A DNA stretch of 64,000 nt from contig NZ_KB912877.1 in assembly GCF_000383855.1 (NCBI RefSeq), positions 1,875,285 through 1,939,284 on the forward strand. The letters are read 5' to 3'. The stretch's first letter is position 1, and each line of letters starts with the position of its first letter. Both the position numbers and the translations under genes were made by a program. Below, in pieces: positions 1 through 64,000 of this stretch. The notes beneath the pieces are model-generated. The model was not told the origin of the DNA, did no database searches, and worked only from the letters and a program-made list of their open reading frames with translations. This stretch comes from Methylobacter marinus A45. GTDB lineage: Bacteria; Pseudomonadota; Gammaproteobacteria; Methylococcales; Methylomonadaceae.

Positions 1-1
1 G

Positions 2-613
2 GTGGCGGTATCGGCCGGCTATGTCTGCGCCGAGCCCCGCGCCGAGTTTTATCAATGGATGGATGCCGCCAACATCGACCTGAAAGCCTTTACCGAGCGC
101 TTCTACCACCAGATTACCGGCGGCCATCTGGAACCGGTGCTGGAAACGCTTAAATACATCAAACACGAAACCTCGGTCTGGCTGGAGCTGACGACCTTGA
201 TTATTCCCGGAGAGAATGATTCGGAAGCCGAACTGGAAGCGATGACGCAATGGGTCGTCGAAAATCTGGGGCCGGATGTGCCGATGCATTTCTCGGCTTT
301 CCATCCCGACTGGAAAATGCGCGATAAACCCCATACGCCGGCAAAATCGTTACTGCTGGCGCGGGACATCGCGCTGAAAAACGGCGTGCGTTACGCCTAT
401 GTCGGCAATGTACACGACAAATCGGCCAGCAGCACTTATTGCCATAATTGCGGCTCCTTATTAATAGGCCGCGACTGGTACGACCTGGACGAATGGAACC
501 TGGATAACTCAGCCTGCCGTTTCTGCGGCGAACGCTGCGCCGGCGTTTTCGACCAACACCCCGGCGATTGGGGCGGCAAGCGCCGGGCGGTCACCATGAA
601 CCGGGCGACGTAA
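2..613 (+). CDS. amrS: AmmeMemoRadiSam system radical SAM enzyme, 3' part
   Basis: This is the C-terminal part of a radical SAM protein; the reading frame is open to the left edge, so the true start and the Cys triad that binds the SAM cluster lie outside the window. What is visible resembles the AmrS/PflA-like family: the segment NIDLKAFTERFY, the segment LTTLIIPGEND, and HFSAFHPDWKM, followed by a Cys-rich tail (CHNCG and CRFCGERC) typical of the zinc-ribbon end of this group. The substrate of the AmmeMemoRadiSam system is not established, so no reaction is assigned. The gene is followed by repeats, not by another gene of that system. Confidence 0.8.
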   Translation: MAVSAGYVCAEPRAEFYQWMDAANIDLKAFTERFYHQITGGHLEPVLETLKYIKHETSVWLELTTLIIPGENDSEAELEAMTQWVVENLGPDVPMHFSAFHPDWKMRDKPHTPAKSLLLARDIALKNGVRYAYVGNVHDKSASSTYCHNCGSLLIGRDWYDLDEWNLDNSACRFCGERCAGVFDQHPGDWGGKRRAVTMNRAT

Positions 614-643
614 GACCAGGCCAACAGGATCCGGTTAAAGCTC

Positions 644-1083
644 CGTAGGTCGGGTTAGCGCAGCGTAACCCGACACTTTCGCGCCCCAATGCGCCGACTT
701 GACTTCGACCTGTCGGGTTACGCCAAGGGCTAACCCGACCTACGGTTTTTTGGCCTTAAAACTCATATGCCCCTGCTCGTAGGTCGGGTTTACCCTAAAG
801 GGCATAAAAGCGCAGCGTAACCCGACGCTTTCGCGCCCCAATGCGCCCACTTGACTTCGACCTGTCGGGTTACGCCAAGGGCTAACCCGACCTACGGTTT
901 TTTGGCCTTAAAACTCATATGCCCCTGCTCGTAGGTCGGGTTTACCCTAAAGGGCATAAAAGCGCAGCGTAACCCGACACTTTCGCGCCCCAATGCGCCG
1001 ACTTGGCTTCGACCTGTCGGGTTACGCCAAGGGCTAACCCGACCTACGGTTTTTTGGGCTTAAAACTCATATACCCCTGCTCG
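644..1083. repeat. Three tandem copies of a REP-like palindromic repeat
   Basis: A unit of about 152 bp is repeated from 644, 779 and 931. Each unit contains gtaggtcgggtt and its inverse aacccgacctac plus an inner pair around gtaacccgac/gtcgggttac, so each can fold. Copies 2 and 3 carry an extra segment containing ccctaaagggcat that copy 1 lacks. A few single-base differences separate the copies, so the array is not freshly made. No coding potential is apparent. Confidence 0.85.
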
Positions 1084-1158
1084 ATCGGGTGGAGGTAACG
1101 GGATTGCGCCCGTTACCTCTGCCACACCACCGCACGTGCGGTTTTCCGCATCCAGCGG
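1084..1158 (-). mobile_element. Possible 3' end remnant of a group II intron
   Basis: Read on the minus strand, this stretch gives a gcggaaaaccgcacgtgcgg hairpin region, then ggtggtgtgg, a long GC hairpin (gaggtaacggg/cccgttacctc), and ends near ccacccgatc. This order matches my memory of the last domains of bacterial group II introns, which lie just after the intron reverse transcriptase gene. No reverse transcriptase reading frame remains beside it, so it would be a decayed end. The identification rests on pattern memory only. Confidence 0.4.
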
Positions 1159-1264
1159 TTGGAATCAACGGCTAAGCCGCTCAAGGTTTTGCTTCTTGTC
1201 GATACATCTTACGTTGTAAACGCCCTGTTACTGCACTCGCCACATCCGGCTTCGCCTACTTCTT

Positions 1265-1386
1265 GGAATCCACCAAAGGCCGTAGGTAATACACCAACAA
1301 ACGGAGTCTTGAAATCGTCATGTTCCGCTATATTGCTGACTTGTTTGAAATGGCAGTTTGCTGCGCGAAACCGCCCTACACTACTG
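1265..1386. repeat. Dispersed repeat, copy A (partner at 9077-9168)
   Basis: The stretch contains aatccacc, acaaacg, tgaaatggc and tttgctgcgcgaaaccgccc in the same order as a second copy at 9077-9168. Copy A is about 30 bp longer in its first half. The two copies bracket the whole copper receptor/TonB gene run (1857-9014). Short open frames across it are not supported as genes. Confidence 0.7.
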
Positions 1387-1500
1387 GTCATGTTGGCCAT
1401 GAATAAAGAAAAGCGACGGCGCCAGGTTGGTCGGCGGTGCTTGATTCGCGGTGAATTCCAGGTTGAAAACAAGCAAGGATTGCCGCCGGCAGGCCGGATT

Positions 1501-1856
1501 TAGATGTTTTGATCATGTGAAACAACCTATTAAACAATGTTATTTAACATAGTTAACTAACGTTTCGATTTTTCCCTGCTCCGGCGTTGATTGCCTGAAT
1601 GAGACATTGGCAAGAGCCACGCATAAAAACCCTATAAAAATCAATCAATTAATACAAGCATGGCAAACAGGCAAAAGGTTTACGCTTGTCCGCTTAAATA
1701 TTGGCACGCTATTTGAGTATTTTTAACCGGCTTATTTACCCGAATTAAGTTCAATTAGCTGTCATTTCCGGATGCTACAATCCACTAATATACTAACGGA
1801 TCGGCCAAGCCGGTTTTTCCCGGGTTTACCCCTTTCTTCAGCTATAAAATTCAACT
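1501..1856. other. AT-rich leader upstream of the copper-receptor operon
   Basis: This 356-bp gene-free stretch is clearly richer in A/T than its surroundings and should contain the promoter of the operon starting at 1857. A 14-bp palindrome, atgttatttaacat, lies at 1537-1550. A tacaat hexamer at 1776-1781 could be a -10 box, but no good -35 box stands at the right distance. I see no Fur-box-like sequence, unlike the iron genes further right. Confidence 0.45.
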
Positions 1857-3998
1857 ATGAAATTAACAAAATCTATTTCGTCGCATTTGATAGCTATTCC
1901 TTTTGTTTTACATGCGCCATCTTTAATGGCCGAAGAGAACGAAGAAGAGACCGTCGAGCTTGAACGCATGGAAATCCGGGGGGAAATCATTCGCCCCAAC
2001 ATGACCGGCGTGCTGCCTGAGCAGGGCGGCATCAACGACGCGGCGCATTTGCTGCAAAGGGTGCCGGGCGGCAATGTCAACGGACTCGGGCCGTTATCCG
2101 GCATTGCCCAGTACCGCGGGTTGTACGGCGACCGGGTGAATGTCGATTTCAAAGGCATGAACTACAAACCGGCCTGTACCAATCAAATGGACGCGCCATT
2201 GAGCCATGTGCCGGCGGCCATGACCAGTCTGTTAAAAGTCTATCGCGGCATCGCGCCGGTCAGCAGCGGCATCGAAACCATCGGCGGCGCTATCGTCCAG
2301 GAAACCAAGCGTCCGGAGTTTAATGAAGACGGCACGCTGCTGGACTGGACCGGCAAGTTCTCCGCCGGTTTCAATAGCGCCAACGACGGCTGGTACGGCG
2401 CGTTATACAACGGCCTGACGACCGAGAATCACCGTCTGCATGCCTACGGCAGCAAGGAATTCGGCAACGATTTCAGGTATCCCGGCGGCGAAAACACGCC
2501 GACCCGGCATGACCGCGAAGCGGCCGAAGTCGGTTACGGCTTTCGTTATCGGGAGCATGTTTTCGATCTCGATTTTAACTATAACCATACCCGCCCGACC
2601 GGGACCCCGGCACTGCCGATGGATATTGTCCTGTCCGAAGGCGGCATCCTGACCGGCTCCTATGAAGGCAAAATCAGCGATGACATCAACATCAAGGCCT
2701 CCTATAACTATCAGGATATCCGTCATACCATGGATAACTTCAGTCTGCGGCAAGTCGCGGGCGCAACCCCCATGCAGCGCAACCAGAACCGGCGCCTTTC
2801 CACCAATTACTCCGACGGCTTCGGTTACAGGCTGGCGATCGATTTTCCGCTGCTGTCCGGCACCATGACCGTCGGCGCCGACGGCGATAATGCCAATCAT
2901 GATGCCCTGGTGACCAACCCAAGCAATTCGGCTTTTTTCATTCAGAATTTTAACGGCGCGGAACGCGACCGTTACGGTTTTTTCTCGGAATGGGTCGTAT
3001 CGCCGGTTCAGGATTGGACCGTGGAACTGGGCGCGAGGGTCAACCATATCGAAATGGACAGCCGGACGGTGTCCACCAGCCAGACGTCAAATTTAGCCTT
3101 GCCGGCAGCCGCGCGCCAGAGATGGCAAAGAATCGCGGATAACTTTAACACTCAAAACCGTGCCAAAACCGATTTCAATTACGATCTGACCGGCGTGATT
3201 CGCCATAATCTGACCAGCGAACTGGAAGTGGAAGTGGGATTTGCCCGCAAAACCCGTTCGCCGAGTTATCAGGAACGTTATTTATGGGCGCCGTTCGAAG
3301 CGACCGGCGGCCTGGCCGACGGTTATCTGTACATCGGCGACCTGAATCTGCAGCCGGAAAAATCCTATCAAGGCGAACTGGGCTTTACCTGGCGTAAAGG
3401 CTCGCTGTATTTTGCCCCGCGGGCGTTTTACCGCTACGTCGACGATTATATTCAAGGCGTTGCCGCGCCGGATGGCGATGCCAAGGCACTCGCGGCCGGA
3501 CAAAACCCCAAACCCCTGCTGCAATACGCCAACATCGACGCCATCCTGTACGGCACGGATGTGGAAGCCGGCTTCAGGTTCATGGAAAACTGGCGGGTCG
3601 ACGGCATGATCAGCTACGTCAAGGGCGACCGGGCCGATGCCGACGACAACCTGTACCGTATCGCGCCCCTGAACGGCTTGATTTCGCTGTTTTACGAAGA
3701 CGTGAAATGGAAACTGGGCACCGAGGTTGTCGGTTACTGGCGGCAGGGCGATGTTTCCAAGTTTAATCAGGAAGTTAAAACGTCCGGTTACGCATTGTGG
3801 AACATCCGCGGCCAGGCCGAGCTCTATAAAGGCCTGCAACTCGGCGTCGGTGTTGAAAACCTGCTCGATAAGGAATACCGTGTCCACCTGAACGGCCTGA
3901 ACCGTGCCATCGACAACATCGAAAACGGAACCGCTATCGGGGAACGGCTGCCCGGAGTAGGTCAAAATGTTTATGTCACCTTGAATTATGAGTGGTAG
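1857..3998 (+). CDS. TonB-dependent outer-membrane receptor, OprC/NosA-like (probable copper uptake)
   Basis: This 713-residue protein has a signal peptide (to about residue 25), an acidic mature start with a TonB-box-like ETVELERMEIRG, a plug domain and a long beta-barrel ending in YVTLNYEW, as expected for a TonB-dependent transporter. The plug carries C107-T-N-Q-M111, and H290-T-M292 lies 183 residues later. In Pseudomonas OprC, copper is bound by a CxxxM motif and an HxM motif with almost the same separation. QMDAPLSHVP in the plug also recalls OprC/NosA. Import of copper across the outer membrane is therefore the best guess. The gene starts a tightly packed operon with its own energising proteins. 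A receptor for a copper chelate remains possible. Confidence 0.85.
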   Translation: MKLTKSISSHLIAIPFVLHAPSLMAEENEEETVELERMEIRGEIIRPNMTGVLPEQGGINDAAHLLQRVPGGNVNGLGPLSGIAQYRGLYGDRVNVDFKGMNYKPACTNQMDAPLSHVPAAMTSLLKVYRGIAPVSSGIETIGGAIVQETKRPEFNEDGTLLDWTGKFSAGFNSANDGWYGALYNGLTTENHRLHAYGSKEFGNDFRYPGGENTPTRHDREAAEVGYGFRYREHVFDLDFNYNHTRPTGTPALPMDIVLSEGGILTGSYEGKISDDINIKASYNYQDIRHTMDNFSLRQVAGATPMQRNQNRRLSTNYSDGFGYRLAIDFPLLSGTMTVGADGDNANHDALVTNPSNSAFFIQNFNGAERDRYGFFSEWVVSPVQDWTVELGARVNHIEMDSRTVSTSQTSNLALPAAARQRWQRIADNFNTQNRAKTDFNYDLTGVIRHNLTSELEVEVGFARKTRSPSYQERYLWAPFEATGGLADGYLYIGDLNLQPEKSYQGELGFTWRKGSLYFAPRAFYRYVDDYIQGVAAPDGDAKALAAGQNPKPLLQYANIDAILYGTDVEAGFRFMENWRVDGMISYVKGDRADADDNLYRIAPLNGLISLFYEDVKWKLGTEVVGYWRQGDVSKFNQEVKTSGYALWNIRGQAELYKGLQLGVGVENLLDKEYRVHLNGLNRAIDNIENGTAIGERLPGVGQNVYVTLNYEW

Positions 3999-4004
3999 TT
4001 GTTA

Positions 4005-4784
4005 GTGAAAACAAAACGTAGGTTTCGATTAAAACCGGGTTTGCTCGGGCTTTGCCTGTTGTTTGCAGCATCGGCCGCGGCGCAACAAGCCGTCGACAAA
4101 GCCCTGCAGGAACAGTTATCAGCCCAGAAGCAAGGCACTCAAACGCAAAAACGCGTCGATAAATTAGACGATCAGACTCAGGCGATGCTGGAAGAGTATC
4201 GCAGCGGCACCCTGAGGCTTGAGGATCTGTCGGCTTACAACACCCAAATGGAACGCCTGATCGACGACCAGAAAGCCGAGATGAGCAAAAAAGAAATCCA
4301 GATGCGCGATATTGTCGAAATGGAACGGCAAATCGCGCCTTTTTTGCAGCGGATGATCGATGTATTGGCCGAATTCGTGGCCCTGGACACGCCGTTTCTG
4401 CCCGACGAGCGGCAACAGCGACTGCAGCAGCTGACACAGATGATGCACCGGTCTGACGTCTCGGTCACCGAAAAATACCGGCGGATCATGGAGGCGTATC
4501 GGGTCGAGGCCGAATACGGCCATACCCTCGAAGCCTACCAGGGTACGCTGAACGGCGACGGCGAGCCGCGTTCGGTCGAGTTTTTGCGGCTGGGCCGGGT
4601 CGGCCTGTATTACCTGACGCTCAAAGGCGATGAAGGCGGTTACTGGCTGCGTTCGAGCAAGCAATGGGTGCCGTTGGACGCGTCCTTGCGCGAATCGCTT
4701 GAAAAAGCCATCCGCGTCGCGAAAAAACAAACGCCGCCCGATCTTCTCATTTTGCCGATCATGGCCCCGGAGGCTAAGCCATGA
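4005..4784 (+). CDS. DUF3450 family periplasmic coiled-coil protein
   Basis: The protein (about 259 residues) has a cleavable signal peptide (RRFRLKPGLLGLCLLFAASA, then AAQQ) and a long charged helical region rich in Q, E and K, followed by a C-terminal part with YYLTLKGDEGGYWLR. This is the layout of DUF3450 proteins, which sit at the start of TonB2-type clusters. Its exact role is unknown; the position suggests a periplasmic partner of the TtpC-like protein. I prefer the GTG at 4005 because gagtgg lies about 9 bases upstream; the TTG at 3999 directly after the receptor stop is the alternative. The 3' end overlaps the next gene by four bases. Confidence 0.8.
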   Translation: MKTKRRFRLKPGLLGLCLLFAASAAAQQAVDKALQEQLSAQKQGTQTQKRVDKLDDQTQAMLEEYRSGTLRLEDLSAYNTQMERLIDDQKAEMSKKEIQMRDIVEMERQIAPFLQRMIDVLAEFVALDTPFLPDERQQRLQQLTQMMHRSDVSVTEKYRRIMEAYRVEAEYGHTLEAYQGTLNGDGEPRSVEFLRLGRVGLYYLTLKGDEGGYWLRSSKQWVPLDASLRESLEKAIRVAKKQTPPDLLILPIMAPEAKP

Positions 4785-6121
4785 AGCTGTTCAAACTGCT
4801 TTGCATCTTTTTACTGGTCTCTTTAAGCCATGCCGCACAGGCCGCCGCGACGCTGGACGAACTGGTGTCCCGGGTGCGCCAGGAAGCCGGAAAGGATCTC
4901 CGCTACGATGAGGAGCGCGAACGCCGTTTCATCAAGGAACGAAACCAGCAGCAAGCCCGGCTTAACAGCCTGCGCGCCGAACTGGCGGAAGCCGATAAAC
5001 GTGCCGATGCCTTTCGTGCCGCCTACCAGGAAAACGAGACCAGACTCGCCAAGCTGGACGGGCAAATTGCCGCTCAAGCGGGCGAGCTGAACGACTTGTT
5101 CGCGATGGTACAGCAGAACGCCGCCGAAGTCGGCTCGCTGCTGGACCGCTCGCTGATTTCCGCGCAAGACCCGGAGCGCGGCGCGTTTCTCGACAAAGTC
5201 ATTCAACGCGAATCCGCGGTTTCGATGGAGACGCTGCAGAATCTATGGCTGGTCCTGATCGATGAAATGCATGAAACCGGCAAGGTCGCGCGCTTTACAG
5301 GCCCCGTGATCACGCTGGAGGGCGAGGAAAAAATGCAGACCGTGACGCGCATCGGGGCTTTCAACGCCGTCGCCGACGGCAAGTTCCTGCGCTTTTTGCC
5401 CGACAGCCATAAACTGGTCGAGCTCGCCCGGCAGCCGGCGCCACGCCATCAGCGCATGGCCCGGGAACTGGAACAAGCCGAGGACGGCTGGCGCACGATG
5501 GCCGTGGACCCGTCCAAAGGCGCGATTCTGGCGCTATTGGTGCAGTCCCCCGACCTCATCGAACGGATCAACCAAAGCGGCGCCATCGGTTACCTGATTC
5601 TGGCCATCGGCGTCGCCGGCTTGCTGATCGTCTTGTGGCGCGGCGCGGTTTTGACCACGGCCTGGCGGCGCATCAAAAGCCAATTGCTTGAGCAAGAGAA
5701 TCTCGACAACAATCCGCTGGGCCGGCTCAGGAACAGCGTTGCCACGGTCCCGGCCAGAAGCAGCGAAATCCTGGCCGCGCGCCTCGATGAATCGGTCAGC
5801 CAGGAAAGCAGCCGCCTGTTTTTCGGCCTGACCTCATTGACGGTCTTCGCCGCCGTGACGCCGCTGATGGGATTGCTGGGCACCGTGATCGGCATGATCG
5901 AGACCTTTCAGTCCATTTCCCTGTTCGGCACCGGCGATCCGAAATTGATGGCGGGCGGCATTTCCTACGCCCTGGTGACGACCCAGCTGGGCCTGGCGGT
6001 CGCCATCCCGCTATTGCTGCTGCAAAGCTTCCTGCATGCCCAGGCCAACCGCATCGTCGAAATCCTCGATCAACAAAGCAACCGTTTGTTTGAGCAGCAC
6101 GATCAGACGCTGGAACCCTGA
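4781..6121 (+). CDS. TtpC-like MotA/TolQ/ExbB proton-channel protein with periplasmic coiled coil
   Basis: This 446-residue protein is about twice the size of ordinary ExbB. It has a signal peptide (LLCIFLLVSLSHAAQA), a coiled-coil N-terminal half, a membrane segment near residue 270 (GAIGYLILAIGVAGLLIVLW), then the MotA/TolQ/ExbB domain with TPLMGLLGTVIGMIETF and a final pair of membrane helices. TtpC of Vibrio TonB2 systems has this design and is needed there for TonB2 function. The ATGA overlap with the gene before and the 2-base gap to exbB point to coupled translation. It is expected in the inner membrane as part of the energising complex. Confidence 0.85.
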   Translation: MKLFKLLCIFLLVSLSHAAQAAATLDELVSRVRQEAGKDLRYDEERERRFIKERNQQQARLNSLRAELAEADKRADAFRAAYQENETRLAKLDGQIAAQAGELNDLFAMVQQNAAEVGSLLDRSLISAQDPERGAFLDKVIQRESAVSMETLQNLWLVLIDEMHETGKVARFTGPVITLEGEEKMQTVTRIGAFNAVADGKFLRFLPDSHKLVELARQPAPRHQRMARELEQAEDGWRTMAVDPSKGAILALLVQSPDLIERINQSGAIGYLILAIGVAGLLIVLWRGAVLTTAWRRIKSQLLEQENLDNNPLGRLRNSVATVPARSSEILAARLDESVSQESSRLFFGLTSLTVFAAVTPLMGLLGTVIGMIETFQSISLFGTGDPKLMAGGISYALVTTQLGLAVAIPLLLLQSFLHAQANRIVEILDQQSNRLFEQHDQTLEP

Positions 6122-6123
6122 GC

Positions 6124-6630
6124 ATGGAAAAGGTACTGAATTTCTTCGATCAAGGCGGCGGCCTGCTCTGGGCGATTCTGGCGGTTTCCGTGCTGATGTG
6201 GATGCTGATTCTGGAACGGTACTGGTTTTTTTATTTTCAGCTGCCCCGGTTGAAAGCCGAACTGCTGGAATACTGGCGGAACCGTTCCCCGTCGATCCCG
6301 CATTTTAACGAGCAGCGTTTAAAGGACAGCCTGACCTCGCAGTATTTCAAGCAAGTGTTTCGCGGATTGAAAACGGTCGACATCTTGACCCAGATTCTGC
6401 CGCTGCTGGGCCTGCTCGGCACCGTTTCCGGCATGATCAAGGTTTTCGAGGTCATCAATGCCTTCGGCGCGGGCAATGCCCGGGGCATGGCGGCCGGCAT
6501 TTCCGAGGCCCTGATCACCACCATGGCGGGACTGATTACCGCGTTGTCCGGCCTGTTTTTCGCCGCCAGTCTCGAATCCCGCGCCCGACATGCGCGCGAA
6601 CGGTTCACCGCTCAATTAACCGATCAATGA
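6124..6630 (+). CDS. exbB: ExbB biopolymer transport protein (TonB2-type)
   Basis: At 168 residues this is a short ExbB typical of TonB2 systems. It has a first membrane helix (LLWAILAVSVLMWMLILERY), a cytoplasmic loop, and two further helices containing ILPLLGLLGTVSGMIKVF and GISEALITTMAGLITALSGL. ExbB and ExbD form the proton-driven motor that energises TonB in the inner membrane. It lies directly between the TtpC-like protein and exbD, so it most likely powers the receptor at 1857. Confidence 0.9.
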   Translation: MEKVLNFFDQGGGLLWAILAVSVLMWMLILERYWFFYFQLPRLKAELLEYWRNRSPSIPHFNEQRLKDSLTSQYFKQVFRGLKTVDILTQILPLLGLLGTVSGMIKVFEVINAFGAGNARGMAAGISEALITTMAGLITALSGLFFAASLESRARHARERFTAQLTDQ

Positions 6631-6640
6631 GATAGCGATC

Positions 6641-7048
6641 ATGCAACGTCAACACACCCGCCCGCCCAGCTTCGGCGCCGGACTCAACGTCACACCGCTG
6701 ATCGACATGGTGTTCATCCTGCTGATCTTTTTTGCGGTCAATTCGTCCTTCGTCAAGGAAACCGGCGTCGAGGTCGACCGGCCCACCGCGCAGAGCGCCG
6801 AGCGCCAGGACCAGGCCGGCATCCTGATTTCCGTGACCCAAAACGGCGAGATCTGGATCGAGCAGCAGCAGGTCGACGTGCGCGCGGTACGCGGCCATGT
6901 TGAACGGCTGCATGCCGAGGCGCCGGAAGCGTCGGCGTTGATCCTGGCCGACAAGCATTCGGAAACCGGCATCGTCATGCAGGTTCTGGATCAGGCCAGA
7001 TTAGCCGGCATTGCCAATGTTGCGGTCGCGGCGACTGAAGAACTATGA
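6641..7048 (+). CDS. exbD: ExbD biopolymer transport protein
   Basis: The 135-residue protein has the ExbD signature: a short cytoplasmic N-terminus, then LNVTPLIDMVFILLIFFAVNSSF, where the Asp in PLID is the conserved proton-carrying residue, followed by a small periplasmic domain. It works with ExbB as the TonB motor. A gatag sequence lies 7 bases before the ATG, and the 3' end overlaps tonB by four bases. Confidence 0.9.
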   Translation: MQRQHTRPPSFGAGLNVTPLIDMVFILLIFFAVNSSFVKETGVEVDRPTAQSAERQDQAGILISVTQNGEIWIEQQQVDVRAVRGHVERLHAEAPEASALILADKHSETGIVMQVLDQARLAGIANVAVAATEEL

Positions 7049-7767
7049 GACTGGCGCTGATTTTTTCCGCCGCATCGGTGATCAATCTGTTGCTGTTCTG
7101 GTTCATGATCCAGATGGTGACCGCCGAACACGGCAAGCAGTGGGTCAGAACCACCGATGCGCGGTATTTCGACTTTGTCCGGCAACGGCCGAAGCCGGAG
7201 ACGCTTGCCCGTTCGCAGAGAAAAACACCGCCGAAACCGGAGCCGCAAGCGCCCGAAACTTTTTCCGAGCCGATGGCGCGGCAAGCGCCATCGGCCGAAA
7301 ACTTGCGTGCCTTGCCGCTGCCGGCGCCGGCGTTAAAAGTGGAAATACCGGCCAGCGCCCGGATGAATATCGGCACCGGCCCCAGCCTGCCGCCCGTGAT
7401 CAGCGGCGGCGGCCGAAGCAAAACCGGCGCGCTGGGCCGGCTGCCCGGCGCCGGCAGCGGCAGCGGACCGGCCGCGCCGGCCTTTATCATGGCGGACAGA
7501 CTGACCGCCATTTCGCGCGTTCAGCCGCTGTACCCCGAAAAATTGCGCTTTCGCAGAATAGAAGGCGAAGTGGTCGTGGAGTTCACCGTGACTCCGGAAG
7601 GCACCGTGTCCGACCCGACCATCATCAGCAGCAAGCCTGCCGGCAGCTTCGACCGGAGCGCCTTGCAGGCGGTTCGCCGTTGGCGTTTCAAGCCGCACCG
7701 CGATGCCCAGGGCAATCCGATACCGGTTCGCGCGCGGCAGATTTTCAGCTTTACCCTAGACCGATGA
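7045..7767 (+). CDS. tonB: TonB energy-transducing protein (TonB2-type)
   Basis: The 240-residue protein has an N-terminal membrane helix (residues about 4-25), a Pro-rich spacer with KTPPKPEPQAPE, and a C-terminal TonB domain containing YPEKLRFRRIEGEVVVEF and RRWRFKP. TonB links the ExbB/ExbD motor to outer-membrane receptors. Because it is embedded in the operon of the OprC-like receptor, that receptor is the likely partner. A second, different TonB lies at 11210 in the iron block. Both ends overlap neighbours through ATGA. Confidence 0.9.
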   Translation: MRLALIFSAASVINLLLFWFMIQMVTAEHGKQWVRTTDARYFDFVRQRPKPETLARSQRKTPPKPEPQAPETFSEPMARQAPSAENLRALPLPAPALKVEIPASARMNIGTGPSLPPVISGGGRSKTGALGRLPGAGSGSGPAAPAFIMADRLTAISRVQPLYPEKLRFRRIEGEVVVEFTVTPEGTVSDPTIISSKPAGSFDRSALQAVRRWRFKPHRDAQGNPIPVRARQIFSFTLDR

Positions 7768-9014
7768 CTTATTCTCTCTCCCGCCTGTTTTTGCGTTATC
7801 TCGGCGTCCTGTTCCTGATCGTCTTCAGTGGGCCGGGCCGGCCCGCTGAAAAAGCCGTCAGCGAAGACACCTACAAGGTCCTGAAAGAGGCCGACGACTT
7901 CTTACGCCAGGGCCAAGCCTCCCAAGCCTTGCGCCAACTGCGGGCATTGCAGCCCCAAACCCGGGACAAACCGTTCGATCAGGCCGTCGTCCAGCAATAT
8001 CTGGCTTACGCCCACGCTGGCGCCAACGATTTCCGCGCCGCCCGGCAAGCCGCCAAGGCCGCGCTGGACAGCAAGCAGTTGGACGCCGACGCCGAACACG
8101 GGCTTCATTATCTTGCCGGACAGGCCGCTTTTCAGCTGGAAGCCTACCGGGACAGCGTCTCCCATCTGGAGCAATGGCTGCAAAGCGAGCCGAAAGCCGA
8201 TGCCGACATCCATTACATGACCGGTTATGCCGCTTACCAGGCGAAATTGACGCAATCGGCCATCCGCCATCTGGAAAAAGCCGTGGCGCTGCAAAAAACG
8301 CCGCCGTCCGAATGGATTCAATTATTGCTGTCGCTTTACATCGACCGGAAGGATTATGCGAAAGCCGAGCCCATCGTGAAGCGACTGATTGCGAGTTCGC
8401 CCGACAAACGCGAATGGTGGCGTTACCTGAGCAGTCTTTATGCCCAGCAAGACCGCTACGACCGGGCGCTGTCGACAATGATGATGGCCTATTACCTCGG
8501 CGAGGTCCGGCAAGAGGATGTCCTGCAACTGGTCAAACTCCATGCGCAGCAGGGTTATCCGGTCAAAGCGGCCCGAATGCTGGAGGCCGAACTGGAGAGC
8601 AAGCGGATTCCCCGCAATTACAAAAATCTGAAATTATTGTTCAGTTGCTGGCAATTAGCGCGCGAGCATAAACAGGCCAGCAGGATTCTGACCGAAGCGG
8701 CCGCATTGGCGCCAAACGGCGAGGATTTCATGCTCTCGGGCCGCCTGGCCATGCAGCGCGGCGACTGGACGGCGGCCAAAAAGGAATTTCAGAAAAGCCT
8801 GCGCAAAGGCGGTTTGAAACGCGAGGAATTTGCCCGGCTGTGGCTGGGCGTGGCCGCTTTCAAATCGGAGGATGAATCATTGGCCCGGCAATCGCTGGAA
8901 CCCTTGCTGGGCATAGCGAACGTCAAGCAGGAAGCGGCCTTCTGGCTGGAGCGTATAGAAAAAGCGAAACCGTCCCACAACCCTCCGCACCAGCCCGATC
9001 ACCCCAGCAGTTAG
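7764..9014 (+). CDS. Periplasmic tetratricopeptide-repeat protein of the TonB2 cluster
   Basis: The 416-residue protein starts at an ATG overlapping the tonB stop. It has a signal peptide (LFLRYLGVLFLIVFSG) and a series of TPR-like helical pairs, for example DFLRQGQASQALRQLRAL, AYQAKLTQSAIRHLEKAV and RQDRYDRALSTMMMAYYL-type repeats, down to the C-terminus. Similar TPR proteins end many TonB2 clusters and are thought to act as periplasmic scaffolds. The open frame extends upstream to 7011 through tonB, but that part has no signal sequence and is the wrong frame of tonB. It is the last gene of the run; no terminator is evident. Confidence 0.8.
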   Translation: MTYSLSRLFLRYLGVLFLIVFSGPGRPAEKAVSEDTYKVLKEADDFLRQGQASQALRQLRALQPQTRDKPFDQAVVQQYLAYAHAGANDFRAARQAAKAALDSKQLDADAEHGLHYLAGQAAFQLEAYRDSVSHLEQWLQSEPKADADIHYMTGYAAYQAKLTQSAIRHLEKAVALQKTPPSEWIQLLLSLYIDRKDYAKAEPIVKRLIASSPDKREWWRYLSSLYAQQDRYDRALSTMMMAYYLGEVRQEDVLQLVKLHAQQGYPVKAARMLEAELESKRIPRNYKNLKLLFSCWQLAREHKQASRILTEAAALAPNGEDFMLSGRLAMQRGDWTAAKKEFQKSLRKGGLKREEFARLWLGVAAFKSEDESLARQSLEPLLGIANVKQEAAFWLERIEKAKPSHNPPHQPDHPSS

Positions 9015-9076
9015 CGCCGGCCAGCGTATCCGCATGATGGCCGTATGGCGGATCAATCGTATGGTGGATTTGCCTT

Positions 9077-9168
9077 GGCAATCCACCGACAAACGAAGCC
9101 TCGAAACCGTGCTATTCCGCACCTGCTTGAAATGGCGGTTTGCTGCGCGAAACCGCCCTACGCTGCTG
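9077..9168. repeat. Dispersed repeat, copy B (partner at 1265-1386)
   Basis: This is the shorter copy of the repeat at 1265-1386, sharing tttgctgcgcgaaaccgccc and flanking blocks. It begins just after the TPR gene, so the two copies flank the copper-receptor operon in the same orientation. Confidence 0.7.
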
Positions 9169-9208
9169 AATAAGAATATCCGCCCCCCCGAAGGACAGCC
9201 AAAAATGC

Positions 9209-10418
9209 TCGCCACTTCATCAGTTATGCAATGGAGTGCGAATTAGAGTAATCAGCCGTTACCTGAAAAATAAAGTAGGGTATGCATTGCGTACCTTTTC
9301 CAGTGGTTCCGGTGAAAGTCATCCCAACTGACAGAGATAATACTTTCCCACTCTCTCCCGCGTGGGAATGAAGACCGCCGCTGAACTGAGCACCGGTATG
9401 GGTTCCCACGCAGGAGCATGGGAACCAGAAACACCTCGTTGCTCATCCTCGTTCCCACGCTCCCGCGCTCGCCGTTATACACAAGTATCGGTAAACTTGC
9501 TAAACAGAGTTCGTCGTATACCTGGAAACGGTGCTGTTTGATAAATCTGCGGATATTGAACATCAGTGGCTTCGAAATCGCGACGAAGGCGTCGCTCCCA
9601 CAAGGCTGTGGGAGCGATCCCCAGATCGCGATTTCGAAGTCGGGAACGTTGGGCGACAAAAAATGGTATCGAAGCCTCATTAGCTAAGATTGCAAAACAG
9701 TAATTTTTGACTTATGTATAACGATGAGCGCTCCCGCGTAAGAATGCATACCGAAGCCGAGGAAAGAATATCCGCTCCCAAAGAACCATGGTAGCCAGGA
9801 ACGTTCGCCACTTCATCAGTTATGCAATGGAGTGCGAATTAGAGTAATCAGCCGTTACCTGAAAAATAAAGTAGGGTATGCATTGCGTACCTTTTCCAGT
9901 GGTTCCGGTGAAAGTCATCCCAACTGACAGAGATAATACTTTCCCACTCTCTCCCGCGTGGGAATGAAGACCGCCGCTGAACTGAGCACCGGTATGGGTT
10001 CCCACGCAGGAGCATGGGAACCAGAAACACCTCGTTGCTCATCCTCGTTCCCACGCTCCCGCGCTCGCCGTTATACACAAGTATCGGTAAACTTGCTAAA
10101 CAGAGTTCGTCGTATACCTGGAAACGGTGCTGTTTGATAAATCTGCGGATATTGAACATCAGTGGCTTCGAAATCGCGACGAAGGCGTCGCTCCCACAAG
10201 GCTGTGGGAGCGATCCCCAGATCGCGATTTCGAAGTCGGGAACGTTGGGCGACAAAAAATGGTATCGAAGCCTCATTAGCTAAGATTGCAAAACAGTAAT
10301 TTTTGACTTATGTATAACGATGAGCGCTCCCGCGTAAGAATGCATACCGAAGCCGAGGAAAGAATATCCGCTCCCAAAGAACCATGGTAGCCAGGAACGT
10401 TCGCCACTTCATCAGTTA
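9209..10418. repeat. Exact 596-bp tandem duplication with an 18-bp third partial copy
   Basis: Copy 1 spans 9209-9804 and copy 2 spans 9805-10400; I see no difference between them. Both start with tcgccacttcatcagtta, and the same 18 bp recur at 10401-10418 before the sequence diverges, as expected if unequal recombination between 18-bp direct repeats made the duplication. Each copy contains the dispersed gtagggta-tgcattgcgtacc element, and a large nested hairpin (9570-9639 and 10166-10235) with outer arms cttcgaaatcgcga and inner arms tcgctccca/tgggagcga. Open frames inside are repeat-derived and not supported as genes. Confidence 0.95.
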
Positions 10419-10515
10419 CGCACGAATGAATTCGCACCTACGCGACCATGCATCCTCGTCAACTCGTTCCCACGTGCCCGTGTAAAAAAAGCATAAAAAA
10501 AATGCTTGCCGTAAC

Positions 10516-10536
10516 AAATGATAATCATTATCATTT
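10516..10536. promoter_or_regulatory. Fur box upstream of the hemP/TonB/siderophore block
   Basis: The core gataatcattatc with flanking aaat and attt forms an almost perfect 21-bp palindrome, which is the classic ferric uptake regulator site. It lies 110 bp upstream of the gene at 10647. It predicts repression by Fur-Fe(II) of the following plus-strand run, at least through exbD and perhaps through the siderophore genes. Confidence 0.9.
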
Positions 10537-10646
10537 ACATAAGGCGATGATTTGACCTCTCGCTGTTTTCGTTTAACGCACCTGTCTCACCGAACAGCGT
10601 GCGTTAAACACTTTTTTCAATCGACCATCACGAGGAGCAGCGCACC

Positions 10647-10913
10647 ATGCTTGAAGATCAATCGACTGCCGCGCGCATCGAACTGACCCAATTGCACGCG
10701 ACGACCTGTCTGTCGATGACGCAGTTCATCAACGGCCGCCATTGCCCGAAACTGGCTCATTCGATCGTGCATCAACTAGGCCTGTTGCTGGCGCATCCGC
10801 AGCTGGCGCAGGTCTCGGACAGCCGTGAGTTGTACCGGCAATTGCTGGAACATTGGCAAAAAGTCGCCGCGCAATTACGGGAACAACGCGAGCCGCGGCC
10901 TGTTTATCACTGA
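10647..10913 (+). CDS. Small hypothetical protein, first gene after the Fur box
   Basis: The 88-residue protein has a good ribosome site (gaggagc) before its ATG. It is soluble, mostly helical, with a short Cys/His stretch (FINGRHCPKLAHSIVHQL) and a C-terminal helix ending in HWQK. I do not know its function. The product of the small gene at 24474-24707, also behind a Fur box, shows a similar pattern (SRPSSCIALAISRQYRWL), so both may belong to one family of iron-responsive small proteins. It precedes hemP by 14 bases. Confidence 0.7.
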   Translation: MLEDQSTAARIELTQLHATTCLSMTQFINGRHCPKLAHSIVHQLGLLLAHPQLAQVSDSRELYRQLLEHWQKVAAQLREQREPRPVYH

Positions 10914-10927
10914 CAATCCGACCTTTT

Positions 10928-11119
10928 ATGAATAACAAGAACAATAGGAACATCCACCGTCAAAGCATCGTGATTGTCGAACAGGAATCCGTTCCTGAGC
11001 GGCGCCGGGTCAGCAGCAGCGAACTGTTCGGGGCACAAAACGAAATCCTGATCGATCACCATGACGACGAATACCGCCTGCGCATCACCAGCAACGGCAA
11101 ACTGATTTTGACCAAATAA
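10928..11119 (+). CDS. hemP: Hemin uptake protein HemP/HmuP
   Basis: The 63-residue protein ends in the HemP domain: RVSSSELFGAQNEILIDHHD followed by EYRLRITSNGKLILTK, which matches this small family closely. HemP/HmuP proteins accompany iron and heme uptake genes, and in some bacteria they are needed for expression of the heme receptor. The ATG at 10928 gives the normal family length; the open frame reaches further upstream but overlaps the preceding gene. No heme receptor or heme ABC transporter is in the window, so the role here may be general iron regulation. Confidence 0.85.
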   Translation: MNNKNNRNIHRQSIVIVEQESVPERRRVSSSELFGAQNEILIDHHDDEYRLRITSNGKLILTK

Positions 11120-11209
11120 TTTTATCCGCTTCCCCCAGCGGCATAGCCAGCGCCCCAGCCCCATCGGGCCAGGAAGCCAGCAATTTTTTTATAAACCGCG
11201 AGGTACGCC

Positions 11210-12085
11210 ATGTCCGTACAGGCTAAAAAAATTATCAATTTTCCGGAGTCCGCGGCCAGAGCAGCGCTATCGGTTTGCGCCGAGGCGCCGCATTACGGAT
11301 CACTCTGCGCCGGCAATCATCCTTTACCCGCGGCTAAGTCATTCAACCGGCGCCTGAGCACATTGCCGGCCTGCCGATGGAGCGAAGGCTTGATCGGTTT
11401 GTGCGTCGCGCTGGTATTTCATCTGGCCTGGCTTGCCGCAGCGCCGACATCCGAAGCGCCGGAGCCGATAACACCGCCAACCCCTATCCAGGTCTCCCTG
11501 ATTTCATCCCCGCAGCCGCGCGCAGAACCGGCAAAGCCCGCACCGCCAAAACCCCAGCAAAAGCCGAAACCGGTGGTCAAGCCAAAACCCAAGCCCAAGG
11601 CCAAACCGCACAAGCCGGCGCAGGCCAAGCCGAAACCACTGCTTTCCTCATCGAACAGCACAGCGGCTATCAATGCCGCGGAAAAGACGCAAGCCGCTCA
11701 AACACCGGTTGAGTCCAGCCCGCCACCGGCTCCCGCCGCGACCACAACGTCACCGACAACATCGACGGCCACCCGGGGCGCGCCGGCGGAAGCGGCACCG
11801 GTAACCCTGCCGCACCTGAATGCCAATTATCTCGATAACCCGCCCCCCGCCTATCCCAGGATTTCGCGCAGGCTGGGCGAACAAGGCAAAGTGCTGCTGC
11901 GCGTCAAGGTTAATACCGACGGCACCGTCGCCCAACTGTCCGTGCGCCAGACCAGCGGCTTCGATCGCCTGGACCAGGCGGCGCTGAAGACGGTCAAGAA
12001 CTGGCGCTTCGTGCCCGCGCGCCAGGACGGACGGGTCGTACCGGCCTGGGTCGTCGTTCCTGTTTCATTTTCACTTAAAGGATAA
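11210..12085 (+). CDS. tonB: TonB energy-transducing protein (iron/siderophore block)
   Basis: The 291-residue protein has an unusually long N-terminal cytoplasmic part (about 55 residues), one membrane helix (GLIGLCVALVFHLAWLAA), a long Pro/Lys-rich spacer (repeated PKPKPKAKPHKPAQ-type runs), a Thr/Ser/Pro linker and a TonB C-terminal domain (YPRISRRLGEQGKVLLRV to VKNWRFVPAR). It should energise the siderophore receptor at 13391 together with the following exbB and exbD. A cgagg site precedes the start. Confidence 0.9.
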   Translation: MSVQAKKIINFPESAARAALSVCAEAPHYGSLCAGNHPLPAAKSFNRRLSTLPACRWSEGLIGLCVALVFHLAWLAAAPTSEAPEPITPPTPIQVSLISSPQPRAEPAKPAPPKPQQKPKPVVKPKPKPKAKPHKPAQAKPKPLLSSSNSTAAINAAEKTQAAQTPVESSPPPAPAATTTSPTTSTATRGAPAEAAPVTLPHLNANYLDNPPPAYPRISRRLGEQGKVLLRVKVNTDGTVAQLSVRQTSGFDRLDQAALKTVKNWRFVPARQDGRVVPAWVVVPVSFSLKG

Positions 12086-12089
12086 GCTC

Positions 12090-12824
12090 ATGGATTTCAA
12101 AGACAACCTCACTCATTTTCTGGCCCAAAGCGATGGCGTCGGCCAGACCCTTTTTGGCCTGCTGGTCACCATGTCGGTCGCCAGCTGGTATTTCATCGTC
12201 GTCAAAGCCTGGCAAGGCGCCTTGATGCGCCGGCATTCGGCGCGGTTTCTGCAAATTTTCTGGGACGCGGCCTCGCTGGATGAAGTCGCCCGTTATCTGG
12301 AAGACCATGCGCCGAAAGAACCGTTTGCCTATTTAACCCGGCATGCCATGACCGCGGCCCGGCATCACGCCGCTCATGGCGCGCAGCGTCTGCACGAGGC
12401 TGGCTCCGCCACGGAGTTTCTGACCCGTTCGATGCGCCGGGCGATCGACGAGGAAACCGCGCGCCTGGAATGGGGCTTGACGGCCCTGGCCTCGATCGCC
12501 AGCACCGCGCCTTTCGTCGGCCTGTTCGGTACGGTCTGGGGCGTCTATCATGCCCTGCTCGGCATCGGCCAAGGCGGAGCCGCGACCCTGGACCAGATTG
12601 CCGGCCCGGTGGGCGAGGCGCTGATCATGACCGGCCTGGGCCTGGCCGTGGCGATTCCGGCGGTATTGGCCTACAACGATTGCGCGCGCGCCAATCGCCT
12701 GGTGCTGGCCAGGCTGGATGCCTACGCGCATGACCTGTTTGCCTTTCTGACCACCGGCACGCCCATGGGCGTGCCGTCATCCGCCGCCCGGCCAACGGCG
12801 GCCGTTGTTTCAGGAGGTGCGTGA
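12090..12824 (+). CDS. exbB: ExbB/TolQ family proton-channel protein
   Basis: The 244-residue protein has a first membrane helix (TLFGLLVTMSVASWYFIVVK), a long cytoplasmic loop, and the conserved pair of C-terminal helices with STAPFVGLFGTVWGVYHALL and GEALIMTGLGLAVAIPAVL. This is a standard-length ExbB, clearly different from the short TonB2-type ExbB at 6124. It starts 4 bases after tonB and overlaps exbD. Confidence 0.92.
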   Translation: MDFKDNLTHFLAQSDGVGQTLFGLLVTMSVASWYFIVVKAWQGALMRRHSARFLQIFWDAASLDEVARYLEDHAPKEPFAYLTRHAMTAARHHAAHGAQRLHEAGSATEFLTRSMRRAIDEETARLEWGLTALASIASTAPFVGLFGTVWGVYHALLGIGQGGAATLDQIAGPVGEALIMTGLGLAVAIPAVLAYNDCARANRLVLARLDAYAHDLFAFLTTGTPMGVPSSAARPTAAVVSGGA

Positions 12825-13252
12825 TGGCCTTCGGCAACTTCGACCAAAGCAAAAGCCAGCACCCGGTTTCGGAAATCAACATGGTGCCGTTGATCGACGT
12901 GATGCTGGTGCTGCTGATTATTTTCATGATCACCGCGCCGCTGATGACGCATGCCGTCAAAATCGACCTGCCGCAAGCGTCGAGCACACCGCAGGCGACC
13001 GAAACCGAACATATCGCGCTGTCCATCAACGGCGAAGGACAGTTATTCTGGGATGAAGCCGGCGTCACGCGCGAACAGCTCAACGAGCGCCTGCGGCAGA
13101 TCGCGCAGCAGTCGCCGCAACCGGAGCTGCATGTGCGCGCCGACCAGGCCGTGCCGTACCGGTTTGTCGCCGAAGCCCTGGCCGATGCGGCCAAGGCCGG
13201 CGTCACGCGTATCGGTTTCGTGTCCGAGCCGGAGCAATCCGGCGCACACTAA
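12824..13252 (+). CDS. exbD: ExbD biopolymer transport protein
   Basis: The protein has about 142 residues from the ATG at 12824, with the membrane segment INMVPLIDVMLVLLIIFMIT carrying the conserved Asp, and a periplasmic domain ending in VTRIGFVSEPEQ. A perfect aggagg (12812-12817) lies 6 bases before this ATG, inside the end of exbB, which favours it over the GTG one codon earlier. It completes the TonB-ExbB-ExbD set. Confidence 0.92.
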   Translation: MAFGNFDQSKSQHPVSEINMVPLIDVMLVLLIIFMITAPLMTHAVKIDLPQASSTPQATETEHIALSINGEGQLFWDEAGVTREQLNERLRQIAQQSPQPELHVRADQAVPYRFVAEALADAAKAGVTRIGFVSEPEQSGAH

Positions 13253-13276
13253 GGAACAATCACAACATGACTTCGC

Positions 13277-13304
13277 CACCCCTTTCGCCTTCGGGCGAGG
13301 GGTG
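13277..13304. other. GC hairpin between exbD and the siderophore receptor
   Basis: cacccctttcgcc and ggcgaggggtg can pair around a ttcg loop. It lies 24 bp after exbD but has no T-run behind it, so it may be an attenuating or mRNA-stabilising stem, or a small REP-like element, rather than a true terminator. Confidence 0.45.
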
Positions 13305-13390
13305 AGGCTATAACTGATAAACCAGCCACCCAGCGTCTCCTGCCAGGCAGCTTTTTACTTCATTTAAAAAGCGATACCAAGGGAAAACGC

Positions 13391-15574
13391 ATGTCGAAAA
13401 AAAATTTGTCTTTAAAAGCGGCAACGATTGGCTGCAAATGGCGCCTGAGTCCGCTGCTGCCGCTGGGGGCGGCGCTGAATGGCCTGGCGATGGCCGCCGA
13501 GCAGCCCGTTGCCGTCCCCGCAACCGACGAACAGGAAATCACGCTGCCGGCCGTCAAGGTCAAAGCCGCGCGCGGCGAGGAAGCCGGCAGCTACGTGGCC
13601 GATACCTCGAGCGCGGGCACCAAAACGGACACCCCGCTCATCGAGACGCCGCAGTCGATCTCGGTGATTACCGATGATCAGATGGAAGCGCAGAACGTCA
13701 GTTCACTGGCCGAGACCTTGCGTTACACGCCGGGCGTTCAGAGCGAGCCTTTCGGGTTTGAGCCCCGTTATACCCAGATCAAGATGCGCGGTTTCGATGC
13801 CACGGAAACCGGTCTTTACCTGGATGGCCTGAAACTGGTCAATCCCGGATTTGCCGTCAGCTATAACCTCGAACCGTTTGGCGCGGAACGCGTTGAAGTA
13901 CCGCGCGGCCCCGCGTCCGTGCTGTATGGCCAAGCCAGCGCCGGCGGCCTGGTCAATTATGTGTCCAAACGGCCCTCGTTCGACCCGTTCGGCAGCATCA
14001 AGTTTGAAGCGGGTTCGTACGATCATTACCAGGGCGAACTCGATGTCGGCGGCGCGCTCGATCAAGACAAAACCCTCGCCTATCGGCTCACCGTGCTGGG
14101 CCGGGACAGTGATACCCAGGTTGATTACGTCAAGGACAACCGCATTTACATCGCGCCGTCGCTAACCTGGAAACCCAGCGCCGATACCACGCTGACTTTT
14201 TTAAGCCACTATCAGAAGGATGAAACCCAGTCCTCGCAACGGTTACCCATCCAGGGCACTTTATACGGCAATCCCAACGGTAAAATCCCGACCAGCACCT
14301 TCACCGGCGAACCGGATGTCGACCGCTATGACCGGGAACAGTTTGCCGTCGGCTATTTGTTTGAACACCGTTTCAACGATCACCTGACGCTTCGGCAAAA
14401 CACCCGCTATTACAACACTGAAATCGATGTCCGCAGTGTCTATGCCGCTTTCCTGCAGCCGGACCAGCGCACCATCGGCCGTTATTATTACGAGATAGAC
14501 GGCGAGGCACGCGGCTTCAGCCTCGACAATCAGGCGCAGATCAAATTCGCAACCGGTTTCGTGGACCATACGGTACTGGCGGGCCTGGATTTTCAACACA
14601 CGGACGCCACCAACGTATTGCCATTCGGCGTTGCTCCGGACCTGGATATTTATAACCCGGCTTACGGGGCCGGCGTCCCGGCTCCGTTCCCCAGCACAGA
14701 CGAGGCGATCACGCAGAATCAAATCGGGCTTTATCTTCAAGACCAAATCAAACTGGGCGAGCACTGGCGCGTGTCGTTGGGCGGGCGCTACGACATGGCG
14801 GAAAGCGAGACCGAAGACCGGCTCGGCGGCACGCGGACCCGCCAGGACGACAAGGAACTGACCGGCCGCGCCGGCCTGGTGTATGTCGCCGATAACGGCT
14901 TGGCGCCTTATTTCAGCTATGCGCAGTCGTTTCTGCCGGCGCTGGGCACCGATCTGGTCACGGGAACGCCGTTTAAGCCCGAGACCGGGGAACAATACGA
15001 GTTCGGCATTAAATACCAGCCGAAAAACCAGAACAGTTTCATTTCCCTGGCCTATTTCGATCTCACCCGGGAAAACTTCCTGACTCTCGATCCCGTTTCA
15101 TTCCAGAGCGTCCAACGGGGCGAAGCGCATTCCAACGGCGTCGAACTGGAAGGCCTCGCCAGCTTTGACAACGGCCTGAATCTGACGGCCAGTTATAGCT
15201 ATCTGAATGCGAAAGTCACCAAGAGCTCCTTTGCCAGTGAAGTAGGCGAGCCGTTGGAGTATGTCCCCAAGCACAAAGCCACCTTGTGGGCCGATTACAC
15301 CGTGCCGTCCGGCATGGCCAAGGGCTGGGGCATAGGCGGCGGCGTGCGCTATATCGGCACCTCGTTCGGCAACACGTATTACGACAGAAACACCACGGAA
15401 ATACCGGGCTACGTGCTGTTCGACGCGACCATGCATTACCAATGGAACCAGATCAAGCTGGTTTTCAACATGCAGAATGTCCTCGACAAGGAGCATGTCA
15501 CGACCTCATTCGACGACTTCACCACCTACGGAGCAAGACGCATGGTAACCGGTTCCATTCAATACAGTTTCTGA
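13391..15574 (+). CDS. TonB-dependent siderophore receptor (FhuA/FoxA-like hydroxamate type)
   Basis: The 727-residue protein has a signal peptide cleaved near GLAMAAEQ, a TonB-box-like ITLPAVKVKA, a plug with TPLIETPQSISVIT and YTPGVQSEPFGFEPR, the receptor signature MRGFDATETGLYLDGLKL and VPRGPASVLYGQASAGGLVN, and a barrel that ends in SIQYSF. This is the ferric-siderophore receptor subfamily that includes FhuA and FoxA. Its place between TonB-ExbB-ExbD and the biosynthesis genes makes the cell's own siderophore the likely ligand. ATG with aagg at 9 bases; a 138-bp gap with a hairpin lies upstream. Confidence 0.92.
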   Translation: MSKKNLSLKAATIGCKWRLSPLLPLGAALNGLAMAAEQPVAVPATDEQEITLPAVKVKAARGEEAGSYVADTSSAGTKTDTPLIETPQSISVITDDQMEAQNVSSLAETLRYTPGVQSEPFGFEPRYTQIKMRGFDATETGLYLDGLKLVNPGFAVSYNLEPFGAERVEVPRGPASVLYGQASAGGLVNYVSKRPSFDPFGSIKFEAGSYDHYQGELDVGGALDQDKTLAYRLTVLGRDSDTQVDYVKDNRIYIAPSLTWKPSADTTLTFLSHYQKDETQSSQRLPIQGTLYGNPNGKIPTSTFTGEPDVDRYDREQFAVGYLFEHRFNDHLTLRQNTRYYNTEIDVRSVYAAFLQPDQRTIGRYYYEIDGEARGFSLDNQAQIKFATGFVDHTVLAGLDFQHTDATNVLPFGVAPDLDIYNPAYGAGVPAPFPSTDEAITQNQIGLYLQDQIKLGEHWRVSLGGRYDMAESETEDRLGGTRTRQDDKELTGRAGLVYVADNGLAPYFSYAQSFLPALGTDLVTGTPFKPETGEQYEFGIKYQPKNQNSFISLAYFDLTRENFLTLDPVSFQSVQRGEAHSNGVELEGLASFDNGLNLTASYSYLNAKVTKSSFASEVGEPLEYVPKHKATLWADYTVPSGMAKGWGIGGGVRYIGTSFGNTYYDRNTTEIPGYVLFDATMHYQWNQIKLVFNMQNVLDKEHVTTSFDDFTTYGARRMVTGSIQYSF

Positions 15575-15860
15575 ACCGCTACGCGGTAAGGCCCGCTTTA
15601 CCGCTAAGGATCCGGTCGTAACTAATTTCCCTGTTTAAACATAGGATGCGCCGACGGCAGGAGGCGCATCGTTCGCGAGCTAATTTCAGGAAGTTATTTT
15701 CAGCCAAATCCTAAACCGCCAGCATCAAGATCACCGCGCGATGGCTTGACCACGGATTTGCCCGGCTTCACCAAGGGCAGTTCCGCAACCGGCGCGATGA
15801 TCCGGCCAGCCGACCTTTGTTTAACCATTAAGCAATCCACTTTCAACCAGAGGTAAGCCT

Positions 15861-17468
15861 ATGAACGCCGACACTTTAAAGCTGCAACCGGTAAACACGC
15901 CCAGCGAACCTGGGCAGGATAAATCCCGGCTCGCCAGCTTTATTTTCCATGAGAAGAATTTACACCGCTATAAGAACGCCCTGTTGCAGGGCATTGAGTT
16001 GATACAAAAAAGCCTGTCAGCCGTCGACAAACCGTTCAGCGGCATTCTGCCGCGCGAACTGGCGGCTCAATTTAACTCGGTCGACCTGGATCACGCCTGC
16101 GCCCGGTTTGACGAGGCCCTGGCGGAAGTTGAGGAACTGTACCTGGCGCATGCCGTTTATTTTCATCATCCCCGCTATGTCGCCCACCTCAACTGCCCGA
16201 TTGTGCTGCCGGCTATTTTGGCCGAACTGCTGCTGACTTCGATCAATTCCTCGGTCGATACCTGGGACCAAAGTGCGGGCGGCACTTTCATCGAACAGAA
16301 GCTGATCGACTGGACGGCGGAAAAAATCGGCCTGGGCGCGCGGGCGGATGGCATTTTTACCAGTGGCGGCACGCAATCCAACCTGATGGCGATGCTATTG
16401 GCGCGCGACCACATCTGCTCGAAGACATGGCGGCATCACGACAATAAAACGCAGGGCTTGCCGGAAGATTGCCATAAATTGCGCATTTTCAGTTCGGAGC
16501 TCAGCCATTTCAGCATCCAAAAAGCGGCCGCGATACTGGGCCTGGGTTATGACGCGGTGGTGCCGGTTGCTTGCGACCGCTATTTCAAAATGGATGTCCG
16601 GGCGCTGGCCCAGGCGATCAAGGACTGTCTGGCGCAGGGCTTGATCCCGATGGCCGTGGTCGCGACCGCCGGGACCACCGATTTCGGCAGTATCGATCCC
16701 TTGCCGGCAATCGCCGGAATATGCCGCGCCCACGGCTTGTGGCTGCATGTCGATGCCGCTTACGGCTGCGGCCTGCTGGTGTCGCCGAAATTCCGGCATT
16801 GGCTGGCCGGCATCGAGTCCGCGGATTCGGTCACGGTGGATTATCACAAGTCATTCCTGCAACCGGTCAGCTGCAGCGCGTTTCTGGTAAAAGACCGGCG
16901 GCATCTGGCCGTTGTCACGTGCCATGCCGAATACCTGAACCCGCTCAGCCAGGTCCGTGAGGGCACGCCGAACCTGGTCGATAAAAGCCTGCAAACCACC
17001 AGGCGCTTCGATGCGCTGAAACTCTGGCTGACACTGCGCATGATGGGGGCTGACCAGATCGGCGCCGCGTTCGACCAGGTCATTCACCTGGCGAAACAGA
17101 CGTATTTGCTGTTGCTGTCGGAGCCTTGCCTCGAGGTGCTCCATCAGCCGCAGCTCAGCACGCTGGTGTTTCGCTATCGCCCGTCCGGGCAATATCAGGA
17201 AGCAGACCTCGATGCGCTCAATGCCGCTATCCGCAAAGCCCTGTCAAGATCCGGCGAGGCGCTCATCGCCAGCACCAAAGTCCAGGGAAAACAGTATCTT
17301 AAATTCACCTTGCTGAACCCGTTGACGACCATTCAGGACATGCAGGCCGTGCTTAAATTAATCAAATACCATGGGCAAAACCACTTCAATTCAGGCGCCG
17401 ACAGCGCCGGCCAGCCGGCCTGCCAGGCCGTCGGACAGGCCATCATCAAGGAGAGCTGCGATGCGTGA
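15861..17468 (+). CDS. PLP-dependent diamine-forming decarboxylase (DesA/RhbB-like), siderophore pathway
   Basis: This 535-residue protein belongs to the group II PLP decarboxylase family. The PLP lysine is K330 in VTVDYHKSFLQPVS, and the segment YLNPLSQVREGTPNLVDKSL with TTRRFDALKLW is very like DesA, the lysine decarboxylase that makes cadaverine for desferrioxamine. L-2,4-diaminobutyrate decarboxylase (RhbB-like) is the alternative; with no diaminobutyrate aminotransferase gene nearby, lysine to cadaverine is favoured. An agagg ribosome site precedes the ATG. The 3' end overlaps the hydroxylase gene by 8 bases. Confidence 0.88.
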   Translation: MNADTLKLQPVNTPSEPGQDKSRLASFIFHEKNLHRYKNALLQGIELIQKSLSAVDKPFSGILPRELAAQFNSVDLDHACARFDEALAEVEELYLAHAVYFHHPRYVAHLNCPIVLPAILAELLLTSINSSVDTWDQSAGGTFIEQKLIDWTAEKIGLGARADGIFTSGGTQSNLMAMLLARDHICSKTWRHHDNKTQGLPEDCHKLRIFSSELSHFSIQKAAAILGLGYDAVVPVACDRYFKMDVRALAQAIKDCLAQGLIPMAVVATAGTTDFGSIDPLPAIAGICRAHGLWLHVDAAYGCGLLVSPKFRHWLAGIESADSVTVDYHKSFLQPVSCSAFLVKDRRHLAVVTCHAEYLNPLSQVREGTPNLVDKSLQTTRRFDALKLWLTLRMMGADQIGAAFDQVIHLAKQTYLLLLSEPCLEVLHQPQLSTLVFRYRPSGQYQEADLDALNAAIRKALSRSGEALIASTKVQGKQYLKFTLLNPLTTIQDMQAVLKLIKYHGQNHFNSGADSAGQPACQAVGQAIIKESCDA

Positions 17469-18786
17469 GACAACTTACGATGTGATCGGGATCGGCGTAG
17501 GCCCGTTTAATTTGAGCCTGGCCTGCCTGATGGAACCGATTAGAGGCTTGAACAGCCTGTTTTTGGAGAAAAACGCGGGATTTAACTGGCATTCGGGGAT
17601 CTTGCTGCAAAATGCGCACCTGCAAACGCCGTTCCTGTCCGATCTGGTCACGCTGGCCGATCCGACCAGTCCGTTCAGCTTCTTGAATTACATCAAGGAA
17701 CAGGGCCGGATATACGCGTTTTATATCAGGGAAAACTTCTTTCTGATGCGTAGCGAATACAACCAGTATTGCCAATGGGCCGCGAGCCGGCTGGGCAATA
17801 TTGCCTTCAATACCCGGGTCGAACACATCGAATTTTGCGCCAGCCTGGGCTGTTATGTCATCCGGGCGCGATGCACGGACACCGGCCAAAGCAAAATTTA
17901 CCATGCGAAAAAGCTGGTTCTGGGCACCGGAACCGTCCCGTACATGCCGGGTTGCTGCCGGGAAATAGCCGACCGGGCGATCCATTCATCGGCCTATCTG
18001 CCGAACAAGAAAGCGCTGCAAGGCAACCAGTCGATTACGGTTCTGGGCAGCGGGCAAAGCGCCGCTGAAATTTATTACGACCTGCTGCAAGACATTGATG
18101 TGTATGGTTATGAATTGAGCTGGATTACGCGTTCGCCCCGGTTTTTTCCTCTGGAGTACAACAAACTGACGCTGGAAATGACCTCGCCGGAATACGTCGA
18201 TTATTTTTTCCAGCTGCCGGCGGACACCAGAGCGCGTTTGATCCGTGAGCAAAAAAACCTGTACAAAGGCATTAACGGCGCCCTGATTAACGATATTTAC
18301 GATCTGATGTACGTCAAGCGCCTCAGCCATGACATCCGGGTCAACCTGTTCACGAATACGGAATTGCAGGCCGCCGCCTTCAATCCGGATGATCAGCATT
18401 TTGAACTGACAGTGCATCAAAACGAGCAAGAAGTCCGCTACGGCCATCGCACGCAGGGACTGGTGCTGGCGACAGGCTACAGTTACCAGTTACCGGCGTT
18501 TGTGGCCGGCATCGCCCCGCGCCTGCGATGGGACGAACAGGGCCGGTTCGCGGTCAACCGAAATTACAGCATAGACCGGGACGGCACGGACATCTTTGTA
18601 CAGAATGTCGGACTGCATACGCACGGCTTCGTCACGCCGGATTTGGGCATGGTCTGTTACCGCAATGCCTGCATTATCAAAGCCGTCACCGGCCAGGAAC
18701 ACTACCCCATCGAACAAAGCATCGCGTTTCAGCGGTTTTCGGCGCCGGCGGAAAAAATCGTACTTTCCGGATCGGAAGCGGGTTAA
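17461..18786 (+). CDS. FAD/NADPH-dependent amine N-hydroxylase (IucD/DesB/PvdA family)
   Basis: From the ATG at 17461 (aaggag just upstream) the protein has 441 residues. It shows the family's FAD site (GIGVGPFNLSLA), the substrate/NADPH-side motif LQTPFLSDLVTLADPTSPFS, the NADPH site LGSGQSAAEIYYDL, and the C-terminal ATGYSY. These enzymes add a hydroxyl to the terminal amine of lysine, ornithine or a diamine. Next to a DesA-like decarboxylase the likely substrate is cadaverine, giving N-hydroxycadaverine. The open frame continues upstream into the decarboxylase gene but only this start gives the correct N-terminus. Confidence 0.9.
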   Translation: MRETTYDVIGIGVGPFNLSLACLMEPIRGLNSLFLEKNAGFNWHSGILLQNAHLQTPFLSDLVTLADPTSPFSFLNYIKEQGRIYAFYIRENFFLMRSEYNQYCQWAASRLGNIAFNTRVEHIEFCASLGCYVIRARCTDTGQSKIYHAKKLVLGTGTVPYMPGCCREIADRAIHSSAYLPNKKALQGNQSITVLGSGQSAAEIYYDLLQDIDVYGYELSWITRSPRFFPLEYNKLTLEMTSPEYVDYFFQLPADTRARLIREQKNLYKGINGALINDIYDLMYVKRLSHDIRVNLFTNTELQAAAFNPDDQHFELTVHQNEQEVRYGHRTQGLVLATGYSYQLPAFVAGIAPRLRWDEQGRFAVNRNYSIDRDGTDIFVQNVGLHTHGFVTPDLGMVCYRNACIIKAVTGQEHYPIEQSIAFQRFSAPAEKIVLSGSEAG

Positions 18787-18788
18787 AC

Positions 18789-19964
18789 ATGACTTCGACA
18801 GTGAAATTTTCTCTCGTGGCCATGATTGCGGTCTCGGTGGTGAGCGATGCCATGTTGCTGCCGTTTTACCCGCAGTTCTTCGAGGCCGTGTTTTCCGTTA
18901 CCGAACCGCGGCAGGTCGGCTTTTACCTGGGGGCGACCTGCTTTGTGGTGATGCTGGCGTTTCCGCTGTGGGCACGGATCGCCAGATCCGTACCGGTCAT
19001 CAGGCTGCTGATTTATACCCAGTTCGCCGCCGGGGTATTGAGCATTCTGTGCCATGAAGCCGAAACGTTGCGGGACTTCTGGCTGGTTTCGCTGCTGATG
19101 CTGGTATTCAAAGCCAGCTATCTGCTGATTTACCCGCATATCATGCGCTTTGAACAACAGGAAAAGCACAGCGGCACGATCGGGCTGCTGTCGGTCATCG
19201 TGCATTTAGGCGCCATAGTCGGCGCCGGCGCCGGCGGTTTCGTGCTGCAGTGGTTCGAGCCGCGCCAAGTCTTTCTGCTGATGGCGGCCGGCGACTTCGC
19301 GCAGATGTTTATGTGCGTTTTCCTGCTGGGAAAAGCTGAACCGACCGCCCGGGCCGAGCCTCGGGAACAACCGGCACCGGCAACCGGCCGGCCGGCTTCA
19401 GGCCGGGTTTATAAGCTGGGCCTGATCATGCTGCTGTTTTATTTCAGCATCTGGCTGGTACGGCCTTTCTTCTCGCGCTACTGGCAGTCCATTTCCGCCT
19501 GGGACGGCGAGATTGTCTCCGGCCTGGTATTCGCCATACCGGGCGTAATGGCCTTTCTGGCGCTCTGCCTCAAGAACCGCGCGATCGGCAAGACCGGCCT
19601 TGTGCCGGCGGTCTTTTCAGGCATTTGCGGGCTGCTGCTGCAAGCCTCGCAACAGGAAGCGGTCGTGCTGGCCGGCCGCTGCCTGTACGGCTGGGCCCTG
19701 TTTCATGCCACGGTGCGCCTGGATTCGCTGTTATTCGCCATCAGTACGCCCGCCTCCTACGCGGCGGACTTTAGCAAAATCTATTTCTTTCAAAGCCTGG
19801 GCGCGCTGCTCGCCTTCTTCAGCATCGGTCCGCTGGTCGCTTCCTGCGACCTGCAAATGCCTTTAATCGCGGGCGCATCGGGATGGTTATTGACCGTCCT
19901 GCTATACAGCCTGCTGTTTAAAGCCGGGTCGAAATCGGCCGCTGCCGTGATGAAAACCTCATGA
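18789..19964 (+). CDS. MFS transporter, probable siderophore exporter
   Basis: The 391-residue protein from the ATG at 18789 is strongly hydrophobic with about 12 membrane segments and MFS-like features such as DAMLLPFYPQFFEAVF and a polar central loop (GKAEPTARAEPREQPAP). It lies two bases after the hydroxylase stop and before the synthetase gene. Its place inside the biosynthetic cluster suggests export of the finished siderophore through the inner membrane. Import of the ferric complex is less likely but not excluded. Confidence 0.8.
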   Translation: MTSTVKFSLVAMIAVSVVSDAMLLPFYPQFFEAVFSVTEPRQVGFYLGATCFVVMLAFPLWARIARSVPVIRLLIYTQFAAGVLSILCHEAETLRDFWLVSLLMLVFKASYLLIYPHIMRFEQQEKHSGTIGLLSVIVHLGAIVGAGAGGFVLQWFEPRQVFLLMAAGDFAQMFMCVFLLGKAEPTARAEPREQPAPATGRPASGRVYKLGLIMLLFYFSIWLVRPFFSRYWQSISAWDGEIVSGLVFAIPGVMAFLALCLKNRAIGKTGLVPAVFSGICGLLLQASQQEAVVLAGRCLYGWALFHATVRLDSLLFAISTPASYAADFSKIYFFQSLGALLAFFSIGPLVASCDLQMPLIAGASGWLLTVLLYSLLFKAGSKSAAAVMKTS

Positions 19965-20009
19965 AGCGAATCACGCCCCATTACACCAACTAATAACGAG
20001 CCACAATAC

Positions 20010-22424
20010 ATGGATAACGATACTTTCAACTTCAAAAAACATGTGCCGGCGATCGGCACTTTCCGCTTGCGCCCCTTGCAAATTCCTCAGGATATCGACC
20101 GGATACAGGATTGGGTCAATCGCGAGTATGCCCGTTACTGGGGATTGCAGGGCCAGTCTGTGGCGCAGGTTGAAGCGGAATACAGAAAAATAACCGCGCA
20201 GGCGGAGGTGTTCATGGGCTATTGCAATGACCGGCCCGCTTTTCTGCTGGAATGCTACGATCCCGGACACGCCGAAGTGGGCAAGCATTATGCCCGGCAG
20301 CAAGGCGACCGGGGCATGCATGTACTGGTTGCCCCGGCCGAGCGCCCGATAGCCGGTTTCACCTGGTCGGTGTTTACCGTCATCATGGACTTTATCTTCA
20401 GCGATCCCGAGGCAAAGCGCATCGTAGTGGAGCCGGATATCCGCAACGACAAAATCCATGTGTTGAATAAACGGGCGGGATTCGACTATCAAAAGACCAT
20501 CAGCTTATCCGACAAAACCGCCTGCCTCGCCTTTTGCACCCGAGAGCAGTACCAAGCCGCGCTGAACCGGGAACACCATGCCCTGCGCACGGCCATCGCC
20601 GCATCGCCCCAGCAGGCGGTCAGCCATTTGCAGGCAGAAGGCTGGGCCAAAGTGAACCTCCTGCATGTTTGCAAGGCCATCAGCGAGTTCGCGCACGAAC
20701 GGCTGATCCATCCCGAACTGCGGTTCTCGGAAGACGGCTGGGGGCACTATCGGCTGAAGACCGACCAGCCTGACATCGAATACCGCTTTCGGGCGCAGGT
20801 GATGAGCCTGGAACATTGGCGCATCGACAAGGATTCCCTGGAAAAACGGGTCGGCGGCGACAAGATGCCTGCGGATTCGCTAAGCTTCATCATGGAAATA
20901 AGCCGGACGCTGGCTATTGATCCGGCCATGCTGCCCGCTTACATGGAAGAGATTACCAGCACACTGTATAGCGCCGCTTACAAGCACGGCAAACAGGGCG
21001 TCGAAGTCGCTGACCTTATCCAGGCTGATTTTCAAACGCTCGAAACCGCCATGATGGAAGGCCATCCTGTGTTTCTGGCCAATAACGGCCGGATCGGCTT
21101 CGATGCCGTCGACTACCGCGTTTACGCGCCCGAGGCCGCCGCGCCGGTCAAGCTGGTCTGGCTGGCGGTGCATAAAAGCAAAGCGGAATTTTCCTGCGCC
21201 GATGATTTGTCCTATCAGGCATTAATGGACCAGGAACTGGGGGCGGCGAACCTGGAGAAATTTAGCCATTGCCTGGAACGGCAAGGTCTGGCCGCGGATC
21301 AGTATTGGTTTATGCCCGCCCATCCCTGGCAGTGGTACAACAAACTGGCCGTGATCTTCGCCGCCGATATCGCGGCCCGGTACTTGGTCTGCCTGGGCTA
21401 CAGCGAGGACACGTATCTGGCCCAGCAGTCGATCCGCACCTTCTTCAATATCAGCCATCCCGGCAAACGCTATGTGAAAACCGCGCTGTCAATTCTCAAC
21501 ATGGGCTTCATGCGCGGGCTTTCGCCTTATTACATGAGCGCCACGCCCGCCATTAACGACTGCATCAACCGCTTGATTGAACAGGACCCCTATCTGGCGG
21601 AAAAAGGCTTTCGCATCCTGCGCGAAGTGGCCGCCATCGGTTATCGCAATGCTTATTATGAGACGGCCATGACCTGCGACAGCCCCTATAAAAAAATGCT
21701 GGCGGCGTTGTGGCGGGAAAGCCCGTTGCCCCGGTTAAAGCCGGGGCAACGCTTGATGACCATGGCCGCGCTGCTGCATGTCGATGCCCGGGGCACGGCG
21801 TTATTGCCGGCCCTGATCAAGTCATCCGGCCTCGATACCACGGCCTGGCTACGGCAGTATCTAGACGGCTACCTGAGCCCCCTGCTGCACTGTTTCTACG
21901 CCTACGACCTGGTTTTCATGCCGCACGGCGAGAACCTGATCCTGGTATTGGAGAACGATGTCCCGGTCAGCACGATCATGAAAGACATTGCCGAAGAAGC
22001 CGCGATCATGAACCAGGACATCGTGCTATCCGAGAAAGTGCGGCGTTTATCGGTATCGGTGCCGGAAGAGTTGAAGATTCTGTCGATCTTCACCGACTTT
22101 TTCGATTGCATTTTTCGCTATCTCTCCCACATTCTGGTTGAACAGGGCGATTACGCGGAACACCGGTTTTGGCGGCAGGTCGCGGACTGCATCCTGGACT
22201 ATCAACGCGCGCATCCGGAACTGGCGGATAAATTCGCGCGCCACGACCTGTTCGCGCCTGAATTCCTACGCTCCTGCCTGAACCGGCTGCAACTGGGAAA
22301 CAACCGGCAAATGATCGATCTCGCCGATCCGGCCAAAAACCTGAAATTCGCCGGCACGCTGAAAAATCCTATCGCGGCCTTCAAGCCCCATAAAAGCAAA
22401 CCTGAATTGCCGGAGGAGTGCTGA
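20010..22424 (+). CDS. Fused N-acyltransferase and NIS siderophore synthetase (BibC-like, DesC-DesD fusion)
   Basis: This 804-residue protein has two domains. Residues about 15-185 form a GNAT-like acyltransferase of the RhbD/AlcB/DesC type (FRLRPLQIPQDIDRIQDWVN; VVEPDIRNDKIHVLNKRAGF). Residues about 205-790 form an IucA/IucC synthetase (SIRTFFNISHPGKRYVKTA; MPAHPWQWYN; VFMPHGENLILVL). The first would acylate N-hydroxycadaverine with succinyl-CoA or acetyl-CoA; the second would join and possibly close the units with ATP. BibC of the bisucaberin pathway has the same fusion. A bisucaberin, putrebactin or desferrioxamine-type product is therefore likely. An ATG with a gagcc site is used; 45 bp separate it from the exporter. 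Confidence 0.88.
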   Translation: MDNDTFNFKKHVPAIGTFRLRPLQIPQDIDRIQDWVNREYARYWGLQGQSVAQVEAEYRKITAQAEVFMGYCNDRPAFLLECYDPGHAEVGKHYARQQGDRGMHVLVAPAERPIAGFTWSVFTVIMDFIFSDPEAKRIVVEPDIRNDKIHVLNKRAGFDYQKTISLSDKTACLAFCTREQYQAALNREHHALRTAIAASPQQAVSHLQAEGWAKVNLLHVCKAISEFAHERLIHPELRFSEDGWGHYRLKTDQPDIEYRFRAQVMSLEHWRIDKDSLEKRVGGDKMPADSLSFIMEISRTLAIDPAMLPAYMEEITSTLYSAAYKHGKQGVEVADLIQADFQTLETAMMEGHPVFLANNGRIGFDAVDYRVYAPEAAAPVKLVWLAVHKSKAEFSCADDLSYQALMDQELGAANLEKFSHCLERQGLAADQYWFMPAHPWQWYNKLAVIFAADIAARYLVCLGYSEDTYLAQQSIRTFFNISHPGKRYVKTALSILNMGFMRGLSPYYMSATPAINDCINRLIEQDPYLAEKGFRILREVAAIGYRNAYYETAMTCDSPYKKMLAALWRESPLPRLKPGQRLMTMAALLHVDARGTALLPALIKSSGLDTTAWLRQYLDGYLSPLLHCFYAYDLVFMPHGENLILVLENDVPVSTIMKDIAEEAAIMNQDIVLSEKVRRLSVSVPEELKILSIFTDFFDCIFRYLSHILVEQGDYAEHRFWRQVADCILDYQRAHPELADKFARHDLFAPEFLRSCLNRLQLGNNRQMIDLADPAKNLKFAGTLKNPIAAFKPHKSKPELPEEC

Positions 22425-22507
22425 TGGCTGAGCACTGCGCATTGACCGCCATTAAGATGCCGCGGGCAGCCATGGCCGCGATGATCATGCACCGGTTCGC
22501 GCGGTAG
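22424..22507 (+). CDS. Possible 27-residue peptide gene between synthetase and PepSY genes
   Basis: An ATG overlaps the synthetase stop (tgatg) and has a perfect ggaggag 8 bases upstream inside that gene. The frame encodes MAEHCALTAIKMPRAAMAAM and seven more residues, then a stop 7 bases before the PepSY gene. The peptide is Ala/Met-rich and matches nothing I know. It may serve only to couple translation. Confidence 0.35.
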   Translation: MAEHCALTAIKMPRAAMAAMIMHRFAR

Positions 22508-22514
22508 CCGTCCC

Positions 22515-23696
22515 ATGTCGAATCGAGATTCAATAAAGCCCTGGTATCAGGTCCATAAATGGACGAGCCTGATTTGTACCCTGTTCGCGCTGCTGTTGTG
22601 TCTGACGGGACTGCCGTTAATCTTCGCGCACGAGATCGATCACGCGCTGGGGTTTCAGGTTGAGCCGCCGGCCCTGCCTGAGACCGGGCAACGCGCGAAT
22701 CTGGACGATATCATCGCGGATGCCAAGACGCGCAAGCCCGGTCATGCCGTGCAATTCCTGGTCTGCGATCCCGACGAGCCGGATTTGTGGTCTGTACGGC
22801 TGGGGGTCACCGCCGACGCGCCGGAGCCATCGGCCTTCTACAGCTACGACGCGCGCACCGGCGAATTCCTGCACGAATACCCGCTGCGGCAAGGCTTCAT
22901 GAATGTATTGCTCAGGCTGCATGTCGATTTGTTTGTCGGTTTGCCGGGCATGCTGTTTCTGGGCTTCATGGGGTTGCTGCTGGTCATTTCGCTGATATCG
23001 GGCACGGTGCTGTACGGTTACTACATGCGCAAAATCCGTTTTGGCAGTATCCGCCGAAGCCGGTCCGCACAGGTAAAATGGCTGGACCTGCATAACCTGC
23101 TCGGCATCGTGACGCTGGTCTGGCTGCTGGTCGTGAGCGTTACCGGCGTGATCAATACGCTGTCGGTTCCGATATTCGACCGCTGGCAGTCCACGGAGCT
23201 GGCGGAAATGACGGCGCCTTTCCGCGGCCGGCCGCCGCTTGCCGGTATCGTCTCGGCGCAACGGGCGCTTGATGCCGCCGGTAATGCGGCACCCGGCATG
23301 ACGCTCGGTTTCATGGCTTTTCCGGGCAATGACTTCGCCAGTCCGCATCATTTCGTCGCCTTCATGCAGGGCGCGACGCCCCTGACTTCCAAAATGCTCA
23401 AACCGGTACTCATCGACGCGCAAACCGGAAAAGTAATCGCGCAACGCGATCTGCCGGGCTATGTCAGCGCCCTGCTGGTTTCGCAGCCGCTGCATTTTGG
23501 TGATTACGGCGGCCTGCCGCTCAAGATCCTCTGGGCAGTGTTGGATATTCTCAGCATTGTGGTGCTGATAAGCGGCTTGTACCTGTGGCTGAAAAAGCAC
23601 AAGGTCCCGTTCGAAACGCGGCTGGGCATGCCGATGAACGAAAAGCCGGAGGCGGCATTGCCGATCAGCGCCCCGAAACAGGCGGATGGCCAATGA
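22515..23696 (+). CDS. PepSY-associated TM protein (PiuB-like)
   Basis: The 393-residue protein has four membrane helices (WTSLICTLFALLLCLTGLPL; LFLGFMGLLLVISLISGTVL; LLGIVTLVWLLVVSVTGVIN; ILWAVLDILSIVVLISGLYL) with two periplasmic PepSY-like regions. Conserved His residues near the helices (HKW, HDLHN-like LHNLLG) could bind heme. Proteins of this family commonly accompany ferric-siderophore receptors and are suspected to reduce and release iron. It follows the siderophore genes and overlaps the next small gene by ATGA. Confidence 0.85.
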   Translation: MSNRDSIKPWYQVHKWTSLICTLFALLLCLTGLPLIFAHEIDHALGFQVEPPALPETGQRANLDDIIADAKTRKPGHAVQFLVCDPDEPDLWSVRLGVTADAPEPSAFYSYDARTGEFLHEYPLRQGFMNVLLRLHVDLFVGLPGMLFLGFMGLLLVISLISGTVLYGYYMRKIRFGSIRRSRSAQVKWLDLHNLLGIVTLVWLLVVSVTGVINTLSVPIFDRWQSTELAEMTAPFRGRPPLAGIVSAQRALDAAGNAAPGMTLGFMAFPGNDFASPHHFVAFMQGATPLTSKMLKPVLIDAQTGKVIAQRDLPGYVSALLVSQPLHFGDYGGLPLKILWAVLDILSIVVLISGLYLWLKKHKVPFETRLGMPMNEKPEAALPISAPKQADGQ

Positions 23697-23869
23697 AAAA
23701 GCCGTTAACCGGGCTGCAAATTTGGGGAGCGCCGATCCTGCTGGCCATGATCAGCGCGATCGGCCTTATTGCCGCCCTGCTTCATGACGGTATCGGCGAT
23801 ATGGCGTCCTGGATTGCCCTTGCCGTGCCGGTCGTGGCCGTGCTTTGGCACGCTGGCCGGCGAGCCTGA
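23693..23869 (+). CDS. Small two-helix membrane protein linked to PepSY gene
   Basis: The 58-residue protein has two hydrophobic segments (WGAPILLAMISAIGLIAALL and MASWIALAVPVVAVLWHA) and starts with MKKPLTGLQI. Its ATG overlaps the PepSY stop, so it is probably translated with it. Similar small proteins are often found next to PepSY genes; the function is unknown. It ends the plus-strand iron block. Confidence 0.7.
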   Translation: MKKPLTGLQIWGAPILLAMISAIGLIAALLHDGIGDMASWIALAVPVVAVLWHAGRRA

Positions 23870-23914
23870 TCCAGGCAAGCTATTCACTGGCCGATAGGTG
23901 CCAGAGGAATTCAT

Positions 23915-24483
23915 AAATCCGGTAGGGTACGCATTTATGCCCTTTAGGGTAGTGCGTACCTTTTGGGATGGCATTCACCGGAACCGCTGGAAAAGGTACG
24001 CGATGCGTACCCCACCGGATTTTTTCAGGCAGGCTTGTCAATAACAAAACTCGGTTTTCACAACAGTCGTTGCTTTCAAGTAACGGCTGATTGCTCTAAA
24101 AATGACTTTCTGAAATCGCGAACGATGCGCCTCCTGGCGCCGGCATATCCTATGTCTCTGACGAGTTGGGATGGCATTCACCGGAACCGCTGAAAAAGGT
24201 ACGCAATGCGTACCCTACTTTATTTTTCAGGCAGGCTTGCCGATAACAAAACTCAATTTGCACAACAGTCGTTGCTTTCAAGTAACGGCTGATTGCTCTA
24301 AAAATGACTTCCTGAAATCGCTAACGATGCGCCTCCTGGCGTCGGCACATCCTATGTCTCTGACGAGTAAAATTTGCAGAGTATTCATAGAGTGTGAACA
24401 GTGCGAATACCCTGAAGGGCACAAGTATCCATAGGGCATAAATGAATTCGCACCTACAATTTAACCATCATAATTAAATTGAC
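23915..24483. repeat. Cluster of dispersed intergenic repeats with a 203-bp tandem duplication
   Basis: Two diverged copies of a 203-bp unit run from 23965-24167 and 24168-24368. Each begins with gggatggcattcaccgga, contains ggtacgc.atgcgtaccc, and ends tatgtctctgacgagt. The following block (24361-24483), with gtgcgaataccctgaagggc and aattcgcacctac, is repeated almost entirely at 55111-55236. The last ten bases overlap the end of the gene at 24474. The open frames here are repeat-derived. Confidence 0.85.
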
Positions 24484-24707
24484 TGACTACCAGACAGCTT
24501 GTCCTTAGTTTGCCGGTAGCTGTTAAACCATAAGCTTGACTGGTTGAAGTAGTCGATTTGATGACTGCTTTCTTCGCAGATTTCGGCAAGCCACCGGTAT
24601 TGCCGCGAGATGGCCAGGGCAATGCACGAAGACGGCCGGGATGCGTATTGGATTTTTAAATGTTTGATTGCGCTGATTAACAACCCGTAGCTTTGATTAT
24701 CTGTCAT
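24474..24707 (-). CDS. Small hypothetical protein, Fur-box mini-operon, second gene
   Basis: The 77-residue protein begins MTDNQSYGLLISAIKHLKIQ. The ATG at 24707 has gggag 8 bases upstream, located in the last codons of the preceding small gene, so translation is probably coupled. The central part (SRPSSCIALAISRQYRWLAE) resembles that of the product at 10647-10913. No function is known. A longer frame from 24812 lacks a ribosome site. Its stop lies inside a dispersed repeat. Confidence 0.6.
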   Translation of the reverse strand: MTDNQSYGLLISAIKHLKIQYASRPSSCIALAISRQYRWLAEICEESSHQIDYFNQSSLWFNSYRQTKDKLSGSQSI

Positions 24708-24712
24708 ATCGA

Positions 24713-24925
24713 TTACTCCCGATCGCGCCGGTTTGGCGTAGTGTTGATTTTTGATTTGGCCAGCGACAAAAATATTTTCCAGACGATCCGCTTTGACCCG
24801 AAGTCCAAACACCTAAAATCCGTTGCATGGATTTGTCCTCTTTCAACAAGGGACGCCAGTACGTCCGGTGCTATCGCCAGGTTTACAAATGGAGAAGGGC
24901 GGAACATGGAAAATAATTTTTTCAT
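24713..24925 (-). CDS. Small hypothetical protein, Fur-box mini-operon, first gene
   Basis: Up to 70 residues (MKKLFSMFRPSPFVNLAIAP...), with the alternative ATG at 24907 giving MFRPSPF. The middle contains IHATDFRCLDFGSKRIVWKI, a pattern I associate with short conserved proteins near iron genes, without a known role. No clear ribosome site is seen for either start. The Fur box lies about 28 bp upstream, and the next gene begins 5 bases after the stop. Confidence 0.5.
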   Translation of the reverse strand: MKKLFSMFRPSPFVNLAIAPDVLASLVERGQIHATDFRCLDFGSKRIVWKIFLSLAKSKINTTPNRRDRE

Positions 24926-24953
24926 ATAAAAGCCAAATCATTTAAGTTTCTTC

Positions 24954-24974
24954 AAATGATAATCGTTCTCATTT
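24954..24974. promoter_or_regulatory. Fur box upstream of the minus-strand small-gene pair
   Basis: aaatgataatc and ttctcattt around a central g give a 21-bp site close to the Fur consensus and very similar to the box at 10516. It precedes the minus-strand genes 24925-24474, which should be iron-repressed. A plus-strand target is unlikely because no plus gene follows. Confidence 0.8.
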
Positions 24975-24989
24975 ATATGTAAAGTGTTT

Positions 24990-25382
24990 TTTTGCCGTTT
25001 TTTTCTTACTGATATTACGCACCGGCAGGGTTGAGTTGGCTTGTGCTCATGAGTATTTGGACCCGGAACGTCCGGCGGGCTTCCAGTGCGAGCTCAGTGT
25101 TTCGGGTCGAATACCCTAAAGGGCACAAGTAAATTCGACCCTACGAGGATATAGGTTCGCAGTGCTGCCTGTGGCTGAAACGTTAAGGCCGCTTTGCATT
25201 GCGATTCACAGGAAGCTATTGCCCGAATGAAGGCGCCGCCGGGTTGTTTCCCAGGCAATTTCCCATCGATGCGATCGTGAACTGGCAGTCGTCAATCGGG
25301 AACTGCTTCCAGGTTCTGGCGCGCCGCCTCGTTTCCGCTAGCCTTGAGGTCGGTAACTAAACTTTTAAAAGCGCGCAATATT
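24990..25382. other. Gene-free stretch with one dispersed-repeat copy
   Basis: Nearly 400 bp without a supported gene. A short palindromic repeat at 25101-25144 (gggtcgaataccctaaagggc ... aattcgaccctac) belongs to the same family as those at 24390 and 26261. The rest shows no feature that I can name. Confidence 0.6.
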
Positions 25383-25970
25383 TTATTGCGCCATTTTGCT
25401 GCTTAGGAACTCATCCATATCCGCGTTATGCACACGATAATAGATTTCCTCCACCGGCAACGTCAGATCGATTGATTCAAACGTGATTTCATCGCCAAGA
25501 AAGTAATGTCTCGGCAGCCAGGCTTCACGCCTCCGTATTACCTGAATATCGGCATAATCCTGCTCGATTAACACATACTCTTGCAAACTGGGTATGTTGA
25601 TATAAGACAGCAATTTAACGGTTTCGTCGGTTTTGCGCGTTGCCTTCGATAAAACCTCGACAATGATTATTGGGGATTCCGTGTAGTAAGGCTGGGACTC
25701 ATCGAAATGACAATCGACGCTCACATCGGGATAAAAGAAATTTGAACCAACCTTAACCTTCATGTCCGAACCAAAAGGTTCACAAGCTGAGCCGTCTAAA
25801 TGATTACCGAATTTTCTATAAATATTACCGGCAATTCGCTCATGGTTAGCACTTGCTCCAGCCATGGCATAAACATGGCCATTGATAAGCTCATGCTTTA
25901 CGTCGCTGATTAATTCGCCTTGTAAATAGTCTTGTTCGCTCACCAAATCTGGATTGTTCGGTTTTAACAT
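25383..25970 (-). CDS. Uma2 family (DUF820) putative endonuclease
   Basis: The protein has 195 residues from MLKPNNPDLVSEQDYL, chosen because aggaaa lies 9 bases upstream. It follows the Uma2/DUF820 pattern: HELINGHVYAMAGASANHERI, FGSDMKVKV, FFYPDVSVDC and PIIIVEVLSKATRKTDE, where the Asp and the ExL of the PD-(D/E)XK fold are visible (PDVSV and VEVLS). Members are common and numerous in many environmental bacteria; their biological role is unclear. It stands alone among repeats. Confidence 0.85.
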   Translation of the reverse strand: MLKPNNPDLVSEQDYLQGELISDVKHELINGHVYAMAGASANHERIAGNIYRKFGNHLDGSACEPFGSDMKVKVGSNFFYPDVSVDCHFDESQPYYTESPIIIVEVLSKATRKTDETVKLLSYINIPSLQEYVLIEQDYADIQVIRRREAWLPRHYFLGDEITFESIDLTLPVEEIYYRVHNADMDEFLSSKMAQ

Positions 25971-26260
25971 GGATTGTTTTTCCTGATTGCAACGCAATCA
26001 TTAACGAATGAAACGAATTATATTGACTCAACCAAGCATTCATCTTATCAAACAATAAACTACAAATGCGCTCGGCTCTTCTGTCAACAAATGCCTTATC
26101 CCAGGCTAAACCATTATTTCCTCTAATGGACGGCGCCATTTGAACGGTTGAGCCTTTTGGTTATGCCGAAACACATTCCGGTTTGATTCAGCCAACTGGC
26201 CGATATCGGCTTAGGAACGCGCATAAAATAACTTCCTCAAGTGCGCGGAGGATTTCCGGT

Positions 26261-26362
26261 GTAGGTGCGGATTCGCCTAGGGCGCCTACTGTTGGTATCC
26301 GCACAGTGCGAATACCCTCTAGGGCACAAGTACCCATAGGGCATAAATGAATTCGCACCTAC
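26261..26362. repeat. Dispersed palindromic repeat copy
   Basis: The element starts gtaggtgcggattcgc and ends aattcgcacctac, so the ends are inverted repeats. Inside it has gtgcgaataccct(c)tagggcac and cccatagggcat. It belongs to the family found at 24390-24457, 25101-25144 and 55131-55210. The flanking bases 25998-26260 hold no supported gene. Confidence 0.8.
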
Positions 26363-26391
26363 AATTCCCTGATTTATTCCATGCTCATTAC

Positions 26392-26619
26392 TTAGTCATT
26401 AATTTCCAAGTCATTTAAATCAATGATCCCTTTAAGTCGCGCAAAAGTACGCATATCTTCCATTGCCGGCATGGGCTGATATTCCGGATTATTCGCGATT
26501 AATTCATAATTGCCTGGCCCCAATTTTCGAACGTATCTCAATAAATACTGATCATCCCCTGACCCATCCTGTCTTTCTGTTACGACAATCTGGTTGCTAA
26601 TGCTGCCGTAAAGTATCAT
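26392..26619 (-). CDS. Small hypothetical protein, possibly an S24-type fragment
   Basis: The 75-residue product starts MILYGSISNQIVVTE and contains YLLRYVRKLGPGNYELIANN. This vaguely recalls the C-terminal beta-rich end of LexA/S24-type regulators, which would make it a fragment of a longer gene, but no catalytic Ser/Lys pair can be seen. Alternatively it is a complete small protein of unknown role. It stands at the left edge of the phosphorothioation island. Confidence 0.4.
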   Translation of the reverse strand: MILYGSISNQIVVTERQDGSGDDQYLLRYVRKLGPGNYELIANNPEYQPMPAMEDMRTFARLKGIIDLNDLEIND

Positions 26620-26961
26620 ACTTTTTGACTATTTTACTTCATTACCCTTGAAAATTAAGAATAAAGTCTCATAATATTTTTGTTTACCATAGTAAATCAA
26701 ATAGTTATATCAAAATCTTAGATGTAGTGTTTTACAAAACAAAATCATCTGACTGAATAATCCGCTTTACATACTATTTCCATGAAATAGTGTTTACATT
26801 AGAATCAGTTTATCATTTAAGTCAGTGTCCAATTTTAGAGACCACCTCTTTTCTACCGCCCCGCGCACAGAGAATTTGCTGAATGCATTTTAGAGCAATT
26901 ACTTGAGTCTCTCTGATTGGAAAAAATTGGACGTCGTTTTGCCTCGAAAAGTGATAAAACA
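26620..26961. other. AT-rich left border of the defence island with palindromes
   Basis: No gene is supported here. Two palindromes are present: tttaccatagtaaa at 26683-26696 and actatttc-cat-gaaatagt at 26773-26791 (perfect 8-bp arms). The first resembles tttaccactggtaaa at 50182-50196 on the far side of the island. The sequence agtgtccaattttagag near 26823 could be an insertion-sequence remnant, but no matching end was found. Confidence 0.5.
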
Positions 26962-28143
26962 TCACAGCCCTATTACAAACAGCCTGCTTAATGCTGTACT
27001 GATTTGTTTGACTGCTCCTTCTAAATCGCTGTCTGTGGTTTCAAAGCCAAGGCTGAATCGTATTGCCGAATCCGCTTCTTCTCCTGTCAAACCAATGGCT
27101 TTAAGAACATGGGATGGTTCAGGAATACCAGAGGTACAAGCCGATCCAGTAGATGCTGCCAAATGCGGCTGTACTGCACCAAGAATATCTTGCGCACTGA
27201 ATCCTAAAAATCCGATAGAAATATTGCCGGGATGACGTTTATCCGCCTCGGGGCCATACAGCTTGCTTGGCCATGGGAGCGCCGAGAGCATGCCAATAAA
27301 CCTATCCCGACGCATATGTAATTCATCGCGCATACTGCCCATATTGTCTGAGCACATATATTCGGCGGCTGCTCCCATGCCAACACATAATGGAGTAGGC
27401 AAGGTGCCCGACCGCAATCCATTTTGCTGACCGCCACCATAGATTAGAGGCTCTATCTCGTCTTGGAGATTACGGTGAATATAAAGAGCACCGATGCCTT
27501 TGGGACCGTACATCTTGTGCCCAGATAGGCTAAGCAAATCTACATTTTGCGCGAACTCTTGCATACTCATCGCGATTGGACCTTGTGCTGCATCGCAGTG
27601 AAAAACAGCGCCACATGCCTTAATAGCCTTAGATAATCCGGCGATATTCTGCATAGAACCAATTTCGTTGTTTACGGCCATGATAGAAACAATAAGCACA
27701 TCATCGTCAAGTTGCTGCTCTAGATCGGACAACAAAATATGACCATGCTTATCTACAGCGATTCTTTCTACTTTGAAACCATACTGATATTCCAGTACAC
27801 GTCCGACTGACAGTACACTTTTGTGTTCTATCGCGCTAAGGAGAATCCTTTTTCGTCGTGATCCTTTTAACATCGCACGTCTTGCTAGACCAAGCAACGC
27901 TAGATTGTTTGACTCTGTTGCCCCGGAAGTGAAGATAATTTCGTCACTGTCTGCACCTATGAGACGGGCTATTTGCTTTGTCGCGTTATCTATTGCAGCA
28001 GAAGATTTCCAACCAAGTGCATGATCCGAGGAATGAGGATTGGCAAATGATTCTCTGAAGTACGGATGCATTTTGAGCAAAACTTGTTCTGCCACAGGTG
28101 TTGTGGCCTGATAGTCAAAATACAAAAAATCTCTATTTATCAT
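26962..28143 (-). CDS. sspA: Cysteine desulfurase SspA/DndA-like, DNA phosphorothioation
   Basis: This 393-residue class V PLP enzyme resembles IscS/DndA. The PLP lysine is K210 in SLSGHKMYGPKGIGAL, and the catalytic cysteine is C336 in STGSACTSGIPEPSHVL. It would take sulfur from L-cysteine and pass it on for DNA backbone modification. Its divergent placement next to sspBCD is the typical SspABCD arrangement; a housekeeping iron-sulfur desulfurase would be expected beside iscU. The start ATG at 28143 has a weak ribosome site. It shares a 149-bp regulatory region with sspB. Confidence 0.88.
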   Translation of the reverse strand: MINRDFLYFDYQATTPVAEQVLLKMHPYFRESFANPHSSDHALGWKSSAAIDNATKQIARLIGADSDEIIFTSGATESNNLALLGLARRAMLKGSRRKRILLSAIEHKSVLSVGRVLEYQYGFKVERIAVDKHGHILLSDLEQQLDDDVLIVSIMAVNNEIGSMQNIAGLSKAIKACGAVFHCDAAQGPIAMSMQEFAQNVDLLSLSGHKMYGPKGIGALYIHRNLQDEIEPLIYGGGQQNGLRSGTLPTPLCVGMGAAAEYMCSDNMGSMRDELHMRRDRFIGMLSALPWPSKLYGPEADKRHPGNISIGFLGFSAQDILGAVQPHLAASTGSACTSGIPEPSHVLKAIGLTGEEADSAIRFSLGFETTDSDLEGAVKQISTALSRLFVIGL

Positions 28144-28206
28144 TTTTAATCAACAGGTTATTTCATTTTTCATAACTTCATACCCCTCGAGGCTTTCCTT
28201 CGCCTT

Positions 28207-28280
28207 CTGGAGGATACCTCCAGATTGACATTGACTATAGCATACTCTCTGTATTAAAGTCGCCTGGATGTATCATCCAG
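28207..28280. promoter_or_regulatory. Twin 17-bp palindromes in the sspA-sspB divergent promoter region
   Basis: ctggaggatacctccag (28207-28223) and ctggatgtatcatccag (28264-28280) are both perfect palindromes around a 3-bp centre and share ctgga.g...c.tccag. Their centres are 57 bp apart. The second ends 12 bp before the sspB ATG and includes its ribosome site region (ccaggag). Between them lie a ttgaca at 28225-28230 and AT-rich sequence. This looks like a two-site operator for a dimeric repressor that controls sspBCD and perhaps sspA. The regulator is not identified. Confidence 0.65.
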
Positions 28281-28292
28281 GAGAAAATCAAA

Positions 28293-29243
28293 ATGGCACG
28301 CGGGCCACTTTACCAACAGGGCTATAAACCACAATTCTCAGGTCACGAGACCTTTCCCTTACGTTATGGATGGCTAAAGAAGTGCTATGACCGCGTATCT
28401 GAAACTGAGCAAGAGCCTAATAATAAAGCTCTATGTTGGGGAGATGATGCCATTGCGCGGTTCGGTGTGGGTAAGAATATGGTATCATCTATGCGCCATT
28501 GGGCTGTGGTTGCAGGTATTATCAGAGAGCCATCGGGATCCAATCAAGCAGAAACCACACCGCTCGGACAAATGCTTTTTGGTGAGCAAGGCGTTGATCC
28601 TTACCTTGAGAACCCAACTTCGTTATGGTTGATTCATTGGAAATTAGCAACAGAATGGAAGAGAAAGACCACATGGTATTGGGCGTTTAGCTATTACCCG
28701 GCGGTTACTTTTGAACGAGATCATCTCATTAAAAGGCTTGGGCGGGATTGGCCAAATGCCGCCCGTACGACGGTAAAGAATGACGTGGCTTGTTTTATCC
28801 GAACTTACGCAGCACAACCTTCATCCCCAAAAGCAGAAAGAGATGATTCTTTAGAATCTCCGTTAACCGAGCTAGGTCTAATCAAGCCTGTTTCCAAGCG
28901 TGATGAATTCCGCTTCGTTCGTGGTCAGAAAACTACCTTAGGAGATGGAGCTTTTATCTATGCCCTGCTTGAATTTTGGTCACAATTTTCTCCTAAGGTA
29001 TCAACACTGTCATTTGAAGCAATTGTACATGAGCCGGGATCTCCGGGCCGCGTTTTCCTGCTTGATGAAAACGACGTTGCAGACCGGCTTTCTCATATAG
29101 ATAGCATTACTAATAATGCACTTCGGTGGTCAGAAACAGCAGGATTGAAACAGTTGGTACGAGGATCTGATTTTGATTTCAGCAGTGCGCTTGAGTTTGT
29201 TCGAAAGGATTATGGGCGATCAGATGAAAGGGAGATCGCATAA
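28293..29243 (+). CDS. sspB: SspB, DUF4007 family protein of single-strand DNA phosphorothioation
   Basis: The 316-residue protein opens with the DUF4007 hallmark FSGHETFPLRYGWLKK (residues 15-30), followed by FGVGKNMVSSMRHWAVV and a C-terminal segment with SDFDFSSALEFVRKDYG. In the SspABCD system SspB is reported as a DNA nickase that prepares the site for sulfur insertion. The gene overlaps sspC by one base (taatg). The divergent sspA and the following ATPase and pyrophosphatase genes fix the identity. Confidence 0.88.
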   Translation: MARGPLYQQGYKPQFSGHETFPLRYGWLKKCYDRVSETEQEPNNKALCWGDDAIARFGVGKNMVSSMRHWAVVAGIIREPSGSNQAETTPLGQMLFGEQGVDPYLENPTSLWLIHWKLATEWKRKTTWYWAFSYYPAVTFERDHLIKRLGRDWPNAARTTVKNDVACFIRTYAAQPSSPKAERDDSLESPLTELGLIKPVSKRDEFRFVRGQKTTLGDGAFIYALLEFWSQFSPKVSTLSFEAIVHEPGSPGRVFLLDENDVADRLSHIDSITNNALRWSETAGLKQLVRGSDFDFSSALEFVRKDYGRSDEREIA

Positions 29244-32200
29244 TGGCATTAGTTAATCAAGTCCGCATTGCTCGGCGTTTCCAAAAATCAATAAGAATTG
29301 ATACGGATTTAGGTGAAAAAAGCGCTCTGGATGGCTTCATCTGTCCGCAATCGTCAGCAGATGTACTGCTTTCTATGGCCCGGCATGTTTCTGAAACGGG
29401 TCAATGTGCGTTCACATGGACTGGGCCTTACGGAAGCGGCAAGTCAAGTTTGGCTATTGCGTTAAGTGCGCTTCTCAATGGTAATGCAGATCTTCAAAAA
29501 GAGGCAGTAAAAGTTTTTGGCAGAAAACTTACCAATACGATGTGGAAGTCGCTTCCAACTGGATCAAAAGGATGGCGTGTTCTTCCGGTCGTTGGAAAAC
29601 GGGATAACCCTGTCGATGTAATCGGAGAGGCTATAAAAGAAGCTGGCTATGTTACCCGCCTCCCTAGTGGAGGCTGGTCAGAAGAACATGTTATAAACAG
29701 CTTGATAGAAATAGCTGCAAGCGATCCAAGTACGCATGGCGGTCTGATATTGTTCGTTGACGAAATGGGCAAGTTCCTAGAGGCTGCTGCTCATGATGGA
29801 ACGGATGTTTATATATTTCAGCAGTTAGCAGAAGCGGCGTCTCGAAGTAACGGTCGTTTTTTGTTTATAGGCGTCTTGCATCAAGCTTTTGATGAATACG
29901 CTCATCGGCTCTCACATCAAATGCGCGATGAATGGGCCAAGATTCAAGGGCGATTTGTTGATTTACCTGTTAATACGATTGGCGAGGAACAGATTGACCT
30001 GATTTCTCGGGCGATAGAATGCAACCAAGCTCAACCTCAAGCAACAGGACAATCCAAATCTGTAGCACAATTGGTGGGCAAGCAGCGTTTACAGGATGCA
30101 GAACGATTGGCTGCCATGCTGGAAAAATGTTGGCCTTTACATCCCGTCGTGGTGTGCCTTCTTGGTCCGATCTCGCGTCGCCGGTTTGGGCAAAACCAAC
30201 GAAGCATATTTGGTTTTCTGAACTCTTCCGAACTGCATGGTTTTCAAGATTACCTGCGTTCAGCGAACGAAACAGATCTCTATACGCCTTCCAAACTGTG
30301 GGATTATCTTCGGGCCAACCTTGAACCTTCTATCCTGGCTTCCCCTGATGGTCACCGTTGGGCCTTAGCAACAGAAGCAATGGAACGATGTGAGGCTTTG
30401 GGTGGAGATGTCTTCCTTGTTGATCTTTTGAAAACAATAGCCGTCATTGACCTTTTCAAAGAACGCTCTGGATTGGTCGCAAGCTTTGATCTTCTCAAGA
30501 CCTGCTTCCCGGATGTCTCTGAAAAGTCTTTGAAAGAAGCGCTTGATACCCTCGATAAATGGTCATTGACCATCTTCAAGAAATTCCAGAACGCCTATGC
30601 GATTTTTGCTGGAAGTGACTTTAATATCGATCAAGCCGTCAGTGTAGCATTAGAAGATATAAATGAACTTGACTTTGCTGCCTTGAAGTCTCTGGCGGGA
30701 CTTCAGCCCATTCTCGCCAAGCGACATTACCATAAAACCGGGGCTATGCGCTGGTTTGATGTGAATATCACTCCTGCTAAAGATGTGATGACTGTGTTAT
30801 CGCGTTTTCGACCCAAAAATGACCTGATTCGGCAGTTTCTGCTTGTAGTTCCCACTGAAGGCGAGGATGAAGAACTCGTCAAAAACCTTTGCCAAGAAGC
30901 GGCCGACTTTAGTGACGACTGGGATATTGTTGCGGGTTATTCACCAAGAGCTTGGTCTGTTGTTATGTTGGCCCGTGAGTTGCTAGCTCTTGATAAGGTC
31001 AGTAATGATCATCCTGAGCTTGCTGGGGACCACGTGGCACGACGGGAGGTTATGGCACGACTTGCAGATTTGCAGGCTCAATTGGAAACAGAATTAAGCA
31101 AATCATTTGACAAGGCCGAATGGTATCGAAAACATCATTCACGAAAGTGGTACAAACAGTCTGATTTAAATAGTCTTGCTTCCGAACTTGCGGATCGACG
31201 TTACAACCAGTGTCCGAAGCTGCATAATGAGCTCCTAAATCGTCAAAAACCGTCTAGTAGTGCAATTGCGGGGCAGAACGCTCTCTTGAGACATATGATC
31301 ACTCAAGAAGGTACAGCACGTTTAGGCATAGATGGCTACCCGGCGGAAGGTGGACTTTTCTCATCACTTCTTGAAGCCACAAGACTCTATGTAGAGACAA
31401 AATGCGGATGGCAGTTTGTGTCTCCTTCGGATGATGAAACTGATTCATGTAGGTTGTTTCCCGCTTGGAACTCGGCGGTTCAATTTATCAAAGAAAACAA
31501 ACATCGCTCTGTTGCTGTCTCGGAACTCTACGATCTTTGGTCAAAACAACCTTTTGGGATCAAAGAGGGTTTAATGCCCGTTTTATCTGTTGCTTTTATT
31601 CTTACTCAACGGGAGAATCTTGCCATATATCGGGAAGGTCTATTTCGCGCGCGTTTTGATGATGTTGATGTTGAGTATATGGCTAAAGACGCGCAAACAA
31701 TCCAGTTACGCTGGATGGACCTGAACGATATATCCCGCCGATTACTTTATGATATGGCCGATGTGGTACGCGACCTTGATACCAAAAATCAGCTAATCCA
31801 TCTTGAGCCTATTGATGTCGCAAGGGGTTTAGTTGCAATTTACGAGCAATTACCGAATTGGACAAAGCGCACCGTGCGACTCTCTGCTAGAGCGGTCCAG
31901 GTTCGGGATATATTTAAACGTGCTCGTGATCCGAACAAGTTCCTGTTTGATGATATTCCTGCTCTACTTGATACAAAGAAAGCCGATATTTCAAGTGAAG
32001 AAGATATTCAGAAAATTGTTTCCATTGTAAAAGAGGGATTGCAAGAACTTGTGCAAGCATATCCGTTAATGCTGCACCGGCTACGGGATATGTTACTTGC
32101 AGAATTACAAGTTCCAAATTTATCGAAACAAGCTCTATTCGAGCTCCGTGAGCGTGCGGAAAATGTGAGAGAACTAGCGGGCGACTTCCGCTTGGATGCG

Positions 32201-32638
32201 TTTGTTGGCCGTATCGCTCAGTTCGATGGGGATGATCTGAAATTCGAAGGCGTAGCTAGTCTGGCCGCTAATAAGCCACCAAGAGATTGGGTTGATCCAG
32301 ATATGGATCGTGCCTCAATAGAATTGGCCGATATGGCGCAGAAGTTTCTCAGGGTAGAGACATTCACACGCATTAAAGGCCGCCCAGAAAAAAGACAGGC
32401 TATGGCTGTGTTAGTTGGGATGGAAGGCAGACCAACTCCTCTTTTGGAAGAATTCGATGTAATTGACTCTGACAGAGAAGCCATCAACGACCTAATTGAC
32501 CGAGTTTCGAAAACACTGGAGTCTGTAAATACGACAAGCCGAAGCATTATCCTGGCGGCACTAGCAGAACTCAGTGCCCGTTATATGCAGGTTCCCGAAA
32601 CTGACAAGCGAAAAGCCGGAAACGGAAAGGTAGCATAA
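29243..32638 (+). CDS. sspC: SspC, large P-loop ATPase of DNA phosphorothioation
   Basis: The 1131-residue protein has a Walker A motif GPYGSGKS at residues 61-68 and a Walker B LILFVDEMGKF with D173/E174. The rest is long and mostly helical with no other motif that I recognise. SspC is the ATPase of the SspBCD modification complex, and it stands between sspB and sspD as in described loci. It is separated from sspD by 3 bases. Size and context are consistent; the sequence motif alone would not distinguish it from other large NTPases. Confidence 0.85.
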   Translation: MALVNQVRIARRFQKSIRIDTDLGEKSALDGFICPQSSADVLLSMARHVSETGQCAFTWTGPYGSGKSSLAIALSALLNGNADLQKEAVKVFGRKLTNTMWKSLPTGSKGWRVLPVVGKRDNPVDVIGEAIKEAGYVTRLPSGGWSEEHVINSLIEIAASDPSTHGGLILFVDEMGKFLEAAAHDGTDVYIFQQLAEAASRSNGRFLFIGVLHQAFDEYAHRLSHQMRDEWAKIQGRFVDLPVNTIGEEQIDLISRAIECNQAQPQATGQSKSVAQLVGKQRLQDAERLAAMLEKCWPLHPVVVCLLGPISRRRFGQNQRSIFGFLNSSELHGFQDYLRSANETDLYTPSKLWDYLRANLEPSILASPDGHRWALATEAMERCEALGGDVFLVDLLKTIAVIDLFKERSGLVASFDLLKTCFPDVSEKSLKEALDTLDKWSLTIFKKFQNAYAIFAGSDFNIDQAVSVALEDINELDFAALKSLAGLQPILAKRHYHKTGAMRWFDVNITPAKDVMTVLSRFRPKNDLIRQFLLVVPTEGEDEELVKNLCQEAADFSDDWDIVAGYSPRAWSVVMLARELLALDKVSNDHPELAGDHVARREVMARLADLQAQLETELSKSFDKAEWYRKHHSRKWYKQSDLNSLASELADRRYNQCPKLHNELLNRQKPSSSAIAGQNALLRHMITQEGTARLGIDGYPAEGGLFSSLLEATRLYVETKCGWQFVSPSDDETDSCRLFPAWNSAVQFIKENKHRSVAVSELYDLWSKQPFGIKEGLMPVLSVAFILTQRENLAIYREGLFRARFDDVDVEYMAKDAQTIQLRWMDLNDISRRLLYDMADVVRDLDTKNQLIHLEPIDVARGLVAIYEQLPNWTKRTVRLSARAVQVRDIFKRARDPNKFLFDDIPALLDTKKADISSEEDIQKIVSIVKEGLQELVQAYPLMLHRLRDMLLAELQVPNLSKQALFELRERAENVRELAGDFRLDAFVGRIAQFDGDDLKFEGVASLAANKPPRDWVDPDMDRASIELADMAQKFLRVETFTRIKGRPEKRQAMAVLVGMEGRPTPLLEEFDVIDSDREAINDLIDRVSKTLESVNTTSRSIILAALAELSARYMQVPETDKRKAGNGKVA

Positions 32639-32641
32639 AAT

Positions 32642-33478
32642 ATGTCTATAAAGGAAAAGCACGTTCTGGGATTGTCTGGAGGTCGAGACAGCGCTGCGCT
32701 AGCCGTCTATATGCGTCAGCATCACCCAGATATTGAGGTCGAATATTTCTTTACGGACACAGGGAAGGAACTTCCCGAAGTTTATGAGTATTTGGGAAGG
32801 CTTGAAGGTTTCCTTGGTCAACCTATACGAATGCTCAATCCTGATCGTGATTTCGATTTCTGGCTGAAACAATACAACGACTTTCTTCCGTCTGCGCAAA
32901 CTCGTTGGTGTACTCGGCAATTAAAGTTGCGTCCTTTTGAGAACTGGGTACGTCCTATGCTGGAGGACGGAATAAAAATCTATAGTTATGTCGCTATTCG
33001 CGGAGATGAAGAATACCGCGAAGGGTATTCTTCAAAACATGAAAACCTTATAGTAAAGCTACCTTTTAAAGAGGCTGGCATAGACAAAGCAGGCGTTTTG
33101 GAGATTTTAGATGGAGCAGGTTTGGGCCTGCCCAAGTATTATTCCTGGAGAACTCGTAGTGGCTGCACATTCTGTTTCTACCAGCAAAAAATTGAATGGG
33201 TGCGGTTGATGGAAAGGCACCCCGAAGCTTTTGAAGAAGCAAAAACCTATGAAAAAAATTCCGTTGACCATGGTTCACCTTTTACATGGAATCAAGGAGA
33301 ATCCCTGGAAGAACTTTCCAAGCCGGAGCGCATACAGCAAATTAAAGAAGACCACGCGCAGCGCCTGATCAGATTAAAGAGCAAAACGCAACCTAATCCA
33401 TTGCGCACTGATAGTGAGCCTTTGGATATAGATGACCTTTATGGTAAGACTAAGGTATGTCTCGCATGCCACAAGTAG
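32642..33478 (+). CDS. sspD: SspD, PAPS-reductase-like ATP pyrophosphatase of DNA phosphorothioation
   Basis: The 278-residue protein has the pyrophosphatase loop SGGRDS at residues 12-17 (usually SGGKDS in the family), the segment EYFFTDTGKELPEVYEYL, and five cysteines that could hold an iron-sulfur cluster or zinc: C90 (RWCTRQLK), C175/C178 (SGCTFCFYQQK) and C273/C276 at the very end (VCLACHK). It resembles DndC and would activate the DNA phosphate with ATP for sulfur transfer. It is the last plus-strand gene; the opposing gene ends 56 bp further on, and no terminator is visible. Confidence 0.88.
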   Translation: MSIKEKHVLGLSGGRDSAALAVYMRQHHPDIEVEYFFTDTGKELPEVYEYLGRLEGFLGQPIRMLNPDRDFDFWLKQYNDFLPSAQTRWCTRQLKLRPFENWVRPMLEDGIKIYSYVAIRGDEEYREGYSSKHENLIVKLPFKEAGIDKAGVLEILDGAGLGLPKYYSWRTRSGCTFCFYQQKIEWVRLMERHPEAFEEAKTYEKNSVDHGSPFTWNQGESLEELSKPERIQQIKEDHAQRLIRLKSKTQPNPLRTDSEPLDIDDLYGKTKVCLACHK

Positions 33479-33534
33479 TGACGCGACAGATTCAGAGAAG
33501 TGAAGCTCTAGTTTTTGTTTTCAGGCTTGATTAA

Positions 33535-36462
33535 CTAACGCTCCAATTCAATATGATCTTCGATATCATATCGATAATTCAAAGCAAACTCACGTAAACG
33601 ACTAGCTTTAACCTCTTTAAAGTCCCATCGTCGTGTAAAATAGACTGAAAGCCAATCGGCTAGGCGCATGACGTCATAAGCCCAGTCATGAGCCCCGCAT
33701 ACAATCTGCAAGAGCTCCTTAGTAGTCTCATTCGTTATATCGCCTTCCTCTTTAAGATCAATCTCGCCTTGTGCAATCAACAGTCCAATGTGCAGTATCA
33801 AATCGACTGTTACAATAGGGAAAACTTCATCCTTATCTCGCGCCCCGTTATTAACTTGTTCCCCGAGCGCTACAATCGTTGCATTAGCCAAATTAACGCA
33901 AAATTCTTTTAGTTTGCCTCCATATTCCGCAAGACTAACAAGGATCATGGTCCCAAACAGTTTTCTGATTATCCGAATGCATTGTTGGTGATCGAGCGGC
34001 CTCGTAGGGTTGAAGACGCGTTTAGTATCGTTACTTAGATCTACGAGTACACAATCAACTAGTTCTTCACTCAACTGATCAAGAATTTCGGGCCAGTCTA
34101 TATCTAACAGAGTGTATCCTAGCTCCCCAGAAGCGTTGCTTAAATATTCTTCCATCCTAACGAAGTGAAAGATTTTGGCAGCTTCAAAATAGAGTTCTGC
34201 TGCAGCTTTGTAGTTACCTTGGTAGGCCTCACAATTTCCAATCTGATGCAGAGTTTGTCCACGATTTACGCCAATTGAGCCCCCCCTTTCATGATTGAGA
34301 GAATGACGATACGCTTTTATCGCTTCCTTATATCTACTTTGAGAGAGAAGCGAATAACCTAGAATTCCGAGTGCGCAAGATATATCGTTGTGTAGACCCT
34401 GATTGCCATCTGGTTGACTGTTTTCCTTAACAGAGTGGAGTCGAGCACGATAGCCTTCAAAGGCTTTTCGAGCATGCTGCTCTGCTGATGAAAAATCCCC
34501 AAAATTTTGTGCGGCAATTGCTCGGGAAATAGCTAAATCTGGCAAACCCTCTGCTGAGTCAATAATATTCTCTATTCGATCAACTAAATTGAGCCCCTTG
34601 GTAATTAGCGAGTCATCGAAACTGCGAGATGCTAACGACATAAATGACATCGCCAATTTCGATGCATCGACCAAATTTATGGAACGAAGTGCGAGTTCGG
34701 TTGCTTCTAACATGACTTGGGTGCCCTGTTCCGGTATTCGCGAAACGAAGAAATAGCGAATTAAAGAACGAGCGATGGATATTGCAGTTTTTACCAGCTC
34801 CCGATCTTTCTCTCTTGTCCGAGCGAGCTCTAGGACATTCAAGAAATTAGGTAGCTCTACCTCATACCGTTGCATAACGTGAGGCGTGCCTTCTGGAGTG
34901 TCGTAATTGAGTTCGAGTACTGCCACCATCACACCAAGGTCTCGAACCGTGCAACGAATTACGTGTTCATACAATTCCAGCTCGTCGGTTCGTGCTCGAT
35001 CTATCACAAATTGGCGAATTGGCGCCAGTAGTCGGCTACGACTTAGTTTATCGTTTATGAGAATAACATCAACAAAGTGCCATCGCCGAAGAGAAGCCAG
35101 TGCCTCAGAAGTATTTTCTATATCGATGCAATTTCCTTCTATATATTGCGTAAAAAACCCTGCTGGCGCTAGTGCCAGAGCCCAGAGTAATTTTCGACTA
35201 TCCTCGGAGAGGGTTGTATACGCGGTCTGAAGACATAGATCTAAAGAGGTTTGGCGGCTATGAGTCTTTCGGCCAGGCAAACGAAAAGACTGTGTTCCAT
35301 TTCTCTTAATCGCTGCCATAGCACTAACAGCGCCTCCATAATATTCTGTCAATGCTCCGGCAAACCGAATTGCCAAAGCATGTCCATCGCAGAACCGCAG
35401 TAATTCTAAGTCAGAGTGGTCGTTAGTGTCCGCGCTGTGCCCAGCATAAGATTCATGAAATAGCAATCGGCTGGCAGATTCATTTAACCCTTTAAGTTGA
35501 AGACGAGCATCTGCAGGGAATCGGTACAGCATGACTTGGCTTGTCAAAACGAACTGCGTGAAATATGTTTCGTGCAGCAATCGTGTTATTGCATCTTCGA
35601 ATTCATCTAAGTTATTTAGACTACTCTGCTCTATACCGTCAAATACAACACATGCTTGAACATTGTCTAGGCGAGACGGGAGCTCTGCTTCACTACATGC
35701 TATATCATCGTCTGTAAGCGCAGTGCGTAACGCCATGACGAAGTCTGTCACGCTTCGATACTGCTCAATGTTGCACCAAAGCACTGTTCGTCCCAATTCA
35801 ATTCGGCTCAATGCCTGTAAGAGCAATTCAGATTTTCCGATGCCACCGACCCCGCTAATAATCACGGACTCGCCTAGTTGCAACGCATTTGTAAGTGTCT
35901 TCAACTCACTTTCTCTACCAAAGAATTGCTTAGAATGCCTTGGAGGGCGAAGACGGGATGCCGGAGGTTGATCTCGGTTCTTTAATCTTGCACGTGTACG
36001 ATCAATTAAAGTTTGCTTTATTTTTTGCAACTCTTCGGTTGATAAGCTTTGCTGTGCATCATGCTCTCGGTGACATGATGCACAGATGCGAATCAAATTA
36101 TGAGGGTGGTGAGATCTACCGACTGCCCAAGGAACAATGTGTGCTGTATCTACACCAATGCCTGAGCCACAACGCGCGCATTGATTTTGGCTTTCAGCCC
36201 TAAGATGATCTAGAATCGCCTTCGGAATATTAGGACGGGCTTCGGTAGGACCGCACCAATATCCGGAGAGCAATTTATCAAATTCATCTAGTTCGTATGC
36301 ATTAAAATGGGTTTTCCCATCGCGCTCCACAGCGCGCAGAGAGCGCAGGCCGCTGGCTTTAGCGAAATTAAGTTTTGTAAATTGAAAAAGTAGTTCTGCT
36401 GTAATTCCAAGTCGGAGGGCAGCCTCTAGCGGCGTTAGCAGTACGTTGTCACCATCTGCCAT
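33535..36462 (-). CDS. HTH-HNH nuclease-STAND NTPase-TPR protein, putative defence effector
   Basis: This 975-residue protein has four parts. Residues about 8-66 look like a MerR/excisionase-type helix-turn-helix (LTPLEAALRLGI ... FNAYELDEFDKLL). Residues 92-135 are an HNH domain with paired zinc ligands C95-C98 and C127-C130, and DTAHIVPW (H108), N122 and H131. Residues about 178-480 are a STAND/NB-ARC NTPase (FFGRESELKTL, Walker A GVGGIGKS 204-211, CVVFDGIEQSS). The remainder holds TPR-like helices (LLSQSRYKEAIKAYRHSLNH, YEAAKIF-type). STAND proteins with a nuclease at one end and repeats at the other often sense phage and cut DNA. It follows the receiver gene on the same strand with a 106-bp gap. 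Confidence 0.75.
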   Translation of the reverse strand: MADGDNVLLTPLEAALRLGITAELLFQFTKLNFAKASGLRSLRAVERDGKTHFNAYELDEFDKLLSGYWCGPTEARPNIPKAILDHLRAESQNQCARCGSGIGVDTAHIVPWAVGRSHHPHNLIRICASCHREHDAQQSLSTEELQKIKQTLIDRTRARLKNRDQPPASRLRPPRHSKQFFGRESELKTLTNALQLGESVIISGVGGIGKSELLLQALSRIELGRTVLWCNIEQYRSVTDFVMALRTALTDDDIACSEAELPSRLDNVQACVVFDGIEQSSLNNLDEFEDAITRLLHETYFTQFVLTSQVMLYRFPADARLQLKGLNESASRLLFHESYAGHSADTNDHSDLELLRFCDGHALAIRFAGALTEYYGGAVSAMAAIKRNGTQSFRLPGRKTHSRQTSLDLCLQTAYTTLSEDSRKLLWALALAPAGFFTQYIEGNCIDIENTSEALASLRRWHFVDVILINDKLSRSRLLAPIRQFVIDRARTDELELYEHVIRCTVRDLGVMVAVLELNYDTPEGTPHVMQRYEVELPNFLNVLELARTREKDRELVKTAISIARSLIRYFFVSRIPEQGTQVMLEATELALRSINLVDASKLAMSFMSLASRSFDDSLITKGLNLVDRIENIIDSAEGLPDLAISRAIAAQNFGDFSSAEQHARKAFEGYRARLHSVKENSQPDGNQGLHNDISCALGILGYSLLSQSRYKEAIKAYRHSLNHERGGSIGVNRGQTLHQIGNCEAYQGNYKAAAELYFEAAKIFHFVRMEEYLSNASGELGYTLLDIDWPEILDQLSEELVDCVLVDLSNDTKRVFNPTRPLDHQQCIRIIRKLFGTMILVSLAEYGGKLKEFCVNLANATIVALGEQVNNGARDKDEVFPIVTVDLILHIGLLIAQGEIDLKEEGDITNETTKELLQIVCGAHDWAYDVMRLADWLSVYFTRRWDFKEVKASRLREFALNYRYDIEDHIELER

Positions 36463-36568
36463 ATCTTAAATCCAGTTAGCCCAATTGGTTCGTCTAAACA
36501 TTTAAACTTCCTGAGTCGATGATTCGAGCGTCTAGTTCGGTAATTTATGCAATACTGGGGTTAATTAA

Positions 36569-38605
36569 CTAGCTTGTCGATTCCTCGGGCATACATAACT
36601 CAGTTGATTGTTCGGAATCAGGCTCCTCCAGATTGGGATGGACAAGCCCGCTCCGCACTGCTGCATCAAAACCTAGCGCTTCAGCCTGCACCCTATCTTT
36701 TACCAAAAGGATGATGCCAGCTTTTGTAAGATCACTTCCGTTAAGTGGAGTTGCGCTGATCGAATAATTCCAAGCAATTAGACCCAACTTTGGAATTCGC
36801 CCCGTATCGGTTAAGGAAGAGATGTAAAACCATCCGTTATCTTTCACTCCTTTGAGGCTAAGACCATTCGTCAACATCTGCCGCAAATCATGCGATGTGC
36901 GCACATGCTTGAATGCTTTTCGCGCCCTTTCGGCAACTTGATCTTCTTTGAGATCCACAACAGCATCTATCACACCATCGCAGCTGTGATCTGTCATGAC
37001 GAGGCGCAAAACCGGATTACTCTTATCGTCACGTCCAACATAACACACTGCACCTTCAGAAAGGGCTGGCACCGTAAGCCTCACTGGAACTCTCTCAGCA
37101 TTGGCATAATAAACTTCGACATCTACCGGAAAGGTTGCAGGCAGCTTTGCCACCATTCCTACTCGCCCAAGCCCTGACAATACCTTCTGCTGCAACTCGA
37201 GCACATGGGCTTCGCGAAGACGAGCAACGACGTCGAGATCGCCAGATTCGAAAACCTTTTCGAGCTGTTCATGCGAAACCGTATCAATGTGTTTCAAGTT
37301 CCAAGTGATCCATTTCAACTCGTTGCCAATACGGATCACTGGTGTTCGCGCATCATCTTTGTACGACCAAGCGCTCACCTCTAGCGGTTGGAGTGTCCCC
37401 ACTAATAATAGAATCCGAGGGGCTCCACTACGTTGTAGGTCGCATGCCGGGGTCAAAACTAACAGGACTTTATCTGGGCTCGTGTCAACAAGCAGCACTG
37501 ATTTGAGGCGATCGGCATTCGCGGTGTCGGTCATTTTGAGAATGTCACCGAAAGCCACACGAGCTTCGAGCGCCCCTGGTAAACGCAATCTTTCTGCATT
37601 CTGAGTCAATAGACGCTCAACTAGTTCTTGTAAATCTGGTGAACCAGCGACGTAAGGCGGCGGATAGCTCGCAGCAGAAAACTCGTTAAGAACAAGTGCG
37701 GCATCAATGATGCCAGCTTCTCGTTCGATCTCATGCTGAAGAACACGATCAAATACATCGACAAGATAGCTTCCGGTAGGTGCCTCTTCGTCGCTTAACA
37801 GAAGTTGCTGAATTTGCCCAATGTCGGAAAGACGCAATTTTCGGAATAGTTCTAGCGTCCTCTTGGTCGCATTCTCCATACCTTTTTCAAGCGCGCAGAA
37901 GAATGCAGCCAATTTACGAGAGTCCACAGCGTTTTCAGCAAGGCGCTCAACCTGGCGTTCAAGATGGTCAGTATCCTCTAAATCAGCCTTCTTGATGATG
38001 CGGAATGCAGAATCTAATAAACCAACATGGTCTCGGAATTCATCACGCTTTGCTTCTAGGCGGGTGCTACGTGACATGAGGATAACTAACGGGGGATTAT
38101 CGAGTCGGTTCGTTAGAGCCTGCTTCAGCTTGGCCATTGATTCCTTTAGTGACCCATCATCTTGAGTTTTACCGAAAAACAAATCGATCAATATCAGATC
38201 AGCTTGTTGGGCGGCATCCGAAAAGTTTCGTCCGAAAGTTTCGCATGAGAGACCAAGAGCTTGGAGTTTCTCCACAGCTAGATCTATATAGCGATGGTCA
38301 GAATCTTGATCATCGATGTATGTAGCAAACACCGGCTCACATATTGTGCCGAGTTCGCTGCGGAGATTCCAAACAGCTTCAACATATTGGTCATCGGCTA
38401 TAAGCTCATCGAAGCGCCGTTCTGCGGCCGGAGGGTAAGCCTCTACAAGCTTAAGCCGGTGCTCTAAGGTTAAATCATCGTTGAACATCGACCAAGCTTC
38501 ATTTGATGGATCAATATCATTTGCAGTTGGTATGGCATCGCAGACATCGTCTACGACGAGTGCTCGTCTAATTCCCTTTTCCACCAGCAGGTCTTTAAGA
38601 TTCAT
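36569..38605 (-). CDS. Large protein with N-terminal receiver-like domain, partner of GHKL protein
   Basis: In this 678-residue protein the first ~230 residues follow a response-regulator fold: ALVVDDV (D19, D20), LILIDLFFG with D141 as the candidate phospho-acceptor, PPLVILMSRS, and a Lys near IIKKADL. About 90 extra residues lie between the first strand and the D141 strand. The long C-terminal part, with PACDLQRSGAPRILLLVG and YVGRDDKSNPVLRLVM, matches no family that I know and has no DNA-binding output domain that I can see. The start overlaps the end of the GHKL gene (ATGA), which indicates a functional pair. Confidence 0.65.
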   Translation of the reverse strand: MNLKDLLVEKGIRRALVVDDVCDAIPTANDIDPSNEAWSMFNDDLTLEHRLKLVEAYPPAAERRFDELIADDQYVEAVWNLRSELGTICEPVFATYIDDQDSDHRYIDLAVEKLQALGLSCETFGRNFSDAAQQADLILIDLFFGKTQDDGSLKESMAKLKQALTNRLDNPPLVILMSRSTRLEAKRDEFRDHVGLLDSAFRIIKKADLEDTDHLERQVERLAENAVDSRKLAAFFCALEKGMENATKRTLELFRKLRLSDIGQIQQLLLSDEEAPTGSYLVDVFDRVLQHEIEREAGIIDAALVLNEFSAASYPPPYVAGSPDLQELVERLLTQNAERLRLPGALEARVAFGDILKMTDTANADRLKSVLLVDTSPDKVLLVLTPACDLQRSGAPRILLLVGTLQPLEVSAWSYKDDARTPVIRIGNELKWITWNLKHIDTVSHEQLEKVFESGDLDVVARLREAHVLELQQKVLSGLGRVGMVAKLPATFPVDVEVYYANAERVPVRLTVPALSEGAVCYVGRDDKSNPVLRLVMTDHSCDGVIDAVVDLKEDQVAERARKAFKHVRTSHDLRQMLTNGLSLKGVKDNGWFYISSLTDTGRIPKLGLIAWNYSISATPLNGSDLTKAGIILLVKDRVQAEALGFDAAVRSGLVHPNLEEPDSEQSTELCMPEESTS

Positions 38606-40962
38606 ACTTCGGCTCCTGCTGGTAATTCGAGAACAAAGCGATGCAGACGACCAGTTTCTAGGTTGCGTTCTGCGTCAAGCGCTAATGTGCCGCCATGATA
38701 TTGGGCTGCATCACGGGCGATGTAAAGACCAAGCCCTCGCCGCCGTCGGTTGTCTTTGAGCGAGAAAAACATCTTGAATACCTGTTCGTGGTTTTCTGGC
38801 GCTATTCCACGGCCGTTGTCTTCAAATGTCATTGTTGGCGGCGCACTCGACAAGCCGATCCTGATCTCGGCTTTAAACGACGGTTCGCGTTCTGCTCGCA
38901 TATCTAACCAATAGACTGAATTTGAAATGAGGTTTTCTATTATTTGTACAATCATACCCTTTACTGCACGCAAATTTAGAGGACGACCTGGGAGGTCTAG
39001 TACAACGGTTATTTTATGCCGTTTGAATTGTGCCTCATGCGCCCCAACTGCATCACGAATTAATTCGTCCAGAGCAAAAACCTCAGACCGTTGGCGACCA
39101 GAGACACTCATTGGATCCAAAACACGAACGCGTGTCCCAATGCTTTTCATTTCAGCCTGAAGCGTGTTGAAATAGCTTCGTAGCCGATCGGGCACATCAT
39201 TATCTTTAAGCTTGGTAAGTGCTCTAAGTGCATTCTCTGAAGCCCGCGCCAGTTCGTGAGCCACAACCTCTACCATCAGGCCAACACCAGCCATCTCAAC
39301 CATCTGACGACTTTCTTGTTCTACCTCCTCAATTCGTCTCCGAGCCTGCGCAGCAAACTCAGAAAACTCAAACAAAGTCTGCTGAAGATCCTCAATCGCC
39401 TCATTGCCTTCAGTAGGAGTGAGTTTTTTTAACTTTCGGATGGCAGTCCGTGCTCGATCCTCAAGCTTAGTAACTTTTGCTTGCGCATCAGAAAAATCGA
39501 CCTTGTTGTGCTTGTATTGCCGTTCGACGTCATGCATGAACGCGCCTAGTCGATCCTGAACAGCATATCGCAACACTTGAAGAAGCACATATTGTTCCGA
39601 GGTCTCACGCAAGCCTTCACGATTGGTTTGATCGACCAACATTGGATTGCGAGTTCGTGATATGTTTACGCGACCGATAAACTGCGTCTTATTGAGCGTA
39701 TATCCCGATCTTCGAAGTGCTTTTCGGTCAAGCTCCAACCAGTCATCCTCATCTTCGCCATAAGGGAAAACCCGGAATCGATCACGAAACAAAAGAATTC
39801 CGGACCATTTCTCCTGCAACTCCCGCACTGCGCGCTGTTCACCAATAGTATCGATGGCAGAGAGTCTACGTCGGTTGTACCAGTGCGCTTCGAAGCTGAA
39901 TGGTCCAATAGACGTAAGCGCCGAATCCTCTACTAGGCCATCTTTGCCAATTATCGCCGCTTGAAGATCTTCTTCTGAGAGCTTCAGTGTTTGCCGTTCG
40001 ACCGGATGGTCAAAGCCTAGACTACGCGCTTCAAAATTGCAGGTAAGGACCGGTGAATCATCAATAATTTCATAAGTCCCATTCACGCACGCATGTGCTG
40101 CGTTGAGAAGAGCATTCGACATAATTGGAATTGCCATACGTTCTCCATTCCAATAGATCGCGATACGGGGACGAGACCCGGCATCAGAGAATGGATCTGT
40201 CAGGCGAGCATAATCGTACTCAGCCATTTCGCGAACACGGGGCTCAGTCCAATTTTCTGTGAGATCACTGATTATGATTGAGGTACCTGACCAATCAGTG
40301 TTTGGTTTTGGATCACCGATAATTGGCGCAATCGGTATCTGGTCAAGCATGGCATCGACATCACCAAATGCTGACCAGTCGATTTCAAGAATATTGAAAT
40401 TTGTATCGGTTGCTTTCGCTGTCTTAACTTTAAGGTGCTCTCCAAGTCGCATGGCAGAAAGCCGGCCAATACCTTTCTCGCCAAGGTACGGTGTCTGCTC
40501 GTCGCCACGCTTGAGCGCTGCCTCTACTTCTTTCCTTCGTGACGGCGTACCAATTACCAGAAAATTACGTTCAAGATCAGCTAACGACATTCCAACACCA
40601 CTATCAGATACGGTAATCGTGTTATAACGTTTCTGTGCTCTCTCGAATTCACGAGACAAAGAGCTGATAGATTTCGCTTTATCGATAGCCGCAGCAAACT
40701 TCTCGCGCGCTCCTTCACTAGCCGTTGAGAGCAACTCCGACTTGATCTGCGCCTTTAATATCTCTAAGTCCTCTCTGGAAGCAATGGTTTTCTGAAGCCG
40801 CAAATAAGTTCGCTGAGAGAGCACGATATCAAATCGAACATCGACACCTGCCTTGGTCCGAGCGTCGAAGCCATTCTTAATGAGTTCGTAGAACGCGATT
40901 ATGTCAGAGCTGATCAACTCAGAGCCAAGTTCTAGAACGGTTCTCGCAGTAATTCGGAACAA
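38602..40962 (-). CDS. Dual GHKL ATPase, histidine-kinase-like signalling protein
   Basis: The 786-residue protein contains two GHKL ATP-binding modules. The N-terminal one is Hsp90/MutL/MORC-like: N-box ELIKNGFDA (E26-N30), DSGVGMS (D121), and GEKGIGRLSAM (from 162). The C-terminal one is histidine-kinase-like: IENLISNSVYW, FEDNGRGI (D715) and RRRGLGLYIARDAA (GLGL 743-746). Between them are a coiled coil and an H-box-like VVAHELARASENAL with H569. It is soluble, without membrane helices. A TTG start at 40962 with gaggag 7 bases upstream is used. Pairing with the overlapping receiver gene suggests an intracellular two-component relay. Confidence 0.75.
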   Translation of the reverse strand: MFRITARTVLELGSELISSDIIAFYELIKNGFDARTKAGVDVRFDIVLSQRTYLRLQKTIASREDLEILKAQIKSELLSTASEGAREKFAAAIDKAKSISSLSREFERAQKRYNTITVSDSGVGMSLADLERNFLVIGTPSRRKEVEAALKRGDEQTPYLGEKGIGRLSAMRLGEHLKVKTAKATDTNFNILEIDWSAFGDVDAMLDQIPIAPIIGDPKPNTDWSGTSIIISDLTENWTEPRVREMAEYDYARLTDPFSDAGSRPRIAIYWNGERMAIPIMSNALLNAAHACVNGTYEIIDDSPVLTCNFEARSLGFDHPVERQTLKLSEEDLQAAIIGKDGLVEDSALTSIGPFSFEAHWYNRRRLSAIDTIGEQRAVRELQEKWSGILLFRDRFRVFPYGEDEDDWLELDRKALRRSGYTLNKTQFIGRVNISRTRNPMLVDQTNREGLRETSEQYVLLQVLRYAVQDRLGAFMHDVERQYKHNKVDFSDAQAKVTKLEDRARTAIRKLKKLTPTEGNEAIEDLQQTLFEFSEFAAQARRRIEEVEQESRQMVEMAGVGLMVEVVAHELARASENALRALTKLKDNDVPDRLRSYFNTLQAEMKSIGTRVRVLDPMSVSGRQRSEVFALDELIRDAVGAHEAQFKRHKITVVLDLPGRPLNLRAVKGMIVQIIENLISNSVYWLDMRAEREPSFKAEIRIGLSSAPPTMTFEDNGRGIAPENHEQVFKMFFSLKDNRRRRGLGLYIARDAAQYHGGTLALDAERNLETGRLHRFVLELPAGAEV

Positions 40963-40979
40963 ACAAAAACTCCTCTAAT

Positions 40980-41216
40980 TTATCGTATCGCTACGCAGAA
41001 CGTAGCCTCATGAGTACTGGGTGTTAGAAAAGCTCTCATGTAAGATGAGCTGACCAGTCCCAGCACGTAATCTAACCGTAATTTAACAGAGGCAATCTTC
41101 AGAAGTTCGGCTAATGAACTCCAAGATTCTCCAGTCTTATTAGGTTCAGTAAGCTCAATACCAGACTTCAATTCAGGCATTGCCACACCAGAACCGGCAT
41201 AATCTAGCAAAAACAC
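40980..41216 (-). CDS. Small hypothetical protein between dptH and the GHKL gene
   Basis: The frame encodes at most 78 residues from a GTG (MFLLDYAGSGVAMPELKSGI...). The same frame continues upstream for about 14 codons (QSIQTSEPEFIESR) without an ATG, and an ATG in another frame lies at its beginning, so either a rare start or a frameshift is possible. The end is 17 bp before the GHKL start. It is polar and has no motif that I recognise. Confidence 0.45.
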   Translation of the reverse strand: MFLLDYAGSGVAMPELKSGIELTEPNKTGESWSSLAELLKIASVKLRLDYVLGLVSSSYMRAFLTPSTHEATFCVAIR

Positions 41217-41268
41217 TCGGCTCTCGATAAATTCTGGTTCACTAGTTTGAATTGATTGTTATGCATTA

Positions 41269-44200
41269 CTAACTATAGTTACGTGCAACTGCAATCAATC
41301 GGGCAAGTTCAGATATTTCTTCTTCCGAAGCAAATGGCACCTGGACGAGGATAACTCTACCCTCTCCTGACAGCTTAGCCGCCAGATGACCGCGACCGAG
41401 TAATCGTTCTGCGCCAGGCTCGTCAAGAACAAGCATCGAATTCTTTTTATCTGCAACTTTCAATACCAAGCGGTTTGTAAGGTTTGCACGAAGCTGCATC
41501 GGCAGGGCATCCTTGTCCGGTCGCTGCGTAATAAGGACGAGGTTAATTCCGGCTGCTCTCGCTTTTACGCCAAGACGACTAGCGTTCAGGTCCACGGCGT
41601 CCCGATATTCATTGATCATCATCCAGTCCGCCAATTCATCGTGAAACAGCCAGATACGCGGAAGACGTTCGGAAGGAGCAACCTTGCGATTATAGTTATC
41701 AAGCTTAGTAACACCAGCATCAGCTAGAAGGCGGTTTCTTCGCTCCATTTCCGCAACCAATTCTTCTAAAGCATGAATGGCCTTGTCCTGTTCAGTAATC
41801 AGGTCGCCATCAAGGTGCGGCATATTGCGCAGCCATGGGAAGTCGATTCCAGCCTTAGGGTCTATCATGCGTATGCGCGCTCTTTCCGGAGAATTTGTAG
41901 CGCAGATATCCAGTAAAAGAGATTGCACTAACACACCTTTACCGCTCCCCGTCTCACCGGCGATTAATGTATGTGGCCCATGAGGCTGGTGGCCTCCAAA
42001 TTCATTGCCGACATTAAGATACAATAGCTCGCCATCTGATTCTTTTGCACCAATTAGTAGGCTCGTATTTGAATCAGGCGCAGTTTCAGGAAGCTCGCGC
42101 CTTCGCCAAAGGTCACGCAAACGTAAGATTGCTCTATGCGGCCTTTTCACCATGATAATAATTTCCATGGGAGCAGCCAGCACATTAATGACATCAATGG
42201 CGTGAGAGGTAAGTAATTCTTGCCGTTTCTTTTCAACTTTCGGTACAGTGAGATCGTCTGACCCTCGAAAACGAACAAGGACTGCATTAGGCGTCAAACG
42301 AGCTCCTATAAGCTCTGCCGTCATATCGTAACCGCGCAATGCTCTCTGCAATGATTTGACTGTTGCTTCAAGCCACGCTTTGGTATTTTCATCATCTTCA
42401 TCCGAAACAGTCCCGGCATTTACCCAGTACGCGAGCTCTTGTGATGACCATTTCGCCAATACTTCATCAGAGACTGTATTGTCATCCTCTTCCGCTTTTA
42501 ATTCCGGCTCAAGCTGAGCTTCAAACTGAGATATTGGGCCTTCATCGAGTGATAATGGATCAGTTTGCTGAGGTTTTCCCATGGGATTGGGTGTGTCGGT
42601 ATCATCGTTCGATACAGCTGATGATTCTTTAGATTGAGAACTTTGCGCAACGATAGGCTGGGTATGCTCCTCAGAACTGCCAGACGTAGATTTCGAGGAG
42701 ACAAGGGCAGCGCCCCGCTCTTTACTGTCAAGAAAGTCTTTCCCATCATTCGCGAAGACATGCTTGGCGAATGACCTGAAAAACCCAGCAACACTAGATT
42801 TATCAAAAACCTGTTGAGTGCAATGAGGCATGGCTTTGAGCGGAGTTGGATCTCCTGCATCTACATTTTCTTCACTATCGTGAATGAATACATGGGAGAA
42901 ACCCGCAAGTTGGATCGGGACATTGTCCTGACGAATTTCATCTGACCATTTATAGAGATCCCAGTCGTTCATTAAATCTGGATCAAATGGCTCTATTCCT
43001 TCGATCATAAAATCGCCTAAACGGTGTAGCCAGATTTCACGGTCAATTCGTTTGTGCTGAGGATCAAGCGCTCTTCCAATACGAGCAACGGTTTCCTCCA
43101 GTTGTTTTGCGGATTTCTTTGCGTGCGTTCTATATCCACGAGAACTAACGAATTTCGCTTCTGAGATTGCAACCTTTAAAACTGGAGCGCCATTCTCGAT
43201 GCGCGGAGCAATGGCCATAATGTCTGCAATCTGCTCTTCGTGCTGTCCGAACCAAGACGCAAAATCATCAAGGAAATACCAGCCTAGAGGTAAGTCTGTT
43301 CCCCCGAGCTCTGCACGGATCTTTTCCATTGACAATACGATACCAAGCAATTCGTTTGCATAGTGGCCATAGCGCGCAGCTCGCATGACAACCTGACCAG
43401 AAAGAGCATTGGCTTGCTCAATCAGACGGTCGATAAAATTTTCATCGCCACCTACGATCTTCGGATCAAGTCGCTCTAGCCGCTCTTTCAGAAGTACCCG
43501 CAATAACCTAGGTTTAGAAGTCGTCGAGACGACAATATTACGATCAACATGTCGATCGTGAATATGACGTATAACGCGAACCCCGTTATTGCTCAGAAGC
43601 CGCCGGTCAACCAGTTCATCGAAATTAATAACCCATTCGCCAATCCTGTGGGTCTGACGAAACACATCTCCAATATCGCCATCGCGAAAATTGATCTCGC
43701 GTGCTGGAATAACGTTGCCCGGTAGTGCATTGTCTCCTTCGAGAAATCCCTGCACCAGGTTGAGATATTGTTGGCCAGCAACGGGCTGAGCGGGACACGC
43801 AAGATAGACAGAAGTTGCCGAGTCGGCCAACCCTATTGGGCGGCGTCTAGACCAGCGTGCCGGAACATGATTTAGTAGCTCTGGGTGCCGCTCGCCCGGT
43901 GATCGTTTCCAAACAAGTTTTGCATTGCGCGCGACAACATCCTGAAGAGCTACAAGGTCTGTAGCCCGATTTTCATCATCATCAGGAAGGTCTGCTGTGT
44001 CAAGGAAACCAACACGAAGTCGTGAGAGAAAGTTGCGTGCTGCTTCACTTGCCATGATTGAGCCAGACTCTTCACTTACAGTGACGTTTTGTTGCTCGTA
44101 GATTCGCCTGATACGCTTAGGCTCTGAATGCGTCAGTAGTAGATCACATTGCAGCTCGTTCTCTTGTTCCACCTTACTTGATAGCTCGGAGGCAAGCGCG

Positions 44201-46635
44201 CTCGGTAGAGCCTTTGACTCAGCATTGAACAGTACCACTGAAAAATTGCTCCGTTCGTGGGGCAGAAGCTTGAGATACTGCTCGCCGACATTAGCAAATG
44301 CTTTCGCTGCTATATCAGGTCCGATATCAAGTGTATCATCCCCATCTGGACGAGGCCTGCGCAATGGTGGTTCAGCAAGAGTGTAATCATAAGAGGTGTC
44401 GGCTGCTGAAAGCAGTATTGGCTGATCCTGATCAAAGCCAATGCAAACTTCAGGGTAATAATTCGAGGTAAGTTCAAGCTGCACCTGACCAAACAAGAGG
44501 TCAGCCCGGAAGATATCATCCTCGTTGGCCTGGAGTACGTCAGTTATGAGATTGGCCACTTGGTTGGCCTTGGCGTAAATTTCAGCGAGTCGCATTGGAT
44601 GCCAAGGTGTAACAATCGCTGCGGGAGCACCAGCTCCGACATTCGCGACACCGAAGCGTAAAGTCTCGTGCCAAAGCTTCTCTCTTGCGAGATCGTTGTT
44701 AGCGTATTCTAGAAGGCTTTTTAGAAGTCGATTATAGGCATTAGCTTGTTCGACAAATGCGTCTGACGCAATTCCTGGACCAGATGTTGTTACCCATTCC
44801 CGAATGGTCTTTGTATACGCATATAGAAAAGAATCAAATGCTTCACGTATGGTCGTGGTATTCTGAGACCCCAATATGTTGGCTATTTCATCTAGAGCGG
44901 ATAAAAACGCTCTTCCTCTATCACCATTGTCTTTATTAGGGGCGACCAGTTTGCCACCGTTTGAGTTGGTTACGTCTCTTATTGTATTAACATCATCAAG
45001 TACGATCCTTTGAATGCTTCCCTTAGCACTGACAGATTGTCGTGCAATATCTGCCGTTGGCAGTAATGCCTGATCATCATCCAGGTTTGCAACGCTCAGC
45101 AGGTCATCCGGTAACGCTGTAGCGATTGCATCAACTGGCATTTCCCAATGAAAAATAAGCTTGGCTTTTGCACCTTCAGGATCGAGCACAACCTCAAATT
45201 TGATCGAACGCGCGTCCTTTGATCCGGATGCAACTTTTGCCAAATCATTGTCGGCTTGCGGAAAGTAAAATTCCGAAAGCTTGCCAAAATCGAATTCGAC
45301 CTTACCATAGAAAAGGGTTTCTAGCCCTCTATATCGAAATGCAAAATAACGAGCGATCTTTGCATTTTTGCCACGCCAGAAACTCTTCTCCCTTGCGTTA
45401 GGAATACGTACGACTAGTTTCCTATCTATCAGCTCTTCATCGCTCACCCGTCGACGCAGACTGTCCAGCGTTGCCAACAAGCCAACAAGGAAGTCCTTAT
45501 ATGTTTGTGGATTGCGATAGATATATCGTTCCCATGAACTAGAAAGCTTTTTGTCGCGGGCCAGATGTTCTCGGTGAGACTCGAAAAACTCTACAAGATC
45601 GTCTGACGGTTCCTTAGGGAAATCACTTGAGAGTAATTCGCGTTCTTCATCTTCAAGCAGATCATCGAACTCATCGTCAAAAAACTTGATTGACTGTTCT
45701 CCCAAAGGTACAGACGCACTCTTTGTAATGCCTTCGAATAATTCGGATACAGAACGCCAGTCCAGATCAACCAAACCTTTTTGTGCATCGGACCAATCAT
45801 CAAGTCGCAAATCAGCCTCTAGAAAATCCTGAATAGCTTTGCATGCCGTATCATCAAGGCGATCAGCGATATCTTCAAAATTTGCTCGGAGTTGTTCGAT
45901 GAGTATTGGTTCCCCCCGCTCAGTTTCCCGTACAAGTAGTGGTCGGATACGACTGTGTAGATCTCGGAAAATTTTGTTCCATTCAGAAATTTTTGCGCGT
46001 TTTTTCTCAGGGATGCGATCGAAATAACCGGAGTAACGCGGGAGTCTTAGACTAGGTAAAGCATTGTCTATAGCTTTTTGTAGCGGGAGACCTTTGGTAA
46101 TGATTCCTTTTGAGATTTCCAGTACAAAATCGGCAAATGTCTCGATAGTCCGTGCTGCATGGGTAAGATTTGCCGATTGAAGAGCTGTGAAGAGATGTTC
46201 CCGCTTGCTCTCGTCAAGATGAGTGGATGTTAGACCGGCTCTTTCAATCCACGAGTCATAGCGTGTCCTTAGTGTGTCGGTTTCTATCTTTGTGATCTTT
46301 TCAACACTCTTGTCATTGCGTTGGAGTTCTTCCTGTGAGGCGGCAAAGAGTACCGCGCGCGTTTCGTCTTCCAGCCTACAATGTCGCCAGTGTGTAATAG
46401 ATTGATCGCTTCTTGCTTTTGAGGGCAGAATGCCTTCAAGGTCGAATATAGCCGAGATTTTAACTGAGACCGTTTTGCCTGTTTCTGAATCGGCCAATAC
46501 TGCTTGCGCAATCGAACGTACGAGAGAAGACTCCAAGCCAAGCATACAAAAGCGCAGAGTCCCTTCTGGCTCCTGATCAAGGTGAGCCTTGATATAGTCA
46601 AGCGCCACTGCCGCGATGAGTTTGTTTCTCGTCAT
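41269..46635 (-). CDS. dptH: DptH/SspH-like restriction protein with C-terminal FtsK motor
   Basis: This 1788-residue protein ends in an FtsK/SpoIIIE-type ATPase: Walker A GETGSGKG with K1566, RIRMIDPKAGIDFPWL, RIWLFHDELADWM as Walker B, and LVLITQRPDKDALP. The rest, about 1500 residues, has no clear catalytic motif, apart from an acidic low-complexity linker around residues 1320-1410. DptH of the Dnd restriction set and the H protein of the SspFGH cassette have this layout of a long N-terminal part plus FtsK motor. It overlaps the previous gene by ATGA. It probably moves along DNA or joins F and G at unmodified DNA. Confidence 0.8.
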   Translation of the reverse strand: MTRNKLIAAVALDYIKAHLDQEPEGTLRFCMLGLESSLVRSIAQAVLADSETGKTVSVKISAIFDLEGILPSKARSDQSITHWRHCRLEDETRAVLFAASQEELQRNDKSVEKITKIETDTLRTRYDSWIERAGLTSTHLDESKREHLFTALQSANLTHAARTIETFADFVLEISKGIITKGLPLQKAIDNALPSLRLPRYSGYFDRIPEKKRAKISEWNKIFRDLHSRIRPLLVRETERGEPILIEQLRANFEDIADRLDDTACKAIQDFLEADLRLDDWSDAQKGLVDLDWRSVSELFEGITKSASVPLGEQSIKFFDDEFDDLLEDEERELLSSDFPKEPSDDLVEFFESHREHLARDKKLSSSWERYIYRNPQTYKDFLVGLLATLDSLRRRVSDEELIDRKLVVRIPNAREKSFWRGKNAKIARYFAFRYRGLETLFYGKVEFDFGKLSEFYFPQADNDLAKVASGSKDARSIKFEVVLDPEGAKAKLIFHWEMPVDAIATALPDDLLSVANLDDDQALLPTADIARQSVSAKGSIQRIVLDDVNTIRDVTNSNGGKLVAPNKDNGDRGRAFLSALDEIANILGSQNTTTIREAFDSFLYAYTKTIREWVTTSGPGIASDAFVEQANAYNRLLKSLLEYANNDLAREKLWHETLRFGVANVGAGAPAAIVTPWHPMRLAEIYAKANQVANLITDVLQANEDDIFRADLLFGQVQLELTSNYYPEVCIGFDQDQPILLSAADTSYDYTLAEPPLRRPRPDGDDTLDIGPDIAAKAFANVGEQYLKLLPHERSNFSVVLFNAESKALPSALASELSSKVEQENELQCDLLLTHSEPKRIRRIYEQQNVTVSEESGSIMASEAARNFLSRLRVGFLDTADLPDDDENRATDLVALQDVVARNAKLVWKRSPGERHPELLNHVPARWSRRRPIGLADSATSVYLACPAQPVAGQQYLNLVQGFLEGDNALPGNVIPAREINFRDGDIGDVFRQTHRIGEWVINFDELVDRRLLSNNGVRVIRHIHDRHVDRNIVVSTTSKPRLLRVLLKERLERLDPKIVGGDENFIDRLIEQANALSGQVVMRAARYGHYANELLGIVLSMEKIRAELGGTDLPLGWYFLDDFASWFGQHEEQIADIMAIAPRIENGAPVLKVAISEAKFVSSRGYRTHAKKSAKQLEETVARIGRALDPQHKRIDREIWLHRLGDFMIEGIEPFDPDLMNDWDLYKWSDEIRQDNVPIQLAGFSHVFIHDSEENVDAGDPTPLKAMPHCTQQVFDKSSVAGFFRSFAKHVFANDGKDFLDSKERGAALVSSKSTSGSSEEHTQPIVAQSSQSKESSAVSNDDTDTPNPMGKPQQTDPLSLDEGPISQFEAQLEPELKAEEDDNTVSDEVLAKWSSQELAYWVNAGTVSDEDDENTKAWLEATVKSLQRALRGYDMTAELIGARLTPNAVLVRFRGSDDLTVPKVEKKRQELLTSHAIDVINVLAAPMEIIIMVKRPHRAILRLRDLWRRRELPETAPDSNTSLLIGAKESDGELLYLNVGNEFGGHQPHGPHTLIAGETGSGKGVLVQSLLLDICATNSPERARIRMIDPKAGIDFPWLRNMPHLDGDLITEQDKAIHALEELVAEMERRNRLLADAGVTKLDNYNRKVAPSERLPRIWLFHDELADWMMINEYRDAVDLNASRLGVKARAAGINLVLITQRPDKDALPMQLRANLTNRLVLKVADKKNSMLVLDEPGAERLLGRGHLAAKLSGEGRVILVQVPFASEEEISELARLIAVARNYS

Positions 46636-48164
46636 GAATCGCTCCTGAACGGGTTTTCGACATAGGCACAGTCATCAGAAAGGCGGCGTAGCAACCCCAG
46701 CGCTTTAAGTCGCTGTTCAAGGCGTTGTGTGTTCTGCATAAAGGCATTCTGGTCGGTTGGCAAAGTTCCGAAAGCACGCTCCGCCTCGCTAGCTCCAATT
46801 ACTAATTGGAACCGATCATATAGTTTGGCGAGGAATCGGTGGTATTCTTCTCGACGTTCGTTAACCGTACATATTACAAGGGCTTTGAGTAGAGCGTCAT
46901 CTGGTGAATACCATGTTCCCGCACCTCGATGCGATACGGCCAATCCAACCTGTCGTGCCCATTCCATATGCACCTTTGCGACGTGTTGCTGGTGGCGTTT
47001 CTCAGCATATCCTCTGAATGTTTCAAAAATCGTCTCGGGATCGCCAGACGGTAGACCATCATCAGGTTGCCATTCATAGCGCTGTGTGAGGTATTCTCGT
47101 ATTGCATCAGCAGGTGCTCTTGCTTGAAGTGCGGCTCGCCATCGCTCATCCTTTCTGGCAGCATCTACATATGCGCGGACTGCACGAGTAGAAAGCATTC
47201 GATTTGCTCCGAAATTCTCCTTAGAGAGTTCAAAAAGTGTCGTTCTTCGCGGCGAGGCAATCTCCAAGACAAATTTGGGATCGCTTGCATTTCCAACTTC
47301 TTCACTAGCACGCCGCAGCATATAAAGCAGCATATGCAAAGCTGAAAGACGCATCAAAGGATCGAGTAGGGCTTCTCCAGACAGGTCCAGCTTCAACAGT
47401 CGTATCCATGTGTCTGCTAATTCTCGGTACTCGGATCGCTCTGCAAAAGGTAGGTAGCCAATGGTGCTAGATACAGTATTGGAGTCGACTCGATAACCAT
47501 CAGGCAACAATGCGAGGACTATTCGATTCCAGGTTTCATCTTGTCGTAATAATTTCTTCGAAATCTTCTCCGCAATTTCTTCTCCCTTGCCACTCCTGTT
47601 CAGCATGAGGTATAGCAATTCGCCACTCCGTGCGAAGAATCGACGGTCCGGACTTCCATTTATATTCGCCGGTAAATCTGCGTAAAGGCAATTAGGACCG
47701 TAAGGGTATAAGAACTTGGAGCTCCATCGGCGCTGGCGATGCGGTTCAATTGCAGTAGTCTGGAAAAACTCTACAACTCGGGCTAGACGCGCGAATGAGC
47801 CAAAACGATTCTGCAGATAACCGAAGTCATCGTCAGCCGCAAAAGTCTTTAGCCAAGCTCGCCATCTCTCGGGGTCAGACTGCTCGGTCTCTTCTATGTA
47901 GCGAATATGAGGATTGTTGAAAACCAACTCTCTTAATGGAATCAGTCTAGGAATGTGATAGGTAAAGGATTCATGTGCTCCGTCTCTCCGAACTTCATTC
48001 AGAGCTTTGCCTTCAGCATGTCTCGACTGGAAAATCGAAAGAAATTCGAGAAATACCAACCATGGTGTTTGGTCATTATAAAAGCGATGCCCCCAGATCG
48101 CTTCATCAACCCAGACATTAACATCACTCCGGTATTTCGCAGGTGCTTCAAGACGTGTATTCAT
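46632..48164 (-). CDS. dptG: DptG/SspG-like protein of the restriction module
   Basis: The 510-residue protein has no obvious catalytic or membrane motif. It contains YHIPRLIPLRELVFNNPHIR, an Arg/Leu-rich helical middle and a C-terminal part with a winged-helix look (QRLEQRLKALGLLRRLSDD). The assignment rests mainly on position: it lies between a DptF-like ATPase and a DptH-like FtsK protein and overlaps both by four bases, as in the F-G-H order. Confidence 0.6.
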   Translation of the reverse strand: MNTRLEAPAKYRSDVNVWVDEAIWGHRFYNDQTPWLVFLEFLSIFQSRHAEGKALNEVRRDGAHESFTYHIPRLIPLRELVFNNPHIRYIEETEQSDPERWRAWLKTFAADDDFGYLQNRFGSFARLARVVEFFQTTAIEPHRQRRWSSKFLYPYGPNCLYADLPANINGSPDRRFFARSGELLYLMLNRSGKGEEIAEKISKKLLRQDETWNRIVLALLPDGYRVDSNTVSSTIGYLPFAERSEYRELADTWIRLLKLDLSGEALLDPLMRLSALHMLLYMLRRASEEVGNASDPKFVLEIASPRRTTLFELSKENFGANRMLSTRAVRAYVDAARKDERWRAALQARAPADAIREYLTQRYEWQPDDGLPSGDPETIFETFRGYAEKRHQQHVAKVHMEWARQVGLAVSHRGAGTWYSPDDALLKALVICTVNERREEYHRFLAKLYDRFQLVIGASEAERAFGTLPTDQNAFMQNTQRLEQRLKALGLLRRLSDDCAYVENPFRSDS

Positions 48165-49993
48165 GCGCCTGCCCTTATACGGATATTGTCAGGATGTGCC
48201 CGACCACACTCGTCAACGGTCAGCGCCTGTAGATTGATCTCATCTCCCGAAGGTGGTTCACCGATTAAATCATCAAGTCGCTTAATCAGACGTAATTTGA
48301 AATCAAGGAAATCTTCGTTGCATTGACGAGAGAAACTTGCCGGCAGGCTGCCGCTTGCGACGCGAACAAGATACTCAAAATGCGTTAATTGGAGTGTAAG
48401 GCTATCAACCACGCCATCTCCTCCACCTGCGGGATCAATAATTTGCAAGCGTGGTGTCACTCCATCAGCGCCAATCGAAAAATTAAGATAAGGGGTTCGG
48501 CGATGTCTTGTTGTTGGAATATTATAGTTCAGCAAAGAGGCGATTCGACCGCGTCCGTCACCTCCAGAAGAGGCCAAATACAGCTCTGTACCGTCATCAA
48601 TCATCATACCGCAAAACGTCCTGTTAAGCCCACGCACGATTAGTTCAATTGTTCTCGACACATCGCCACCATTCGCAAGTCCGTCTACAAACGACAGGAA
48701 TCGACCTGACGCTTGGTAAACAGTTAATCGCCAAGGATCGAGCAAACTACTAGTTGGCAGTGAAAAGAACAGGCGTTGCCTTTGCCGAGAGAGTGTTAGA
48801 ATAAACTCTTCTATATTATCCCGTGCCCCCTCCAGATAGTCGCGCAAATACGGTTCGTAGGCAGGTGCTCCATAATAAGTATCCATCGACATAAGTTCTT
48901 TGTAGAGTTCCGAGTCACCGTACATTCCATAAATAAGCAAATTGTCGAACTTGTTATCTGTCTCGCGACCAATCCCAAAGGCCTCAAGATTACTGAAAAC
49001 CTGATATTGTTGTCGTTGTCGCTCGGGCAGGTTCATCCCAAATACGTTGGAATAAGGATTTGTTAGTCGATAATCCTGTTTTTCTGCTCGGTTCTTTGCC
49101 GTCCGGCAGGTTAATAAAATCTTCCGTCCTTGCTGGTCTCCGAGAAGTATGTTTACGCTTAGAAGGAGAAGATCGCGGATAGGCAGATGCATGCGATTGG
49201 CTCGTGCAAGCTTCATTAACTCACCGAGACGTTTGCGAAATACCGATCCGTTAGCTCCATTACGAAGTCGTTCACGATTGATTCGAATGGGGCAGACTGT
49301 TGAGCCATCTTGATTGAGCAGTTCACAGCTATCGCACTGTGACCACTGAGGATGTTCGACGATTTGTTCGACGAGTTCCTGAAAATGTTCAGATGCATCC
49401 AAGCGGCTGAGATTGTAAAGATTCAAATTGAGTGCATCGTCAGTCGTCCGATCCTCGACAAGCATGTCTTCCACGATTCTAAATACTTTATGTGCGCCTT
49501 CTCCTTGTGTATCAGACCAATCACGCCAGCTTGCGAGAAGCTGTCCATCATTGGCTGCCACAAGATAAACACTTTTGTCGTTTTTTCGCGATACCGCATT
49601 CGCCAATTCTGCGAGTAAGTTGCTTTTCTCCTTTTGTGTCAACTCGCTTAGGTCTTTAACAATTGTTAAGTGCTTCCCCGAGGCAGGAAGTGATATAGAG
49701 ACAATCTTTTCACCCGCTTTCCACTGTTCAGGATCGCCCCCAAAATCTGTCCAAATGCGTCGACAATGATATGTCTTTCCATCTCCGGCCGTGCCCGTAA
49801 GTATTACATTACGAGGTGTGGGTAAGCTGAAATTGTCCTGAATTTCTTGCAATCTGGACGGATTGATATGAATTACAGGGTCTATGACATGTCGATCGAT
49901 CTCGGTTTGGATAAGCTCGTCGTACATGTTATCCCCTGCTGGGATAGGACCATAATGGCGTAAAAAGGTGACTAGTCCATTCGATTGACTCAT
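48161..49993 (-). CDS. dptF: DptF/SspF-like P-loop NTPase of the restriction module
   Basis: The 610-residue protein carries NVILTGTAGDGKT with the Walker A at residues 67-74, an uncommon P-loop that I associate with DptF. A CDSCELLNQDGSTVCPIR stretch could bind zinc. It is the first gene of the minus-strand run, with gagagg about 10 bases before the ATG, and overlaps dptG by ATGA. In DndFGH and SspFGH systems this module attacks DNA that lacks the phosphorothioate mark. Which of the two sets this belongs to is decided here by the presence of SspBCD. Confidence 0.75.
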   Translation of the reverse strand: MSQSNGLVTFLRHYGPIPAGDNMYDELIQTEIDRHVIDPVIHINPSRLQEIQDNFSLPTPRNVILTGTAGDGKTYHCRRIWTDFGGDPEQWKAGEKIVSISLPASGKHLTIVKDLSELTQKEKSNLLAELANAVSRKNDKSVYLVAANDGQLLASWRDWSDTQGEGAHKVFRIVEDMLVEDRTTDDALNLNLYNLSRLDASEHFQELVEQIVEHPQWSQCDSCELLNQDGSTVCPIRINRERLRNGANGSVFRKRLGELMKLARANRMHLPIRDLLLLSVNILLGDQQGRKILLTCRTAKNRAEKQDYRLTNPYSNVFGMNLPERQRQQYQVFSNLEAFGIGRETDNKFDNLLIYGMYGDSELYKELMSMDTYYGAPAYEPYLRDYLEGARDNIEEFILTLSRQRQRLFFSLPTSSLLDPWRLTVYQASGRFLSFVDGLANGGDVSRTIELIVRGLNRTFCGMMIDDGTELYLASSGGDGRGRIASLLNYNIPTTRHRRTPYLNFSIGADGVTPRLQIIDPAGGGDGVVDSLTLQLTHFEYLVRVASGSLPASFSRQCNEDFLDFKLRLIKRLDDLIGEPPSGDEINLQALTVDECGRAHPDNIRIRAGA

Positions 49994-50694
49994 TTGTTTG
50001 ATACTTCCTCTCTGTGTTCCCGCTTTTTGCGTATTGTAAGAGAAGCATTGTAACTTGTAATAGGTGAGACTTTAATTTTAAGAGTCGCCCTTTTTACTCA
50101 GTTTATAAAGAGATGGGTGTCCAAATTTTCCAAGCAAATGGTTAAATATTTGTTTTTGTATTGATTTTTCTATATTTCTAGTTTACCACTGGTAAATATT
50201 CAACGGAGATTAACACATTCAGGCTTCTAGATACGATATCAAAGGAGATATTCATCCGATTTTTGAATCACCTCATAGGCACCTTCATGGAGCTATTGTA
50301 GAGTCGAGATGTGACGCGGTGGTCTAAGGTTCAGCCTAGCTGTAGCCGCGCCTTTCTGATAAATTGGATAGTGCAAAAGGGTTTAGGCTTTACAGATTTA
50401 CATTCGCCTGATATTTTTTCGCTGCATAGGCTAATAGCGACGTGTAAAATGTAAAGTATGACATGACCCGAATAGCACTGAAAATATTCTGGGTCCGAAT
50501 GCGTCTGAGTGACGCTCTCCCGAACTAATAGCCATGTGTGGACATCAAAGGATCGATAGAAGCTTTTTGTCCATCTATATTAATATTGCTGCAGCATAAT
50601 GGTTGGCCGGCTAGTCGACCTTACAGTTTATCAGACTGTATCATTGAGCTTATCTCATTCCATTGCATCGATTTTTGTTTTTTATATTTATTGA
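49994..50694. other. 700-bp gene-free right border of the defence island
   Basis: This stretch holds the promoter region of the dptF run, with two tacaat-like hexamers on the minus strand near 50035-50055, and an AT-rich part with the palindrome tttaccactggtaaa (50182-50196). Further right I see no gene, repeat family or RNA that I can name. The short frame at 50538-50753 overlaps the next gene on the other strand and is not supported. Confidence 0.5.
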
Positions 50695-51432
50695 TCATGC
50701 CGCAACTACTTTCTTATCTAAAAGTAAATATTCATCATCCGCAAATAAATTAAACCTCGATGGCAGTGCAAAAACAGCCTTGCACAACAAACGAAATTGA
50801 ATAGGTGCATCATGGTTCAAACGCTCTACTGTTAAATTTATAGTGGTTTTTTCCACAATCCTGCACAAATCGCGGTTCAAATAACGTGGGCAATACCCAA
50901 CTTTGGTAGACTCTTCAGTTTCCAGTACCAGGGCAAAATGATCATGATTATTACTGTCTTCCCGCCTTAATGCTAAAGGATCACCACTTTGCAATCGGTC
51001 GATACGTTGTAAGCTCACTTGATCAAGATGGCGTAAGCCGTGACTAAGAAAAAACAATTCCATTTCCCCTTGCTCATTGATTTCAGGATAAGGGTAAACA
51101 CATAATTCATCAGTTGCCCGTTTGCCACCGGATCGACCTAGTATTTGCATTGGATCGCTTTCTATAGCTGGATCCAGGGCCAACCAACGCACATAATCGG
51201 GGTATTCCGGGCGTGAACTGTTTAATACCCGATTGGCGAATAAAGGGAACAGCTCATGCGAGTAGTAATTTTTATGTAAGTCCCGCATTCTACCCAAATA
51301 TTTAAAGCGTGGTGACGCTAATGCTCCTTGAGTATAAGTGAATCGATATAACCCGTTTTGCCGACTTAATTGCCCGACAGTATGCCAAAGACGCGTCTCT
51401 GGATCTTGCCAAGCGGTATAAAGGGCTTTCAT
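50695..51432 (-). CDS. HIRAN domain protein with HipA-N-like N-terminus
   Basis: In this 245-residue protein, residues about 1-90 (LYRFTYTQGALA ... LFPLFANRVL ... RPEYPDYVRWLAL) resemble the small N-terminal domain of HipA-type proteins. Residues about 128-235 look like a HIRAN domain, with the typical KVGYCPRYLNRDL (178-189). HIRAN domains bind DNA ends or damaged DNA and are found with helicases and nucleases, but here no enzyme is fused. The gene stands alone between the defence island and glmS. A link with the phosphorothioation island is possible but unproven. Confidence 0.65.
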   Translation of the reverse strand: MKALYTAWQDPETRLWHTVGQLSRQNGLYRFTYTQGALASPRFKYLGRMRDLHKNYYSHELFPLFANRVLNSSRPEYPDYVRWLALDPAIESDPMQILGRSGGKRATDELCVYPYPEINEQGEMELFFLSHGLRHLDQVSLQRIDRLQSGDPLALRREDSNNHDHFALVLETEESTKVGYCPRYLNRDLCRIVEKTTINLTVERLNHDAPIQFRLLCKAVFALPSRFNLFADDEYLLLDKKVVAA

Positions 51433-51700
51433 AGCTTAATCTCTGATAATCTTTTCCTATTTGATTCTCATAATTTCATGACATATTGAATTGCCGTCTC
51501 ACTGATTTCCGAAGGCGGTATCTTGATAAATATGCTGTGGCACTGTTCATGCGAGATACCGCCTAATCTCATTGTAACCATAGTTTTACGGATTCCGTTT
51601 TTTTAATGCTGTCCATGTGGAGCCAGTATTTTGTTTTAGTTCCTTGTTGCTCGGGTAGTTCCGGCGCATTATCAGGAATCCGAATAATTGGATACAAAAC
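51433..51700. other. Spacer between HIRAN gene and glmS with an inverted repeat
   Basis: aggcggtatct (51513-51523) and agataccgcct (51554-51564) form an 11-bp inverted repeat with a 30-base gap, located upstream of the HIRAN gene start and downstream of glmS. It could be an operator or a weak terminator; no T-run follows. Confidence 0.4.
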
Positions 51701-53530
51701 CTATTCCACAGTCACCGATTTCGCCAGGTTTCTGGGTTGGTCGACGTCGGTGCCTTTTAAGACGGCGACATGGTAGGCCAGAAGCTGCAGCGGTATGGCG
51801 TAGACGATGGGCGCCGTTTCATTTTCGACTTGCGGCACTTTTACAATCTGTACATTTTCGCTGCTTTCCGAGGCCAGTGTTTCATCCATGAAAACAATCA
51901 GCTGGCCGCCGCGGGCGCTGACTTCCTGCATGTTGGATTTCAGTTTTTCCAGCAGGCTGTTGTTCGGCGCTACGGTAATGACCGGCATTTCCGCGTCTAT
52001 CAGTGCCAGTGGGCCGTGTTTCAGTTCGCCGGCCGGATAGGCCTCGGCATGGATGTAGGAAATTTCCTTGAGCTTTAATGAACCTTCCATGGCTATCGGA
52101 AAATGCGTGCCCCGGCCGAGGAAAAGCGCATGCTGTTTTTCAGCGAACTGTTCCGACAATTGTTTGATTTCATCATTCAATCGCAGCGCCTGTTCGATTT
52201 TCTCCGGCAGGTTGAATAATTCCGAGGTTATTTTTTGCTCCATTTGCTCGGTCAGCTGGAAGCGTCTGCCGACGGCAATGACCAGCAGCATCAGTGTTGC
52301 CAGCTGCGTTGTGAAGGCTTTGGTCGATGCCACGCCGATTTCAGGGCCGGCCCGTGTCATTAATACCAGGTCAGACTCTCTGATCAGCGAGCTCTCCGGC
52401 ACATTGCAAATGGCCAGTGAATATTTGGCACCCAGTTTTTTCGCTTCCTGCAAGGCGGCCAGGGTATCGGCCGTTTCGCCGGATTGCGAGATGGTGACGA
52501 TCAGGGTGTCTTCCGATAGTACCGGATTTCTGTAGCGAAATTCGCTGGCGACTTCGATATTGCAAGGCACGCGGGCCAGTTTTTCAAACCAGTAGCGTGC
52601 CACTAGCCCTGCATGGTAACTGGTTCCGCAGGCCAGGATCTGCACGGATTTTATCTTGTCGAAAATCTCCGCGGCATTGTGCCCGATGGAACTCTCCTGC
52701 AAGCGATTGTTTATGAACCGGCCTTCCAGGGTTTCCGAGATGGCCCAAGGCTGTTCATAAATCTCCTTGAGCATGTAATGGCGGTATTCGCCTTTGTCAA
52801 CGGCGTCGATTTTGACCTGGCTGGTTTTGATGGGCCGATTGACGATCGTGTCATTGGCATCGTAAATGACGACTTCGTCTATGGTTATCGCCGCGATGTC
52901 GCCGTCTTCAAGGAAAATGAACCGTTGCGTGACCGGCAACAAGGCCGCGACATCCGAGGCGATGAAATATTCGCCAATGCCGACGCCGATTACCAGGGGG
53001 CTGCCTTTTCTGCAGGCGATCAGCGTATCGGGATACTCGACGCTCATGATGCCCAAGGCGTAAGCGCCTTCGAATTTTTTCACGGTTTTCTGCACGGCGG
53101 TTAGCAGAGAGTTCGAGGTTTCCATGGCATGGTAAATTTCATGCACGATGACTTCGGTATCGGTTTCCGATGTGAACTTGTAGCCGTTCTCTTTCTGAAT
53201 CCCGCGTAATTGCTCATGGTTTTCGATAATGCCGTTATGAACCACGGCCACTTTGTTTCTGCAGATATGCGGGTGCGCGTTAGCCGTACTGGGCTTGCCA
53301 TGAGTCGCCCATCGGGTATGGGCGATGCCGATAGTGCCGCTGATGGGATCGGCCTGCAGCAAGTCTTCCAGGCCTTTCACCTTGCCCAGTTCCCGCTTGC
53401 GGTATATTTCCCGTTCGTTTATGACCGCCATTCCTGCCGAATCGTAACCGCGATATTCCAATCGCTTCAGTCCCTCCAATAAGATGGGGACTACATTTCG
53501 CTGCGCTATACCACCTACAATTCCACACAT
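51701..53530 (-). CDS. glmS: Glutamine-fructose-6-phosphate aminotransferase (isomerising)
   Basis: From the ATG at 53530 the protein has 609 residues, the usual GlmS length. It starts [13 protein letters not shown], so the essential Cys is the first residue after Met removal. The glutaminase domain (to about 240) is followed by two SIS sugar-isomerase domains ([37 protein letters not shown]) and the C-terminal [13 protein letters not shown]. It makes glucosamine-6-phosphate for cell-wall precursors. The open frame extends 44 codons upstream into glmU but that part is not GlmS. One base separates it from the glmU stop. Confidence 0.97.
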
Positions 53531-53531
53531 A

Positions 53532-54998
53532 TTATTTTTCCTCGACAGTTGTTCCTGACATTGTTCTAGCTTCCGCATCCCTGCAGTTGTCGGCAGATTT
53601 TCCAGACACTGCGCGAACTTTCGCATTCTTGCAATCGTGTTTAATGGGGCGTTGCCATCCATCTACAGTTGTTTGTCTTGCCCTACTCAAGGTCAGTTGA
53701 TTATCAGGGCTGTCTTTAGTGATCGTGGAGCCGGCGCCAATGGTGGCGTTTTTGCCGATCGTTACCGGGGCGATCAGTTGGGTATCGGAGCCGATAAAAG
53801 CGCCGTCGCCGATGACCGTTCTGAATTTGTTCACGCCGTCATAATTGCAGGTAATGGTTCCGGCGCCGATATTGACCTTGCTGCCGACGGTCGTATCGCC
53901 GATATAGCTTAAATGGTTGATTTTACTGCCCGTGGCTACCGATGATTTTTTGATTTCCACGAAATTACCGATGTGTACATCCTCGGCCAGGACGCTTTCC
54001 GGCCTCAATCTGGCGTAGGGGCCGATTCGGCTGCCATTGCCTATGACGGCGTTTTCGATAATGCATAAATCAAGAATCTCTACATTATCGCCAATGGTAG
54101 AGTTTTTGATATGCGTATTAGCACCTATTTTGACATTGCTGCCGATGCTGTTTTTGCCTTCCAGAATGACGTTGATGTCAATTTCGATATCCTGGCCCAG
54201 CCTTTCGATCTCTCCGCGCAGGTCGAAGCGCGCCGGGTCTCTTAAGGTGACGCCTTGCTCCATGAGCATGGCCGCTTGCTGTTGTTGATAGACCCGCTCC
54301 AGATGGCTGAGCTGCATGCGGTTATTGACGCCCAGCACTTCATCGGCTGTGTCCGGCTGGCTCGTGACAATCGTCACGCCGTCGGCGACGGCCATTTCAA
54401 TGACGTCCGTCAGATAATATTCGCCCTGCGCATTGCTGTTGTTTAGCTGGCTCAGCCATTTTTTCAGCTTATCGCCGGGTATCGCCATGATGCCGGTATT
54501 AACTTCTTTGATCAGCTTTTCCTGATCATTGGCGTCTTTTTCCTCGACAATCCTGATGACCTGTTCATCCGCTTTTCTGACGATCCTGCCGTAACCGGCC
54601 GGGTTTTCAAGATTGACGGTCAGCAAGGCCAGCGAGCGCTCATTGACATTGGAGATCAGTTGCTTCACCGATGACAGTTTCAGCAGCGGCACATCGCCGT
54701 AGAGTATCAGCACGTTATCGGTGTCTGAAATATGATCCGCCACCTGTTGCACGGCGTGGCCCGTGCCCAACTGTTGTTTTTGCTCTATCCAGACCGCGTC
54801 CAGATCGCTCAGTGTATCTCTTACCAGTTCCGCGCCATGGCCATAAACAATTTTGATACTGTTGTTTTCCAGTTGCCGGCTCATGTCGTAAACATGTTTC
54901 AGCAAAGGTTTGTCGGCAATCTCATGCAGTATTTTGGGCCGCTCTGAACGCATGCGCGTCCCTTTGCCGGCCGCCAGAATGATGGTTTTAATGTTCAT
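53532..54998 (-). CDS. glmU: Bifunctional GlcN-1-P acetyltransferase / GlcNAc-1-P uridylyltransferase
   Basis: From [16 protein letters not shown] the protein has 488 residues. It has the uridylyltransferase domain (LAAGKGTRM, then [11 protein letters not shown]) and the left-handed beta-helix acetyltransferase domain with hexapeptide repeats ([32 protein letters not shown]). It makes UDP-GlcNAc, the step after GlmS and GlmM. The usual C-terminus would be near WQRPIK; here about 31 additional residues follow, encoded by a degenerate repeated sequence. The nine codons upstream of 54998 are unlikely to be translated. Confidence 0.95.
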
Positions 54999-55110
54999 GT
55001 TTTTTTCTTGGCTGATGTTACGCATAGGTTGAGTGAGGAGTGCCCTGATAAATTATCACAAGCGCGACAGTTGTTGAAATCTTGTCATTAGTATTTAGTC
55101 GGCCTTGTTC

Positions 55111-55890
55111 TGACGAGTAAAATTTGCAGCGTATTCATGGCGTGCGAATAGTGCGAATACCCCCCTGAAGGGCACAAGTACCCATAGGGCATAAATAAAT
55201 TCGCACCTACAATTTAACCGTCATAATTAAATTGAATGTACTGCTAGTAAGTTCAAGAGCATTTATTTATTAGCCGGAAACATTAATTTCAGGCATGTGC
55301 GCCATGAAAGACAAGTCATTCGCTGACCGGTAGGGCGCCCGGGGTTTTCATAAACCCGATAGGGTACGCATTTATGCCCTTTGGGTACTGCGTGCCTTTT
55401 GGGATGGCATTCACCGGAATCGCTGGAAAAGGTACGCGATGCGTACCCTACTGTATTTTTCCTCGTTCCCGCGCTCTCGCGTACCCTGAAGGGCATTAAT
55501 TCCTCGCTCCCTGGTTCCCATGCTCCTGCGTGGGAACCCATACCGGTGCTCAGTTCAGCTGCGGTCTGCATTCCCACGCTCCCGAGGCTGTGAATGAATT
55601 AGTGAAAAACGTCATAAAAAAGCCTAATTCACCACGAAGATCACGAAGGACACGAAGTAAAAATTAAGTTAATCAAAAGCTTAAAACTTCGTGCTCTTCG
55701 TGTCCTTCGTGGTTAAATCCTTTAAATTGAATACTTTCACAGTCTCTCCCGCGTGGGAATGAGGAAACGCATACCGGGCCATACGACGTGCCGCTCTCAA
55801 AGCTCGGTATCGGTTCCCAAGGAGGAGCGTGGGAACCGGGGAAAGGTACGCGATGCGTACCCTACTGTATTTTTCAGGCATATTCGATGA
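55111..55890. repeat. Repeat-filled intergenic region between glmU and the atp operon
   Basis: At 55111-55236 lies a near-copy of 24361-24483. From about 55340-55465 and 55845-55885 are copies of the ggtacgc.atgcgtaccctact family, with gggatggcattcaccgga. Between, at 55627-55658 and 55686-55718, is an imperfect inverted repeat of about 33 bp with three cacgaag/cttcgtg steps per arm. Bits shared with the 596-bp unit (gggaacccataccggtgctcagttc) occur near 55530. No gene is supported from 54999 to 56194. Confidence 0.8.
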
Positions 55891-56131
55891 CCATACTCAA
55901 TTTCACAGCAGCCGTTGCTTTCAAGTGACGGCCCGTATGTAACAACCGCCCTGTAAATCAATCAACCGGACAATTGCCGCGCTACAGGGTGCTTCTGTCT
56001 GTTCCAGGCCTGCAGGCTTTTATCCGGTGCGTTATCCAAGCCAGTCCAATGTTTTTTATTGCATCGCAGCTTGAAGCGATCGCGCCTGAGCTGTCGTTTG
56101 CGGCATTATAATCGCAAATTTTTTTTGAAAT

Positions 56132-56166
56132 AAAAAAAAACCCGATAACGTGAACACGTTAACGGG
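56132..56166 (-). terminator. Rho-independent terminator of the atp operon
   Basis: cccgataacgtg and cacgttaacggg form a 12-bp stem with one mismatch around an aa loop (56141-56166). On the minus strand it is followed by a run of nine T (56132-56140), 29 bp after the atpC stop. On the plus strand ttttt follows too, so it may work in both directions. Confidence 0.92.
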
Positions 56167-56194
56167 TTTTTACAGGCTTTAAGCCCATATATTC

Positions 56195-56617
56195 TTATCC
56201 GCCGCGCTTTCTCAGCCTGTCCAATGTCCTCAATTGCATCATAGCTTCAAGCAATTGGGCCTGGGCTGTCGCATAATCAATCTTGCTGGACTTGTCCGCC
56301 AGAGCTTCTTCGGCTCTATGCTTAGCTTCCAGGGCGGCTGCTTCATCAATATCTTTCGCTCTAATAGCCGTATCAGCCAGGATGGTGACCACATGAGGCT
56401 GCACTTCCAGAATGCCGCCTGATACATAGAACGGATAACTTTCCTTATCGTTCACTTTCACCCGCACTTCGCCGGGATTCAGTCTTGATATGAATGGAGC
56501 ATGACGTGGGGAAATACCTACTTCGCCAAGTTCAGCCGGAGCAAATACCATTTCCGCTAATCCGGAAAATATCTCCTGTTCTGCACTTACGATGTCTACA
56601 TGTATGGTCATGGTCAT
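56195..56617 (-). CDS. atpC: F1Fo ATP synthase epsilon subunit
   Basis: The 140-residue protein begins MTMTIHVDIVSAEQEIFSG and contains ELGEVGISPRHAPFI, GGILEVQPHVVTILAD and a C-terminal helical pair. These are the marks of the epsilon subunit, which links the rotor and inhibits the motor. A second ATG two codons later is an alternative start. It is the last gene of the operon and is followed by a strong terminator. Confidence 0.95.
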   Translation of the reverse strand: MTMTIHVDIVSAEQEIFSGLAEMVFAPAELGEVGISPRHAPFISRLNPGEVRVKVNDKESYPFYVSGGILEVQPHVVTILADTAIRAKDIDEAAALEAKHRAEEALADKSSKIDYATAQAQLLEAMMQLRTLDRLRKRGG

Positions 56618-56691
56618 TATCGGTTATACCTGTTTCAATCTTCTCCCGGCGGTTAAACCGGGAGGGAAGATACATCTAAAAGTATGGCGGC

Positions 56692-58119
<1,428 letters not shown>

Positions 58120-58983
58120 TTAAACAGCTGCGGCACCGGCAACGATTTCTGAAATTTCCTGCGTGATAGCGGCCTGTCTGGCTTTGTTGTAGACCAACTG
58201 CAACTCACCGATCAGATTTCCGGCGTTATCCGAAGCGCTCTTCATGGCGACCATTCTGGCTGCCTGTTCACAGGCATTGTTTTCAACCAGGCCTTGGTAG
58301 ACGATCGATTCGATATAACGGGTCAACAGATGATCCAGAACTTCCTTGGCATCGGGCTCGTAGATATAATCCCAATGGCCGCCCAGGCCTTCTTCGATCT
58401 CTTCCGCGACGACAGGAAGCAGCTTTTCAATAACAGGCCTTTGAGTCATGGTATTCACGAATTCATTGTTTATTACATACAATTCGTCAATAGTGCCTTG
58501 CTCATAAGCATCCAACATGATTTTAATGATGCCGACGATATCCTCAAGGTGCGGAGTGTCACCCAGTTTGGATACCTGACCTACCATATTCGTTTTCAGA
58601 TTACTGAAAAAACCGGCGGCCTTTGTACCGATGGTACAAACGTCTACATCGATATTGGCTTTGTCCCATTGTGCTAGTTGCGTCAGCGTTTTTCTGAACA
58701 AATTCGCATTCAGACCGCCGCACAGTCCCCTGTCGGAGCTTATAACAATGATCCCGACCCGTTTAACCTCACGCTTAACGAGAAAAGAGTGTTTATACTC
58801 CGGATTGGCATGGGCCAGATGTTTGATGATCTGGCCGATTTTTTTGGAGTATGGACGTGTTGCCTGCATTCTGTCTTTTGTTTTACGCATTTTACTCGCG
58901 GCAACCATCTCCATTGCCCGAGTGATCTTTTGAGTATTTTTGATACTCCCGATCTTTGTGCGTATTTCTTTACCAACAGCCAT
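58120..58983 (-). CDS. atpG: F1Fo ATP synthase gamma subunit
   Basis: The 287-residue protein begins [20 protein letters not shown] and has [15 protein letters not shown] in the middle and [20 protein letters not shown] at the end, the standard terminal helices of the rotor shaft. It lies between atpA and atpD as in other bacteria. Confidence 0.98.
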
Positions 58984-58995
58984 TTGAAGACCCTT

Positions 58996-60537
58996 TTACC
59001 AACTATGAGTTTTGATGAAAGTTTGAATAGCAGTCAGCATACCCTGCCTAATTTCATCGCTAAAATCGCCAGTTGCATTAATGTTGTTCATTAATTCAGC
59101 ATGTTCTGACTTCATGTACGACTGTAAAGCAGCTTCAAAATCAAGGACTTTGTTAACTTCCACGTCATCAAGGAAACCTTCGTTGGCGGCAAACAGCGAA
59201 ACCGCCATTTGTGCGACCGACATAGGTGAATATTGATTTTGCTTCATCAATTCAGTCACACGCTGGCCGCGCTCGATCTGTTTACGCGTGCTTTCATCCA
59301 GATCCGATGCGAACTGGGCGAAGGCCGCCAACTCACGGTATTGAGCCAAGTCAAGACGCGTGCCGCCACCTAATTTTTTGATGATTTTGGTTTGAGCCGC
59401 ACCGCCAACACGCGATACCGATAAACCGGCGTTTACCGCAGGACGGATACCGGAGTTGAACAAATCGGTTTCGAGGAAGATCTGACCGTCGGTAATGGAG
59501 ATTACGTTGGTCGGTACGAAAGCCGATACGTCGCCGCCTTGCGTTTCGATGATTGGCAATGCGGTTAATGAACCGGTTTTACCTTTCACTTTGCCGCCAG
59601 TCAGTTTTTCAACTTCAGCCGCATTGATACGCGCCGCTCTTTCCAGCAAACGGGAGTGCAGGTAGAACACGTCACCAGGATAAGCTTCACGGCCGGGCGG
59701 GCGACGCAGCAACAAGGACACCTGACGATAGGCCCAGGCCTGTTTGGTCAAGTCGTCATAAATAATCAGCGCATCTTCGCCACGGTCTCTGAAGTACTCG
59801 CCCATGGAACAGCCGGTGTAGGGTGCAATGAATTGCAATGCAGCTGATTCTGAAGCGGAAGCGGCAACGATAATGGTATGTTCCATCGCGCCATGTTCTT
59901 CCAGTTTGCGCACTACATTGGCAATGGACGAACGTTTTTGGCCGATAGCGACATAAATACATTTAATGCCGGTGCCTTTTTGATTGATGATCGCATCAAC
60001 CGCGATGGCCGTTTTACCGGTCTGTCTATCGCCGATGATCAACTCACGCTGGCCGCGGCCGACGGGAATCATCGAATCAATTGATTTCAAGCCTATTTGA
60101 ACGGGTTGATCAACCGATTGACGGGCGATAACGCCTGGAGCGATTTTTTCGATAGGGGAGGTTTCGTTGGTTTCAATGGCGCCTTTGCCGTCGATAGGAT
60201 TACCGAGCGCATCAACAACACGGCCCAGCAATGCTTCGCCAACCGGCACTTCCAGAATTCTACCGGTACATTTAACGGTATCGCCTTCAGTGATGTGCTG
60301 GTATGAACCTAATACCACCGCACCGACAGAATCCCTTTCAAGGTTAAGCGCCATCCCGTAGGTATTGCCGGGGAATTCCAGCATCTCGCCCTGCATAGCT
60401 TCGGAAAGACCATGTATTCTTACAATACCGTCAGTCACGCTAACTACAGTACCTTCTGTATGGGCTTCGGCGCTAAGGTCGAAGTTTTCGATCTTCTTTT
60501 TAATCAGATCACTTATTTCAGATGGGTTTAATTGCAT
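58996..60537 (-). CDS. atpA: F1Fo ATP synthase alpha subunit
   Basis: The 513-residue protein begins [20 protein letters not shown] and has the nucleotide loop GDRQTGKT (169-176), [20 protein letters not shown] and the alpha-subunit signature with [17 protein letters not shown], including the arginine (SVSR) that reaches the catalytic site of beta. It has the normal length for the family. Confidence 0.98.
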
Positions 60538-60558
60538 GTTCTTTTTCTCACTCTAGAG

Positions 60559-61089
60559 TTAGAGCCTTTTTGCTAATTGTTGAAGCTGGCCTTTGATAGA
60601 TCCGTCAATTACTCTGTCGCCTGCTCGAACCAGAACGCCGCCGATTAAGGACTTATCCACGGTCACGTTCATATGAACTTTTTTGCTCAGTGTCTTTTCC
60701 AGTTTTGAAGCGAACGTCTGCTTTTCTTCTTTGGAGAATGCATAGGCAGTCGTTACTTCAACATCGATATAACCTTCATCGTCCGCTTTATATGTTTCGA
60801 ATATTTCCGTGATATAAGGCAGTAAGGTCAATCGGTTGTTTTGAACAAGCAATTTCAGAAAATTCGCATTCTCTTCATCAACTTGCCCCTGGCAGATATC
60901 AAGCATCAGCGCCGATAACCTTTCTTTGCTAACTTTGGGGTTATCCACTACAACAGAAATTTCTTCATCACTCAGGACAGCCGACATAAATGCCAAACTT
61001 TGCGACCACTTTGCAGTCGTGCCGGTTTCTTTGGCCCTTTTAAATACAGCCGCTGCGTAAGGCCTTGCCAATGTTGCCAGTTCGCTCAT
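60559..61089 (-). CDS. atpH: F1Fo ATP synthase delta subunit
   Basis: The 176-residue protein begins MSELATLARPYAAAVFKRAK and ends with DKSLIGGVLVRAGDRVIDGS and IKGQLQQLAKRL, the conserved C-terminal block of the delta subunit, which fixes F1 to the b stalk. It lies 5 bases after atpF. Confidence 0.96.
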   Translation of the reverse strand: MSELATLARPYAAAVFKRAKETGTTAKWSQSLAFMSAVLSDEEISVVVDNPKVSKERLSALMLDICQGQVDEENANFLKLLVQNNRLTLLPYITEIFETYKADDEGYIDVEVTTAYAFSKEEKQTFASKLEKTLSKKVHMNVTVDKSLIGGVLVRAGDRVIDGSIKGQLQQLAKRL

Positions 61090-61094
61090 TATGC

Positions 61095-61568
61095 TTAACC
61101 TAGTTGATTAGAGACTTTGCTTACGATGTCTTGGTGTTTGGCCTTGTCGATTTCCGCACTCAGAATCTGTTCCGCTACATTTACAGCCAGAGCAGCCACT
61201 TCTTGACGCAAACCTTCTTTAGCCTGCTGCATTTCTTGCTCGATCTGTGCCTGTGCCGCCAGAATCATGCGGTCGCCTTCTTGTTTAGCGATTTCTTTCG
61301 ATTCTTCGACAATTTCATTGGCACGCTTCTGAGCGAGATTAACAATCTCGGATGATTGTTCTTTAGCTTCCTTTAAAACGCTCTTGGCCTTTTTCTCGGC
61401 CAGTTGCATTTCTTCCTGACCTTTTTCAGCCGCAGCCAAACCGTCAGCGATTTTCTTTTTACGTTCTTCTAAAGAGTCAAATAAAGGTGGCCATATGTAC
61501 TTCATGGTAAACCATACCAGAAGTGCAAATGTAATCATTTGCCCAATCAGAGTAGCATTGATACTCAC
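61095..61568 (-). CDS. atpF: F1Fo ATP synthase b subunit
   Basis: The 157-residue protein has one N-terminal membrane helix ([22 protein letters not shown]) and a long charged coiled coil ([20 protein letters not shown] onwards), ending in a delta-binding region. It forms the peripheral stalk. The family length is about 156. Confidence 0.97.
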
Positions 61569-61609
61569 GATGCGTTCCTCTTGTTGCGATTAAGTTAAAC
61601 AGCTTTAAA

Positions 61610-62725
<1,116 letters not shown>

Positions 62726-62750
62726 CTAAATATTAAAAAAAATGATTGCG

Positions 62751-63110
62751 TCAGCGCATAATGAGCACAAACCAAAAAGCTGATAAAGCCGACACATAGC
62801 CAGCCAGCAGCGGTAATATTTCTATATTTGGGATTTGAAAAATCAAAATGAACAGCGCAGCTGTTAACAATAACTTTCCCGATTCTCCAGCATAAAAAGA
62901 CCTGACGATCTTTTTAGGCTCCTGCCCTGCGGCTCTTCGTACGCGCAACGCAAAATAAAGGTTAGGAATAAAAGCTGCTGCTCCGCCCAAGGCAGGCGAT
63001 AGGGCTTTAGGCCATCCCCCTAAAATTGCAAACCCGGCTGTTGTTATTATTATTATCAGTAGTTGGTAACTTAAGATTTTACCGACAGTCACTTCATTTG
63101 CAGCTGTCAT
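62751..63110 (-). CDS. atpI: ATP synthase I protein
   Basis: From the ATG at 63110, which has ggag about 6 bases upstream, the protein has 119 residues with four hydrophobic segments (LSYQLLIIIITTAGFAILGG; AAAFIPNLYFALR; LLLTAALFILIFQIPNIEIL; YVSALSAFWFVLIM). AtpI helps in assembly of the c ring. The longer frame to 63161 lacks a ribosome site. It is the first gene of the operon; the promoter should lie in 63111-63229, where I see no clear boxes. Confidence 0.9.
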   Translation of the reverse strand: MTAANEVTVGKILSYQLLIIIITTAGFAILGGWPKALSPALGGAAAFIPNLYFALRVRRAAGQEPKKIVRSFYAGESGKLLLTAALFILIFQIPNIEILPLLAGYVSALSAFWFVLIMR

Positions 63111-63229
63111 GCTCAAGCTCCATATACAATAGCGGCATGAATTATAGCCATCAGCTTTCATTAAAGCAAGAAAGCAAGAAAAATATCCTTATAAATTTTG
63201 TAGGTTATTCCCATCTGTTGCCGAGCCGG

Positions 63230-64000
63230 CTATTTGATTTGTTCAAGAATCCCATCCAGTTCCTCGAGACTGGAATAGGCTATGACCAGCTTGCCGGTGC
63301 CATTTTCCTTATGATTGATCAAGACTTTCGCGCCCAGTTTTGCCGTCAGGTCTTCCTGTAAACGCAAGGTATCTTTATCGATGATTTTGGCTTTCTGTGC
63401 TTTCGGCTCAGCCTGGCTATCCTTAACCAGCCGCTCCGCCGCTCTTACCGTCAGACCTTCCCTGACGATTTTATGGGCGGCGGCGACTTGCTTGACGGCA
63501 TCGAGTGACAGCAACGCTCTTGCATGCCCCATTTCCAATTGGCCGTTGACCAACAGTTTTTTCACCTCGGGGTGCAGTTCCATCAGCCTCAATAGATTGG
63601 TAATCGTCGTCCGTGATTTACCGACCGCATCGGCAATCTGCTGATGCGTCATGGCAAATTCCTCCAGCAGTCTTTTTAAAGCATCCGCCTCCTCCAGAGG
63701 ATTCAGATCTTCTCTTTGAATGTTCTCAATCAGCGCGATCGCCATGGCCGCCCGGTCATCTATTTCCTTGATCACCACCGGCACCTGTTGCAAGCCGGCC
63801 AGCTGCGCCGCACGCCAGCGACGCTCTCCGGCAATGATTTCGTACTTTTCCTGGGCAATTTTCCGCACAACGACAGGCTGTATGATGCCTTGCGCCTTAA
63901 TGGAATCGGCCAGCTCCTGCAATTTTTCCGGATTAATGTCTTTTCGCGGCTGATACTTGCCGCGCTGCATATATTCTATCGGCAGAGTCTGAATCTGATG
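63230..64000 (-). CDS. parB: Chromosome-partitioning protein ParB, 5' end outside the window
   Basis: The frame runs to the window edge; the last visible codons encode HQIQTLPIEY before MQRGKYQPRKDINPEKL. The conserved ParB/Srx arginine-rich box is present (GERRWRAAQLAGL), with ALIENIQREDLNPLEEADA, the helix-turn-helix (MTHQQIADAVGKSRTTITNL) and the C-terminal dimerisation part. It binds parS and loads onto origin-proximal DNA with the help of CTP. Its place next to atpI indicates closeness to the chromosomal origin. Confidence 0.96.
   Translation of the reverse strand, partial: HQIQTLPIEYMQRGKYQPRKDINPEKLQELADSIKAQGIIQPVVVRKIAQEKYEIIAGERRWRAAQLAGLQQVPVVIKEIDDRAAMAIALIENIQREDLNPLEEADALKRLLEEFAMTHQQIADAVGKSRTTITNLLRLMELHPEVKKLLVNGQLEMGHARALLSLDAVKQVAAAHKIVREGLTVRAAERLVKDSQAEPKAQKAKIIDKDTLRLQEDLTAKLGAKVLINHKENGTGKLVIAYSSLEELDGILEQIK

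What the first reader, a model, noticed from the sequence alone, without database searches (positions are those of the whole stretch)
26962..49993. SspABCD phosphorothioation island with an FGH restriction module plus three extra defence-like genes
sspA is divergent from sspBCD, and a converging seven-gene minus-strand run follows: DptF-, DptG- and DptH-like genes with four-base overlaps, a small ORF, a dual-GHKL protein, a receiver protein with a four-base overlap, and an HNH-STAND protein. SspBCD-SspFGH cassettes are described as a defence against phage. I do not know of a described SspFGH locus that carries a kinase/receiver pair and an HNH-STAND protein in the same run. The added genes could control when the FGH module attacks, or provide a second, abortive layer.
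Basis: partly seen in the sequence, partly recalled or inferred. Interest (0 to 1): 0.88.

Follow-up and report, generated by a model that had tools for sequence, protein, structure and literature searches.

The report
Two-component switch riding DNA-sulfur defence loci
Next to a known bacterial anti-virus system that marks its own DNA with sulfur sits a two-gene signalling switch that travels with such systems in many bacteria, plus an optional DNA-cutting alarm protein, which suggests a little-noticed control layer of this immunity.

Summary
The layout is real: PADLOC models identify SspABCD and SspFGH, followed by a dual-GHKL kinase, a receiver-like protein and an HNH-STAND-TPR protein; the small ORF is not conserved. 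The kinase/receiver pair is not a chance neighbour: of the 80 closest genome relatives, 72 have SspB, C or D and 77 some SspA-D or SspFGH gene in the fetched flanks; all 16 plasmid records with close full-length kinase relatives carry SspC. But the tie is to the modification genes: the pair sits beside FGH (22 of 80), SspE, Pbe-like or no recognised restriction module, and in 11 loci inside the operon (sspB-sspC-pair-sspD). H569 and receiver D19/D20/D141/K206 are invariant in 84 and 77 sequences. Kinase and receiver co-vary (r 0.96) but reassort against SspC (r 0.58). HNH-STAND follows the receiver in 6 of 80 loci, none with FGH in view. A kinase/receiver pair of like architecture was published with R-M systems (PMC8011034); PMC12421847 remarks on one near an A. 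baumannii Ssp locus. Best reading: a MORC-type sensor kinase and receiver gating phosphorothioate-based restriction; signal and output unproven.

The parts
26962..28143 (-). SspA cysteine desulfurase
   Evidence: PADLOC SspA 3e-124, Pfam Aminotran_5 2.7e-78
28293..29243 (+). SspB (DUF4007)
   Evidence: PADLOC 1e-105, Pfam DUF4007 1.2e-84
29243..32638 (+). SspC ATPase
   Evidence: PADLOC SspC, 1369.8 bits
32642..33478 (+). SspD (PAPS reductase-like)
   Evidence: PADLOC 7e-137
33535..36462 (-). HNH-STAND-TPR protein, 975 aa, possible facultative second effector
   Evidence: HNH, AAA_16, TPR_12 above Pfam cut-offs; homologues directly downstream of the receiver in 6 of 80 pair loci
36569..38605 (-). 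receiver-like protein, 678 aa: N-terminal receiver region (D19, D20, D141, S178, K206), helical linker, C-terminal domain with a TPACDL motif
   Evidence: 77 of 77 sequences of 550 aa or more keep D19, D20, D141, K206; AlphaFold pLDDT 88.7; profile match to receivers of two distant pairs
38602..40962 (-). dual-GHKL protein, 786 aa, TTG start: N-terminal MORC/Hsp90-type ATPase and C-terminal histidine kinase (H569)
   Evidence: Pfam; Foldseek to HK853 and to MORC2/MORC4/TRAP1; residues invariant in 84 sequences of 700 aa or more
33480..41302 (-). cassette HNH-STAND, receiver, kinase, between the convergent ends of sspD and sspH
   Evidence: absent from the otherwise collinear loci L129 and L128
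41269..46635 (-). SspH
   Evidence: PADLOC E=0, 2552.3 bits
46632..48164 (-). SspG
   Evidence: PADLOC 5.1e-200
48161..49993 (-). SspF
   Evidence: PADLOC 1.4e-225

Best explanation
The island is an SspABCD-SspFGH phosphorothioate (PT) defence locus that has acquired a recurrent Ssp partner module: a two-component switch without recognised membrane or sensory domains other than a GHKL ATPase, with an optional HNH-STAND nuclease attached. Proposed working: the N-terminal MORC/Hsp90-type ATPase of the kinase closes on DNA as an ATP-dependent clamp and senses foreign or unmodified DNA, or loss of the PT state (inferred). This drives autophosphorylation at H569 by the C-terminal kinase domain and transfer to D141 of the receiver protein (residues shown, chemistry inferred). 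The phosphorylated receiver, through its C-terminal domain, licenses or restrains whichever restriction module is present, here SspFGH (inferred). HNH-STAND would be a further, facultative effector under the same switch (inferred from position only). My own estimates: the pair is a functional component of Ssp systems, 0.9; it works by phosphotransfer, 0.75; its output gates restriction rather than modification, 0.5.
For: Linkage: SspB/C/D in the fetched flanks of 72 of 80 loci, any SspA-D or SspFGH gene in 77 of 80; the other three are a 4.4-kb contig (L053), a contig that ends 4.2 kb past the kinase (L033, with PbeA- and PbeC-like genes) and L083 with an SspE-cluster gene adjacent. SspD is directly upstream on the same strand within 500 bp in 39 of 80, SspC in 13; in 11 the pair is inside the operon. 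Plasmids: of 31 records with 80% coverage or more, the 16 at 29.8% identity or more all carry SspC; the 15 at 22-25%, compared by eye, are not among the 60 printed of 67 SspC records. Whole genomes: receiver in 2 of 369 and 1 of 398, each in a genome with SspD. Unit that reassorts: distance correlations kinase-receiver 0.96 (n=77), SspB-SspC 0.97 (n=69), kinase-SspC 0.58 (n=71); the window's kinase is 78% identical to those of L015-L018, whose SspC is 33-36% identical, while L058 has 47% and 81%. Collinear Ssp loci without the cassette. Invariant H569, C-terminal ATP-site residues and D19/D20/D141/K206. Fold: HK853, TRAP1, MORC2, MORC4. 4-base kinase/receiver overlap in 49 of 75 loci with both. 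Distant relatives: one beside a DNA cytosine methyltransferase, one beside a SAM-dependent methyltransferase, of three looked at.
Against: No functional data. The receiver's C-terminal domain has no assigned function and no Foldseek match at E <= 0.001. Ssp works without the pair: 1 of 19 sampled SspD genomes other than the window's own has it, and SspFGH with SspBCD is antiphage in PMC8092258. 38 of 80 loci show no FGH, SspE, Pbe or Mrr gene by my profiles (21 of 56 with both flanks of 9 kb or more), so a switch for restriction has no visible target there. 5 of 80 loci lack a receiver call; four end within 1.3 kb of the kinase, but L043 does not. The 80 loci are the best 80 of 178 candidates found with an alignment of Ssp-linked proteins only, so the linkage is shown for this clade, not for all dual-GHKL kinases. 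Two N-terminal motifs were search patterns, so their invariance is partly imposed. The kinase-SspC correlation of 0.58 is itself above all 499 permutations, so reassortment is partial. The receiver matches a small classical receiver profile only weakly (prob 11.6), and the HEF_HK match is marginal.
Confidence: 0.55

Rival explanations
1. The pair is itself a restriction partner of SspBCD, alongside SspE and SspFGH: a MORC-type DNA clamp whose partner protein carries the effector activity.
For: 21 of 56 loci with both flanks of 9 kb or more show the pair but no FGH, SspE, Pbe or Mrr gene. The kinase's N-terminal region resembles the GHKL part of BbrUII/HgiDII-type restriction enzymes (NCBIfam 3.6e-14, 52 bits against a cut-off of 550; PADLOC REase_II 2.7e-8). 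PMC8092258 (section 9) reports 2,211 of 2,678 sspBCD without FGH or SspE and raises the possibility of more restriction counterparts. A GHKL ATPase is fused to a nuclease in VcSduA (PMC12137116, passages).
Against: No nuclease domain recognised in either protein. FGH, SspE or Pbe is also present in 41 of 80 loci. A receiver region points to regulation.
Confidence: 0.25
2. The pair controls the modification arm: it senses DNA or PT state and sets the level or activity of SspBCD, like a control gene of a restriction-modification system.
For: Tightest positional tie is to sspD and sspC, inside the operon in 11 of 80 loci; it goes with several restriction modules.
Against: No DNA-binding output domain recognised in the receiver. 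The C-terminal region of the receiver is shared with receivers of two distant pairs that showed no Ssp gene in the fetched stretches, so a control specific to PT chemistry is less likely.
Confidence: 0.15
3. The extra genes are ordinary defence-island neighbours with independent functions.
For: The island lies downstream of glmS in a region that differs in two congeners. HNH-STAND accompanies the pair in only 6 of 80 loci and could be an independent abortive-infection gene.
Against: 72 of 80 and 16 of 16 linkage; operon insertion and 4-base overlap; pairing kept despite reassortment.
Confidence: 0.05

Closest known systems
SspABCD-SspFGH phosphorothioate defence (PMC8092258)
   Same: All seven genes present with strong profile matches.
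   Different: Carries a kinase/receiver pair and HNH-STAND between sspD and sspH; a term search of that paper found no histidine kinase, HATPase or regulator, and section 9 names none.
HEF_HK / Response_reg_2 two-component-like pairs (PF19191/PF19192, PMC8011034)
   Same: N-terminal HATPase_c_3, HEF_HK and C-terminal HATPase_c in the kinase; adjacent receiver gene; the same set of receiver residues reported there.
   Different: HEF_HK match is marginal; PF19192 matches none of 7 Ssp-linked receivers at E <= 1; neighbours are PT-modification genes rather than C5 methyltransferases; a term search of that paper found no 'phosphorothio', 'Ssp' or 'Dnd'.
A. baumannii global clone 2 Ssp locus (PMC12421847)
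   Same: [quoted passage not shown] the authors say it could suggest a new Ssp variant (passage). The A. baumannii plasmid locus L014 has the pair next to SspBCD.
   Different: One lineage and a remark; in the passages seen no protein family, pairing statistics or mechanism. I did not check that L014 is the locus they mean.
VcSduA, Shedu with an N-terminal GHKL ATPase, earlier annotated paraMORC3 (PMC12137116)
   Same: A MORC-like GHKL ATPase in an antiphage protein (passages).
   Different: There the ATPase is fused to a nuclease; here to a histidine kinase with a separate receiver.

Membership tests
SspABCD-SspFGH system | SspA, SspB, SspC, SspD modification genes | tested here: met
   PADLOC
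SspABCD-SspFGH system | SspF, SspG, SspH genes in one run | tested here: met
   PADLOC and 4-base overlaps
SspABCD-SspFGH system | PT modification of DNA and phage restriction | not testable with these tools
   needs iodine cleavage or mass spectrometry and plaque assays
HEF_HK / Response_reg_2 pair | HEF_HK domain with HATPase_c_3 and HATPase_c | tested here: met
   PF19191 24.2 bits against cut-off 24.1 (marginal); PF13589 54.3 and PF02518 68.5 bits, well above
HEF_HK / Response_reg_2 pair | PF19192 match in the receiver | tested here: not met
   0 of 7 members at E <= 1
Two-component system | phosphoacceptor His and ATP-binding kinase domain | tested here: met
   H569 in 84 of 84; Foldseek HK853 E 1.3e-10
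Two-component system | receiver with acidic pair, phospho-Asp, Ser/Thr and Lys | tested here: met
   D19, D20, D141, K206 in 77 of 77; S or T at 178 in 77 of 77
Two-component system | classical receiver profile or fold match | tested here: inconclusive
   hhalign prob 11.6, E 0.0026, 44 columns at the phospho-Asp against a two-sequence profile; no PF00072 hit; best BFVD row a response regulator at E 0.0039
Two-component system | phosphotransfer between the two proteins | not testable with these tools
   needs purified proteins
MORC-type ATPase | MORC/Hsp90-type GHKL fold in the N-terminal half | tested here: met
   HATPase_c_3 1.9e-14 at residues 110-197; Foldseek TRAP1 1.3e-9, MORC2 with DNA 2.7e-9, MORC4 3.8e-9 (aligned ranges are not shown there)
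STAND NTPase with HNH nuclease | HNH motif, STAND/AAA_16 P-loop, C-terminal TPR repeats | tested here: met
   HNH, AAA_16, TPR_12 above Pfam cut-offs; HNH and P-loop residues conserved in six aligned sequences

The most novel reading that the evidence does not exclude
A MORC-type histidine kinase and its receiver form a portable, modification-coupled immune switch used by two chemically different self-marking systems, DNA phosphorothioation (SspBCD) and DNA methylation. It reads DNA state through an ATP clamp and relays it by phosphotransfer to interchangeable restriction effectors (FGH, SspE, Pbe, Mrr, HNH-STAND), and it accounts for part of the sspBCD loci that lack a known restriction partner.
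Probability: 0.3. Interest if true: 0.85.

Novelty: new variant of a known kind. Interest (0 to 1): 0.66.

Why it matters
Most sspBCD loci surveyed in PMC8092258 (2,211 of 2,678) had neither SspFGH nor SspE, and the authors raised the possibility of further restriction counterparts. A two-gene module that repeatedly sits beside sspBCD, with invariant kinase and receiver residues, is a directly testable candidate for a partner or controller. If it gates restriction, two-component phosphotransfer would control PT-based restriction, and a related controller would serve methylation systems; I saw neither described in the searches made.

Tried and rejected
Chance neighbours, for the pair: rejected by the counts. 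FGH-specific accessory: rejected, 58 of 80 loci show no FGH in view. PemK/MazF-like output domain of the receiver, prompted by a BFVD row: rejected, hhalign prob 0.2 against a two-sequence profile. Small ORF as a gene: no convincing homologue. Receiver fold searches in PDB and BFVD: nothing at E <= 0.001. Promoter and terminator scan of 33300-41600: no more sites than shuffles give (8 against 11.3; 9 against 8.0), so no statement on transcription units. HNH-STAND elsewhere: no relative confirmed in viral contigs, one plasmid hit covering 15% of the query, and in 369 class genomes only the own genome at full length, plus a 95-residue match in G081. The kinase in viral contigs: 15 relatives, best 32% identity; their neighbourhoods were not examined. 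Phages: 2 of 50,697 records with 80% coverage, both at 24-25%. Carrier element: no transposase domain among the flanking ORFs scanned, but not all ORFs were scanned and no dedicated search for transposon ends was made.

Literature searches; open-licence PMC only, several listings capped (for example 12 of 81, 15 of 44), and most listed papers were not opened. Absence from print is therefore not shown.

Rows dropped before counts: L137 (G084, SspD 67 bits) was not counted as an Ssp locus; Ssp hits under 75 bits were ignored; 98 of 178 candidates were not returned by the tool; 7 of 67 SspC plasmid records were not printed; kinases under 700 aa and receivers under 550 aa were left out. The class and phylum samples share some genomes. 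An earlier count gave 11 SspD genomes for the class sample and entry 5 gives 6 of 20 for the PLD/MORC module; recounted they are 10 and 6 of 19.
Full report
WHAT IS THERE. Between sspD and sspH, on the minus strand, lie the dual-GHKL kinase gene, the receiver-like gene and the HNH-STAND-TPR gene. F/G, G/H and kinase/receiver overlap by four bases. The kinase probably starts at TTG 40962, because its product then begins like the ATG-started homologue in L009. GC is low from 24 to 52 kb, with a clear step only on the left. In two congeners homology with the window stops at base 51696, just past the end of glmS, and resumes within window bases 1-13.7 kb (1-606 only in one of them). The stretch downstream of glmS is thus a variable site that is larger than the island itself.

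THE CASSETTE IS AN INSERTION. It aligns to window 27032-33477 (74% nucleotide identity) and to 41303-49249 in two pieces (76% and 72%), with about 1.2 kb between; L128 has about 0.24 kb between the aligned ends. Both are SspABCD-SspFGH loci without the three extra genes. L032 has the slot filled by kinase, receiver and an Mrr-type gene beside FGH; L040, L035 and L047 have Pbe-like genes, kinase, receiver, and then HNH-STAND, the Mrr-type gene or nothing.

THE PAIR BELONGS TO SSP LOCI. Searching one genome for each of 84,980 species with a seven-sequence kinase alignment gave 178 relatives, of which the tool kept the best 80. Within the fetched flanks 72 of 80 have SspB, C or D, 62 have all three, and 77 have some SspA-D or SspFGH gene; the other three are L033 (Pbe-like genes and HNH-STAND, contig ends 4.2 kb past the kinase), L053 (4.4-kb contig) and L083 (SspE-cluster gene adjacent). 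The receiver is called in 75 of 80; four of the misses end within 1.3 kb of the kinase, L043 does not. SspD is the immediate upstream gene on the same strand within 500 bp in 39 of 80, SspC in 13; in 11 the order is sspB-sspC-kinase-receiver-sspD. FGH is in view in 22 of 80, PbeA-like in 14, SspE in 5; none of FGH, SspE, Pbe or Mrr in 38 of 80, or 21 of 56 with both flanks of 9 kb or more. On plasmids, 31 records cover 80% or more of the kinase: the 16 at 29.8% identity or more are all in the SspC list (they include four A. baumannii and two near-identical Agrobacterium records); the 15 at 22-25%, compared by eye, are not among its 60 printed of 67 records. 8 of 33 plasmid records with SspH at 80% coverage or more carry the pair. 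In even samples of whole genomes, SspD at E <= 1e-80 occurs in 10 of 369 (class) and 11 of 398 (phylum), the own genome in both; the receiver at E <= 1e-10 occurs in 2 of 369 and 1 of 398, never without SspD. So the pair nearly implies Ssp, but Ssp does not imply the pair: 1 of 19 other SspD genomes has it. Bias: the query alignment came from Ssp-linked proteins and only the closest 80 were kept, so these figures describe this clade.

A UNIT THAT REASSORTS. Pairwise distances of kinase and receiver correlate at 0.96 (n=77), of SspB and SspC at 0.97 (n=69), of SspC and SspD at 0.88 (n=71), but of kinase and SspC at 0.58 (n=71); none of 499 permutations reached any of these, so the reassortment is partial. 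The window's kinase is 78% identical to those of L015-L018, whose SspC is 33-36% identical; L058 shows the reverse, 47% and 81%.

MOLECULAR FEATURES. In 84 kinases of 700 aa or more (window, plasmid and genome loci) both ATP sites and H569 are invariant; part of the N-terminal motifs were search patterns and so are imposed. In 77 receivers of 550 aa or more D19, D20, D141 and K206 are invariant and position 178 is S or T. AlphaFold gives mean pLDDT 83.6 for the kinase and 88.7 for the receiver, pTM 0.69 for both. Foldseek matches the kinase to HK853-type kinases (E 1.3e-10) and to TRAP1, MORC2 and MORC4 (1.3e-9 to 3.8e-9); the table gives no aligned ranges, and the split into C- and N-terminal halves rests on the Pfam positions. 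The N-terminal region also resembles the GHKL part of BbrUII/HgiDII-type restriction enzymes, far below that model's cut-off. The receiver has no match at E <= 0.001 in PDB or BFVD; the best BFVD row is a response regulator at E 0.0039. A profile comparison with the receivers of two distant pairs (L139, L140) gives prob 95.6, E 1.2e-8 over columns 128-491, which includes the CDL motif. Of three distant kinase relatives looked at, one is beside an annotated DNA cytosine methyltransferase (L138), one beside a class I SAM-dependent methyltransferase (L139) and one beside neither (L140). The L139 kinase does not match HEF_HK, so its place in the published family is not shown.

HNH-STAND. Homologues occur in 6 of 80 loci, each directly downstream of the receiver on the same strand: three SspE loci (L016, L017, L018, the last cut by the contig end) and three Pbe-like loci (L024, L033, L040). 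FGH could lie beyond the fetched flanks. HNH and P-loop residues are conserved among six aligned sequences, window included and L018 left out. No relative was confirmed in viral contigs, and in 369 class genomes only the window's own is full length. It looks like an optional effector attached to the switch, by position only.

LITERATURE. PMC8011034 (abstract, parts 1-2 of the Results, the Discussion, and a term search; [quoted passage not shown] the term search found no phosphorothio, Ssp or Dnd. [quoted passage not shown] baumannii Ssp system lacking its nuclease. PMC8092258 (passages and section 9) reports 2,211 of 2,678 sspBCD without FGH or SspE. PMC10853773 (abstract and passages) has no histidine kinase, MORC or GHKL by term search. 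PMC12839542 (passages and section 34) treats type-4 BREX. PMC12137116 and PMC9523054 (passages) concern other GHKL or MORC systems. Searches listed no further paper that I recognised as describing the pair as an Ssp partner; the library is open-licence PMC only, listings were capped, and most listed papers were not opened.

VERDICT. A real and recurrent partner module of Ssp systems. What it senses and what it switches are inferred. The naming of motifs (ATP sites, P-loop, receiver residues) rests on general knowledge and on the residue set given in PMC8011034, not on a motif call.

Noticed in passing
G000:C1:3203000-3222900 (L127), outside the window: The same genome has a second Ssp locus: SspB, SspC, SspD followed by weakly SspF- and SspG-like genes (59 and 48 bits), without the pair in the fetched stretch.
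   Followed up: partly
L133, L155, L157, L158, L159, L161: A PbeA-like helicase, a MORC-type HATPase_c_3 protein and a PLD-type protein lie together near sspBCD in 6 of 19 sampled Ssp genomes other than the window's own; another MORC-type ATPase in PT systems.
   Followed up: partly
L034:14375-16807, L057:12458-14908, L090:14409-16913: An 810-834 aa protein directly downstream of the receiver in three loci; the L090 copy has no Pfam or PADLOC match, nor has the L094 homologue, which by eye has GHKL-like motifs.
   Followed up: partly
window 51696-51703: Homology with two congeners breaks just past the end of glmS, a known integration hot spot (recalled).
   Followed up: partly
window 23915-26366: Several repeated intergenic elements (families of 146, 64, 62 and 24 nt) at the left end of the island.
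   Followed up: no
L014, L034, L068, L070, L084, L086: A shared gene family (c6) lies in these pair loci; by gene order it corresponds in L014 to an annotated transposase gene, and L014 also has a TniQ-domain gene: Tn7-like elements as possible carriers.
   Followed up: no
L129:10822-11910: A 362-aa protein with hydrophobic stretches (by eye) lies between sspD and sspH where the window has the cassette; no PADLOC match.
   Followed up: partly
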